A stretch of 64,000 bases of DNA, from contig NC_089864.1 of assembly GCF_036373705.1 (NCBI RefSeq), positions 1,296,501-1,360,500 on the forward strand, given 5' to 3'. The notes below the pieces were generated by a model. The model ran no database searches and was not told where the DNA came from. It saw only the letters and a list, made by a program, of their open reading frames with translations. Origin of the DNA: Amia ocellicauda. Taxonomy: Eukaryota > Chordata > Actinopteri > Amiiformes > Amiidae. Positions 1 through 64,000 of this stretch are shown here, one piece after another. The number at the start of each line of letters is the position of its first letter. Positions within the stretch are counted from its first letter, which is position 1. The translations under genes were made by a program, and so were the position numbers.

Positions 1-660
1 ATTTAAAATGTCATAAAAAACGCAGTACTTTCTCCCGGTACAAATAGCACTCAGTGTGGTCCCTAACTGACACCCGGACATGGCTGGCGGTCACAGTTGT
101 ACACTACACAGAACACTACGTGCATGTTGTGGTTTGTAAGCCAGGACGTGTTGGCTTCAGCTGAAGCAAAGAAGAAGATGCAATTTGAATTGTTGAACCC
201 AAAAATGACTGGTCTCTGATTGGAGATGGACAAGGCTCCAGATGTGAGTGTGTCAGGATGATATGGAACCTCTCCCTGGGTGCGTTTTATCCACAATCCA
301 TTGTGACATGGTGTGTTGCAGTGTGTTGGTGGTGCCAGATCGTTGGGCAGGAACTACCCATATGTGTAAATTGTATCATGTCATCATACCGTTCTGTGTA
401 GCTGATATTTAGAGAGAACAGAAAACACGGCGATAAAATTTGGTGTACCTTATCGATGTCATGTAGTTGCCCGACAACCACACGGAGTCCTCTTCTATAT
501 GATAGAATGTTCTTTATAAAAACTTTTAGATGTGTCTTCCAACTACCCAGCTCTGGAGCGCTTCGTTGTAGCTGAATGAACTATTTTGGTATTCTAGTTA
601 AATCGGGCCCTGAATATTCCTTGTCTGCCTGTGTATTGAGGGATTAAAATTCTCCCTATC
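1..660. other. Non-coding stretch, nothing recognised
   Basis: I see no splice-flanked exon, transposon terminus or recognisable protein here. The few short open frames on the minus strand have no family resemblance I can name. Confidence 0.4.
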
Positions 661-663
661 ACG

Positions 664-693
664 ATGTGTGTGTGTGTGTGTGTATGTGTGTGG
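664..693. repeat. (TG)n microsatellite
   Basis: An alternating GT run of about 30 bp, interrupted once. It makes spurious Cys-Val and His-Thr frames on the two strands. Confidence 0.9.
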
Positions 694-939
694 GGTATGT
701 GTTGGTCTTGTTCGTATATCCCACAGCTTGCTGCGCTATGTCTCGAGTCACACTCAGCACCCTTGTTCCTTGAAAAAGAAAGATGGCCATTACCGAATGT
801 GAAGAGCCTTCTGACCTGCCAATCAGTGAAAGTATGTACCAAAGCAGCCCATTGGGGTCCTGCTGGCAGGAGGAAGACCCACCCCTGGCGTCTATGAAAA
901 GTCTCCTCCTGTCTCCAGCTCCCTGCTATTTATTAATCT

Positions 940-1732
940 GGAAGGTCCAGTCCCTGGTCCTCTCCCGCCTGGACTACTACAACTCCCTCCTGGCCGGCCT
1001 GCCTGCGTCCACTACCCGCCTCTCCAGCTCATCCAGAACTCTGCGGCTCGTCTGGTGTCTCTCTGCCACGATTCACACACGCTACTCCACTGCTCCGCTC
1101 CCTCCACTGGCTCCCGATAGCGGCACGCATCCAGTTCAAGACACTGACCCTCACCTACCGCTGTCTCGACCACACCGCACCAAGCTACCTTCAGACACTC
1201 GTCTCTCCATACATCCCCTCCAGACCACCGCGCTCCTCCAGTGCCAGAAGACTAACTCTGCCTCCTCTCCACTCTCCCTCCTCCAGAGCCGCTCCTTCTC
1301 ATCCCTGAACCCTAAGTGGTGGAACGACCTGCCCACCGAAGTCAAAACAGCAGAGTCCCTGACCTCATTCCAGCGCTTATCAAGACGCATCTCTTCCGAC
1401 AGCACTTGTAATATTAGTCCTCTATCCCTGCTAGATGCACTTCAGCTTATTATGCTCCTCTTGTTCTTGATTGTTCTCCTCTTGCTCCCTTTCCCGCAGC
1501 CCTCGTCTGTGACCCGACATCTTGACAGCACATAGCTTTCACCGTCCAGGATGTAGGAAGTCTCTCACTGTACTTGTGTAAATTGTAATTGGAATTTGTA
1601 AAATATATTTTGAATTGCTATGTTTTAGCTAAAGTTGAATTTGAATTTGTAATGATTGATGCCTTGTACTCTGTATTTTGCACTTATGTTGTAAGTCGCC
1701 CTGGATAAGGGCATCTGCCAAGAAATAAAAAT

Positions 1733-1768
<36 letters not shown>

Positions 1769-1770
1769 CC
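940..1770 (+). mobile_element. L2-like LINE, 3' end with frameshifts
   Basis: The frames read pieces of the reverse-transcriptase C-terminal region, such as SRLDYYNSLLAGLP and WWNDLPTEVK, in different frames. The 3' tail has the CTGGATAAGGGCATCTGCCA motif shared by fish L2 LINEs and their SINEs, then an (ATA)n run at about 1735-1768. It is a dead 5'-truncated copy. A related copy lies at 46090-47450. Confidence 0.75.
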
Positions 1771-1939
1771 TCTTCATGTTCATCTTCATGTTCATAATAA
1801 TCTTCATGTTCATAATCACGTTCATCTTAATTTTGGCACTGATCACCCTCCATACAAATGTGCGTCATCAATCTTGCTTCGTCACCAAGGTTTAGGTAAC
1901 GTCATGTGTTGAATGTATGGAAGGCAGTGAAACGCCGTG

Positions 1940-2970
1940 GAGAGGACAGCACTGTGTTCGTGTTCAAACAGAGACAGAGACACTGGAGACACACAGCCCG
2001 AGAGGACAGCACTGTGTTCGTGTTCAAACAGAGACAGAGACACTGGAGACACACAGCCCGAGAGGACAGCACTGTGTTCGTGTTCAAACAGAGACAGAGA
2101 CACTGGAGACACACAGCCCGAGAGGACAGCACTGTGTTCATGTTAAAACAGACAGAGACACTGGAGACACACAGGCCGAGAGGACAGCACTGTGTTCATG
2201 TTCAAACAGAGACAGAGACACTGGAGACACACAGGCCGAGAGGACAGCACTGTGTTCGTGTTCAAACAGAGACAGAGACACTGGAGACACACAGCCCGAG
2301 AGGACAGCACTGTGTTCATGTTAAAACAGACAGAGACACTGGAGACACACAGGCCGAGAGGACAGCACTGTGTTCATGTTCAAACAGAGACAGAGACACT
2401 GGAGACACACAGGCCGAGAGGACAGCACTGTGTTCATGTTCAAACAGAGACAGAGACACTGGAGACACACAGGCCGAGAGGACAGCACTGTGTTCGTGTT
2501 CAAACAGAGACAGAGACACTGGAGACACACAGGCCGAGAGGACAGCACTGTGTTCATGTTAAAACAGACAGAGACACTGGAGACACACAGGCCGAGAGGA
2601 CAGCACTGTGTTCGTGTTCAAACAGAGACAGAGACACTGGAGACACACAGGCCGAGAGGACAGCACTGTGTTCGTGTTCAAACAGAGACAGAGACACTGG
2701 AGACACACAGGCCGAGAGGACAGCACTGTGTTCATGTTAAAACAGAGACAGAGACACTGGAGACACACAGCCCGAGAGGACAGCACTGTGTTCATGTTCA
2801 AACAGAGACAGAGACACTGGAGACACACAGGCCGAGAGGACAGCACTGTGTTCGTGTTCAAACAGAGACAGAGACACTGGAGACACACAGGCCGAGAGGA
2901 CAGCACTGTGTTCATGTTAAAACAGAGACAGAGACACTGGAGACACAGAGCCCGAGAGGACAGCACTGTG
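1940..2970. repeat. 60-bp minisatellite, about 17 units
   Basis: A near-perfect tandem array with a 60-bp unit containing GAGGACAGCACTGTGTTC, AAACAGAGACAGAGACACTGG and AGACACACAG. Three unit types recur: TTCGTGTTCAAACAG (A), TTCATGTTAAAACAG (B, usually 2 bp shorter) and TTCATGTTCAAACAG (C). They often run in the order B-C-A, so the array grew partly by copying multi-unit blocks. Because 60 is divisible by three and the unit has few stops, several frames stay open on both strands. I do not regard any as a gene. Confidence 0.95.
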
Positions 2971-3423
2971 TCTTTTATCATCTGTGCTTTACAGGATTGG
3001 AAACACACGTTTCTGTGAGAGATATTAGGAAGAGCTGAACGTGTAGAAACAACATTATATTCAGACAAGCACGTTCACATAACAATACGCTTCCATGTGC
3101 AGCAATGATACTAAATAGCGAATATGTATTGATATTATTATCGTCATCATTTGTGCGAGTATATATGTATTTTAAACTCCCTTCACTTATTACTCTTACT
3201 ACAGATCTGTAACTGCAAACGATACTTTTTGCCGTATTATTTATAATGTACTTATCAGATCCTTAACCAGGCAAGTTACAGCTGAACAAAATACACACGT
3301 TTCACGATTAATCATCCGGATACAATATATCAGTTATAATTGAACTAAAGTGCGCGTCTCAGTCATGGCGTTTATGGAAACAGGCCGTTAGATGAATCAG
3401 TATCATATCTCTGACTCTCAATG

Positions 3424-3546
3424 AAAGTATGAAATGCGTCACACGTCTGTCTCCTCGCTATGACCCAGAAATGCACCGGGAATCCCCCTGTCTCCGTGTA
3501 GGTGCTGCGAGGCCGCTGTGCTGCGCAGATGCAGTCCAGCTGATTG
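3424..3546 (+). promoter_or_regulatory. MHC class I promoter: IRF-like, kappa-B and Y-box sites
   Basis: Upstream of the class I start codon lie GAAAGTATGAAA (3424-3435, a spaced IRF-like pair), TGCGTCA (3434-3440, like the X2/CRE part of the SXY module), GGGAATCCCC (3478-3487, a perfect NF-kB consensus as in class I enhancer A) and CTGATTGG (3539-3546, Y box/NF-Y). The Y box is unusually close, about 23 bp before the ATG at 3569. The X1 box is uncertain. Site matches are seen; function is inferred. Confidence 0.55.
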
Positions 3547-3568
3547 GAAAGGTCCTGCTCTCCTCACC

Positions 3569-6500
3569 ATGACGTCTGTGTTGCTGGTGCTGCTGTGTTG
3601 TGTCTCCGCGGTGGACAGCGGTGAGTGTCTCTTCACTGACTGGACACTACAGCACATTAACACTGACTGACTGACTGGACACTACAGCACATTAACACTG
3701 ACTGACTCACAGGACACTACAGTACATTAACACTGACTGACTGACTGGACACTACAGTACATTAACACAGACTGACTGACTGGACACTACAGCACATTAA
3801 CACTGACTGACTGACTGGACACTACAGCACATTAACACTGACTGACTGGACACTACAGTACATTAACACTGACTGACTGACTGGACACTACAGTACATTA
3901 ACACTGACTGACTGGACACTACAGCACATTAACACTGACTGACTGGACACTACAGCACATTAACACTGACTGACTGACTGGACACTACAGCACATTAACA
4001 CTGACTGACTGACTGGACAGTGTTAATGTACTGTAGTGTCCAGTCAGTCAGTGTTAATGTACTGTAGTGTCCAGTCAGTCAGTCAGTGTTAATGTACTGT
4101 AGTGTCCAGTCAGTCAGTCAGTGTTAATGTACTGTAGTGTCCAGTCTGTCAGTCAGTGTTAATGTGCTGTAGTGTCCAGTCAGTCAGTCAGTGTTAATGT
4201 ACTGTAGTGTCCAGTCTGTCAGTCAGTGTTAATGTGCTGTAGTGTCCAGTCAGTCAGTGTTAATGTACTGTAGTGTCCAGTCAGTCAGTCAGTGTTAATG
4301 GACTGTAGTGTCCAGTCAGTCAGTGTTAATGTGCTGTAGTGTCCAGTCAGTCAGTCACTGTTAATGGACTGTAGTGTCCAGTCAGTCAGTGTTAATGTGC
4401 TGTAGTGTCCAGTCAGTCAGTCAGTGTTAATGTACTGTAGTGTCCAGTCAGTCAGTCACTGTTAATGGACTGTAGTGTCCAGTCAGTCAGTGTTAATGTG
4501 CTGTAGTGTCCAGTCAGTCAGTCAGTGTTAATGTACTGTAGTGTCCAGTCAGTCAGTGTTAATGTGCTGTAGTGTCCAGTCAGTCAGTGTTAATGTACTG
4601 TAGTGTCCAGTCAGTCAGTCAGTGTTAATGTACTGTAGTGTCCAGTCAGTCAGTCAGTGTTAATGTGCTGTAGTGTCCAGTCAGTCAGTGTTAATGTACT
4701 GTAGTGTCCAGTCAGTCAGTGTTAATGTACTGTAGTGTCCAGTCAGTCAGTCAGTGTTAATGTGCTATAGTGTCCAGTCAGTCAGTCAGTGTTAATGTGC
4801 TGTAGTGTCCAGTCAGTCAGTGTTAATGTACTGTAGTGTCCAGTCAGTCAGTGTTAATGTACTGTAGTGTCCAGTCAGTCAGTGTTAATGTGCTGTAGTG
4901 TCCAGTCAGTCAGTCAGTGTTAATGTGCTGTAGTGTCCAGTCAGTCAGTGTTAATGTACTGTAGTTTTCAGTGAGTTCTGTCTTTCTCTCTCTATTGCAG
5001 AGATCCACTCCCTGCAGTACATCTACACCGCCCTGTCTAGTCCTGCACAGACCCTTCCACAGTTCACTGCCATGGGTCTCCTTGATGACAAAGAGATCGA
5101 TTACTATGACAGTGTGCAGCAGCAGAAGATCCCCAAACAGAACTGGATGATGGAGAACCTGCCTGCAGACTACTGGGAGAAAGGCACCCAGTCCCGCAGG
5201 AGCAAGGAGCAGTGGTTCAAGGTCAACGTGGGCATCCTGATGGACAGAATGAGGGACAATAGGACAGGTGGGCCGGACAACATTCCTCTGTTTCTTTAGT
5301 GTTGTATTTCTTTAGTGTCCAGACCGTCAGTCAGTGTTAATGTGCTGTAGTGTCCAGTCAGTCAGTCAGTGTTAATGTGCTGTAGTGTCCAGTCAGTCAG
5401 TCAGTGTTAATGTGCTGTAGTGTCCAGTCAGTCAGTCAGTGTTAATGTGCTGTAGTGTCCAGTCAGTCAGTCAGTATTAATGTGCTGTAGTGTCCAGTCA
5501 GTCAGTCAGTGTTAATGTGCTGTAGTGTCCAGTCAGTCAGTCAGTGTTAATGTGCTGTAGTGTCCAGTCAGTCAGTCAGTGTTAATGTGCTGTAGTGTCC
5601 AGTCAGTCAGTCAGTATTAATGTGCTGTAGTGTCCAGTCAGTCAGTCAGTGTTAATGTGCTGTAGTGTCCAGTCAGTCAGTTTTAATGTGCTGTAGTGTC
5701 CAGTCAGTCAGTCAGTATTAATGTGCTGTAGTGTCCAGTCAGTCAGTCAGTGTTAATGTGCTGTAGTGTCCAGTCAGTCAGTCAGTGTTAATGTGCTGTA
5801 GTGTCCAGTCAGTCAGTGTTAATGTGCTGTAGTGTCCAGTCAGTCAGTCAGTATTAATGTGCTGTAGTGTCCAGTCAGTCAGTCAGTGTTAATGTGCTGT
5901 AGTGTCCAGTCAGTCAGTTTTAATGGGCTGTAGGGTCCAGTCAGTCAGGGTGTATACTCTGTGTGTATATATAATTAATTAAATCTCTCTGTCTCTCAGA
6001 TCTGCACATCCTCCAGTGGAGACACGGCTGTGAGATCAATTTCAAGGACGACTCCTCCTATGAGTTCATTCATGGCTACGATCAGTACAGCTACGACGGC
6101 GCCGACTTCCTGTCCTTCGACGAGTCCAGATCTCAGTGGGTGGCGCCCGTCCCCCCGGCCGAGCCGACCAAACGCAAGTGGGACAACGAGCAGATCCTGA
6201 ACCAGTACACCAAGGGCTACCTGGAGCGGGAGTGTGTGGACTGGCTCACCAAGTTCATGAGATTCGCAGAGCGGACGATCAGTAGGACTGGTGAGTGCTG
6301 GGCTTGACTAGTCGGGACTGGAAGGACATTGAAGAAGGCACAGATGGACATAGTGAGAACTGGCCCCTACTTGCAGTGCTTAACTGCCTCCCTGTATCTC
6401 TGCTTTTCTTTTTGGTTTGCGATATTGTACTGTAGTGATACTGTAATTTTTGATTAACCAATCAGTAACTGTGCCTTTCATTTAAGCCTCGTCTGTCTTT

Positions 6501-8546
6501 GTCTAGCCTTGTCTCTGTGTAAATGTCCAGTCAGTGTTAATGTGCTGTAGTGTCCAGTCAGTCATTGTTAATGTGCTGTAGTGTCCAGTCAGTCAGTCAG
6601 TGTTAATGTGCTGTAGTGTCCAGTCAGTCAGTGTTAATGTACTGTAGTGTCCAGTCAGTCAGTCAGTGTTAATGTGCTGTAGTGTCCAGTCAGTCAGTCA
6701 GTCAGTGTTAATGTGCTGTAGTGTCCAGTCAGTGTTAGTGTGCTGTAGTGTCCAGTCAGTCAGTGTTAATGTGCAGTAGTGTCCAGTCAGTCAGTCAGTC
6801 AGTGTTAATGTCCTGTAGAGTCCTGTCCAGCTGTTTAGCGATTTAATTCTCTCTCTCTCTCTCTCTCTCAGTTACTCCTGATGTCCACATCTTTGCCAAG
6901 TCCTCTCCGAGCCCTGGCCGTATCACCCTGTTCTGTCTGGCCACTGGATTCTACCCCAAGGACTTCACAGTAGAGCTGCTCAGATGGAGGGCTGTGCTGG
7001 GGGAGGCAGACGGGGTGCAGTCCAGTGGGGTCAGACCCAACAGGGACCCTGAGGACACCTACCAGCTCAGGAAGTGGCTGGAGATCAAGAGCACAGAGAC
7101 TGAGGGCTACAGCTGCCGGGTGTCACACAGGACTCTCTATGAATCCATCATCAGGGACTGGGGTAAAGACTGAGTGGATGTCTGTGTGCACTGTGAGGGT
7201 AGTGCGGGTGACTGGAGTGCTGTGCGCTTTAACAATCCTTCTGTATCTGTGTGTGTCCGTCTGTTTGCCTGTGTCTGTGTGTCCAGATGGTAAGGTGTCG
7301 GACAGTCCAGACGGTGGTTCTGACAGTGTCGGCATAGCGGTCATTGTTCTGCTGCTGATCCTGAGTGCAGCTGGGCTGGGATACTTCCTGTATAGGAGGA
7401 ACAAGCCGGGTAGGATCTCATCAACTTCTCTCTTTGTATTTGTGTTTTAATCTGTTTACACCTCGTACCTTGATCTCCAGGGGCTCCCGAGCGGCTCCAG
7501 CCTGAGCGCTGTACTGCAGTCAGTGTGTGTTGTTCTTCACACAGCTGTTGTGTTGTGTGTTTCAGTTGTTTTCCTACAGGCATCGCTGTAGCAGCACCAG
7601 CAAACTAACCCGCACAACAACCGCAAAATCAGCGTAGAAGCGGTCATTCATTTGAAACATTTTGGAGCACTTAAATGTAACTTGTATATATTTAATTGAT
7701 GTTTTGTCTGTAATACTGACTACAATGGTTGCTTACATCAGTGCTGATGGCTGTGATTGTTAACTTACACACAATCGTGCATGATTTGATCTAATAACAT
7801 CACCTGAGATGACTTATGGTCTCTCTCTCCCTCTGGACACAACTGAATTTAATTAACGATCTCTATCTCTATTTCTCTCAGCTGGGCTGCCATTCTGCAA
7901 TGGACCGACCCCTTCAAATGGACACGCCTCCACTGGACACGTCTCCACTGGACACACCTCCGGTGGACACTACTCCGATGGACACACGCCTCTAACGGAC
8001 ACCCCTCCAATGAACATGCCTCCTTTGGACACGTGTCCGAATGAACACGCCTCCAATGGACACGCCTCCAATAGACATGCCTCCAATGGACATGCCTCCA
8101 ACGGACACGCCTCCGATGGACACGTCTCCGATGGCAATGGTACAGTTCCTGGTGTCAATAGAGCAGTTTTTCTGAGTTAACTCTGATTCTGAAATTAAAT
8201 GAATGATCTCTCTCTCTCCCTCTCTGTCTCTCAGGCGTGTCAGTGCAGCCCCTGATACCCAGCAATGGACAGACACACACAAATGGACACACCTCCAACG
8301 GCGAAGGTAAAGTATTGTATACGTGTATTGGCACAGCTGAGCAGCAGACATTTTAAACATTAAAATCAGGGACAGGCATTTTACAATTAAGGGATGCGCT
8401 ACGAATAGTTTGAAATGTCAGGGAGTACAACCTGTTTGAAGTGAAGATTGGGATTAACAAATCACAGGATATAATCCTGTCAGTCCGTTGAGACCAGTCT
8501 GTGTGAGATTTCTCTCTCTGTTTCCCATGCAGCGCTCTGTGGTTAG
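3569..8546 (+). CDS. MHC class I alpha chain, L-lineage-like, complete 8-exon gene
   Basis: Encodes a single-pass membrane MHC class I heavy chain of about 455 residues. Exons: leader 3569-3620, alpha-1 5001-5267, alpha-2 6000-6290, alpha-3 6872-7162, connecting/TM 7287-7409, tail 7882-8139, 8235-8306 and 8533-8546 (stop TAG). Every junction is phase 1 with GT-AG sites. Alpha-1 has [10 protein letters not shown] and [14 protein letters not shown] and ends in the usual N-glycosylation site NRT. Alpha-2 has the Cys pair in RHGCEI and ERECVDWL, and TKRKW, matching the T143/K146/W147 peptide-terminus contacts. Alpha-3 has the Ig C1 cysteines in FCLATGFYP and YSCRVSH. The Y84-equivalent is not obvious, so peptide binding may be non-classical. 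[17 protein letters not shown] and [10 protein letters not shown] remind me of the teleost L lineage. Family is certain; the lineage call is from memory. An alternative short exon after 7565 would end the tail early. Confidence 0.9.
3640..4970. repeat. 31/35-bp minisatellite with orientation switch, in class I intron 1
   Basis: Tandem units of CACTACAGCACATTAACA plus a variable number of CTGA tetramers. About 11 units run in one orientation (about 3640-4017) and about 29 in the opposite one (about 4018-4970). The switch is an inverted repeat with arms ACATTAACACTG and CAGTGTTAATGT around a 14-nt loop. Unit length varies by 4 bp with the CAGT/CTGA count. The array fills almost all of intron 1. 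Confidence 0.95.
5310..5950. repeat. Same minisatellite, class I intron 2
   Basis: About 18 units of the intron-1 minisatellite, all reading GTTAATGTGCTGTAGTGTCC followed by two or three CAGT tetramers. It fills intron 2 between the alpha-1 and alpha-2 exons. Most units are 35 bp and nearly identical, so the array is young or homogenised. Confidence 0.95.
6522..6820. repeat. Same minisatellite, class I intron 3
   Basis: About nine units of the same 31/35-bp family, in the same orientation as in intron 2, followed by a CT-rich tract at the alpha-3 splice acceptor. Confidence 0.93.
7882..8139 (+). repeat. Exonic 15-bp repeat in the class I tail
   Basis: This tail exon is built of a degenerate 15-bp unit close to GGACACGCCTCCAAT. 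Read in the gene frame it gives repeated Asn-Gly-His-Ala-Ser type pentapeptides. A middle stretch reads as [13 protein letters not shown], as if a small indel pair had shifted the repeat frame. The next exon (8235-8306) continues with TNGHTSNGE. The unit is divisible by three, so copy number can change without breaking the frame. Confidence 0.9.
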
Positions 8547-8637
8547 AGGCCTCTTGTGATGGACCGCTCAGGGACCACGGGGTCGAGGTGCGGGAGGAGA
8601 ACGGCCCAGATCCCGAGCCTCACTTCTGCCCCGACCA

Positions 8638-8643
8638 ATTAAA
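8638..8643 (+). terminator. Possible polyadenylation signal (ATTAAA)
   Basis: ATTAAA lies about 92 bp after the class I stop codon. A canonical AATAAA lies further on at 9893-9898 and could end a longer 3' UTR. Confidence 0.4.
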
Positions 8644-8659
8644 GTAACTGCCCTTTCCC

Positions 8660-11100
8660 AGCGTTCCCTGCTCTGCCTGCCTCCCTCCTGCACCGCATAC
8701 CCCTCACCTGCAGCAACTCCTCGGCTCACTCCACGCGGGTGGGGGGTTTCCGCTGGCCTCGTCCTTGACGCCGTGTCATCGTCCCCGTGTCCAGCGAGTC
8801 CGAATTGTACCTTCTACTGTATGTGTCTGTTGGGGACGTCAGCACTCCTGAAATGTTTTGTGTTTGTGTTTAACCTGTAAATGACTGTATCTCAGTCTGT
8901 TACACTGCCACCGCTGACCGCTGGTCTTCCACCTGTTACAACACCCCCCACTCCAGCCCTGCCGCCTGCGCCCGTCCTCAGTGTTGTGGAGGAGTGGGGG
9001 GGGCAGAGCTGACTAGTCATTCCACTGTAGAAACTCCTACTGACTGCGAATGCACTGCAGACGTTACCACAGAAGTGTTTTCCATGTTGTACTGAGTAAT
9101 ATGTGATACTCAGGGTCTCATAATTGACAGGGTGCTGATCATAGACCTAGGGACCCTTGACCTCAGGGGTGTCCCACGTGTTATCAGTGGCGCAGACCCC
9201 GCCTCCTCCTTGCCGTCTCTAACTGTAGAACTCAGATTGGAAGACAATCTGTCAATCATAATTGGTTTTGAATGTTGTGATTTTTTCCCCCGGACCGCAC
9301 TTGGCCAGTAGCCAGTAGGCCGCTCTCCACCCCTCCGGACCGCCAGCAGCCGCCCCCCACGAGTCCAGGGCTGTTTTTTGGCCCCAGTCCGGCCCTGGTT
9401 CTGTACCCTGGGCAGTGCGCTTGAGAGAACTGCAGAGCTGTGATGGTTACTCGTTCATTCAGCAACAACACTGACTCAGGTACATGCACTCACTAGCAAC
9501 TGTACCGGATAATACTGAAGTCCAAATGTTTCTCTTATATCTAAGTAGGATTTGTATAAGTACTGCTCAGTTGTTTGAGTTGCGCAATGCACAATGTTTG
9601 TGTGATTTATGTGTGAGATGTTTTTTTATTAATTTGTATTTTACAAAACTGAGCTGAACTGAAAGCTGCATATTAACTGGAGATGATCCCGGGCCTAGTG
9701 TGGAGCTCTGGACTAAACTAGTCCACAAGTTAAACCAATTGCAACGGACTTGAGGGCTGAAGTTGGAAATTAAACAGGTCTCCATGGCCAGAAACCTCCA
9801 AACCACTGCTGCTGCCTCTAGAGGAGACTAAGTCCGGGACTAACTTAGACCTCCAGCTACGGACTGATTATGGATAGTACCGTACTATCAGCAATAAAAT
9901 GTGAAAAAACAGATTGTATTGAGAACTTTTGTAATTGAAGTATATTTGCGTTTTTGTTTTCGACATCAGCAAACATTTTTGTATCATGACAGCACAGCTA
10001 AAAATGTAAATAATAATAATCCGTGTACAAATTGTCGGTTGAAAGGTTTTTTTTAAATAAATGACAATATATTGAAAGCTCTACAGGAATTATTACCCAC
10101 CTGGAATTGTAATGCAATATTATATGAATAATGTGAAATTATAGGTCTGTGTATAATATGTGTATGTAGCCTATAGCAGACTTGGTATATTAGTAAATGC
10201 CAATATAGGATCAGTACACCGAGCCCGGGCAGGGTGTGGTTCAGCTCTGTTAAATTCAGACCAGTTGTATGAGCAGCACAGTTCACTGGCAGTGCACAGC
10301 AGCAGCAGCACGTCCGCCCGGCGCTGTGTGAAAGCAGCTGGTCTCACACTCCTCTCTGCCTCTTTTTCAATGCAATGGGACCTAACTTAGTAAGCAGCTC
10401 CGTACGAACTCTGCAAGTTCCCTGCAATTGACCCACTATTTCGTTTTTCCATTGTTTTTGCATTTAAATTCTGTTGATGAACAACCTGTTTTGGTTATTA
10501 TAATTTTTTAAGTAGTGTGGGAAATTATTTCATTAAATTACTTTTGGATAGTTTGTTTTCTGTGCGTCTGTGGGTGTGAGTGTATTATTTATCTGTAATA
10601 AAACACTGTCTCCAGCACTGTGCCCTATACTGCACTATACTATATAAACTATAGTCACACAGCGCTGCTCCAGTCTGGGACCTATACTATACTATACTAT
10701 ACGATACCTATCATTTGTGGTGGTTCATATATTTTTATTTGTATTTGTAGCAAATCTCATGCATACCTTGATTGTGGATCCTGCAGACAGTGTCAGGCTT
10801 CAAACCAGCAGAATAAAACTGACATGCATGCATATATTTACAGTTTAGTTACAGCTGCTGTGGGATGTATTAAAAGACAGATGCATAGAGCTCTGTGTCT
10901 ACGACAGCAGGAGAGAAGAGCAGGTGAAGGAGAAATAGAGAGAGGGGGAAGAGGAGCTGAAGGAGAGGATGGAGGAGGAATAATACGCCTGCGAGGGATG
11001 CGCTGTCATCTCTAATCAGCTGGGCACACTGCGCCTGTGCAACCCAACATCTCCAACATGTCTTTGCTCCAGGAAGTAGCCTGTGCGCAGCTGCAGTTTA
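8660..11100. other. Class I intergenic region
   Basis: Probable 3' UTR of the first class I gene up to the AATAAA at 9893, then AT-rich sequence. No exon or transposon terminus was recognised. A purine-rich run of GAG/GGA triplets at about 10910-10980 precedes the second class I copy. Confidence 0.4.
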
Positions 11101-11825
11101 CGGGTTGCGGGTTCAAACGCGTGTGCCGTCTCTGTGCAATGGTGTCGAGATGGATGTGACGTGTCTGTGGCTGATCTGCTGCGGTGTCATGGCTGTGGAC
11201 AGCGGTGAGTGAAGTCATCCCTCTGTGCTTCACATGAGAATTTGTTCACACAGCTAACGACGACAACATGACAAGCCCGATCTGTTCATTACTGCGCATG
11301 TGTGTTAAACGAGGTGTGGTCACTTCTGACAGAGAATACTGACCTAGTGTCCATCTAGTGTCCTAGTGATATCTAACAGGGAGAGGGGCTAAAACACTTC
11401 ATGTTGCTTAAACCTGACCATCAGAGTCTTTACGTCTACAGTTAGGCACTTTAATGCATTTAGCGTTACAACACAACACATCAGGTTGTTTTGATATTTA
11501 ATGCACTATTGAGGTCACATGTTTGGTTTGAATATTTTAGGATTTTTTAAGTTTTAGAAATTATTTTATTAAAGTATTAAAATGTTGTATTGTTTTTTAA
11601 ATTGTAATTGTTAAATTGCCACAATATACAGTATTTTACAGTTAGACACTTCCTCATGCTACTAATTAAAGATGGAGACTTTTTACTAATATTGACAATA
11701 TAATAAAGATGTTCAGCCCTGCATATAATCAGTTATGTGGACTGTGCTTGGAAGAGCATAACTAACTCTCACCTCCTCTTCCTGCAGAGATCCACTCCCT
11801 CCAGTACATCTACACTGCCCTGTCC

Positions 11826-12000
11826 ACAGCAGCACTGTGGAGTATTGGTTAGGGCTCTGGACTCATAACCGGAAATAACTCAAATCCTAGATGCGGCAGT
11901 TGTACCCTTGAGCAAGATACCTCACTCAGACTGCTCCAGTAAAATCCCCAGCTATATAAATGGGATAAGAGCATCAGCTAAATGACAAAAATAATAATGA
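11826..12000 (+). mobile_element. tRNA-derived SINE inserted in the alpha-1 exon
   Basis: Starts GCACTGTGGAGTATTGGTTA with an A-box-like segment, continues through TGTACCCTTGAGCAAGATAC and ends in ATAAGAGCATCAGCTAAATG plus an A-rich tail. It is the same family as the copy at 29185-29385. It breaks the second class I copy. Confidence 0.85.
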
Positions 12001-12115
12001 GGGGGCCCAGGGAGCGAGTGTAGAGAGAGAACAGGAGCGGGCCCAGGATGGAGCCTTGGGGAACGCCTGTGAGGAGAGGTTGGGGGATGGATGACACATT
12101 ATGCAAATTAGCACC
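12000..12115. repeat. Unclassified repeat debris
   Basis: GC-rich sequence containing GGATGGAGCCTTGGGGAACG, a phrase I associate with fish interspersed repeats. It lies between the SINE and the alpha-2 remnant, so the loss of alpha-1/alpha-2 sequence was not a simple SINE insertion. Confidence 0.4.
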
Positions 12116-14439
12116 AACTCAGCAGCAGGCTTAGACTTCCTGTCCTTTGACGAGTCCAATCTCAGTGGGTAGTGCCCGACCAAACGCAAGTGGGACAACG
12201 AGCAGGTCCTGAACCAGTACACCTGGAGTGGGAGTGTGTGGACTGGCTCATCAAGTTCCTCAGTTACGCACAGGAGGAAGCGCAGTGGTAAGTGCTGGAC
12301 GGTTCCTGTCTGTCCCTCACATCCTCTCTGCTGGGTTAATGTGGATGCTTTCACTAGTCGTCCTCTGGTTAGGGTCTGCTGTCAGGCAGTGCTTACATAC
12401 TGCTCAGTGTCTGTCTCTTTAAGAGCAGTGTTTATGCATCTCTCTCCCCCACTAGCTATTCCTGATGTCCACATCTTTGCCAAGTCCTCTCCGAGCCCTG
12501 GCCGTATCACCCTGTCCTGTCTGGCCACTGGATTCTACCCCAAGGACTTCACAGTAGAGCTGCTCAGATGGAGGGCTGTGCTGGGGGAGGCAGACGGGGT
12601 GCAGTCCAGTGGGGTCAGACCCAACAGGGACCCTGAGGACACCTACCAGCTCAGGATGTGGCTGGAGATTGAGAGCACAGAGACTGAGGGCTACAGCTGC
12701 CGGGTGTCACACAGGACTCTCTATGAATCCATCATCAGGGACTGGGGTAAAGACTGAGTGGATGTCTGTGTGCACTGTGAGGGTAGTGCGGGTGACTGGA
12801 GTGCTGTGCACTTTAACAATCCTTCTGTATCTGTGTGTGTCCGTCTGTTTGCCCGTGATGTGTTTGTCACAGTGGCAGTAGGAGTGACTGTCTCTCCAGT
12901 AGCTTCATCAGCATCACCTGCACCTGCATCAGTCATAACTGCTCTGTTCCAGTCTCCTGTGTTTTAATGTGTGTCTGTGTGTCTCTGTATAGACGGCACA
13001 GTGTGGGACGCTGGCGGAGATGATGCTGGTATCGGTGGCATTATTGGAGCTGTTGTTGCTGTTGTTATTATTATTACGAGATGTCGTCTCATACAGTTTG
13101 GGTCAGAGACACCCTGCATATGATGTATTACTTAATATATCACACATCTAGGGATAAGACACAGATATCTTTTCCGTAAAAAATAACGTTTATTTTAGTT
13201 AAGAGTATCAATCAACCCCCTTCTGCCCATCTAAAACTGGTTTGGTCCTGGATCAGCTGTAACCAATGACTAGCCAATCCGTGTTGTGTTTTCATGCTGG
13301 CTAAACGTAACAAATTAACTTTTTTAATGTTTAAATACCTGTAGTTTTTGTTTTCTCTGCCTGCAGCTCCACTGCTAATCCCTGCTTCTAAGTGTCTTCT
13401 CACTGATGCGTTGTTTTTAAGGTTTATTTTACCCTTGTTAGTTAGAAACTGAAATAGAATTTGTCCTCTTGCTTTGCAGATCTGAAGCCCCTCCAGGTAA
13501 GACCCCTCTGAGCAGATCTGAGTTCAGGGTCAGTAAGTCAGGCGCTGTGTGAGTCTGTCTGCCCAGCTCTGGCACCCTGAGCACCGAGCGGCAGTTACAT
13601 CACAATGGTGCTGAGCTGTAAGGGTTATAGTGTCAGCAATGGACGTGATAATGAACTGGCGTCAGCAGCTCTGACAGCAATAGCAATGGACACACTGGGA
13701 GCAGCAGCCAGAATAAATAAAAGGCATTGATGATGAGAGACATCAGACACTGAGGGACTCTGAGACGCCTGTGTGAGGGAGCTGGGTCTCTGTGACTCTG
13801 TACTCTTTTCCACAGGAGTGGAGTAACAACAGAGTTGGCACGGGGTGATGGAAGCGATGCTAGGAGTAGGAACAGGTGCACTAGCAGAAGTCATGATACT
13901 CAGTAGTAATTATACTACTACTAGTAGTATAATTTCACCTGTAGTAACAATGTGTGTGTCTGTGTGAAACCTAATGATCTACTCTAAAATGGTGTCTTAC
14001 TGTCCAGACAAGGAGAAAGGAATGAAGAAAGCAGTGACTCCTACAGACTCAGGTAACAGACACATCATCATCAGTAGTGACAGCAGCTGTAGTGTTAGTT
14101 GTTGTAATAATATTAACAGGGGCAGCGGCAGTATCTGCTGCAATAAGAGTAAAAGTAGTATTAGCAGCAGTAATGTTCACAGTAAGTAGGGCTACAGTCA
14201 TACCCGTGTCAGTCATAGCAGCAGCAGCTGTGTCTAGTTGTGCCTGTACTGACCCCGGCGGTGCTGTTCTTTCAGGTGTCAGTTCGAAGAAGATTGACAA
14301 CACAAACCGTAATGAAATGGTTGGGGAAACCAAGTGTGATGGAAGTTCCCGAAGTTAAGACGACTCCAGCTCTCTGATCCTCCTTGTGAAATCTCAGCGC
14401 CAGGACAGCCTGATACTTTCTCACACAATCAAATCTACC

Positions 14440-14645
14440 ACTCTGTACTGGACAGTGTCAACTCAACACCCTCCTCAACTCCTCACTCCTCTCTGGCTGT
14501 TTCCCCTCATCCCCTCTCACATCTCTTCCTGCTTGTCTGCTAATTCCGCCTGGATATACTCGCACCACCTCAAGCTCAACCTCTCCAAATCAGATCTCCT
14601 GTTTTCCCCCCACTCTTCCTCACCTTCCTCACCTCACCTTCCTCA
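14440..14645 (+). mobile_element. L2-like LINE reverse transcriptase fragment
   Basis: Broken frames read a stretch resembling the L2 RT segment around SSHHLKLNLSKSDLL, interrupted by changes. Followed by CTCACCTTC repeats and AT-rich DNA up to the USP stop. Confidence 0.6.
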
Positions 14646-15304
14646 CCTTCTAGACATATATTTTAAATTATGATTAAAATATCTTAAATATATATTTTAT
14701 TAACATTTCATTTTAGCATTCTCATTGTGGTAGTCAAACCTTTTCCAGTGCAGTCCCACAACTTGTGTACTATCTCTATGGACACAGTAAACAAAAAACA
14801 AAACAATAAAATGTATTTATCTAATACATCAATACATTTTCAAACTAGGTAAATAAAAAAAATATTACAAAACATCAAAACAATAGATTAAATCAAAGTA
14901 CAATAACCTATTTTCAATTTTAATTCAGATCACATGCTTCCCATAAGTGGCAATGTATTATTTCTATTTGTGAAACTGTCCATTAAATCAATTAAATCAA
15001 TTTGAGGTTTACATTATGGTGAAGACTTAAAATATAGATAATTCCCAATTAATTCCATATAAAGCATCTCTTTGTGTTTGAATCTAGTGTTCCTTGGGTC
15101 TCCCCAATCTTTTAAGGAGTCATAAATATGTTCCAATGCTACCATACCACTATAATTAAAACTGTAACTTTGGCCAGAAATATCTATTAGCAATTGCAAT
15201 GCTATAGGGACACTGTTATGGTTGTGCATAGATCCACACACTCTGACACCACATAAAAAAGCTAATTACTGTTAAGAGCAAAATGCACTCAGAAAGTGGT
15301 AACA

Positions 15305-15391
15305 TTATTTTCTCTTCTTCCTCCTCTTTTTAGATTTCTTATTCTTCCTGTTCCGATTCCTTTTTGACCTTGCACCTTTCTTCTGCCTCTG
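15305..15391 (-). CDS. USP terminal exon: Lys/Arg-rich tail
   Basis: Last exon of the USP gene, ending at TAA (15305-15307). It encodes about 28 residues, of which about 20 are Lys or Arg (for example [11 protein letters not shown] at the end). The pattern predicts nuclear or nucleolar targeting, or binding to nucleic acid. It is joined in phase 0 to the preceding exon 18478-18584, an acidic and polar linker. The acceptor may be at 15391 or 15388; both keep the frame. Confidence 0.7.
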   Translation of the reverse strand, partial: QRQKKGARSKRNRNRKNKKSKKRRKKRK

Positions 15392-18300
15392 CTTGAGAAC
15401 ATAAAGTGCAAATAAGATTACACACAGGGTTTCACACAAATTGTCATATTAAATTTTTTCTATTAAAATTTGCCTGGCAAATTAAGCAAACCAAAACCTT
15501 TCCCTAAAAGCAAAAACCTTTACTCTCTTAGCTCTTACTTATAACTAGGGCCATGTGATTTTATGATTTTGCTTTTAAACAATGTCTGTTATGCAAACCA
15601 CAGAACATCTTAAATAATGAGCTGGCAGAATGGAACCACCCCTGCCTTGATTTATGTTGTCCTAGGTGCTCTCTCTTTAACTGAAGTTTCTTTGGAAAAA
15701 CTTTGGAAATTGGTCAAGATGACTACCTGCCAGAAAAAAACTATCTTATAAGACCTATGATTCTCTTTTGTAATTAACTGGGTGCAAAGGAATCAGTTAC
15801 ATTCCCTAATGTTATTTCTACTTGTAAATTTGGAACTGAAACTTTTAGAAAGCATAATTCAGCAGGTGACACAAAGAGTGTACAAGGTCTATAGAAACTG
15901 TAGTAAAACCAGAATATATACATGCAAAATAGAAATGCACTTGATATGTATTGATAAGAGATGGACCTATGAGACGTGCATACAATGTTTATGTGCATTG
16001 ATCAGAAACCATTAATTAAATCCTGTGGTGAAGGTAATATGCGTCTTAATTGTCAAAAACAAAATATGACCAAAATACAACCTCTCACAATTCGTAAGGA
16101 AATATTGAAGACAAAGTAAAGGTTTTGTTTCATTTGCAAGCAATGTTTTTCTTACCAGGGTAGTGTGAGTAGTTTACAGTATAATGTGTGAGCAAAACCG
16201 TTTGCTGTAGCGATTATAATTGCATTAGCTGATTATAATGATTTAGTGTTTTTTTAATATACATTTATTCCCGTTCAGCATTATTATACTATAATATCAA
16301 TGCCTAGTATTTATTAATGTATTACTGTGTGGCACAACAACTTAAAGTCTGTTACACACATTTTAATAAGTGCCCAATTAATCTACCTATTAATCAACTA
16401 ATGCCCATTGATTAACCGACCAAATATTTTAATCGACTGACAGCCCTAGTAGGAAGTGATTGCTACCCAATTGTTGTGCCAAAAATTGCAATCACTGTAT
16501 TTGTGTAAAAGTGCATAAAAATTCAAAGGGTACACAGATATCTTATCATATAGCCATCAGAATGGTATAGGATAGACATGGTAGAGTCCTGACGTGATCA
16601 GAAACCCTAATGAAGATCAGTTTTCACTTTGAATATCAATGACAAATGTCTGGGAATGAGAGCCATGATGTGTCTATGTACTCTACTGCTATGTCAAATG
16701 TATTCCCCTGAGGGAAGACCACAGATGGCTGAACCAACTTTCTGATCTTCATGCTGCCTGTTTCTGTTGCATTGTCTGGATTGGAGGCCTGGGCCCTAAG
16801 TTGTGGACCCCTAGAATGTATTTTCTCCTTTAACAGTCTGACATCCTATTGGAGTTTTTTTTTCTCTCTCCTCCATGCCTAAGTTTATGTTTTTACTAAT
16901 CAAAGTCTTGTATTGTTGTCTTAACCTGCAACGCCCTCTGCTGCACCTTTGTGAAGGGCACTATACCAAATCAAAATGTGGTTGATTCAGGAGAGCAAAA
17001 ACCAAAACAGCATTAAATTATCGTTAATCTTTTGCAAAGTCAAAGCATCTATGAGTACAAGGTGGTGGTGGAAAATAACAGTTATATTCAATCACACAAA
17101 ATTGAATATCAGTATCTTGACTTTTTAGACTTTTTATTTACAGAGCAGATATATTCAGTAACAGTATATTTTAGGGTTCACTTGCTATGCATGAATTAGC
17201 TATTAATAATTCACTAACAATGACAAAAAATACATATGTATTTTGCACAGAATGAGGATTACACATATCCCTTATTAATTGCTAATAATGGGTGTTAATC
17301 TGCACCTCGAAATCTGAAGTAAGGACACTTTTTGCCCAAAGTAGCAGCTAACAAGCTGCTTGTTAATCATCAATACCATAGTAATTAAACAACCATTCAC
17401 AGTGAACTGAGAAAATATCCTGAAGACCTTTTTTTGTTCACCTTGCCAGTAGATCTGGGACAAAGGTTTTCTGCAGCATTTTGATACATTAGGAAAGTAG
17501 TCTAACTCACTACTTCTTGTTGCAGTTTTGTCTTCATTGTCAGTGTTAAAGTGATGTGTTTTGTATTGAAAAGAGATTTAATGACTTGGAAACAAATGAA
17601 TCAGTTAATTAATGCATGTTATATCATAATGTTTTGTAATTTATTCTTTAGTATTTAACTAATGTTATTATCTATACTTAATAGTCTGGAAAAAACTGTT
17701 AAATCTTAAATGTTAATATTGTTTTTACTTTAGAAGAGGGTGCAATACCCTGTATTAGCGACTAATATCCTATTTATGTATGCCTCCAGGACATTTTCTC
17801 AGTTCACTATGATTGGTTGTTTACTTACTACAGTATTGATGTTTAACAAGCAGCTTATAAGCTGCAACTTTGAACTATTCCTTGCTTCAGAATAGGGGAT
17901 GCTAATACTTTATTAACACAGAACTAGCAAATCAATAAGGCATGTGTGTAATACAGTCCTTGTAAAACTTTGTTCTGTGTCAATAAATGCCTTTTTAGAG
18001 AACAGTTAACGGCTAATACAAGCAGTGAGGTGCAGGGGAAGGGGGGTGGGTGTTTGTGGCGGCCCTTTTCATTCCCCTGCCCTTTTTTTCTGAGGTGTCC
18101 CAATTGTCTCCCGATCGCCCCTCCCCCGATCCGTGCCGCAATCCGCCAACATCCCCCCGCCCCCCGGACTGTACTTTGTCAGCACCCCCTGGACTGAAGT
18201 GCCCCTTCGTTTGTTTCAGCCACTGCCCCCCTGCAAGGCTGTGCATGTCATATAGTATGCATAGTAGGTGAACCCTAAAATGAAGTGTTACCAATGATTC

Positions 18301-21300
18301 AGTAGGCACTTTCCTATCACAAATATATCAGAAATGATTAGAAAAGTAATATAAATTGAACCAGTGCAATTGTCTGAATGTATTAGTTATGTATCTTTAG
18401 ATTTATCATAAAAGAATGACATACTATTTGTTGACAAGGCATGTGTATTTATGAAAATGCTGGACAGTAGTCATTACCTTGTTTAATGGATTGGATGCTT
18501 TCTCCTCCTTCCCCACTGGATATTCAATATCAGGACTCACAGAATTCTGCATATCTGCTTTCTGCTGACTTTGGTTTAAAGCTTCTAAAAAATATGTAGT
18601 AGGACACATGGACATTCATTGTTAGATATAATAATAATAATTATTATTATTTCACTTTTGGACCCCAATTGGAAATTATGGAAAAATGACACTTTCTGTC
18701 AAACAGTAACACTTTTTATTTTATTCACCTTTTGAAACTCATGTAAATTGTTTTAAATCCCCACAATAAGCATATATTTGAAGATTTTCACACATTCAGA
18801 GCCAAATTTTAAAACTTTTTTAAATAGATGTTATTGTATGTTTTGGACAGTTATTTTGAACAAATTCATGCATTGAAACATTTTCTGTTATTTATTCACT
18901 GATCTAAACACAGGTAATGCACACTACTGTGTCATGCTGTTGACAGTCATGGCAGACCTTTGCAAACTTTCTGTGTTTGCTATGGGGGCAGAGCACCTAG
19001 CAGTGGAGTGTTGGACCCTCTCATCTGTCTCAGACCACAGAGTCTTAATTGGCTCATGGTTGCTTTTGCTCATGCCTGCAAGCAGCAGAAGGCCAACTGC
19101 AGCTTTGATTTCTATTTAATCCACTGGCCTCCATCATGCAGGTGTACAGTTGTACCCATATTTTATACCCATACAGTTGTACCCATATCAAATATAGTAT
19201 ATGGCCAAAACTATGTGGACACCTGCTTGTCTAACATCTCATTCCAAAGTCATCGGCATTAATATGGAGTTGGTCCCCCCTTTGCTGCTATAACAGCCTC
19301 TACTCTTCTGGGAAGGCTTTCCACTAGATGGGGATTTTCATCCATTCAGCCACAAGAGCATTAGTGAGGTCATGCAATGATGTTTGGCGATTAGGCCTGG
19401 CTCACAGTCGGCTTGTGCGCGGCTGCTCGGCCATGGAAACCCATTCCATGAAGCTCCTGGCAAAGAGATGTTGTGCTGATGTTGCTTCCAGAGGCAGTTT
19501 GGAACTCGGTAGTGATTGCTGCAACCGAGGACAGATGATTTGTATGCGCTACATGCTTCAGCACTTGGTGGTCCTGTTTTGTGAGATTGTATGGCTCCAC
19601 TTCGCTGCGGAGCCATTGTTGGTCCTAGACGCTTCCACTTCACAATACTAGCACTTACAGTGGACCAGGACAGCTCTAGCAGGGCAGAAATTTGATGAAC
19701 TTGTTGGAAAGGTGGCATCCTATGATGGTGACATGTTGAAAGTCACTGAGCTATTCAGCACTGCCCATTCTACTGCCAATGCTTGTCTAAGGTTGATTGC
19801 TTGATTTTAAACACCTGCCAGCAAGGGATGTGGCTGAAATAGCTGAAACCACTAATTAGAAGGGGTGTCCACATACTTTTGGCCATGTAGTGTATATATA
19901 GATATTTAGTGTCCAGATGATGTTCCTAATCCAAGATGATTATCCCATATTTCATGTGCACTTGGAACTGAGATGATAGAGCTAAGCATTACAAAGTTTA
20001 AATTGTAAAGTATTGCGGTATTGCTTTTTTCCTAGAGATCAAAATGGACACACAAGAGAGAGATTTTTTTCAGTCCTCCATATTAACACAAAAATCATAA
20101 CAAATGGTGTTTTCTTGTTGGTAACTAGTTGCTTGACAAAGTCCTACAATTTCAGAAAGATTGAAAAATGAGTTTCAGAGTTCTTATATTTTTTAACCCT
20201 TGGGTTTGAAAATAACCCCTGTGGGCACTTTTAAGGTTAAAAGTACATGGGGAACAAAAGGGAAAAGAGAGAAGGGAGAACAAAGGAAAGAGGAAAAGGA
20301 CTGGTATGGCGGGGAGAGATAGACAACGGTAAAAAGGCAAAAAGGGTAAACAGGCCTAGCTGTCCCTGGTGAGTTAATTGATCTTTGTATATTTGAGCAC
20401 CCGAAGACGGGTTCTGTTTGGTTTGTTTGGGAACTGTAATAAAAATACACCACAATGTTTCTGGGATTAGAAGAAACAAATGAGAGGCTGGAAAAGTAAT
20501 AAGCTACAGGTTTAGTCAATACACGGAAGCAGATCTGACACAATGTGTATTAGTCTATAAATGCCCAATATTTCAGATTCTAGCAAAAATATGTGAAATC
20601 TACAAGCCTGTACATGAGATCGGTTACATTTATGAGATGAATAAAAATAGCATCTTACAATTAATTAAACCATATAGGTGTGTAGTTTGGGTCAAAGTTT
20701 TGATTTAATTGCAGCCTTTGGCTAGAACAGAGTTAAAAAATACAGAATTTACAAACCTTGGTCCTGCTCTTCCATTATTAGCCTGTACATAACCAAATAC
20801 GCATCTGGACATCTGGAAAGAAATAAGAAATCTACTGCTCAAACATAATTTACTTATTCTAAATTAAGAGGTGGTGTTTGAAAGAAAACAAGTATATGGT
20901 ATCAGAAACCTTCAACAGGAATTTGGCGTTTTGGTTTCTTGACAGATTAATTCACCACCAATACATACTCAACACCAATCACAATATTCATAACATATTT
21001 GAAAAAGAAAAAAATAACAATAAACAGGAACAGAGAAAACCATTAAATTATTTTACTATATAACAAAGCTACATTGCCCATGGTCCTTGAAAAGCATGTG
21101 AAAGCAGTATATTCTCTTTTGCTGCTTTCACATAGATTTACCAAAACAAACACATTTCAGCTAAATGTAATTCAAATATTGAAAGCGATATTACATCAAT
21201 GACACTTAATGAAATAGAATGATGAAGCTGAAATGTTACACGTTCATCAAAAGTTAATGAAAATACAACAAGAAGCTGGCAAAGGCTAAATATTGCATAA

Positions 21301-24300
21301 ACCATTAGATCAGATCCACAAGTCACTAACTAGTGTGCTTTAAATGTGATGGGGCAAAGCTTCAAACTTATTTTGGTTATTGAATGGGAATCTTATCATT
21401 GATGACTGGACCTTTGAAAAATAGTGCTACACAGTGGACCCTTTTCATCACTTAAATAGTGTACAAAACTAATATGAAATCTATGGCATACAATTAGAAA
21501 TATCTGAGTATTATTAGCAATCAGGCAACAGTGTCCTGAAGTCCTCATTTGAGCCAGACCTATTCACTTCAGCTTCTAAAACTTTTTGCCTATAGAGTGA
21601 AAAATATCATTCACTGTAACCTGTCACATTGGACTAAGTTACAACTGCTCCTCCTCTAAAATTAAACCAGCATTAATGAAAACATAATTGAATAAAATCA
21701 TTATGTTACCTTATGTACTGCGTATGTGTATTTTCTGTGATGGTCAAATTGTTCTGTACAAAACCACAAACACATTTATATAAATTTCAAGCAAGAGACA
21801 TGCAATACAAAGAAAAAAAATAGGGAAAGGAATGCAAAGCAATACTTTAGTTTAGGCAGAGACAATTACACTTACACATGTTAAGTGATCTCTTAATTCC
21901 AGAGCTGTATGTCAACAAAGACAATTAAATGATCTACACATTTTCATTCACAAGCAGTTACGCATGAATGTGCAGGTTAAATCTAGATAATGATGAATAT
22001 GCATCTAATAAATTGATAAACCATAAATCTATGAAGAGCTAATGGGAATTCTGTATACTAACATCTTTGCTCAAAATATGAAAATACACAGAAAATGAAT
22101 GATTTAATTCGGAGAGGAATATAATTAGCCAGTTTAAACATGACAGTGCTGTAACGCACTCCAAAACATAATGTTATATTGGAACATAGGTAGAAAGTCC
22201 AAAATTATAAAGATTATGGTTTTATGTGTCTTTACTTGTTGCGATGGTGTATAATTTAGATGTATTGCACCTTTTCGTTTTGATTCTATCACAAAAGTGT
22301 GGCAATGTGGGCAAGTTGCTCCTAGTGTAGACTACGCCACCCTCCGTTTAATTAGAGGAGAGGGACCTCTATTCTCATATCTATATCAATTAGCCCATCC
22401 AATATTTGTACCTTCCCACAGCAAGTATACTACAATTAAATGGTTGCACTTTCATTTTCAGTTTAAGCTATTTTTAGAGAACATCATTTATACTTTAATC
22501 AATTCTAATATATTTCAAATTTTAAATGTAGAGATTCTCATACAGTAGATTACATTCCAAATAACTGAAATGTATGATAATTTAAATATACATATATTGA
22601 TATTAGATAGATATTAGAGTTTTGATATTGATTTTTAGCAGCAGAATTGCTATGCAAATTGAAATAAAATTCATCCCTGAAGAATGGTCAAATACTTCAC
22701 AATTTAGAAATCAGATACTAAAGCATCAGTTTAAGAATCTCCCTGGTCCTGAAGAGCCACAATCCTGAAGGTTTTCCAGGTCTCTCTAAATCACCAATCA
22801 TTGGATACCTTAAACACAGGGACATTTTGCCTAATGAAGCCCCACAATTGGTTCAATTAAGCAGTTAATGATCTGGATAGAACAAAAACCTGTAGGCCCT
22901 GTGTCTCTGCAGGAGCAGGGTTAGCCACCCCTGACCTTAAACAACCTCTTGAGTAGGGGTAGAAACATACATAGTCTCCTGGAGCAGTGGAATCTGACTG
23001 TCCTCTGTAATCTTCGCATTTTCCTGCAGCAAAAACATATCCCTGTGACTCAACCTAAAAATAGTTTAAAGGAAAATGACACAGGAAATTTAAAAATATA
23101 ATAATTGAAAATAAGAAATGCCTCTCTTAAAATTGCTTGTAACGAGAACACATAGAAAACTAGTGCAGAGCAACATTATCAATCAAGTTGAGCAAAGGTG
23201 TCTGTTAAATTTACTGAGAATAATACGCCTATACACACGTTTAATACAATACTAAAGCTGCTTTTTTGAGAATGCAGAAAACAAGTTGAAAAAGAACAAA
23301 TAAATTACGAAATGATGTTTAAGGCTGAAAAAGTGTACTGGACTAATACCATGAAACCAGTTATTTCTGAAATCACCATTCTGTTTACCAAATAATGTAC
23401 ATGTTAAAATATCCTGTAAATAAATCTTACCTTGAATAGGGCATTGTGCTGCTTAATGTTTTCTGAACCATCTATTCCATCCTGAACAAACAGTAAAAAG
23501 ATTACAATAACTTGTACTGTAGCCTTCTTGTCAACTTCTCTTCATAATGTTAGGAGACTTCAGACCAGGATCCGGATTAAATCAAAACTTAGACCTACCT
23601 CCTAATAGAAAACTATAAACCTGTACATCATAGCAATTACATTTATGATTAGAAGAAAGTGGCATCTTACTAAGAATGAAGCCACAACTGAGTACAGTTC
23701 TGTAGTTTTGTATTAGCGTGTGGGTCAGTTTTGATTTAATCCGGCCCACATCTAATATCCAGGTGCCTGAAAAAAACCTGACAAAATGTATAATGATAAA
23801 ATACAAAGTGAACTTTGCACCAAAAACACATTATTGCTTTATTAACATCACCTTACAGAACTGTATGACCACAGTTGCTTCTCTGATTTTATTTTCTCAA
23901 AGCATGCAATACCTGCAAATCATACAATATAAAACATTGCATATACATATGTTTTCAATCTTAATATAATGCTATTGATAGAGGGATGGAAGAGATATTC
24001 ATGGAGATGAATGTTAAAAGAAGTGAGGCAAGTGAGTTTCAGTGAAGATTTGTGTCCTAGTGTTCGACATTTCCAAAAATTGAGATATATTTTATTTTAA
24101 ATAATTGAAAAATGGGGCATCCTATCAATTAAATAAAAAAACATGCATATGAAAACCGAAGAGAGCAAACTATTTGAAAAACTCTGCTCTAGAATATGTT
24201 GTGATACTTTCAGAAATAAAACAGATGAATCAGCTACAAGCAACTAGAGTGTAGTTGTAGAGAGCAGAGTAAAGTATTTGTGTAGGATAGACTATCAATC

Positions 24301-27300
24301 AGGGTCAATGCTTGGGTAAGTCCCAAATAAAGATTACTATGTTGAAAAACTGTTGAGTCATATGTTCAATCCCAGTTGGGGACACTACTATTATACCTTT
24401 GAGCAACGTACTTTGCCTAGATAGCGATGTCTCCTACGAAATGTGGTAATAATGAAAAATAGATTCTAATGTAAGGAAATAATACTTACCTTAAGAACTT
24501 GAGAATCATTGAAGCTGTACCAGTTGTCATCTTCAAATGACTTGATAAAGGCTTTATAATGTCCACCTCTGTAACTCCCTATGTGTCTGCAAACTGCATA
24601 AAGTTCATATTTGCGAGGTTCCTGAAATATCCAAATGTTTGACAGAATTTAAGCAAGATCTGAGATACTAAAATAAAAATATTGAAATCCAATGTGATAC
24701 TTTCAACATATACATGAAGATAAGGAAATAATGCAGATATCAAGTAAGTGTATAAAATCATGCACTGAATTATCTGTATTAGTAATTAATAATTCAGCCA
24801 TATTCATTATTATCAAATGTTAAAAATGTTATCATATGGTTGTATCATAAAAAACATTATTTCCATAAAGTGTATTTATAGCAGGACTTTATAACATGTC
24901 CTTTTCAATAAAAAATATCTTACAGGAATCCTATGCATAGCAGTACATATGTACTTGAAGTGATTTATTATGTAGACTTTCATATTTTGAAAAAGCAAAC
25001 TTCAAAGATAAACATGGCTCTCCACTGGTCCACTAGGTTTGAGTGACGGTTCTTCCTAACCCAGTCAGTCGATGCCTTTCATGATTTTGAAGACTTGGAT
25101 CAAGTCCCCACGTAGTCTCCTCTGTTCCAGGGTGAAAAGGTTCAGGTCCTCAGTCTCTCAGTAGGACATTCCCTTCAGACCTGGAATAAGTCTGGTTGCT
25201 CTCCTCTGAACTGCCTCTAGAGCAGCGATATCTTTCTTGAAGTGTGGAGCCCAGAACTGTCCACAGTATCCAGATGAGCTCTAACTAGTGCATTGTACAG
25301 TCTGAACATCACTGCCTTTGTGCTCAATTCTACACTTTTGACAATATACCCTAGCATTGTGTTTCCCTTTTTTATTGCTTCCCCACATTGTTTGGATGGA
25401 GAAAGTGATGAGTCCACATAGACTCCTAGGTCTTTCTCATGCGTTACTTCATCTAGTTCTGTTCCTCCCATAGTGTAATTATAGTGGACATTTTTGTTAC
25501 CTGCATGTATTACCTTGCACTTGTCCACATTGAATTTCATCTGCCAGGTGTCGCCCACAACTGAATATTATCTAAGTCCCTTTGAATAGCCTGTGCTGCC
25601 GAGATTGTATCTGCTGAGTCGCCTATTTTAGTATCATCTGTAAATTTGACAAGTTTGCTAACTATCCCAGAGTCCAGATCATTAATATACATTAGCCATG
25701 ATCTGCCTCGTCTACACCCACTCTAAGGATATGGTTTTCATTGAGATGCTCCTCTATTTTCTGTCTAATTATTTTTTCCAACATTGTACAGGTGATGCAG
25801 GTGAGACTGATTGGTCTGTAATTTCCTGGCTCAGTTTTGTCCCCTTTCTTGTGGATTGGTTTGACATTTGCTGTCTTCCAGTCAGTTGGCACATCCCCTG
25901 TTCTAAGTGTCATTTGGAATAATTGAGTTAGCGGCCTATAAATAATTTCCCTCATTTCTTTAAGTACTGTTGGAAATATCCCATCTGGCCCAGGTGATTT
26001 GTTAATTTTAATTCTGCTCGTCCCTTTAGTACCTCCTCCTCATGTATCCTGATCTCTCTTAGGGTTTGACTGGACTGATTGAAAACAACAAGATGGCTGC
26101 CTCTAACCTGTACTGTCCTGTGTCTGTCTTTGGCAACTTGTAAATCCTTTAAACTTGTTAGTTGAGTAGTCTGGGAGATAATATATATTTTAATTCTCCC
26201 GGCGCCCCATATGGCTAGTACACTGGGTGAAACCACAGTAAAACCATGGCAATGCAGATACAAAAAGCAGCCCCAACCTTATGAAAGTCTGCACCAAAAT
26301 GTAAGTTTCACTACTTAAAAAGACAACAGTGTTTTTTTCCAGTTACCTCCTCAAAATGTAGTGTAAGTGGGATTTCCACTGGGCAATTTATCTTGACGTA
26401 ACTCCTTTGACCATAGTCATAATCAAATCTCTTCAGGTGCAGAGTCAAGATATGAGGCATGTCTGCTACCTCAGTCCTCTGAAACAAATTTAAAAGAATG
26501 AAGTACTTATTATACTTTATAATGCTGCAAAGCTAATTAGAACAACATTTTGGATGCTATTCTTCAAAAAGGATAACATTCAAGGAGAATGTAATCTTTA
26601 ACACATCCTCAGCATAGGGGACACTAAGCATGTTCTTAAATTGATAATTACATTAAACTGTAATTGAAAAAACAAATCTCACTGTTTCTGTGTCTGTCTT
26701 ATCATTGCATCGGTCACAGTACAGCTGATTGTCTCCAGACAATTTTGAAGATCTGAAAAATTCTTCAAGGCCATTCTCCTGTACAAAAAAACATTGAATA
26801 TAACAGTAACCAATGAAATAACAGTAAAGATGGTTCATCCATTTGATTGGCTATTAAATCCCAGAAAAGACACACTCTGATACCTGACAGCGATTTTGAG
26901 TGATCCCTGATACAAAAACAGATTGACTCCTGATACCTGACACAAAGTTTGAGTGACACCTAATATAAAATTCGAGTGATACCTGATACCTGACAAAAAA
27001 TGCGAGTGACACCTGACATAAAATGTCAGTGATGCATGAGAGATGACAATAATCATGCTGCTTGATGCCAAATAAGACTGACACCCGAAGGGTGATACCA
27101 AATATGAGTGATAACTGAGGACTGAACGTTAAACTTACTGAGGGCTGATCGCAAAACTAAGAGATGCAGGACAATTGAGCTGAGGAGTGAGGATGTCGTA
27201 ATATGGACACCGTACCCCAGACCCCTTCCTGTGAATTCCTCATTCAGCTTCCCTCATTTTTGCCCTCCTCCCTCCACAAATTCCTGGCTATGCCTGTGAT

Positions 27301-30300
27301 GTCTTCGTCCAACACTTCCCCAGTCAGCCACCAGAGCTCATCATCCCCCGAATACTAACCCAGCTTCTGACATCCAGCCAGTAACCAGCCAATCATCCAA
27401 TCAGCATTCCTAGCCACCATGTTCACTTCTTCCATCTGCTTTCCTCTCTTACTGGTTAACACTCCCCTATCCATCTCCCACCTCCCTCTGCTCCACAGAT
27501 ATATACCCATTTGTTTCTTTCCACATTTGTGAAGTCTTGCTTTCTTAATAGTATAATTTCTGAGCCCTATTTCCCAAGTGTTACCAATCCACGTCCCTTT
27601 TGACCAGTGCCTTTGTATCTTGACCCTTGATTTTTGGGTTACCCTCTTGGAACTGTTTGCTTGATCGCCTGACCCTTTTTTCTGCTTTCTTGACTACTCT
27701 CCTGCCTTCTCTCTATTGTTCCTGTAGCCGGCTCTTGACCCCCTTGTTTGCCTGACCTCTCTATAGCTCTGCGCCTGGGTTCACCTATCCTGTCCTAGGC
27801 CAGATGTCACAATGCCACTGAACTGAATATATATATATTATTTATTTATTTATTTTTTAAACAAATGAAAGGCCAGATGGACTTTATGGCATTTTATGGA
27901 CATTTTTATTTTATTTCTAACAAATACAATTGTTTATGTGTACTCTTGTTATTTTTCATTCAAGTAACTAGTGTAGCATATTCCAAATAGATTTTTCCAC
28001 ACAAAGGATGTAGTACAATATATGCCCAGGAACTGGTGCAGGATCCTAGGATCCTACAAGATCCTATTGAAGGATCCTACAGGATCTTAAATAGGATCTT
28101 GTCATGGATTTCTACCAGGGATATGAAATCCATTCCATCTGTGTGAATTCCAAGGCAATTTGTTCCACCTGAGCTTATATAGGAGTGTATTCGTTTTTTC
28201 ACCCCCCCATTTTCCCCCTTTTGAAAATATGGAGAAGGTTGTGTAGATCCCATTAAATCCCATTAAATGCATCAAGATGTCAGGTTGTAACAAAAAGAAA
28301 TAATGTCCAAGTGAGTGAATACTTCCTATAAGCACTGCATGTTGTCCTGTATAATGCTGTATATAATGCAGTGCAGTACAGCAGTATTCACTTTCACTCA
28401 AATTAATTATTTGTACAGCTCTGGAAAAAATGAAGAGAGCACAGCAATTTTTTTCTTCAATCAACATCTCTACATTTATGGTAGCCATTCCATTCCAGTG
28501 GAATACAATCAGGAATTCTGTTCCAGGAGGAGCCAGGTGGGGCCTTAGAGCAGGAAAGTGTAGAGAACTGCTGGGTTACAGTAGGTCGTAACCACAGAAA
28601 AGGGCGAGCACACCCCTTAGGAGAAACAACCCAAGAGCTAGAAATGCCCAACAGGTTCCAACTGCTGGACACCGAGTTGGACAGTGACAGCTCAGAGGGT
28701 GATGGAAAGGCAGCTGAGCACCAGAGCACCATGGTGCCCACTCCCCCCCAGAACAGGGAGGTAGTTATAGTAAGAGACTCAATTCTTAGAGGTGTAGATC
28801 ACACAGTGTGTTCTAGTGATAAGGAGACCTGCATGGTATCTTGCCTGCCTGGTGCTCAGGTTGCAGATCTCCCTAAACTAGTAGACGGGCTACTGGCCTG
28901 AGCCGGGGGGAATCCACTGGTCATGGTCCACATTGGAACCAATGACATAGGAAAAGGTAGGACAGAGGTTCTGCAAGACAAATTTAAAGACTTAGGAACA
29001 AAACTAAAGAGCAGAACCTCCATGGTGGTTTTCTCCTAAATACTTCCGCTACCACGTGCCAGGCCAGGGAGACAGACAGAATTTAGAAAGTTTAACGTGG
29101 TTGAAATCTTGGTGTAGGGAAGAGGGGTTTAGATTTATGGAGCATTGGTCTTTCTTTTGGGATAGATGGGACACATGCAATCTGGCAGCACTGTGGATTA
29201 GTGGTTAGGGCTCTGGATTCATGACTGGAAGGCTGTGGGTTTGAATCACAGGTGGGGCCGTGCTGTTGTACCCTTGAGCAAGATACTTCACTTGGACTGC
29301 TCCAGTAAAATACCCAGCTGTTTAAATGGGTACAAAAGTCACCCTGGATAAGAGCATCTGCTAAATGACAAAAATAATAAATAAATAAATGCTCTAAATG
29401 ACAATATTTTTATTTGGAATTTGGGAGAATAATGATGTCAGTAGTTTATAGAATAAAACAAAAATGTTAATTTTACCCAAACACATACCTATAAATAGTA
29501 AAACCAGAGAAATAGATAATTTTGCAGTGGTCTCAATTTTTTCCAAAGATGTAAATGTCTTTCATCTTTGCTGAGAAATCGGCCAGTCGGACTGTGCTGT
29601 GTTGAATAAATCTCGGACTACTACTTCTGTGTATTTCTTAATCTTAGCTCTTTTCTGTTGAGGCAATTCTGTAATTTTGGTTGAAAAGGGGATTCTGACA
29701 TTTAGGTTGACCAGCTGTAATAAACCTGAAACAGCTCCATCTGTACTGTCAACTCCCCTCTCATCTACATCCTCCTCTTCAACTTCTGCATCCCACTTTT
29801 CCAAATTGCTTTCATCACTCTCTACAATAATGAACAATTTGCCCAATTAAAAGTTTACAAATACTAAACAATCTGCTTAATAAAAAGGTTGTATCAGTCT
29901 CAGAAGCAGTAAAATCCTGAGAACTCCCTTAATCCTTTAGGAGACGTATTTGTTTTTAACCAATACAAAAATATTTTTTAAAAGTTGTTAATATTAACAA
30001 CAAACCTCTCTATTATTGGTTAAGACAGTTTGTTGCTCTGTTAAATAGTCCAATAAAAACTTTTTTGGTGCTAATGTGTGGGCAGAATTTATGGCTGATT
30101 ATCGGCCCTGTAGTACTCTCAGGGTTAAGGATTGAATTTGTATGACTGTTTAGTCGACACCTTTTCTGTCATCTATAATTGTGGAAATTATATTGTCATT
30201 GGTTGTGCATACTTTTGCAGATTTTCTATTGAGTAGTGTTTAGAGAGGAGAGAGAGAAAGCAAACATTAGAAAAGACGCAATGGGAGATGAAGGAGGGAT

Positions 30301-33300
30301 AGGGATTGAAAAGAAGACAATAGCCGAAAGTACAAGAAAGCTTAAGTAAGGAGTCCAGTTCATAAGCATAAGTGTAATACACAATACAATTATTTCAGGA
30401 GGGCAGACCACCCCAAACACATGTAGGTAGAAAGTAAATAGTGTAGTACATTACACTTAACATGTTATGTTATCCTGAATTAGCATAATATTTAACAGTA
30501 CTGAGTCACAGTCTTTGATCTTTTGGACAATGAGACAATTCAAACTGGAGGATAAATATAAGTGGTTGGTACTTACAACACTGTAGATTTCATTGGAATC
30601 ATGGAGGATATCTACAGGAAGCGGAATATCCAGGAACTTGCTCATGTCTGTGTTGCATTCTTCACAACCCAAACACTTTGTAGTGTTCATTAAGGTGCCC
30701 CGGTAGAGCTAAGGACAGGGAAAAAGTAAATGTTATTGTGCTATTTCCTACATTACAAAAAATATGTCCTCAAGAGATGTCAAAGGTGTATATATGTGAA
30801 TATATGTGAAAATAGAAATCCTTGGTCTCAAACCATTGTCGGGTGAAAGAAACCAAGAGTTGATTTGATTCAGGTATGCTGAAACTCAGCTATAATACGA
30901 CTGCAGAGTTAAAAGTGGAAAATAAGATGACACTCCATTTTACAAAGTGTTGCAGTCAACTCAATCAAGTTACACAGCTCAAAGTCCAGGCAATTATGAG
31001 GCATCATCTTTCCTAACTACCTGTAACTTTAGGGTTTTAACGTTAAAAAGTCCATCAGTCCCCAAGGCTTTGGTATACAGCTAACAAGGTGCAAAGGGTC
31101 TTTTGGTTGGTCCTCAGCTAGACTGTCCTAATGCTTTGAAGTGTTTACAAGTGGATCCTGTGCATTTGTGCTCGAGTCCCCCAGGCTTTCCTTAACCAGC
31201 CAGGGCTGTTCATATGAACATAAGAACATAAGAAAGTTTACATTCGAGAGGAGGCCATTCGTCCCATCGTGCTCATTTGGTGTCCATTAATAACTAAGTG
31301 ATCCAAGGATCAACCAACCTTCTTTGACTGTTTGAACTGCCTCTCTGCTAAACTGTTAGACAGAGCATTGATTTCAGATTAGACATTAATGTCTAATGTT
31401 CTGTAACAAGAATTGAATGCTTTCAAAAATAGTCATGTTAACATATTATATTTATCAATTAACTAAATGAACTAAGTGAACAGAAGAAAAATCTACATCA
31501 AATCCATATTTGGTGTGACCACCCTTTGCCTTCAAAACAGCATCAATTCTTCTAGGTACTCTTTCACACAGTTTTTGAAGGAACTCGGCAGGTAGGTTGG
31601 CCCAAACATCTTGGAGAAATAACCACAGTTCTTCTGTGGGTTTAGGCAGCCTCAGCTGCTTCTCTCTCTTCATGTAATCCCAGACAGACTCGGTGATGTT
31701 GAGATCAGGGCTCTGTGGGAGACATACCATCACTTCCAGGACTCCTTGTTCTTCTTTACGCTGAAGATAGTTCTTAATGTATGTTTGTATGTTTGTGGTC
31801 GTTGTCATGCTGCAGAATAAATTTGGGGCCAATCAGACGCCTCCCTGGTGGTATTGCATGATGGATAAGTATCTGCCTGTACTTCTCAGCATTGAGGAGA
31901 CCATTCATTGTGACCAAACCCCCAACTCCATTTGCAGAAATGCAGCCCCAAACTTGCAAGGAACCTCCACCATGCTTCACTGTTGATGCAGACACTCATC
32001 CGTGTAGGGCTCTCCAGTCCTTCAGCGAACAAACTGCCTTCTGCTACAGCCACATATGCTGCACCTGCACCTGCTGCCATTTTTCTGCAAAAGTTCAATA
32101 CATTTGGCTTTGCCCACTTTTGCCCCCTCGTGGCACAGGGGCTGATACTCTACAAAGTATATGGGTCAGTATGTTAGTCTACCTGTCTGTCTGTAAAACA
32201 GTCTCTTTGCCATCGCCTTCTTTTATTCAGTGCCAGAATTACTTGGTAATACAAAGCCATTAGCAAGATGGTTAAGCCCACCTGCTAAATAAATTAGATG
32301 TTGTTGTCTATTACTTTTTATTGATGTGTAAAGAATATAACTAATATAACATAACTAATGATATGTGCTGTATGTTACTTTTTGGTTGTAAAATTTGGAA
32401 AGGGAAATAAGTAATAAATTACCATTACTTATTGAAATGGAAATCTGAAATAAGGAATAGGGAATAAGGAATCAGCTTGAGGTAAAACACCTCCAAAGCA
32501 AAACTGATTCACCTCCATACATGCCTTTTCAACATGAGCTTCAACTTTTTACTGCTAAACATAATGCTGATGAGCATGTACAGAAAGGACAGTTTTGTTT
32601 TCATTTTCATGTTATGCTGAGAGAAGAGGCTTCTTCCTTTGAACTCTCATTAACAACAGATATTCATGCAGTCGATGTTGGATGGTATAGTTGAGACCTT
32701 GTATCCTGATGCCTGACTCTGCCCAGGAGTTTTACTTTGACTCCAGAACTACTTTTCTCATAGTATTAACATTTTCTTGCATCCTCTTCTTGGCAAGGTA
32801 GCCACTGTTCCAGTAGCCTTAACTTCCTGATAATGGACACTATGGGAAACTGGTATGTTTAACTGTTTGTGTTTTATAGGCACCACCCAACTTCAATGAC
32901 AATGACAACAGGATGTTGAAGCAGTATTATTTTTGCAGAATCTTATTTAAAGATACTTAGTGATATGAATGAAAGATCCTTTTTGTAACATAACAATATT
33001 ATTTGTCAAACGTGATGTTGTTCAATATAGTTTTTATTAATAACATTTTACATATTTTCATTTATTTTCTTTTCAGTCATATTTGTGTTGAAATGTATCA
33101 GGGGTATGAATATATGTGGAGGCCACTGTGTATAGCTATAGTGAAAAAAGGGCTATTTCATATTGCACGGGTAAACCAGCTGATAATACAATGTACCTTA
33201 GAGACATCACTGTCAACTGCATTCAGTATCCTCTGGAAAAATTCTTCTGCATCTTGTTGTTCGAAGACTAAAATAAAACATACATAATAATTTAATAAAT

Positions 33301-36300
33301 ACTGGTAATATTCAGTATATGTGTTTCTTTCCTCCTGAACAAAAGCCACTCATTTAACTTCATATAAATGCAGAATAATGAGACTAAAACCACATTATTT
33401 TCCTTTCATTTCAATACAAAGCCAAAACAATACAATACATTATAACTGTTAACACTCTTATTTTTTTCTGTATTAAGTTAAATAAACATTGCCCATTGAA
33501 TAATTCGTATTGTTTCAATGTCTGAATGCCGATTAAGCATTGAAGATTCTAGATGACTAAACTGAGTTCAAACTCAGTTTTGTAAGCTTTAGGTTGCCAT
33601 GCAATTGATTTCTGTGAGTCTTCAGTCAGAAGCTTAATTTTTTTTTATGAATAATAATAATAAAATAATGGATCAGGAAACTATCCTTTCATGTGCATGT
33701 AACTCACCACAAGTTATACCAAGGCTAGTTGTGATGCCTGTTGTTTCAGCAGTGTTTTGTCCCTCCTCTAGATTTTTAAACAACTTCTTAAGTTGAAATG
33801 AAATGCTTTCCTCCTTTTCAACTGGCAAACTGAAAAATATAATGAAGATCCACTGTATCAGTTAAGTTTATTATTGTTTTATATATAAATTCATTAAAAA
33901 CATTTTATTATAATTAAACAAATGCTTTTTATCCCTAAGTTATTCAAATTGAAAGCACAATATGTTTTTTTTACTGTAAATTATTAATGTTCTGTGGGCA
34001 GCTCAATGTAGAGAAAACATTTATACATTTATAGTTTTCTTTAACAAATATTCAAATAGTTAGTTATGTTTTTATTGTTCTCTCTTCAATTTGCAATATA
34101 TTTGACAGCTTTAAAGTTGTCTTTAAAAAAACTGCATGTCATCACTACCACTCCCATGACTTCACGCCAGTCTAGCCTAACTAAAACTGAAGTGATACGG
34201 TCAGAAAGTTTGTTTTTAGGTAAGATTCTGGCCACTGTGTTTTGTACAAGTTGCAATTCTTTAAGGGAGTTCTTAGGCACGCCAGCAAGCATAGAGTTAC
34301 AGTAGTTTATATTGGAGAAAACAAAGGCATTAATCAGTTTGTCTGCATCTTCAGGAGTAAGACAAGAGCGAACGCAGGCCACATCCCTGCTGCCACAATG
34401 TTGCAGCAATGTAATTTTGGCGTGTGTGTTAGCTGGGATAGATGTGAAACATTTTGTAATATTGCGAATGTGCTCATCAAAAGCCAGATTAGGATAAAAA
34501 TGATGGCTGGGTTCTTAGACTACTGCAAAGATTGCTCTCACCTACAACCAGTGTAAGATTTGTTTTACTGATGGGTTGAGCAGACTAGCATCACCTCAGG
34601 TTTGTCAGGATTCAGTTTTAAAAAGTTTTGCTGCATCAGATTCTTCACCTCATTTAAGCAATTTGTGAGACATGAATGTAAATGGCGCCACGTTCTAGGA
34701 AGTGCGCAAAATCCCAATGAAAGCATGTAAATGCAAAACAAAATTGCCCCCAAAACGGAGCCGTATGAAATTCTACTTTTTGGTGATTGTCTGATTTTGA
34801 TGTACTGTTCTCTATCAGGTAAGGTAGGATGCAAACCATCTGACCCCTACAGCCTTTTCCAATCTGCTCAAGAGAATTGTGTGGTCAATGGTATCGAAAG
34901 CAGAACTGAGATTTAGACAAGGATTGAAACAGCCAGAGTTGGCATTCATGAGTAGGTAGTTGACCTCTCTAACAAGTGCCTTCTCCGTGCTATGCCTAAA
35001 TCTAAAACCAGACTGGAAAACCTTCTGTAAATTGTTAGTGAGCAAATGGTTTTGCGGCTGATAACAACAGCTCTAAAACCTTTGACAAGTATGGTTAACA
35101 ATTGCAGCCTAACAAACAGGGATCTTATTTGTTACAGGTTTACATGGCATCTATGCAAGTGGGTCCAAAATGTTTTTGTTTATGGAAAAGTACCTAAATA
35201 AGTACATGCAGGAGATGTCCACAGACCACACAATAAACAATATACTTTAACATAATATAATCAGAATCCATTTTCAAAACTGCTTACCTGGTGAGGGTCG
35301 CAGGGACACCGGATCATCAATAGTAATACATTGCTTTATTTTCTAATTTGCAATTTAATAATAACATATTTATTGAAAGAGGGAAAACAATAGATTTTAT
35401 TTCAAAGTGATATAACAAAGCAAAAAACTGTCTAATTGCAGGGTACATTACAAACTAATGTATTAATTTAAATATTGAAAAGGGATCAACATGTAAACAC
35501 ACATATCAAATAAAATACAAAATTGAGTGATGAATACACCCACAAGTGACAAGCCAGGCTTTCTTACTTAGCATCAACTGCCTCAGGTTTGGAGGGGTGG
35601 AGGTGGGGTGATGGGTGTATTTACAAATTATGATCAAGAAAATCATAGAAATTGAAACTTTTACCATACCTGCAAATAGTATCTCTGACCTTCGGGTCCA
35701 TGAAGAATGTCTGCAACACTGTGTTTAAGTAACAGGTTGCTCCCTGGTTATATAAACCATTGTAACCTAAAACAAATAATATTAAATACAGTGCTTTATT
35801 ATAGCAAAAAGCTTTATAATTAAGCAAAAAGTTACCCTGTCCTTTAAATCAATACTTAACTGCAGACATTGAGAGTATAAGGGTTTATTTCACCCTAACA
35901 CAATTATTCATTAATTAAAAGGACACATTTTCTACATGTTATAATAGAATAGCATTGGGACCAAAGATCACAATAAACAAAGTTGGAAACAACTAAACAA
36001 GAATCGCAATTCATGGACACCTGCATCATACCTTTACAATCTAGTTTTATCAGCTGATTCGCTGGAGGAATGTAATACTTAATGCCAAGCTGCAAGTTCT
36101 TTCATTGGTTGTTCATATTTAATCAAAAGAATCTAAAGTTATAAACACCAAAAATATTTTAAAATGGTGCCATAATGGGAAAAAAGATTATTGATTCTTT
36201 ATACATTTTTGTTACAGAGTAAATGCATAAGTATTTGTGCAGAAAAATATAAAAACTTTGTTTCTTTCTAATTTGCAAAATATTCTGCCATAAATGCCCC

Positions 36301-39291
36301 TCCTGGGTTGTAAACTTTGGCTTTCAAACATTTCTTTCCTCACTCACTGCAACTGGCTCATCGCCATTCTCTTCAATTTTACCCACACTATATTCAGAAG
36401 CTGCAAATATTGCTTAAGTATTAATAAAGATGCATAGTATATATGTAAAACAAATAAGCGATGTAACAAAACAAAATGTACTATATAAATATTTCTGAAA
36501 TTGTATTGTCATATTGTATTAATGTCTGTGTTTAGTTTAGTATTGCCAAAGGAAGTTGTCATTGCTGCAGTAGTACTAGGAAACACAGTGTTTGACTACG
36601 TGTATTTGTTGTTCTTGGGGTGTTTTGCCTGCAGTTTTGCCTGCAGTTTTGCCTGCAGTTTTGCAAGTGAAATGCTGCTCAATTGGATTCAGGTCAGGTG
36701 ACTGACTTGGCCATTACAGAACATTACACTTCTTTGCTTAAAAAAGTCTTGGGTTGCTTTCGCAGTAATAACAGGAAGAGCAGGAATAACTGATTCTTAT
36801 TACTTATTTGATCAGGAAGAGTGTGTAAGTACAATATATACAGTTAGGTCCATAAATATTTGGACAGTGACACAATTGTCATCAAGAACAAGCAGGAACT
36901 AAAGACACTGCAGTGCAGGTCTGGCAGAGCATCACCAAGGAAGAAACCCAGCATCTGCTGATGTCTATGGGTTCAGACTTCAGGCAGTCATTGACTGCAA
37001 AGGATTTGCAACCAAGTATTGATACTCACAATTTAATTCATGAAGATGTTAGTTTGTCCAATTTCTTTTGAGACCCTAAAACTAGGGGGAACAGATATAC
37101 AAATGGGTGTAATTCCTACACCGTTCACTCAATGTGAATGTAATTACCCTCAAATTAAAGATGAAAGTCTGCATGTAAAGCACATCTTGATGTTGTTTCC
37201 TTTCAAATCCATTGTGGTGACGTACAGAGACAAAATTATGGCAATTGTGTCAGTGTCCAAATATTTATGGACCTAACTGTTGCAAAATGGCAACATTTAA
37301 AATGTGGTTTACAGCACAAAATTAAGAATAACAATAAATACAAATAATATTTAACGTTGGTTTCATTATATTTAGTAAAATATAGTGTATACATTAGCTT
37401 CTGGTAATATAGATACAATATCTATTTAGCAAAGCCAGAAAGTTTAGTTTAAACTTTAATTGCATTCAATTTAGGAACAACGTGCCCTTCTCGAAGTGTT
37501 CTAGACATATAACGACCAAATACCAAATACATCTAGTTTTCATCAAGAAGGGGTGGCTGCAATGATATAACACTTTCTATACAATCAGGTCCTTCAACAC
37601 TGACTGAACAATGTCCTTCTCCAGTTTTTACATCCGTTACATATTCATGTTAACATACGCATGCCTTTGAATAAGAAATAAGAATCAATATTGACTTTCT
37701 TTGTCAGAATACTGTATACATGAGGCATGCAACTTGCAAGTATATATTTGTATTTGTGGTTTTACTTCAAACAAATGAACTGACTAGGGGGTTTACTCTT
37801 TCTTCAGCTCAAACAAGCAAAACAATGTCATGGTGTCCAGAATTGCTCGTCAGGAGAGGGCGCTCAGTGTAATCGTTCAAAATGATCAGCTCACAATATT
37901 TATATATACACTCACCTAAAGGATTATTAGGAACACCATACTAATACTGTGTTTGACCCCCTTTCGCCTTCAGAACTGCCTTAATTCTACGTGGCATTGA
38001 TTCAACAAGGTGCTGAAAGCATTCTTTAGAAATGTTGGCCCATATTGATAGGATAGCATCTTGCAGTTGATGGAGATTTGTGGGATGCACATCCAGGGCA
38101 CGAAGCTCCCGTTCCACCACATCCCAAAGATGCTCTATTGGGTTGAGATCTGGTGACTGTGGGGGCCAGTTTAGTACAGTGAACTCATTGTCATGTTCAA
38201 GAAACCAATTTGAAATGATTCGACCTTTGTGACATGGTGCATTATCCTGCTGGAAGTAGCCATCAGAGGATGGGTACATGGTGGTCATAAAGGGATGGAC
38301 ATGGTCAGAAACAATGCTCAGGTAGGCCGTGGCATTTAAACGATGCCCAATTGGCACTAAGGGGCCTAAAGTGTGCCAAGAAAACATCCCCCACACCATT
38401 ACACCACCACCACCAGCCTGCACAGTGGTAACAAGGCATGATGGATCCATGTTCTCATTCTGTTTACGCCAAATTCTGACTCTACCATCTGAATGTCTCA
38501 ACAGAAATCGAGACTCATCAGACCAGGCAACATTTTTCCAGTCTTCAACTGTCCAATTTTGGTGAGCTTGTGCAAATTGTAGCCTCTTTTTCCTATTTGT
38601 AGTGGAGATGAGTGGTACCCGGTGGGGTCTTCTGCTGTTGTAGCCCATCCGCCTCAAGGTTGTACGTGTTGTGGCTTCACAAATGCTTTGCTGCATACCT
38701 CGGTTGTAACGAGTGGTTATTTCAGTCAAAGTTGCTCTTCTATCAGCTTGAATCAGTCGGCCCATTCTCCTCTGACCTCTAGCATCAACAAGGCATTTTC
38801 GCCCACAGGACTGCCGCATACTGGATGTTTTTCCCTTTTCACACCATTCTTTGTAAACCCTAGAAATGGTTGTGCGTGAAAATCCCAGTAACTGAGCAGA
38901 TTGTGAAATACTCAGACCAGCCCGTCTGGCACCAACAACCATGCCACGCTCAAAATTGCTTAAATCACCTTTCTTTCCCATTCAGACATTCAGTTTGGAG
39001 TTCAGGAGATTGTCTTGACCAGGACCACACCCCTAAATGCATTGAAGCAACTGCCATGTGATTGGTTGGTTAGATAATTGCATTAATGAGAAATTGAACA
39101 GGTGTTCCTAATAATCCTTTAGGTGAGTGTATATCATAATAGTTATTGATTTAAGATAAATACTGTATTCATATAAATTGGAAATCTAAACTATAATTAT
39201 TTTTCAAAAACAAAAATAAAATAGTAGTAATAGCTTCAGTAAGATTAATACATGTTAATTCATTTAATGTATAGATATATAGATATTTTCG

Positions 39292-39326
<35 letters not shown>

Positions 39327-39584
39327 TTACCAACTACACTAGAGAGATTATGCAGCAGATATCGGTATAAGGGCTACGAAGCACATTTAATTTACAGATT
39401 AAAGTCAAGATAGATATCAAATATTTAAATCAAATCGGATAATTTTCTTTCGTTGCTTTTTTCGCTCAAATAATACACTCGTCTCAACAGAGACGTTAAC
39501 TAACCTAAAAATCAGGTTCAATACATACATAGGTTTAATAATGTTTTTACCTTTTCTAGCCGATGATGTCCATGAAGAGTACAT
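15305..39584 (-). CDS. Ubiquitin-specific protease (USP, C19), compact 13-exon gene
   Basis: A cysteine protease that removes ubiquitin or a ubiquitin-like protein. Exons in gene order: 39551-39584, 35670-35766, 33708-33829, 33197-33267, 30577-30708, 26683-26778, 26347-26478, 24490-24621, 23431-23481, one near 22971-23054, 20757-20812, 18478-18584, 15305-15391. Phases agree throughout except around exon 10, where I could not settle the junction (two in-frame solutions). The Cys box is [24 protein letters not shown] follows. The zinc-ribbon cysteines are in KCLGC and LYCDRC. The His box is YRGGHYKAF with [16 protein letters not shown] closes the fold. The protein starts only 12 residues before the Cys-box exon, is about 390-400 residues long, and ends in a very basic tail (about 28 residues, mostly Lys/Arg). 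It resembles fish USP47-like proteins, but this is not true USP47, which is far longer. Confidence 0.85.
16300..16452. mobile_element. Probable hAT element terminus
   Basis: ATTAATCAACTAATG and TTAATCGACTGACAGCCCTAG resemble the ends of fish hAT elements that start CTAGGGCTGTCA. A partner end near 15547 (CTAGGGCC) is only a weak match. In USP intron 12. Confidence 0.4.
19194..19896 (-). mobile_element. Deleted Tc1-like element
   Basis: Both ends carry the inverted repeat ATGGCCAAAACTATGTGGAC / ATGGCCAAAAGTATGTGGAC. The minus strand retains the transposase N-terminal and middle region in broken frames, including [12 protein letters not shown]. At about 700 bp it is a non-autonomous deletion derivative, in the USP intron between exons 12 and 11. 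Confidence 0.8.
21070..22740. other. AT-rich USP intron, nothing recognised
   Basis: Part of the USP intron between exons 11 and 10. No USP exon, transposon terminus or structured repeat was identified. Confidence 0.35.
22740..22945. repeat. Interspersed repeat next to USP exon 10
   Basis: Begins TCCTGAAGAGCCACAATCC and ends GCAGGGTTAGCCACCCCTGA, a phrase common in fish repeats. It abuts the tentative USP exon near 22971, and its presence may have altered that exon's 3' boundary. Confidence 0.5.
25015..26270 (-). mobile_element. CR1-like LINE reverse transcriptase, degenerate
   Basis: Minus-strand frames read canonical non-LTR RT blocks: [34 protein letters not shown] and, after a shift, [16 protein letters not shown] and [18 protein letters not shown]. 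Several frameshifts and stops make it dead. Located in the USP intron between exons 8 and 7. Confidence 0.85.
26870..27065. repeat. Degenerate ~30-bp tandem repeat
   Basis: Imperfect repeats of a phrase like GAGTGATACCTGATACCTGA with A-rich spacers, six or seven units. It lies just upstream of USP exon 6 on the minus strand and makes spurious minus-strand open frames. Confidence 0.6.
28020..28100. repeat. Cluster of GGATCCTA(C/G) palindromes
   Basis: AGGATCCTA-type words occur several times within 80 bp, giving overlapping small hairpins. No function inferred. Confidence 0.5.
28540..29165 (+). mobile_element. CR1-like LINE ORF1 esterase fragment
   Basis: The plus frame reads [33 protein letters not shown] and, after a stop, [19 protein letters not shown]. 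These are the GDS(L)-like and GTND blocks of the esterase domain found in CR1 LINE ORF1. Internal stops show it is a relic. In USP intron 5, opposite to the gene. Confidence 0.75.
29185..29385 (+). mobile_element. tRNA-derived SINE
   Basis: GCACTGTGGATTAGTGGTTA (A-box region), GGTTTGAATC (B box), TGTACCCTTGAGCAAGATAC, then CTGGATAAGAGCATCTGCTA and an A-rich tail. The copy is full length and shows the structure of the family whose relative destroyed the class I alpha-1 exon at 11826. Confidence 0.85.
29562..29846 (-). other. Unassigned open frame in USP intron 5
   Basis: A 94-codon minus-strand frame with protein-like composition: an acidic half ([19 protein letters not shown]) then a basic/hydrophobic half ([19 protein letters not shown]), ending TGA. 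An acceptor-like TTGTAG lies before [10 protein letters not shown], and a possible donor after GAVS. The flanking USP exons 5 and 6 join in phase without it. It could be an alternative last exon of the USP gene or a relic of another gene. I do not recognise the family. Confidence 0.35.
31206..31375. mobile_element. CR1/SINE-type 3' repeat
   Basis: Contains GAACATAAGAACATAAGAAA and GAGGAGGCCATTCGTCCCAT, phrases I associate with dispersed repeats of early-diverging ray-finned fishes. In USP intron 4. Confidence 0.6.
31455..32115 (-). mobile_element. Degenerate Tc1-like transposase
   Basis: Minus-strand frames read [31 protein letters not shown] and [20 protein letters not shown], i.e. parts of the DDE domain including the second Asp and the Glu block. 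The reading is broken by frameshifts. In USP intron 4. Confidence 0.85.
34086..35060 (-). mobile_element. L2-like LINE reverse transcriptase, degenerate
   Basis: Consecutive minus-strand pieces read [61 protein letters not shown] and [17 protein letters not shown], the ordered L2/CR1 RT blocks. The FxDD catalytic block is lost. Frameshifts throughout. In USP intron 2. Confidence 0.85.
36624..36664. repeat. 14-bp direct repeat (TTTTGCCTGCAGTT-like), 3 units
   Basis: TTTTGCCTGCAG recurs every 14 bp three times, then degrades. Minor repeat in USP intron 1. Confidence 0.7.
36841..37279. mobile_element. Tc1/mariner MITE with ~39-bp terminal inverted repeats
   Basis: The left end CAGTTAGGTCCATAAATATT matches the reverse complement of the right end AATATTTATGGACCTAACTG; the match continues inward through TTGGACAGTGACACAATTG with few mismatches. 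The core still reads [14 protein letters not shown], a transposase-like C-terminal phrase. The left end is flanked by TA. Confidence 0.85.
37909..39129 (-). mobile_element. Intact Tc1-like transposon
   Basis: 1221 bp, with perfect 29-bp terminal inverted repeats (37909-37937 and 39101-39129; CACTCACCTAAAGGATTATT...) flanked by TA dinucleotides. It carries one uninterrupted transposase gene. It lies in USP intron 1 in the same orientation as the USP gene. A truncated near-identical copy is at 57129-57975. Confidence 0.95.
37941..38981 (-). CDS. Tc1-like DDE transposase, full length
   Basis: A 346-residue transposase that cuts and pastes its element at TA sites. The N-terminal paired-like helix-turn-helix spans about residues 1-115 ([20 protein letters not shown]). 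The catalytic Asp residues are in VAWSDESRF and [12 protein letters not shown]; the third acidic residue is the Glu of NPIEHLWD, fitting the DDE(34-36) class typical of Tc1. The glycine-rich [11 protein letters not shown] is present. No stops or frameshifts, and the usual length for the family. Activity is plausible but not proven. Confidence 0.95.
   Translation of the reverse strand: MGKKGDLSNFERGMVVGARRAGLSISQSAQLLGFSRTTISRVYKEWCEKGKTSSMRQSCGRKCLVDARGQRRMGRLIQADRRATLTEITTRYNRGMQQSICEATTRTTLRRMGYNSRRPHRVPLISTTNRKKRLQFAQAHQNWTVEDWKNVAWSDESRFLLRHSDGRVRIWRKQNENMDPSCLVTTVQAGGGGVMVWGMFSWHTLGPLVPIGHRLNATAYLSIVSDHVHPFMTTMYPSSDGYFQQDNAPCHKGRIISNWFLEHDNEFTVLNWPPQSPDLNPIEHLWDVVERELRALDVHPTNLHQLQDAILSIWANISKECFQHLVESMPRRIKAVLKAKGGQTQY
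39296..39328. repeat. (TTTA)n microsatellite
   Basis: Eight or more ATTT tetramers in USP intron 1. Confidence 0.9.
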
Positions 39585-39589
39585 GTATC

Positions 39590-39720
39590 ACACAGTTTCG
39601 GAGTTTAAACAATAGTTTGCATGACAAGCATTAAAGCTTGTAAGTTGTAATAGTAATTGTAAGAGTTAATTTCTGTAGTACTTTTACTTTCGTTTTTATG
39701 TGGCGATTCCCTGTCATTTT
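39590..39720 (-). promoter_or_regulatory. Possible USP promoter with IRF-like site
   Basis: Upstream of the USP start (minus strand, ATG at 39584) is AAAACGAAAGTAAAAG (about 39681-39696), a near match to the GAAANNGAAA interferon-response core with one mismatch. No TATA box is obvious. Weaker than the pair upstream of the ubiquitin-like gene. Confidence 0.35.
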
Positions 39721-39849
39721 GAATTGTACTGCTGCTACTAAAAAAAGACTGGGACTGAATAAAACCCGGAACAGTGGAGACATTTATAAAGAAAATACTC
39801 CAAAATAATTCAAAACAGAAAAACACGTCTCTGGGCTTTTAGAAACTTG

Positions 39850-41590
39850 TGTTTTAATTGAAAATATTGCATTACATAGTGTAAATAATATTCATAATTA
39901 ACTTTAATACTACTGCTAATAATAATGTATACATATTTTCTACAATGTGTTAAACTGAACAGAATTTGTAAAAGTAATAGCATTAAGGTACAATAGTGCT
40001 ACAATAGTTTCATGCTGGGGATCTATTTCTGAAACTGGTGCCCCTATTCTTTCCATTTACTACATTAGCTTTCAAAGACTTGCTTGAAGATGTTTAAAAT
40101 AAAGTCCCCAGAACCATGAGGTGCCATTGATAGTAGAAAGGGTCCCCTGTTACAGTACAACAGTGCTATGCTGGGGAGCAAATTGTGAAACCTGGAATAG
40201 ACAGCCAAACTGGTGTCCCAAAGCCACAATTTCATATTTTTAAATGCAATGTGAGCATTCCAAGGCTGCATTTCTAATATTTAAAAGAAACGCCCCAAAA
40301 TCATTTTAGGTCCTATTGATAGTAGAAAGGGCGCCATCTTGAAATCTGTATATTGTGTGTCTTTCCCTGGGTAAGGGTTTCTGATGGTAAATAAATAATT
40401 ATGCAGTTAGCCTACAAAGTGGACACATCATTCAATAATTTTACAAATATCATGAACATGAAAATGTCCTGCAGGTAAAGCATTTGGAGTTAATGCTGGT
40501 TTTTGGGTAAAGAAACATAATCTGTCTTCCTCTAAACTGTTTTTGTGCAGCAAATATAAAAATGCCAAGCTGAAACAATTGTAAGTCTTCTTACTGTTCC
40601 CTGACAGATAAAAGGGATTATTTATAACACAAATGTGTATTTCCCATGTTATGTAGAATAACACTATTCTTTACAATGCTCCCCAGTTGTACTTGTCTTC
40701 ATTTTGGCAGGGTCTTTTTAAAATTCATTTAAAATACATGCCTTGATTTGTGTGTCCTATACATATTACATTTTTTTGCTGCTTTTGTATGACTGAATCT
40801 TCTGCATGTTCAAAGAATATATGAGTGGGATGCAAGAAAAAAAACAGACATGCATAATTAATATTTTTTGGAAGCACACAATTTTATACATATACAAAGC
40901 AAAACAATATACCATAACCATCTAATACAAATATAAATGAATTCTTCAGTTTAAATAGCAGATAACTTTTGATTTAATCCAGGCTTTATTCTAATCTCTC
41001 TATTACAAATTAGGCCATTTTTGAAGGGGAAAAAAAGCAAACATTCAGTTTTCTTTTCTTGAACAGGTATTCAAAACCCTGCGCTTGGAAAGCCAAAGGG
41101 TCTTCACTTCTCATTCCAGTCATCCATTCAGATAACTAATACAATCATTAAAATTTGATACATTTGTTCTAGTCACTGATTGAAATTGCCTATACAATCT
41201 GAAGGATGGTGGATCTCAAGGGCCTGTATCAGTCAAGCTTTCAACAGGAGGTTCAATGAGAATATACATACAATCACACACACTTTACCCTGTGACACTC
41301 AAACAATACTAAGGAATTTCCAGAGGAAGGCAATATACAATGTTTCAGAAAGTGCTAATGCTGGCAATGTCTTCAGGTTTATATATACACCATTCAAATA
41401 AAAATATAAACATATTATTTTGTAAATTAGATCACTGTCTTCATCACATTGGTGTGTTTTTTGTTGATGAGGTGTTGCCTCCCAGGGACTCAAGCCAGTT
41501 CATACTGAAGAAAACTATCCCTGAATCCTAATGAATGCAGAAGGAGAGGATTTCTTCAGATGTCTTCTCCTGTGGTTGATTGTCTCACCT
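39850..41590. other. USP-Ubl intergenic region
   Basis: AT-rich sequence between the stop of the ubiquitin-like gene and the USP start. Two segments (about 40085-40150 and 40270-40335) share CATTGATAGTAGAAAGG-type phrases, so a short direct repeat is present. A TTTATT (AATAAA on the minus strand) at 40985-40990 could serve the ubiquitin-like gene. No exon seen. Confidence 0.4.
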
Positions 41591-41597
41591 GGCAACA

Positions 41598-42690
41598 TTA
41601 ACATCCTCCAGGCAATTTCAGCACAACAAAGATGGTAGACTTGTCCTTGATGTGGTGGTCTGAAAACTTGTCAGAGTCCTCCATTTGCCTGTCAGCAAAT
41701 ATGAGTCTTAACTCATCTGGGTCTAGAAAACAGTATCATACACACACTTTAATTAATGAAAACTACTTTAATAGTTAAATTAATTAGAGAATGAATTATA
41801 TTCAGGATATTGCAATGCAGTGGTGAGGTCGGAGGACTTCCAATAGAGCTGGCACACACAAATGCATGTAAGAATATAATTGTTGCTAAATTAAAAACAT
41901 ACAAAACTGCAAAACAAATTTTAATGAACAAAAACAAATAAACAAGGTCTGATTAAAAATATAGTTTTGGTTTTACATACAGTCAGTGAGAGAATTGATA
42001 TGAGTTGAGTTGGCACTGAAACTCTGATAGCTGTACTTATCTGGTGTCCATCAAGAAATAATAAACTAACAGGTAAGCAAGAGGACTTCAATGATCTCTC
42101 GTTTTAAAACTTTATTTTAAATGTAAGATATTCCAAACTATTTATCTCAGATGTATTTTAAATAAATAAGTATAAGTTTAAGTATAATTAAGGTAAGAGG
42201 TTTTAAACACAGAATCCGGTAGGTTAGGCTTACATCAGAGCGCATAAAATGTCAACTGAATGGTTTATTTGAATTATTGTTAATGACCTAACATAGCATA
42301 TGAAGTTCAAATCTTCCCTTATACAATTACGATTTACAGATTTTATGGAATTTTTAAAGTAATGCATTTCACAAACAGTCCAGCCAAGTAACATTTGCAG
42401 CATAAATTAAAAAAGCGAAACACTGGATTTGAAATAAATATCTTTCTACACCACAAAAAAATGTAGTCTAGTGTTTGATTGTAGTTTAAAAATTCATACA
42501 TAGCTGAAGTACTTTAAGTATTTTAAGTGATTAAAACATAAGTACCTGCATTCAGTAACATTTTTCCAATCAGTTTTTTCTTGAATTCCAGGATAGTCAG
42601 ACTATTCATCTCTTCTTCCGACTGACCAACGTCAACTGTTTTTTTATCTCCTCTTATTCCAACAACTATAACTTGATAAATTTTCCCCAT
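41598..42690 (-). CDS. Ubiquitin-like modifier, 89 residues, Gly-Gly-Cys end
   Basis: A single ubiquitin-like domain encoded by two exons (42546-42690 and 41598-41722) joined in phase 1. It opens MGKIYQVIVVGIRGDKKTVD; the second half has LRLIFADRQMEDSDKFSDHH and STIFVVLKLPGGC, then TAA. The LRLIFADRQMED segment aligns with the ubiquitin strand LIFAGKQLEDG, and the LPGG at the end takes the place of LRGG. One residue follows the di-glycine, so a protease would have to expose Gly-Gly before conjugation. A GTGAGA donor just after the stop suggests a 3' UTR intron. It differs from ISG15, which has two such domains. The next gene on the same strand is the USP, about 2 kb downstream. Conjugation is inferred from the tail. 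Confidence 0.8.
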
Positions 42691-42754
42691 TTCACAGCTA
42701 CTGTTCTAAGCAGAGTTCTGTGTTTGACTAAGCTTGTAAAGTTGATACTTTTTT

Positions 42755-42783
42755 GTTTCATTTTCTTTCTTTCTTTCATTTTC
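42755..42783 (-). promoter_or_regulatory. Two interferon-response elements upstream of the Ubl gene
   Basis: On the minus strand GAAAATGAAAC (42755-42765) is a perfect GAAANNGAAAC ISRE, and GAAAATGAAA (42774-42783) is a second core 19 bp upstream, in a run rich in GAAA. They lie 65-93 bp upstream of the start codon, the usual distance for interferon-stimulated promoters. The GAAA run could also be a simple repeat; two exact cores argue for function. Confidence 0.6.
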
Positions 42784-43119
42784 TTTCACAATCCAAAACA
42801 TGTTGATCACATGAGAGCTAATCAACAAGGAAGTAAACGATCTGGACAAAAAACATTACAAACAACAATAAATACATATTATTGTAATATTCATAATTAT
42901 TATATCTTGTAATAAGTCTGTATAATTTTGCACTTCATTATACTGCTTACTCATACATTGCTAGAACTCCTGTTGTTTATGTGTGACTTCCCCTCTGCCC
43001 CCATCCTTTTAGCTCATACCTATTACCACATATTGTCCATACGTGTTACCTATTAGAACTAGGATGTATGATTTGTATTTTATATTAACTGTATATTTTA
43101 ACTTATACACTTACGTAAT

Positions 43120-43250
43120 TTAAAAACTATGTGTGTTATGCTTAATTTGAAATGTGTACTATACTATTGTACTTTTATGTTGCTCATGTAACCTGTAAAT
43201 CACCCTGGATTATTGCCAATAAATCTGCCAATAAATAAATAATAATAATT
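43120..43250 (+). mobile_element. L2/SINE 3' tail
   Basis: TAACCTGTAAATCACCCTGG and a following AATAAATAAATAAT run match the 3' tail of the L2-like LINEs elsewhere in the window. Confidence 0.6.
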
Positions 43251-44099
43251 GTTTCAGTGGAAATGTTTTGAACTTCAGACATAGTTATTTCTCCTTTCTT
43301 TACATTTGTTTGGGCTTGCAAACAGTTAAAGAAACAACTTATACAGCACTATTTTATACAATCATTGTCACCTTAATGTTGACTATACAATAACATAATT
43401 TATATTGAAATATATGCATATACATTTTAGAACAACACACAAATTAATACAATATTAGTTTAAGTATATTTAGGAAGGATATTTTCTGTATCTGTTTTTA
43501 ATTTCAGTTTCAATTTGACTCATGAATAACTCATGAAAACATGCATGTCAGCAATACTTGGGAACCCCCTAGAATACCTTTTCATAAGCACATGTATAAA
43601 TAAGTGCAGTAACTATTAAGGCTCAATAAAATAAATCTGTGTTTGCTGGTGAATTTAATGTTATATATTTCATAGTTTGATCAAGCCTTGTACTTTGTAT
43701 TGTACTTTGTACTTTGTAACCAGTTCATTGTATTGTTCCAGTTTCTCAGCTTTCATGAAATATGCACTAGCACAATGTTTTAGTTACACATTGCACTGAC
43801 ATTCTTACTGAAATTATAGATTGTATGCCTTCTGATCTGTTCACATGAACTCTGTCAGCTGGTTTAAGGTCACACCTAAAATTCAAAACTACTTTTTGTG
43901 GGTCTGTCTTCACTATGATTTATTAGTATTATTATTAATACTAGTATTATTAATGATATTTATGGATTTGTGTATACTTCTTATTTTTCAATATTGAATA
44001 TTATGCTTTCTTTTCAATTACCATATTGCACATCTTTGTATGTATTGATGGGTTGTTGTTTCTTTTCTTTGCACTGATGACTTTAAAAGTATTGTATAC

Positions 44100-44700
44100 C
44101 TTCCCAACCAGGTGAACCTAGCCACGTCTGGCACTGTTTGCACACTTTAAGGCCAGAAATTCCAATTTCCCTGAGTGGAGATGGTAACTTTTCTCAGATG
44201 CTGTAAGTGTTCAAGATCCATAAGCAATCGCACAGAGCCATCCCTCTTGTTGAAGTACCTGTTGTTGCTGTACAATGGGATGGCTGAGATCAACAGGAGA
44301 ATCCCAAGGCTGTTCACCCTGTGTGCTGTCCCTGAATGCTTCTGGCTAGATCCCATTTATTTTAACTGCACCAAGTTGCTGGATCTCTCCAAGTATGCAG
44401 CAGGGAGGACCGTTTTGAATAGTTGGACAGTTCAAAAATCAAGACGGTGTCCTCCTTCACTGTCTGTATCTGGACTTCACATAAAATCTTGACAGGAGCC
44501 CTTTTTGGCATCTTAATGTTGTATTTTGGGCTTCTTACCGTGTACTCTTGGACATCTTCAGAACTAATTATATTCATATAGGCTTGAAGTTTGTTGTGGA
44601 GTCAGAAGGTGTTTGAAGGGAAGACGTAGGAACCCCAGCAGGTTTAGGAACGCGGCAAATTCAACATGGACACAGTGAAGGCGTTGAAGAGATCCTAACT
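44100..44700. other. Unassigned region with opposing open frames
   Basis: Plus frame 44175-44492 and minus frame 44362-44577 are both open, with protein-like content (minus: SSEDVQEYTVRSPKYNIKMP). No splice context or family is clear. Most likely an old transposon. Confidence 0.3.
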
Positions 44701-44918
44701 AAAACTAAGAAAATACTAAAAAGCCTTTAAATCTAATGAGCTATAAATCAGAAAAAACATAAACATTAAAACAAACTATTCCTAATTCCTAATATATAAA
44801 AACTGAAATACTCCCCCACAATACAAATAGATAGGTAGCAGCAGCAGTTCCAAAATGTAAGTGACAACTAATGCTAACTATGCTAACTATTGTCACACAT
44901 ATGTCAGATGCTATATAC

Positions 44919-45171
44919 CAGGAGTTCCCAATGTCTGGTGATGGAGGGCCAATTTCCCGAGGTTGCATGGGATGGGGGGGCCGCAGTAGAAAATGAACCA
45001 CCGATTTTATTTCCTATACATTTCTGTTAGGGAACATTTATTAACTTTAATTGTTTTACATGTGCAATTTGTTACAGAAAATTGTCATAAAGTGTAAAAA
45101 TATAGAAAAGCTTCAGAAAAACACCCTCGAGGGCCGCATTTGGCCCCTGGGCTGCACTTTGGGAACCCCTG
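44919..45171. mobile_element. hAT MITE with exact 8-bp target duplication
   Basis: Ends CAGGAGTTCCCAA and TTTGGGAACCCCTG form terminal inverted repeats. CTATATAC flanks both sides (44911-44918 and 45172-45179), the 8-bp duplication typical of hAT. At 253 bp it has no coding capacity. Confidence 0.9.
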
Positions 45172-46089
45172 CTATATACCAATGAAACTTGCTAAATATA
45201 ATATCTCTATACATAGGCAAACATGTTAGACTGCATTACAGTGTGCTCTGATGGTAGTTTGTTTCGAGGCAGTAATTGTCAAACTTTAAAAAATGACAAA
45301 TAAAATAAATAGTTTTGAGCAATCAATCAATTGCTGATCTGCACAACCACACTTTTGGTATAGATATAGATGTAATGTCATGCTATTTTCTTCATTTATT
45401 TCAGTTAATTTAACTTTATATGACAGTATTTAACAGGATATTTCAAGACCCCACACAATGCCTCTTGTTACGTGTCCATGAACCGAGAGCTGAGTCTCAT
45501 ACTGGGTTGACTGGTTTAAATGATCTGTGACTGCTGGGTCCAGTGACCACACCACAAAAACATACAACCATACAACCCGATGATATGTTCATAGCGCGAA
45601 AACGCACCCTAGATTGATGTATAATTTATGTTTCCCTCCTGACTATTTGTTCTTGGTAGTGACAACGAACAGATGCGGCTCTCTCCTTAGAACCAATAAC
45701 CCATGAAACACAATGGAAGGAAACTTTTACAAATACTTCCAGAATATCAGTCCGTGTCTCCTCTCCCAAATCCACATGCTTCTGTAGCATCTCATTCCCA
45801 AGGCTACAGCGCTAATGATGGATTTCTCTGTTTTCCGTGTGAAAGGGTACAACTGTGAATGGGGCTTAAGTTTTCTCTCCCCCAGGCGGTAAACCAGGAG
45901 CCCAGGATATCCACCCAGACTACTCCACCGCCCGGGACCTACAGAACACAGAAAATGCAGAAAAGGTTAGGTGACTGTCTTTATCTTAAGAGGTGTGCAG
46001 TCTGATAGTCTTTCCCTTCACAGACAATATGAACACACAATCCCAAAGCCGAGCATCAGGGAGCAAACACAGACCTCAGCACTGAATGC

Positions 46090-46310
46090 ATATAATCAAA
46101 TACCGCTGTCTCGACCACACTGCACCGAGCTACCTGCAGACCCTTGTCTCTCCATACATCCCCTCCAGACCACTGCGCTCTTCCAGTAACAGAAGACTAA
46201 CTTTGCCTCCTCTCCACTCTCCTTCCTCCAGAGCCGCTCCTTCTCATCCCTGACCCCTAAATGGTGGAACGACCTGCCCACCAAAGTCAAAACAGCAGAG
46301 TGGGGTTTAA
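46090..46310 (+). mobile_element. L2-like LINE fragment (5' part, interrupted)
   Basis: Closely related to 1155-1350 (shared CCTCCAGACCAC and GGTGGAACGACCTGCCCACC). The matching 3' tail resumes at 47185-47450. About 870 bp of unrelated sequence sits between the two halves. Confidence 0.75.
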
Positions 46311-47180
46311 CACATATAACACAATTATATATATATACAGAGTGGGGTACAGGCCAGACGCATGCACCACCGCAATACAATGCATAATGAACAAACTATA
46401 TACAGGGCGGCCTTGTAAGGCAATGTACCTGGAGGCTGCATGACAGACCCTGGGAAGACATTGACAGGGCTGTCAGCAAGTCCAGGAGCAGCTCGCATGG
46501 GTGCTCGACTGGAAGGCATAGTCCGGTGGAAGGGAAGACATGGTTCAAATAGCTCCATCAGGATGCACTTAACAGACTGGGAGAGGAAAGGCAGGAGCCA
46601 GAGCCCGTAGGCTACTGGGGCTCGACTGCAGCCAGGTTACCAGTGGAAGTCCCATCACGTCCAACCTGTAGAACCGCAGACAGCGGAGGTAGGGAGACAA
46701 GCGGAGACATGGTGGAATTTACCTGGGGAAAATCCATCAAGCCCGCTTCTGCCGCGCCCTGGGTCCTGGCATAAGCCTCCCCTCTCCTGGCTAGGGTGGG
46801 GGCAGTTGCCAGATAGTCCCAGGTGGCCCTCAGTTTCTTCGAGGAGGTCAGGAAGCAGTGTATGGTCCGCTGCAAGCCTGACCTCTATTGAACCTGGAGC
46901 GTGGCGGGGCAGGATCAGAGGGCCAGGGGAGCTGGAGACACTGCACGGCCCTCTGAATCACCGCCCAGAACTCCTGGTCCTGTCCCGTAGGAGCAGGAGG
47001 GATGTGCTTGCTCAACAGAGGAGGAAGGGTGGGTGAGACCAGCTCCTCCTCAATGAGCTCCGCCTTAGGCTCTGAGTCCAGGTGTGGACCCAGAGACAGG
47101 CGGTCCTCCTCTAAAACAAATCATGGTAATAATATCTACCTATCTAATATCTAATATCTATCTAATATCTGATATATTCC
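46311..47180 (-). mobile_element. GC-rich insertion of unknown repeat type inside an L2
   Basis: Splits the L2 copy. The minus strand holds an open stretch (46612-46875) with TMSPLVSLPPLSAVLQVGRD, transposon-like in style. No terminal repeat pair or target duplication was identified. Confidence 0.45.
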
Positions 47181-47184
47181 TTCT

Positions 47185-47450
47185 TGCTCCCTTTCCCGTA
47201 GCCCTCGTCTGTGACCCGACATCTTGACAGCACTTAGCTTTCACTGTCCAGGATGTTGGGAGTCTCTTACTGTACTTGTGTAAATTGTAAATTGGAATTT
47301 GTAAAATGTATTATCTTGAATTGCTATGTTTTATCTAATTGAATTTGTAATGTTTAATGCCTTGTACTTCTCTGTATTTTTGCACTTTGTTTGCACTTAT
47401 GTTGTAAGTCGCCCTGGATAAGCGCATCTGCCAAGAAATATATATATATA
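47185..47450 (+). mobile_element. L2-like LINE 3' tail
   Basis: CCCTCGTCTGTGACCCGACA through GTCGCCCTGGATAAGCGCAT matches 1490-1735 closely. Ends in an (AT)n run. Confidence 0.8.
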
Positions 47451-47809
47451 AAACATTATATTCAAATAAGATTCCCCCATCCATAAATAGTCGTGCCGTT
47501 TGCTGGAGCACGCATGGGTAAGATGAAACTGCCTGTTTGTGACGGCTAAATACACTTTTGTAGAAATACAAATGATAAAGCAGAGGATTGCATTTGGTTG
47601 TATTATGGATTTATTTATTTATCTGTTTATTAGCAGACATCCATATCCGGGGGGCGACGTACAGAATATAAAAGTGCAATAATACAGTATAAAATTACAA
47701 ATCAAAACGTAATACAATTAAAGGTTCAAAATGCACAAGTACATAGGTAAATGAGCAGTTACTATACAATACAGGTCCTACAGCCTTGATTCCAGATGCT
47801 AGTGCAAAG

Positions 47810-47896
47810 GGAAGGAGGCTTAAGGGAAATCACGTGGTGACGTGTCTACTCCAGGCGCATAAGCTGTGGAGGCGGCAGCGGCAGCGGCAGCGGAGG
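47810..47896 (+). promoter_or_regulatory. RBR gene 5' region with E-box/CRE-like sites
   Basis: ATCACGTGGTGACGTGTC contains CACGTG and TGACGTG about 60 bp before the start, then GGCAGC repeats up to ATG 47897. No ISRE or TATA box seen, unlike the modifier gene. Confidence 0.35.
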
Positions 47897-50800
47897 ATGA
47901 GCACCGAGAAGCGCTACGACCCCGCAGACGCGACCCTCAAGTTCGTGAGCAGGCGGGATGACATAAGTGGGTCTGATGGCATGTCAGTGTGTTAAAAGAA
48001 ATGTAAAAGTCTGCCGATGTTTGTGAACAATTCAAATGAGTTACGGACATACTTTTGTAACAAGCAAAACGTAGCAATACCTTTGCGCAGTTTGTAGGGC
48101 GGTTCGCTGGTGTGTCCGTCATTGCAGGGATCCAGCGCGCATGGATGAGGTGACCTTCAGCAGCCGGACACTTGTATTGTATTGCATGTGTTAAGGCATC
48201 GTGTTCATTTACATTCAAGTCTGTCAGCTTGGATTTATATACATATTGTTTCTGCATCTGGGGTCTCTAAACAGTCTAAAGGTTATACATGTAATACATA
48301 GTATCGCTATAATGTTGAAACTTTAAACCTATAATTGAAAAAATGTTTTCAAATGATCATGCTCCTCTATGTCTCTGTGGGTCAGGTGACAGGATCAGTA
48401 GTTTAGGAACATTTTACAACATAAAATTCAATATATTTGTGTACGTTGTACCTCTGGCTTCTTCAACTAACTCTGAGCCCGAGCACTATCACTTTCAGTG
48501 TGTCAATCACATATATGTAATAATGTTGCAAGTATAATATGAATCATTTAGATTGCAGAGGCGGAAACAGTTTTTCTCGATTCCTTGAGCACATTTCCCG
48601 AAACAAAATTAACTTTTTCAAAACAATTGTTTTGTTTGTAGTTTGTGGCAAAAGTTAAGTTAGGCTCCAGGGCAGATAGGGTTTGGTTTGGTTTGGTTTG
48701 TTGTTTGATCATTTGTGTTGCTTTCCCCACCTGAAGACTGTCTATAACACACCACCTCCTTGCACTGTTCTCCCCTGCAGCTGTGTTGCTGTTGGCCACA
48801 CTGTGATGTTTTGCACAAATGTGGTTGGCATTTGCCTTTTGTATGAAAGCAACCAAAAATGACCTTCTGTTTTGCAGAAATGTGTCTGTTCTGCTCATTT
48901 AGGTTATGGTGTTGGTCATGTGGACCACTGTTTCTTTCACACTGACTAGCAAACAATATTTTTTTTATTGCATTGTTAAAATGGAAAACTCATTCAATAC
49001 ATGTTTATAAATAAATCAATCAATCAGAGGAATAATACTGCTTGTCAGGAGTGTTTTGTATTCACTAATGGCAGCCGCGCTTATTAATTAACCTCTTAAT
49101 TTTTGGTGCCTTCAGAATGGTGTTTCTGTTTAATGTGGAGTGAACTCTTCACCATTGTGTTGTTTTCCGAGTGACTGGTATCCTGTGAAAACAGACTCAG
49201 CTCTCTAATGCTGTCAATCATTTTCTGATGCGAAAAATAAACCGCCCCCCTGCATTTTCATTCCCCCCAACGCCCCCTCCATATTCTGAAGAGGGGATTT
49301 GGTCTGAGAAGCAGACAGTCTGCTGGTCATAACGAAACCGTTTCATTAGAAGCAACACGCGCTAGTGTCTGTACAGTGCACTGATATGCAGCTATCTTAT
49401 ATCATCGGATCTGAACTTCTTTGTCTTTGATAGAACATCAAATATACTATATATATTGGATTAAGCTTTACGGTGTTCTGAACAAAACGGGCCTATTTGC
49501 AAAGAAACAAACCACGACACACAAAGTGGTACAGTTGTTGTTGAGACATAGGATTTGTGGAGATTTAGCTACTATACATAGAGGTGCCTTCATTAGGTGA
49601 TATGATTTAGCATATTGAAACAACGTGCAGAATAAACAACTTCTGTATCTGATATTGTGTTATTTCTATTGTGTTACTTGAATTCAAGCTATTTCCTTTC
49701 AGATGATACCATCTATATGCATGTGAAGCTTACAGAGTTACGCGCTTTTGAAATTGGGCCAGTCCTTTCAGGAGGACATTCCACATTTTTAATGTCAGGT
49801 GAAGAGGTTTTAAGTAATAATACTGCTGGGACATTGTCTTGTATGTTGTGTTTCTTTAGCACTGGATGATGATCCTGACATACTAAGGGCAGAGATGTCC
49901 TGTGGACATGCTGTAACTCCAAATTCATTGACAGCTTGGTGCCGTAGCCTGCTTGACCAGGTAAAATATCTTATGATTATTGATTACTATCTGTAAATGT
50001 ATGTATCTGTGTGCCCTATGGGGTTAAATTGAATAGACAGAGAGATATGCTTTACAGAGTTGGTGTCCAGATTTTATATGTACTCTATATACCCCTAACA
50101 TATATTGTAATTTGCCACCCAGGGCCAATATAAATTTCTTTGCCCTGCACTGAAGGAGGGAACTCTGCAGAAGTGCGGGGCGGTTTGGACATATCAAGAA
50201 GTTCGCAAACTGGCAGTTCTGTCCAGTGAGGAACAGCAGCATTTTGAGGAATTTGTTGCATTGTTGGCTGCCGCTGAGTACTGTGAATATAAGTCTGTAT
50301 GTTGTTTTAATTATTATTTTTTATTAATAATTAACAAACACACAAAAGTTGTATTATTATTTATCCTATTAGTAATTTTTATAGTGGAAACTTAAATAGT
50401 TATCGGGATATTATTATTATTGTTAATCATCACCTTCATTAATAATAATTGGATGCCTTAATTACTTAGTAGCAAGTTCAAATATTAGAGTGGTAGAACA
50501 AAAAACATAACACTACAAAATACAGAGAAACAGAATATACAGGAAATATACAAAATGCAAAGTAGAAAAGGAAAAAATACAATTAAAAACAAAAAAATAA
50601 TCAAAGGTTTTGATGATCTGCCAACTAGACTTTATAAACTGCAATGTAAGAGATTACAGGCTACACATGAAGTCAGTGAAGATCACTTTTCTTGAGATGG
50701 CTTCTGGTTTATAAAGACATTCATTCTTTCTTATTTTTCACTCCAGTGCCCAGGTTGTAAATCATATGTAGAGAGAACAGACCTCACCAATCTGAATGTT

Positions 50801-51199
50801 CACTGCACAATCTGCACTGCGGAGATGGGAAAGTCCTATGAGTTCTGCTGGCAGTGCTTGAACCCGTGGGAAGGACCTGGTCCCCGTTCTGACCGCTGTG
50901 ACAATGATGGATGCACCAATAAAGAACTGGAGCTTCTGCTGAAGTGCCCGACTACATCCTTACCAGAGACAGAAGTGTCCGATTGCCCTTCCATTCGAGC
51001 TTGTCCAACATGTGGCCAGTTTGTTGAACACAATAAGGAAGGGTGTAAGAACATCATATGTTCTAGGTGTCAGGTTGAGTTCTGCTTTGCCTGCCTGGAG
51101 ATTACAGCAGTTTGCTTGCAAACAAGTTCACACTACGCAAGGTGTTCAAAAGGTGTGGCTCCACGGCAGATATCTATGCCTTCTTGGAACCGTCGTTAA
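47897..51199 (+). CDS. RBR-like (RING-IBR-RING2) E3 ligase
   Basis: Predicted to pass ubiquitin or a ubiquitin-like protein through a RING2 cysteine to substrates. Exons 47897-47966, 49703-49798, 49860-49960, 50123-50296 and 50747-51199 (TAA) give 297 residues with consistent phases. Start: MSTEKRYDPADATLKFVSRR. RING1-like part: EMSCGHAVTPNSLTAWC and FLCPALKEGTLQKCGAVW; no CxxC pair precedes it. IBR: CPGCKSYVE, HCTICTAEMG and YEFCWQCLNPW. RING2: CPTCGQFVEHNKEGC, IICSRCQVEFCFACLE. The expected catalytic Cys is in EGCKN, where the usual His two residues on is Asn. Intron 2 would be only 61 nt. It recalls a fish RBR family often annotated as DDB_G0292642-like. ATTAAA follows near 51211. Confidence 0.85.
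48000..49690. other. RBR intron 1
   Basis: No exon or complete transposon recognised. A short G+C-richer segment at about 49200-49345, with AACGAAACCGTTTCATT, might be regulatory. The open minus-strand frames near 48550-48950 lack any family signal. Confidence 0.35.
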
Positions 51200-51219
51200 C
51201 CTAGATGTAATAATTAAAA

Positions 51220-52390
51220 CTTTTTTTTTTCTTGTGCTTTATTGCTATATCATGTGTAGAGAAATCATAGTTATGTTAGTGTATGTATTTCTATATAAAA
51301 CAGTTACATATGTGCTAATCTGTAGATAATCAACTGTGGTTTGTGATTTAGCCTATTAGGACCTATAAAACAATTAAGGCATGTAAAAAAAGATTTGCTT
51401 GGTACCTCAGTGGCAGAGATACAATGTGTAAGATTGTGATTGAATTGATTGAACTGACTATAGCTAGCTAGAGTTTTGGGATGAATACAAAAGCATTCTG
51501 AAATCAGATATGTTTATTATTATTATTATTATCATCAAAATGTTTTTATCTGTCAGATCTTCTGCCTGAACTCCCCAGATCACAGCTATATGTCACCCCT
51601 GTCTCAGTCACTGCCTGTTCCTTGACAACGACTCCTGGTTATCTCCTCTCAACCTTGTTTGCGACTAATAGTCAACTCAGATGACTGGGGTGGGTTTAAG
51701 TGGTACCATTAGTTTGATACACCAGACTGCTCACAGTTCTGTGGCAAAAGTGTTATAACCATAATGTAATGTAGTCTTTTTAAGTGTATGCAAGTGTATT
51801 AATACAACCAATATTTTAGCCATTATATGAATATTATTCTATAGTATATAACATAGTTTAAACTTTGCTACAGTAGAAAAGGGTGTAGGATATCTGTGAA
51901 TTGTAAAAAATAAAGAATATTATGGAAAAACAAATAAGAGTATGTATTTTTTCACCCTTTTCTCTTCAGGAAACAAACACATAGGGTATGTATATTAATA
52001 GGCCAGAACAATCTACCAATCAATGTACCCAGAACGCCATTAATACAATTTAAGTCTTTACAATATACAAGGGAACAATCCACTCAGAGATTACAGAATT
52101 ACTACATCTGTTTGCAGTTTTATTTTCAGACAACAGTTACAGAATGCAGGCATAGTCACAAGGAAATGGTGCTCTGTCTGGAAGACTACACCCCACTACT
52201 GCCTGCGTTCTTACTGTCACCTTCACACTCCCTGCGGCACAGGAATGCAGGTGGTCTGGTATGTGTGTATGAATGTGAAAATAAAACTGATTCTGTAAAT
52301 GCTTTTTGACATTTGATTACTTAATGGGGGTTACGGGAATATAATGGTAATGAACATTAGTTAAAAGGGTTATGGGAAAAAATATGTGAT
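51220..52390. other. RBR 3' flank
   Basis: AT-rich sequence with an AATAAA at 51909-51914 that may be a distal RBR polyadenylation signal. No gene recognised. Confidence 0.4.
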
Positions 52391-52394
52391 TTTG

Positions 52395-52590
52395 TGCCTT
52401 AGGGCCCCTTCAGACTCGAGAATCATCTCTGTCTTCAACACCCCATTTAAGTGCTCAATTGTGCTCCTGGTCGTTCCATCGGCGCTCTTGAATCTTTCCT
52501 ATGCATCAGTGTTTGCTGTGGCAAAAGCTGTCATTAGCCTTGGTAAGAGTAGGTACGCACTGTCACCTAGTATGATGTCCTCGGGGGGGT
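52395..52590 (-). mobile_element. PIF/Harbinger transposase remnant
   Basis: The minus strand reads PEDIILGDSAYLLLPRLMTA and, after an in-frame stop, STIEHLNGVLKTEM. These match the GDSGY...LMTPF and VE..FG.LK blocks of the Harbinger nuclease C-terminal half. Decayed. Confidence 0.7.
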
Positions 52591-52744
52591 GTGGGGGTTT
52601 GTTGAAAGCTTTAGGAGATATTAAAAAATACAGAAGTATTTACAAGTTGGTTTGTTGTTTACAAGACAGACATAGGACAGGTGAGAGGCAGCTATCGTGT
52701 GTTCCTAGTCTTATCATTCTTAGTTTTGTTTTAACTATTATGTA

Positions 52745-53330
52745 ATTTAAGTTAAACTTGTCTACAGTTTGACTTGAAGACCCCAGTCTTGATGCACAGA
52801 GGATAAATGTATTTATTGTACATGCCCGGCGTGTAAGGCCCTGACATGGAAGCTCTCCACCGGAGTCTCTCTCTGAACAGCAGAAGTTAAAAGCTTTTAT
52901 ACAATCCATGACATGTGGTCTGTGGGCAGGGACAGTTCCCAAAGTGCTGTCTTGAGGTCAGGTTTCTGACCCTTGTAATGTGTGTGGTTGTCTTCCTGGG
53001 CAGGGGGGTCATCATGGAGGCAGGTGTTTTCCTGTTGTGGCATACAAACTGCCCAATCTCACATTTCTTTAACGATGGACAATGAGGTAATCAATCACTA
53101 TAATGCAATATCTTCAGCCTTGAGAGAAGAACAGAAACCACAAACAAACACTAAGCAAACTGGTATCTGTGGGCTATTTATCTGGGTGTTCCTCTTATCA
53201 TAATGAACAGAAGTCAAAGTGGAGAGGAATGTCTAGAGGGTACGCCCTGAACAAATGCCTTAGTGGCTGCTGCTAGCTTAATAAATCTACTTTGCTCGGT
53301 CTGCATACTATTATTAATATAAAACATTAT
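52745..53330. other. Possible LTR or unknown repeat
   Basis: Moderately GC-rich sequence around CATGCCCGGCGTGTAAGGCC that looks like a retroelement fragment by composition, but I found no terminal repeat pair or coding block. Confidence 0.25.
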
Positions 53331-53599
53331 ACAGTTTATATAAAACATTGATACCAGCTCATCATGCCTTAATTGAAGTCAATTCAGTCCAGCTTCTGAG
53401 TTGGTGAAAGTAAATAGATTAAAGGAAAGGTGATTTAGTCAAGGACTAACAGGGATTCTGTAAGTGCCTGTGCCAGGCGGAGCCAGCTAAGTGTGAACTG
53501 GTGGCAGCTAGACAAAAAGTGCTTAAAGCTGCTGTTGAGAAACAAAAAAAGTTAAGCGGTTGACTAGGGGACAGAAACATAGAGAACCAAACAAAATCA

Positions 53600-54110
53600 T
53601 TCTACATTTAGAAGCATGTGGCCACTACAGTGTCAAGTTTGCAGAATGATTGCCTTCCTGTATGAACTCATCCAGGAAGATTTAATCTGTGAACGCAGTC
53701 GGCATGTTCAGGTCATAGAGCTCAAAGTCCGTGATCGTGACACTCGGCTCGCTGATCTGCACTGTTTTAGTGATATGAAGAATCAGTTAATCAGTCCATG
53801 AGAGAGATGGTGTGCAGCCAAAACCAGATGAATACAAGTTGAAAGGATACAAACAGTTTAGGAGAGACAGGGTGGGGTTGCATGTCAGAAATGACATTGA
53901 GGCAGAAGAACTCAAATTAGATCCTGCTAATGAAACAGAATCATTGTGGGTGAAACTTTTGAATAAACTATCCGGAGGATTAGCGGTAGGAGTGTTACAG
54001 GCCACCCAACTCAGATATTCAGAAAGATGCTGCATTGTACAGTGTAATCAGGACTGCATGTAGCAAGGATGTGGCTGTTATAATGGGGGATTTCAATTTC
54101 TCAATAGCTA
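53600..54110 (+). mobile_element. CR1-like LINE endonuclease fragment
   Basis: Plus frames read KLKGYKQFRRDRVGLHVRND, ESLWVKLL and VAVIMGDFNFS, the ordered phrases of the LINE AP-endonuclease domain, with an indel between them. Confidence 0.75.
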
Positions 54111-54142
54111 TATCATTTCATACTGTTTTATGATGAAGTTTT

Positions 54143-54857
54143 TAATAGTTAACTTTCGTCAATCCCAGTGTAGGTCCAGCTGATGCACACAGTTGTAACC
54201 CTGCTAACACACAACGTTGTCACAACATTGTAGCAATGTTGCTACAACGTTGTGTGTTCAGGGAACCCGTCAGAGCTCAGCCCTAGTGTGACAGCCGAGT
54301 CTCTGACTGAGCATGCGCCTCATCAATGAGTTCCTATTATTCCGATAATCCCCCCCTCCTTACTGCATTACTGTAATTTAATGACACAGCATGTTCATAA
54401 CAGACACACCACTTCATAGAGGCACATACATTACAAAATAGGAATGTCAATGTAATAATGGTTTAATCCATCTTCTTTTAATTACTTATTATTATTTAAT
54501 TACATGACTACATGTATACACGCTTTCCTTACCTTATCAGATGTGAAAATGTGGATTGGAAGAACTATAAAGTAACTAAATAACAATTTCATGAAACTGA
54601 CAGCTACCTAAATAACTAAAATAAAATAAATAAACATTATGGAACTAATAATGACAAAATACCAGAAAATAAGCTCTCTGTCTCACCTCATCGCTCGAGA
54701 GTTCAGCTGTCCTCCGAGGTGGTCGGGTGCGGCCCATTGGCAGAGGCGCGTCCTCTGAAGTAGCCACACTTAAATATTATATGCCTACAATGCTGTGGCA
54801 ATGTTGTGTTAGCAGGGTTACAGCTGTGTGCATCAACCTGACGAAGGATAACTATTT
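54143..54857. mobile_element. MITE with long imperfect inverted ends
   Basis: The left end runs AATAGTTAACTTTCGTC, then TGATGCACACAGTTGTAACC and CTGCTAACACACAACG. The right end is its imperfect reverse complement, ending ACGAAGGATAACTATT. Within the left arm a second palindrome, AACGTTGTAGCAACATTG-like, repeats around 54213-54260. About 715 bp and without coding capacity. Confidence 0.75.
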
Positions 54858-54989
54858 AAAACACATTATTTATTATTTCTATACTTTCTATTACCATCAT
54901 ATATTAATACAGTATGAATTGATATAGCTATTTTTAAAATGTCCAATTTATTTATTATGCTTATTTCAAACAGGTTTGGCATATAGTTC

Positions 54990-56590
54990 TGGATACATCA
55001 AATCCATTTTAATTACAGGTTGTAATGCAAGAAAATAGGAAAAATGCCAAGGGGGTGAATACCTTCGCAAGGCACTGTATCATTTATTTAGATTAATGAC
55101 AGCACAATTCCCGATGTAAGTAAACTATCATAAGACTGATTATGTAAGGATTATTATTATTATTATTAATAATAGGCTTACATAAGAAGGTAGACAATGA
55201 ATCAAGAATGCAAGTGGTGTATTTAAATTTTGTCACAAGCTGACTTACATGTGAAGAAGAAATCTCAGCTAAGTTGCTTAGGGTAGGATTAAGTTGAGTT
55301 GGAGATGTAGTACTTGTGAAAAGTAGGAGGATAAGGAGGATAAAATCTGTTTTTTAATAAAAAAAAATCTGAAAAAATTAAATATGTTTAAAAAAAATAA
55401 CTATTAGGTAATTTAATTGAAAGAGAGACTTAAATATCACATAGAGACCTGGTTATTTAATTTGACATTGGTGGGCATAAGTAATTATTCACCTGTCTAT
55501 TCAAACCTTATAGACGTGACGGATGAGGGAAAGAGAAGAACGCTGCTGTGGCTTTATAGACTATAATAGCATGAGTGGAAGATCTGTGAAACCCAATCAT
55601 TCAGTGTAAAAGATTAAGGTACGCTCTGGAAATAGTCCTAACAATTTGAATATAAGTAAACTAATGGTCAACTGCAGATGTGATTGGTAGTTTCTCACCA
55701 CCTATTAGAGCTGAGGGTCTTTACAATTTGCAAGAGTCCAAGTAAAACAGCCCGGGAACGCCCCCTTCCCCCTCTCCCAGGCTCCACCGCTCCAGTGAGC
55801 ACCAGACAGGAGGTTCCTAGTGACTCAATAATCCCATGTTACTATTGTATGTATATGAATACATATGTGTAATGTTTTACTTTTCTTTTCCTCCCCACTC
55901 TAGCACCCAATACCACCTTCTAAATGCTGAATTAATTCCCTCCCCATATGGTAAAATAAAGAACAAAATCATAATTTTTTGGCACCTTCCAGGGCCTAGA
56001 GGTATGAAACATTCAAACTCATTCAAATCAATGGAAGCTCCTGTGTATCAGTTCATACCAGGTGTAAGATATTTTGTGCTTTGGCCACATTTTTTGGTGA
56101 TAAATGACAGAGAACTAGCATACATGGTGATTTTACACTGTATTATTTTAAAATGCTGTTTTCTGTTCTGTTTTGCCTGTAATTTTAACAGAGAACAGAC
56201 AGCTTATGAAAACCTTACCTAGTTCAAATTGATACATAATATGAATGTTATTCCCAAGCCTGGGTTCAGACAGGCTACATGTGTGTGGTACTGGGGCACC
56301 TGTACAGCCATTAAATTCTCTCTGTGTGTTTGTGTGATAGGGCTGGTGGCTCCAATGGGGAGTATCCCTGCCTGGCCAGTGAGGAGCGCGTGGAGGTCGT
56401 GCGCAGAGTGATTTCAGTCATTTTTCAACATTGAATATACATTGAAATTTGGTTGTATTTGCAAATGGAATTGACGTTGAATTATCAACGTTGAATAAAC
56501 AACATTGAAATTTAGTTGCAAATTGCTTGCATTTGCAAATGGAATCAGTGTCGAATTGTCAACATTCCTTCAACATCAATTTAATCAGCA
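54990..56590. other. Non-coding with a Tc1-type terminus
   Basis: GGGTGAATACCTTCGCAAGG followed by CACTGTAT at about 55050-55080 is the characteristic end of another Tc1-like family. Sequence at 56400-56600 repeats GCAAATGGAAT and AACATTGAA phrases imperfectly. No gene recognised. Confidence 0.4.
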
Positions 56591-56607
56591 AATGCAAACA
56601 ACCACAG

Positions 56608-56615
56608 GAAGAGAG

Positions 56616-56685
<70 letters not shown>
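56608..56685. repeat. (GA)n microsatellite
   Basis: About 78 bp of GA dinucleotides. Gives spurious Arg-Glu or Leu-Ser frames. Confidence 0.95.
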
Positions 56686-56687
<2 letters not shown>

Positions 56688-56859
56688 TGACAGAGTAAAT
56701 CCGGGGGAGAAGAAAAGAAAACCACTAAAATGTTATGCAATAGAGTTACTGAATATAATAAAGCTGACAATCTGGGCCTTGTAATAACATTAGTCATTGT
56801 GAAACTGTTATAATCGTGTTGATTCCTGAAATAAGTGATTCATGTATAGCTATTAGTAT

Positions 56860-57125
56860 TATGTATTTTATTAGCAATCAGAGATATAGCAAAAACATTA
56901 GGTTTGGCCAAATCAATGATTTGGTACATTCTTAAAAAGAAAGAATGCACTGCTGAGCTCAGGAACACCAAAAGGTCCAGAAGACCACGGACAACAGCTG
57001 TGGTGGATGACAGAAAAATTCTCTCCTTGGTGAAGAAAACCCCCTTCACAACAGTTGGCCAGATCAGGAAAACCCTCCAGGAGGAAGAGTATCTGTGTCA
57101 AAGTCCTGTGTGTTGTTAATCACAT
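56860..57125 (+). mobile_element. Older Tc1-like remnant
   Basis: The plus strand reads TKRSRRPRTTAVVDDRKILS and KKTPFTTVGQIRKTLQEE, the helix-turn-helix linker region of a different Tc1 family. The younger Tc1 copy at 57129 starts right after it, so this is probably a nested insertion. Confidence 0.7.
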
Positions 57126-57128
57126 TTA

Positions 57129-57975
57129 CACTCACCTAAAGGATTATTAGGAACACCATACTAATACTGTGTTTGACCCCCTTTCGCCTTCAGAACTGCC
57201 TTAATTCTACGTGGCATTGATTCAACAAGGTGCTGAAAGCATTCTTTAGAAATGTTGGCCCATATTGATAGGATAGCATCTTGCAGTTGATGGAGATTTG
57301 TGGGATGCACATCCAGGGCACGAAGCTCCCGTTCCACCACATCCCAAAGATGCTCTATTGGGTTGAGATCTGGTGACTGTGGGGGCCAGTTTAGTACAGT
57401 GAACTCATTGTCATGTTCAAGAAACCAATTTGAAATGATTCGACCTTTTTGACATGGTGCATTATCCTGCTGGAAGTAGCCATCAGAGGATGGGTACATG
57501 GTGGTCATAAAGGGATGGACATGGTCAGAAACAATGCTCAGGTAGGCCGTGGCATTTAAACGATGCCCAATTGGCACTAAGGGGCCTAAAGTGTGCCAAG
57601 AAAACATCCCCCACACCATTACACCACCACCACCAGCCTGCACAGTGGTAATAAGGCATGATGGATCCATGTTCTCATTCTGTTTACGCCAAATTCTGAC
57701 TCTACCATCTGAATGTCTCAACAGAAATCGAGACTCATCAGACCAGGCAACATTTTTCCAGTCTTCAACTGTCCAATTTTGGTGAGCTTGTGCAAATTGT
57801 AGCCTCTTTTTCCTATTTGTAGTGGAGATGAGTGGTACCTGGTGGGGTCTTCTGCTGTTGTAGCCCATCCGCCTCAAGGTTGTACGTGTTGTGGCTTCAC
57901 AAATGCTTTGCTGCATACCTCGGTTGTAACGAGTGGTTATTTCAGTCAAAGTTGCTCTTCTATCAGCTTGAATCA
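57129..57975 (-). mobile_element. Truncated copy of the intact Tc1 element
   Basis: Near-identical to 37909-38755, including the left inverted repeat, but it ends abruptly after GATCAAGC-equivalent sequence. The transposase keeps the DDE domain (271 codons from an internal Met) but loses the DNA-binding N-terminus. In the second catalytic block APCHKG has become APCQKG. Non-autonomous. Confidence 0.93.
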
Positions 57976-58950
57976 ATCAGTAATTCTATTTTTTAGTTTC
58001 GGTTTCTCTCTCGCTTCTCTACAGCTGAAACAAACCCTCAGTATAAATAAATCTCAGTTTAAACTATTTGTACTTGCATGCATAAGTGTCTGTAATACTT
58101 TCCACTCTAATACTGTTGCAAGTGACTGACAGTTTCTTGTTGTTATGATGTACATGCCTAAGATGGTGGCTTCATAAAAATATGAATCAGATGAAGACAC
58201 ATGTTGACAACATTTTTTGCTTAAAAGGTTTGGTAAGCAGAGTATTCATGCATGGTCAATGTCCCCCTCTTGTGGTCAAATATTTTAACATACAAGCCAG
58301 TATACACTTATTTACACCAACTACACTTATTTGATTCAAATACACTTATTTGATTCAGTACTCGTCTTTAAGCATCATGACTTAACGACCTCATTTCATA
58401 CTGCATGTCAGTTTAAATCGTAACTTAAATGCACACCTTCTTAAGATGACATAAAAAGATGCACCTGGGCAGCAGCCACATCATCTCCACAGTTGTTGAA
58501 TTGCCTGTTTCCTGGGACAGAAGCATGAATGGTTAAGACAGCCTTTCTAACAGTTACATGTTAATATGTTCAGAATTTTATCAAGTTATTGTGAATTAAT
58601 TGAGCATTTAAGTATATGCATCTCCTCTTTACAAGGGTATTGTGCAAACTGGGGAAATGCTTGGAAACTGGCTCACCACTGGGGGATTGTCGGAGAGCCA
58701 CCTGAAATATTCTGAAATAATATATTGTTAGTTGATAGCCAATCATCTCTCACAGTCAACGCATGGTTTGATGTCATTGGTTGATACACCTGTCTGTATG
58801 ACGTGTATAGCAGTTCCTGCCTGAATGATATTGACATAACACATGCATGCAATAGTCAATATGAAAGTTTTGTTTTCTGTGAAGACTGGAAGAATGAAAC
58901 TTTGAATTTCATTTCAGACCATAAACATTTCACCACCCTGCTGGCGCTGT
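57976..58950. other. Non-coding, nothing recognised
   Basis: Unique-looking AT-rich sequence between the truncated Tc1 and the third class I copy. TACACTTATTTGATTCA occurs twice near 58320-58355. Confidence 0.35.
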
Positions 58951-58977
58951 GATTGACAGCTGTGATTGACAGGTGTG

Positions 58978-59705
58978 AAGCCGCTGTGCTGCGAAGATGC
59001 AGTCCAGCTGATTGGAAAGGTCCTGCTCTCCTCACTATGACGTCTGTGTTGCTGGTGCTGCTGTGTTGTGTCTCCGCGGTGGACAGCGGTGAGTGTCTCT
59101 TCCTCCAGTCCAGGGTCTCTGTGTCCAAAGTGAACGTGTCTCTGATTGTATTGAGGCCGTATGTAATTAATTGTTTTAACATTGTTTGCACAGCTTGTTC
59201 TGTGAGTGTCTGTGTTTTGTGTGCATGCATCTCTAATTTCTCTAATAAAATTACTCCACCCAGCAGATGATATATTAAAAATAGCGACCAGCATACTATG
59301 TTATAAATGATATAAATGATCTAACTCCTGTCCCTCTCCAGATCTCTGATCCCTCAGAGTCTGGTCAGTCCTGGCAGCTCTTACAATCTCAGAGGTGCTG
59401 TTTCGTCTCTAAGCCCACAGTTTAGGGGGATACATGTCTTGATAAGCCGGCATCATGGAGACAGGGACTTCAGCCTGTTTAGCTCAGCACCAGCTTGACA
59501 ATTTCTCACACAATCATATACACAGTTCTGTTCTGGAAGGTGTCAATCCACATCTGTCGATCAATGGGGACATGAGGACATAAATCCTATGACAGGAGCT
59601 GATGAGCAGCCAATCAACAGGCTATCCCATGCTCAGGAAGTGGCTGCAGATCAAGAGCACAGAGACTGAGGACTGCAGCTGCCTGGTGTCACCCAGGACT
59701 CTGAC
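58978..59705 (+). pseudogene. Third MHC class I copy, leader plus alpha-3 scrap
   Basis: The proximal promoter with CTGATTGG and the complete leader exon (59037-59088, [17 protein letters not shown], donor GTGAGT) are nearly identical to the first gene. Of the body only a short alpha-3 piece remains at about 59631-59705 (CAGGAAGTGGCTGCAGATCA through the YSC-equivalent, now DCSCLVS). No alpha-1, alpha-2 or TM exon was found. Intron 1 lacks the minisatellite here. Confidence 0.8.
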
Positions 59706-60084
59706 AGCACCCATCACCACCGCCTGCGGCAGGGATTTCTCTGTGGGGTGCCTGCTGTAATTTCTTTATCCACAGTGAATGACAGTAACAGCATGTCAGA
59801 GTCCAGTCCTGGGTTTTGTTTCAGCCCGGCTCTTGGCATCTTAATAGTTCTAATCGATCAATTAATAGAATTTATTGAACACTTCTCTCCAGACTATGAC
59901 ATGTTCTGTGGGTTCAGTGTTTTGAGTCTTCAACACATGTTAAGGGCTATTTAAAATCTTAAAGTTTTAGATAAGCCCACCCAAGTAAATAATGGCATGA
60001 GTTAAGTCATTGGGGTCTCCTGTTAGACCAAAAACCAGAAGAGACAGTAGGTCTTTGTATTTTTTATATATGACTTTGTCTCCT

Positions 60085-60325
60085 GGATAATTGGCAGCTG
60101 GCAGCAGTGTGTGTTAGTGTTCAGGGCTCTGCACTCCTGCGTGGATGGGTGTGGGTTCAGTCCCAGGTGGGGGTCTGTATCCCTGAGTAAGGCACTGTTC
60201 CCAGAATGCACCAGTACAAACCCACCTGTGTTAATGGGTCATTGTATGCAATACAAAATTATAGGATATATTGTCACAATTGTTAGTCACACTGGATAAG
60301 GTCGTCTGAAGAAATATATAATGCT
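60085..60325 (+). mobile_element. tRNA-derived SINE, diverged
   Basis: TTAGTGTTCAGGGCTCTGCA, GGTTCAGTCC (B-box-like) and CACTGGATAAGGTCGTCTGA mark a decayed member of the SINE family with the L2-type tail. Confidence 0.65.
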
Positions 60326-60920
60326 AATTGTATGCTATGTCCATGTGCTGCAGCCCCTGTGCTTGTGCAGTGTGATCATATTCATTTCCCTCTTTTGCGA
60401 ATAGCTCGTGAGAACAGGAAGTCATTTACAGATCTTGAAATTATCTTAAAATGAATTGGAGATAACATGAAATTAAATAGATATCTTTAAATGTATTCAA
60501 AATATCTGTAAATTAATGTCAGATATTTGTAAATTTAAATTAAATGAGAGTTAAATGACATCTCCAATTTAGAGATATCTGTAAATGATAATTTGGCTTA
60601 CTATAGATACTTCAATCAATTTTTATACACAGAACTTACACCGACATGTGAATCCATACTGAATGTAATTGTGTTGCTATCCCCGTCACTTTGCTGAATA
60701 TGAATGTGTGAGGACGGGGGACAGTAAAGACAGTGAACACAGTGATAATGCGGTAAATATATTACACTGTAGTCCACACAGCACTGACTGCAAAACTTTT
60801 TGTCTCCCTGTCTCATTCTCTCTCCCCATCTCTCTTCATCTGTCACCTTCCTAATTTAGATCATTACATTCCAGAAAACAAACAAACATTTACACTCCCA
60901 GAGTCATGCTGATTTACTGC

Positions 60921-60926
60921 TTTATT
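60921..60926 (-). terminator. Polyadenylation signal of the SNAD1-like gene
   Basis: AATAAA on the minus strand, about 50 bp after the TGA stop of the deaminase gene. Confidence 0.6.
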
Positions 60927-60974
60927 CAGATTATCTCGGAGAGGGAGAGGGCGGTGAGCTGCACACTCTGGGCC

Positions 60975-62587
60975 TCAGCACTGTGCTGGTAGTCGGTCAG
61001 CCAAGCAGGGGTTGTTCTGGTCGGCTGGCTTGCTTGCACAGTTGCAGCAATTGTTGCCGTCGCAGCGGTAAAAGGGGATGAGATGTGCGTTCTGGTGGAT
61101 CTGCGTGATCAGCTGTAGCTTCTGCTGCTCCTTGTTGCAGGGGGAGTAGGGGTGTATGTAGATCTTCTCGAACACGAACGCCTTGTAGCCGGCTTTCCAG
61201 AAGCTGAAGTCTTGCAAGCTCTCCAGGATGCTCACTCCGGGCCTGTTGTTGTTCAGGCACTTGAGGGTGCAGGGGGACAGCAGCGAGAAGAATACCATGC
61301 ACTCCGTGTTGCTGTCCCTTTGCAGCTTGGTCACATAGTTGTTCCCGGCTGGGTAGAGCAGGCGGTACTCTGCGTGATCCGAGCAAGTATTGTGCTTCAG
61401 TGGCGTGGCGGCAGCCAGGCGTATAGAGTCAGTGTAGACATCACCCTTGTTCAGCACATTCTGGACCCTGGATTCCTCGTTGCCTTTCAGGATGTTGTCC
61501 AGATCGCCCGAGCTGGAGTTGTCGCAGAAGCTGCTGGGGAGGTTGAATGCCATTGCCACCTGGCCTTGGATGTGGCCATACCTGAGGACATCGGACAATT
61601 ACTGCAGGGAGTGATTAGGACACTGTAAAGCTGTCATTGTGATTGTCACGGATGTTGTTTTTGCACAACATTAAATTGTCACAGCTACGCAGATGACACA
61701 ACTATATTTGTCAATCAATCTGAATTATGGAATTGCTAGATATAAATCTGAATGACAAGAAATGTACTGATGCAGAACTTAATTCTGGGGGCCAAAAATC
61801 GAAATGTTCATCATGCACTGACAGGAATAATGATAACTTTGACAACACATAGAACATGTAGAATGAAACATGTTGCTTCTACTTTCGAGGGACACCATCT
61901 ACACTGTTTAGAGAGTGTAGATAGAGCTCTATGGCTACATTGCAGACGGCACTATACTACATTAAAATGGATGGATTGTTACTATTCAGAATACAGCACA
62001 ACACAACACAACAGAGAACAACACAGCACAACACAGAGTACAGCACAGTACAGCATGAACACAACACAGGTGGAAAGCGTAGTGAGAAATCCTACTCCTA
62101 AATCCTAAAAGTACTGTTGTTACTTTGATGAAATTTTACTCAAGCAGAAGTAAAAGTACTGGTATAAAAAACTACTCAAGTAAAAAGTAGCTCATTTAAA
62201 ATATATGTATTTTATATATACAGATGGGTGACAAATTAAAGGAAAAACCAACATAAAGTGTCTCAGTAAGGTGTTGAGCCCCAGAACAGCTTCAATGCTC
62301 TTGGCACAGATTGTACGAGTCTCTGACTCTACTGGAGGGATGGACACCATTCTTCCAAAAGATATTCCCTCATTAGGGGTTTTGATGATGGTGGTGGACA
62401 GCGCTGTCTAACACGTCGGTCCACAATCTCCCACAGGTGTTCAACTGGCTTGAGACCTGGTGACTGGGAAGGCCACTCGCCAACTTGTCCAGAACACGAG
62501 CCAGTTGAGCGTCTGTGTGACTGAAGCTCCTGCCATTTGTGCCCCTATAATGACCCCTATTTCAAAGTCACTGAGTAAATGAGAATA

Positions 62588-62630
<43 letters not shown>

Positions 62631-62700
62631 ATTCTCAATCATGACCAGAGTGCACAGATTGTGTAACAAAAAAATAACTGATCTATTGATTGTAAAGTTT

Positions 62701-62744
<44 letters not shown>

Positions 62745-63417
62745 TCTAAATGGCTGTTGCTGATATTTAATAAATAAACACAAATACAATCCCAATGCTA
62801 ACTTACCTAGAACACTAACAAATGTTGATATAACTTTATTGTTAGTTCTCTTTCCAAAAAGCAAATTGCTATTAAATACCTCCCCATCCCACCAATATTG
62901 ACAGTGTCACCCCCCCCATTCTGAAATGATACCTATGCCCCTGGTACAGTACAGCACAGCACAGCACAGCACAGCACAACACAACAGTTGATATTTTTCG
63001 TTCTGGAGTGTTTTTTATTTTACTCTTGCTGTATTGCTCCATTTGGAGTAGCGCTAAAGTTAACTACTAGACATTCAATGATCACTTTCAAGACTTTAAT
63101 ATATACATTGAGTACAGTATGGTTGATTACCAGGATGACTCTTATAACAGCACAACTCTGCTCACCTGTAAGCCAGCTCGTTGTTGATAATGTTTATCTT
63201 GCCTGCGGTCAACTGCCCATCTACTGAGACTAGAAGGGTCCAGGCCACACACAGGGCCCAGAGCGCGGACATCATCTGAGAGAAGGACAGAGGGAGAGGT
63301 GGGGGGTAAGAAACAAAAAGGATGGCAGTGCCTTGTAGCTTTAGCAGGAGTGGGGAACAGGAGGAAGGAGACGCCCATTCACACACAGACACACGCAGAC
63401 AGTTCAGCTCTTACCAT
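60975..63417 (-). CDS. snad1: Secreted AID/APOBEC-like deaminase (SNAD1-like)
   Basis: Predicted zinc-dependent nucleotide or nucleic-acid deaminase, secreted. Exons: 63415-63417 (only ATG before GTAAGA), 63166-63275 and 60975-61581 (TGA). The protein from the in-frame MM is 238 residues: signal peptide [20 protein letters not shown], then mature [10 protein letters not shown]. The deaminase core has HAEYRLL (His106 zinc ligand, Glu108 proton shuttle) and SPCTLKC (Cys141, Cys145), spaced 32 residues, as in AID/APOBEC and related deaminases. The C-terminus has [14 protein letters not shown] and further cysteines, fitting disulphides in a secreted protein. It matches my memory of fish SNAD1. 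The first exon's ATG adds one Met, so initiation may use either site. Substrate unknown. Confidence 0.85.
61600..63160. other. SNAD1-like intron 2 with repeats
   Basis: Contains a Tc1-like remnant (62222-62545), an (AAAT)n run at about 62588-62632, an (ATT)n run at about 62702-62742 and CAGCA/ACACA-rich stretches near 61990-62060 and 62948-62988. No exon recognised. Confidence 0.5.
62222..62545 (-). mobile_element. Mariner/Tc1-like remnant
   Basis: GGGTGACAAATTAAAGGAAA is a typical left end. The sequence after it, on the minus strand, encodes a decayed transposase C-terminal half (antisense of GGTGTTCAACTGGCTTGAGA, the PQSxDLNPVEH equivalent). Confidence 0.65.
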
Positions 63418-63479
63418 GGTTGTCAGTGAGAGTGCGGTGCTGCCAGTGAGACAGTGTGAGGAGAGAGGAGTGGACAGAG

Positions 63480-63487
63480 CTTATATA
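63480..63487 (-). promoter_or_regulatory. TATA box of the SNAD1-like gene
   Basis: TATATAAG on the minus strand, about 65 bp upstream of the exon-1 ATG (63417). It predicts a start site near 63450-63455 and a short leader. Confidence 0.65.
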
Positions 63488-63499
63488 GACACAGCCCAG

Positions 63500-64000
63500 C
63501 CCTGAGACAGCCCCTCTACATAACTCCACCCTGACCGCGGTGTCAAGGCCACCTGTGGTGAAGGTCTGGTCAGGCAACACAAACAAGAGGAGAAACACAG
63601 TCCTTCACAGGCAACAGATAAGAACAGTGTGTTGAATATAATTCGGTCTCTGGAACTTTTATTACAAAACCCCAAGCATCTCTATATGTCTGTCTCTATT
63701 TACATTCTAATTAAAACTTTCAGTATCAAACTGATGTTGCTAGTCCAGGTTCTTAACACCTGGATCAATTTCAATGTGATCAGTTAAGCAGGTGATTTGT
63801 AAAATGACTATGTAGAGATCTGTGTGAAGAGAATTAACTTCCCTTTCTGCCCTCGGTGACCAGAGTTCCAGTAAATGAACAAGTTATTTCCCTAAGTGAT
63901 CAATAACTTCCATGTGGCCCCAGTCTGTTGAAATCAGCAATTTAGGGTGACGGACAAATCGTAATGGACAGGGGCTCTCCGGGACCGTGCCAGGGCACCA
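63500..64000. other. Upstream flank, nothing recognised
   Basis: Region 5' of the deaminase promoter. No exon, repeat terminus or clear regulatory motif beyond the TATA box. Confidence 0.35.

Follow-up and report, generated by a model that had tools for sequence, protein, structure and literature searches.

A ubiquitin-like modifier gene, a USP gene, and an RBR-like gene are linked beside MHC class I and form a plausible dedicated conjugation system

The stretch analyzed here, which we refer to as the window (64,000 nucleotides; C21:1296501-1360500 of the 988-Mb host assembly), contains a genuine MHC-linked trio of ubiquitin-pathway genes encoding a ubiquitin-like modifier (Ubl), a USP, and an RBR-like protein, and it is plausible that the three constitute a dedicated conjugation system. 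Among mechanisms in which these genes would act jointly, the most likely is that the trio is a probably interferon-responsive set centered upon a conjugatable single-domain Ubl, with the USP trimming or removing the modifier and the RBR protein possibly transferring it. We place the probability of this three-gene reading at roughly 0.36.

Gene content and setting of the region

An immune setting had been proposed for the three genes in the first-pass annotation, and the flanks agree with it, as MHC class I (MHC-I) exons lie on one side and a SNAD1 deaminase on the other:

5003..6271, + strand: MHC-I alpha domain exons (two profile matches, C21:1301503-1301763 and C21:1302502-1302771)
60975..61598, - strand: SNAD1 deaminase ORF, on the flank opposite MHC-I (PF18744, 2.5e-38)

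The MHC-I gene and the types of SNAD1, USP, and RBR present here point to a fish genome. The second alpha-domain exon of the flanking MHC-I gene matches Pfam MHC_I at 1.8e-22, and further MHC-I matches are distributed along C21 at 0.2-0.4 Mb, 1.15 Mb, 1.28 Mb, and 3.07-3.09 Mb. Large minisatellites with 60-bp and 35-bp units occupy window positions 1940-2971, 3635-5948, and 6524-6827, before and around the MHC-I exons. A second immunoglobulin-type exon, near-identical to an exon of the MHC-I gene, is located at 12173-12757 (+); the genome MHC-I matches include no alpha domain of its own, and it is perhaps a decayed MHC-I copy. SNAD1 is a secreted-type deaminase that adjoins the region of MHC-I and the trio, and no text on synteny, neighbor genes, or ubiquitin was found in the SNAD1 paper (PMC11004436).

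All three members of the trio were recovered where they had been annotated, with GT-AG gene models, open frames, and Pfam matches. The Ubl and USP genes are co-oriented with 2 kb between them, and the RBR gene lies at a distance of 5.2 kb in divergent orientation. The region had also been described as holding no other convincing gene, which is what the ORF scan returned. Positions 15305-51199 contain 30 overlapping stop-to-stop ORFs of ≥100 aa, 29 of which were scanned against Pfam together with one ORF of 94 aa, the 30th being the ORF that holds RBR exon 5. Among the 30 scanned ORFs were an intact Tc1 transposase, which lies in the first intron of the USP gene, and three weak transposase/reverse-transcriptase matches; the other 26 had no Pfam match at E 0.01, a search that a gene composed only of short exons could escape. 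The Tc1 ORF (37944-38981, -) encodes 346 aa, and a shorter copy is present at 57161-57976 (-). By eye the two are near-identical, which suggests recent activity.

The ubiquitin-like modifier

The Ubl gene has two exons separated by a GT-AG intron, preceded by a pair of ISRE-like sites:

42755..42783, - strand: two ISRE-like sites from the motif scan, GAAAATGAAAC (42755-42765) and GAAAATGAAA (42774-42783)
42546..42690, - strand: exon 1, open from the ATG to a GT donor, ending in phase 1
41598..41722, - strand: exon 2, from an AG acceptor, ending ...LKLPGGC and stop

The joined protein is 89 aa long and consists of a single ubiquitin domain (Pfam ubiquitin, 7.3e-11) ending LKLPGG-C, in full agreement with the one-domain Ubl with a Gly-Gly-Cys end that had been read at 41598-42690 (-). 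It therefore has the ubiquitin-type domain and C-terminal GG by which a conjugatable modifier is recognized, with an extra Cys. In a residue comparison with human ubiquitin, 32 of 76 positions (42%) are identical. I44, V70, L71, L73, and R42 are kept, as are K27, K29, and K33, while K6, K11, K48, and K63 are replaced, and the tail carries R72->K and R74->P. R72 and R74 matter for recognition by ubiquitin-type E1 and USPs, and their replacement may weaken that recognition. Ubl precursors with residues past the GG must be trimmed by a hydrolase before activation, and a one-residue extension after the GG also occurs in ubiquitin precursors; the additional C-terminal Cys therefore implies that a hydrolase must act upon this Ubl before it is activated. 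The predicted fold (mean pLDDT 50) was too weak to be of help.

Two known identities were rejected for this gene. The best genome match of the Ubl beyond itself is polyubiquitin, which resides on C28 and shares 45% identity over the aligned part, and ISG15-like genes have two domains and sit on C23. The C23 locus (18.88-18.90 Mb) comprises three equally scoring two-domain genes at 7.5-kb spacing and a divergent fourth copy in opposite orientation, the label "ISG15-like" resting on domain number.

The two ISRE-like sites lie 64 bp and 83 bp upstream of the Ubl ATG, with the strict form at 64 bp. The window has 3 strict ISREs versus a mean of 0.47 (maximum 2) over 30 shuffles. The ISRE at the Ubl start overlaps a T/C-rich simple repeat (42748-42788), and relaxed forms are over-represented throughout the window (14 versus a mean of 3.4 in shuffles), both of which we count against a joint system. 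In the 500 bp preceding the USP start, and likewise for the RBR start, the motif scan detected no ISRE of the strict or the relaxed form. Three sites of the weakest form occur in the 500 bp upstream of the USP start, and this form is likewise over-represented window-wide (43 versus 17.7).

The USP

The USP gene is spread over a much longer interval on the same strand as the Ubl:

39551..39584, - strand: exon 1, carrying the putative ATG and joining the Cys-box exon in phase 1
35670..35766, - strand: exon with the Cys box (GATCYLN), aligned to the USP47 Cys box
33708..33829, - strand: exon, GT-AG, in phase
33197..33267, - strand: exon, GT-AG, in phase
30577..30708, - strand: exon with the first half of the zinc ribbon (KCLGC), GT-AG, in phase
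26683..26778, - strand: exon with the second half of the zinc ribbon (YCDRC), GT-AG, in phase
26347..26478, - strand: exon, in phase and with a genome USP profile match
24490..24621, - strand: exon with the His box GGHYKAF and WYSFND, in phase and with a profile match
23431..23481, - strand: exon past the catalytic domain, in phase
15305..15388, - strand: candidate last exon, a Lys/Arg-rich tail then a stop, from an AG acceptor and stop only

The ATG exon and the eight that follow (39584 to 23431) are connected by GT-AG introns in consistent phase and yield 289 aa without a stop. The Cys box (GATCYLN), zinc ribbon (CLGC...YCDRC), GGHY His box, and WYSFND box are all there (UCH, 1.1e-39), which are the Cys, His, and Asn/Asp boxes plus zinc ribbon expected of the USP7/47/18 group. 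The gene annotated at 15305-39584 is thus sound with respect to its Cys/His/Asn motifs and zinc ribbon. In the 3' half of its 24-kb span, neither frame joining nor inspection by eye gave a single phase connecting exons between 23431 and 15305. Among solved proteins, the closest to 244 aa of joined USP pieces was USP47 at 4.7e-32 versus USP18 at 2.1e-19, a comparison of scores rather than of positions in a tree. The closest genome match outside of the window (56% in the last box) is on C4 and reads as USP47, ruling out that the window gene is the genome's own USP47. A USP gene on C23, which we take to be USP7, was also ruled out as its identity.

The RBR-like protein and its relatives

The RBR-like gene comprises five exons on the opposite strand:

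47897..47966, + strand: exon 1, GT-AG gene model
49703..49798, + strand: exon 2, GT-AG gene model
49860..49960, + strand: exon 3 with an incomplete RING1 (MSCGHA...WC), from the gene model and Cys positions
50123..50296, + strand: exon 4 (CP...KCG, linker), GT-AG gene model
50747..51199, + strand: exon 5 with IBR and RING2 (KEGCKNIIC), from the gene model and Pfam

These encode 297 aa with matches to IBR families at 2.9e-10 and 3.9e-10, and the protein has both the IBR and a RING2 with the catalytic-Cys motif. The first Cys does not occur before residue 70, so RING1 is missing its first CxxC. The RBR-like assignment made for 47897-51199 (+) accordingly stands for the IBR and RING2 but not for a full RING1. 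Against solved RBR proteins, the first version of the protein had weak matches to ARIH1 and ARIH2 (E 0.012 to 0.023), and the ARIH2 alignment of RING2 retains the catalytic-cysteine GC motif. No relatives of RBR exon 5 were confirmed in viral contigs.

Ten of the 16 RBR entries in the genome are divergent relatives of the window gene located at 1.5-4.8 Mb of C20. No genome USP match falls on C20, the nearest listed Ubl match there is ~4.9 Mb away, and tblastn of 20 stretches yielded no credible Ubl (best E 0.48), with two of the stretches consisting entirely of N and four partly so. Ten relatives with no Ubl or USP detected beside them are evidence that the trio is not obligate. MHC-I matches occur on C20 as well, one of them ~40 kb from an RBR relative, and an older MHC linkage of this RBR family is therefore possible. 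By eye, the C20 relatives (L010-L019) fall into two sequence groups, and the aligned stretches of L018 and L019 are identical. In L010, L011, L018, and L019, one TGA was counted in the matched frame; it may mark the edge of an intron rather than decay, and the L010 frame is open for 159 aa.

Genome-wide distribution of the three families

Six-frame profile searches of the genome produced 105 USP, 17 RBR, and 52 Ubl matches, all lower bounds. We merged neighboring exon matches by eye, left out the 12 Ubl matches that fell short of the cut-off for the family as well as a single RBR match at E 0.99, and so compiled 49 USP, 16 RBR, and 31 Ubl entries by hand. Whether the limit was set at ≤25 kb or ≤100 kb, the window's Ubl was the only one of the 31 found with a USP or RBR entry nearby. 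At 500 kb, the C23 ISG15-like group (four entries) gains a USP and one C20 Ubl entry gains an RBR. No second Ubl-USP-RBR trio exists among the matches found in the 988-Mb genome. Uniform placement would predict ~6e-5 trios at the 25-kb limit, compared to the one observed, although this is a calculation made after the fact that ignores normal gene clustering. The absence of an E2 from the annotated cluster was also corroborated, since none of the 59 E2 matches in the genome are on C21.

Discussion

The first-pass annotation had further proposed that the three genes form a dedicated joint system, and here the evidence is divided. In favor are the GG-C tail, the full USP domain, the RING2 Cys motif, the MHC-I setting, and the status of the trio as the sole one found, whereas the C20 RBR relatives, beside which no Ubl or USP was detected, and the incomplete RING1 oppose it. 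We also count against it the R72->K and R74->P replacements and the lack of an ISRE near the USP and RBR starts. Further support comes from Atlantic salmon, as described in the accessible text of PMC12234341. A USP47-like clade, named USP18-like and sister of USP18, is induced there by IFN gamma (log2 4.93), and an undescribed RBR clade, ARIT, is interferon-induced more strongly still (log2 13.45 and 11.59). Together with the ISRE-like site at the Ubl gene, these inducible clades count toward a joint system. Judged by published description rather than by salmon sequence, the window USP resembles the USP18-like clade in being USP47-like yet distinct from USP47 (PMC12234341, in part). Compared by description in the same way, the window RBR protein resembles ARIT in having no recognized added domains and being weakly similar to solved ARIH1/ARIH2, but ARIT has the typical RBR structure and the window protein has an incomplete RING1 (PMC12234341, in part). 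The same accessible text describes no linked Ubl alongside USP18-like or ARIT.

If the three-gene reading is correct, immune signals would raise the Ubl via its ISRE, and a cysteine hydrolase would process the GG-C end of newly made Ubl. The simplest candidate for this step is the neighboring USP of the USP47/USP18 type, and the same USP would also remove the Ubl from its targets. A borrowed E1 and E2 would charge the modifier, and an E3, possibly the neighboring RBR protein through its RING2 cysteine, would then transfer the Ubl to its immune targets. With ubiquitin's K6, K11, K48, and K63 all replaced, the Ubl would serve chiefly as a single tag and not in K48 or K63 chains.

A serious competitor, somewhat short of an even chance, is that three separately acting immune genes have simply gathered in the MHC region, with the USP and RBR protein acting upon ubiquitin or ISG15 and the Ubl used elsewhere. 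The C20 RBR relatives would then be unremarkable in having no detected Ubl or USP beside them, USP47, the closest solved protein to the USP, is itself a ubiquitin hydrolase, and the C23 ISG15-like genes could supply a partner. This explanation has difficulty with the fact that no other Ubl of the 31 found has either enzyme within ≤100 kb, and that a tail in need of a hydrolase is encoded 2 kb from one. Gene orientation bears instead upon a two-part system, in which the co-oriented genes supply a modifier (Ubl) and its hydrolase (USP) and the divergent RBR gene is an unrelated neighbor, the E3 being borrowed. The incomplete RING1 and the many RBR relatives on C20 speak for this arrangement and the retained catalytic-cysteine motif of RING2 speaks against it; we regard it as unlikely. 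Modifier-hydrolase working of the Ubl and USP, with or without the RBR protein, has slightly better than even odds when the two versions are taken together. Very improbable, in our estimation, is a Ubl that is never conjugated and instead uses its I44 face to bind ubiquitin receptors, in the role of a decoy or a regulator. The changes at R72 and R74 may hinder E1 charging; yet the GG is kept and followed by a single residue, as in ubiquitin precursors.

Should the trio act together as in the three-gene reading, modifier, hydrolase, and ligase would be encoded as one linked set next to MHC-I, comparable in role to the systems of FAT10 and ISG15, and this would point to more than one origin of immune Ubl systems. 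For fish virologists, the trio is a short gene list to follow in interferon-treated cells. A broader and doubtful extension is that ray-finned fishes possess a further immune Ubl, neither ISG15 nor FAT10, that is MHC-I-linked, has a dedicated hydrolase and RBR ligase genetically linked to it, and parallels FAT10 of mammals by independent origin. Teleost databases may contain similar Ubl and RBR proteins, and this was not counted as evidence. Our literature search found no paper on a Ubl-USP-RBR trio among the titles and abstract openings listed, most searches having returned more than was listed, and the accessible part of a fish ISG review (PMC13030082) likewise contained no such trio.

Among known systems, ISG15 is also made as a precursor that needs trimming, and the ISG15/USP18 pair resembles the window in combining a Ubl with a USP of the USP18/USP47 group, here with an ISRE-like site at the Ubl gene start. 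The window USP departs from USP18 by scoring higher with USP47. ISG15 itself is a two-domain protein with an LRLRGG end (PMC13030082, accessible part), whereas the window Ubl has one domain rather than two in tandem and ends LKLPGG-C. Like FAT10, the window Ubl lies in an MHC class I region, since the window and other parts of the contig contain MHC-I exons. In the available portion of PMC6539292, FAT10 is a cytokine-inducible Ubl encoded in the MHC and described as restricted to mammals; it has two Ubl domains and a free GG after CYCI, as opposed to the single domain and LKLPGG-C of the window protein. Parkin is listed among FAT10 E3s in the accessible text of PMC10424871 and is an RBR ligase according to that of PMC12234341; the UBA6-FAT10 complex, as far as PMC9378703 is accessible, has no bearing on the present trio. 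From these comparisons, FAT10 and ISG15 are the closest functional precedents for the trio, which belongs to neither.
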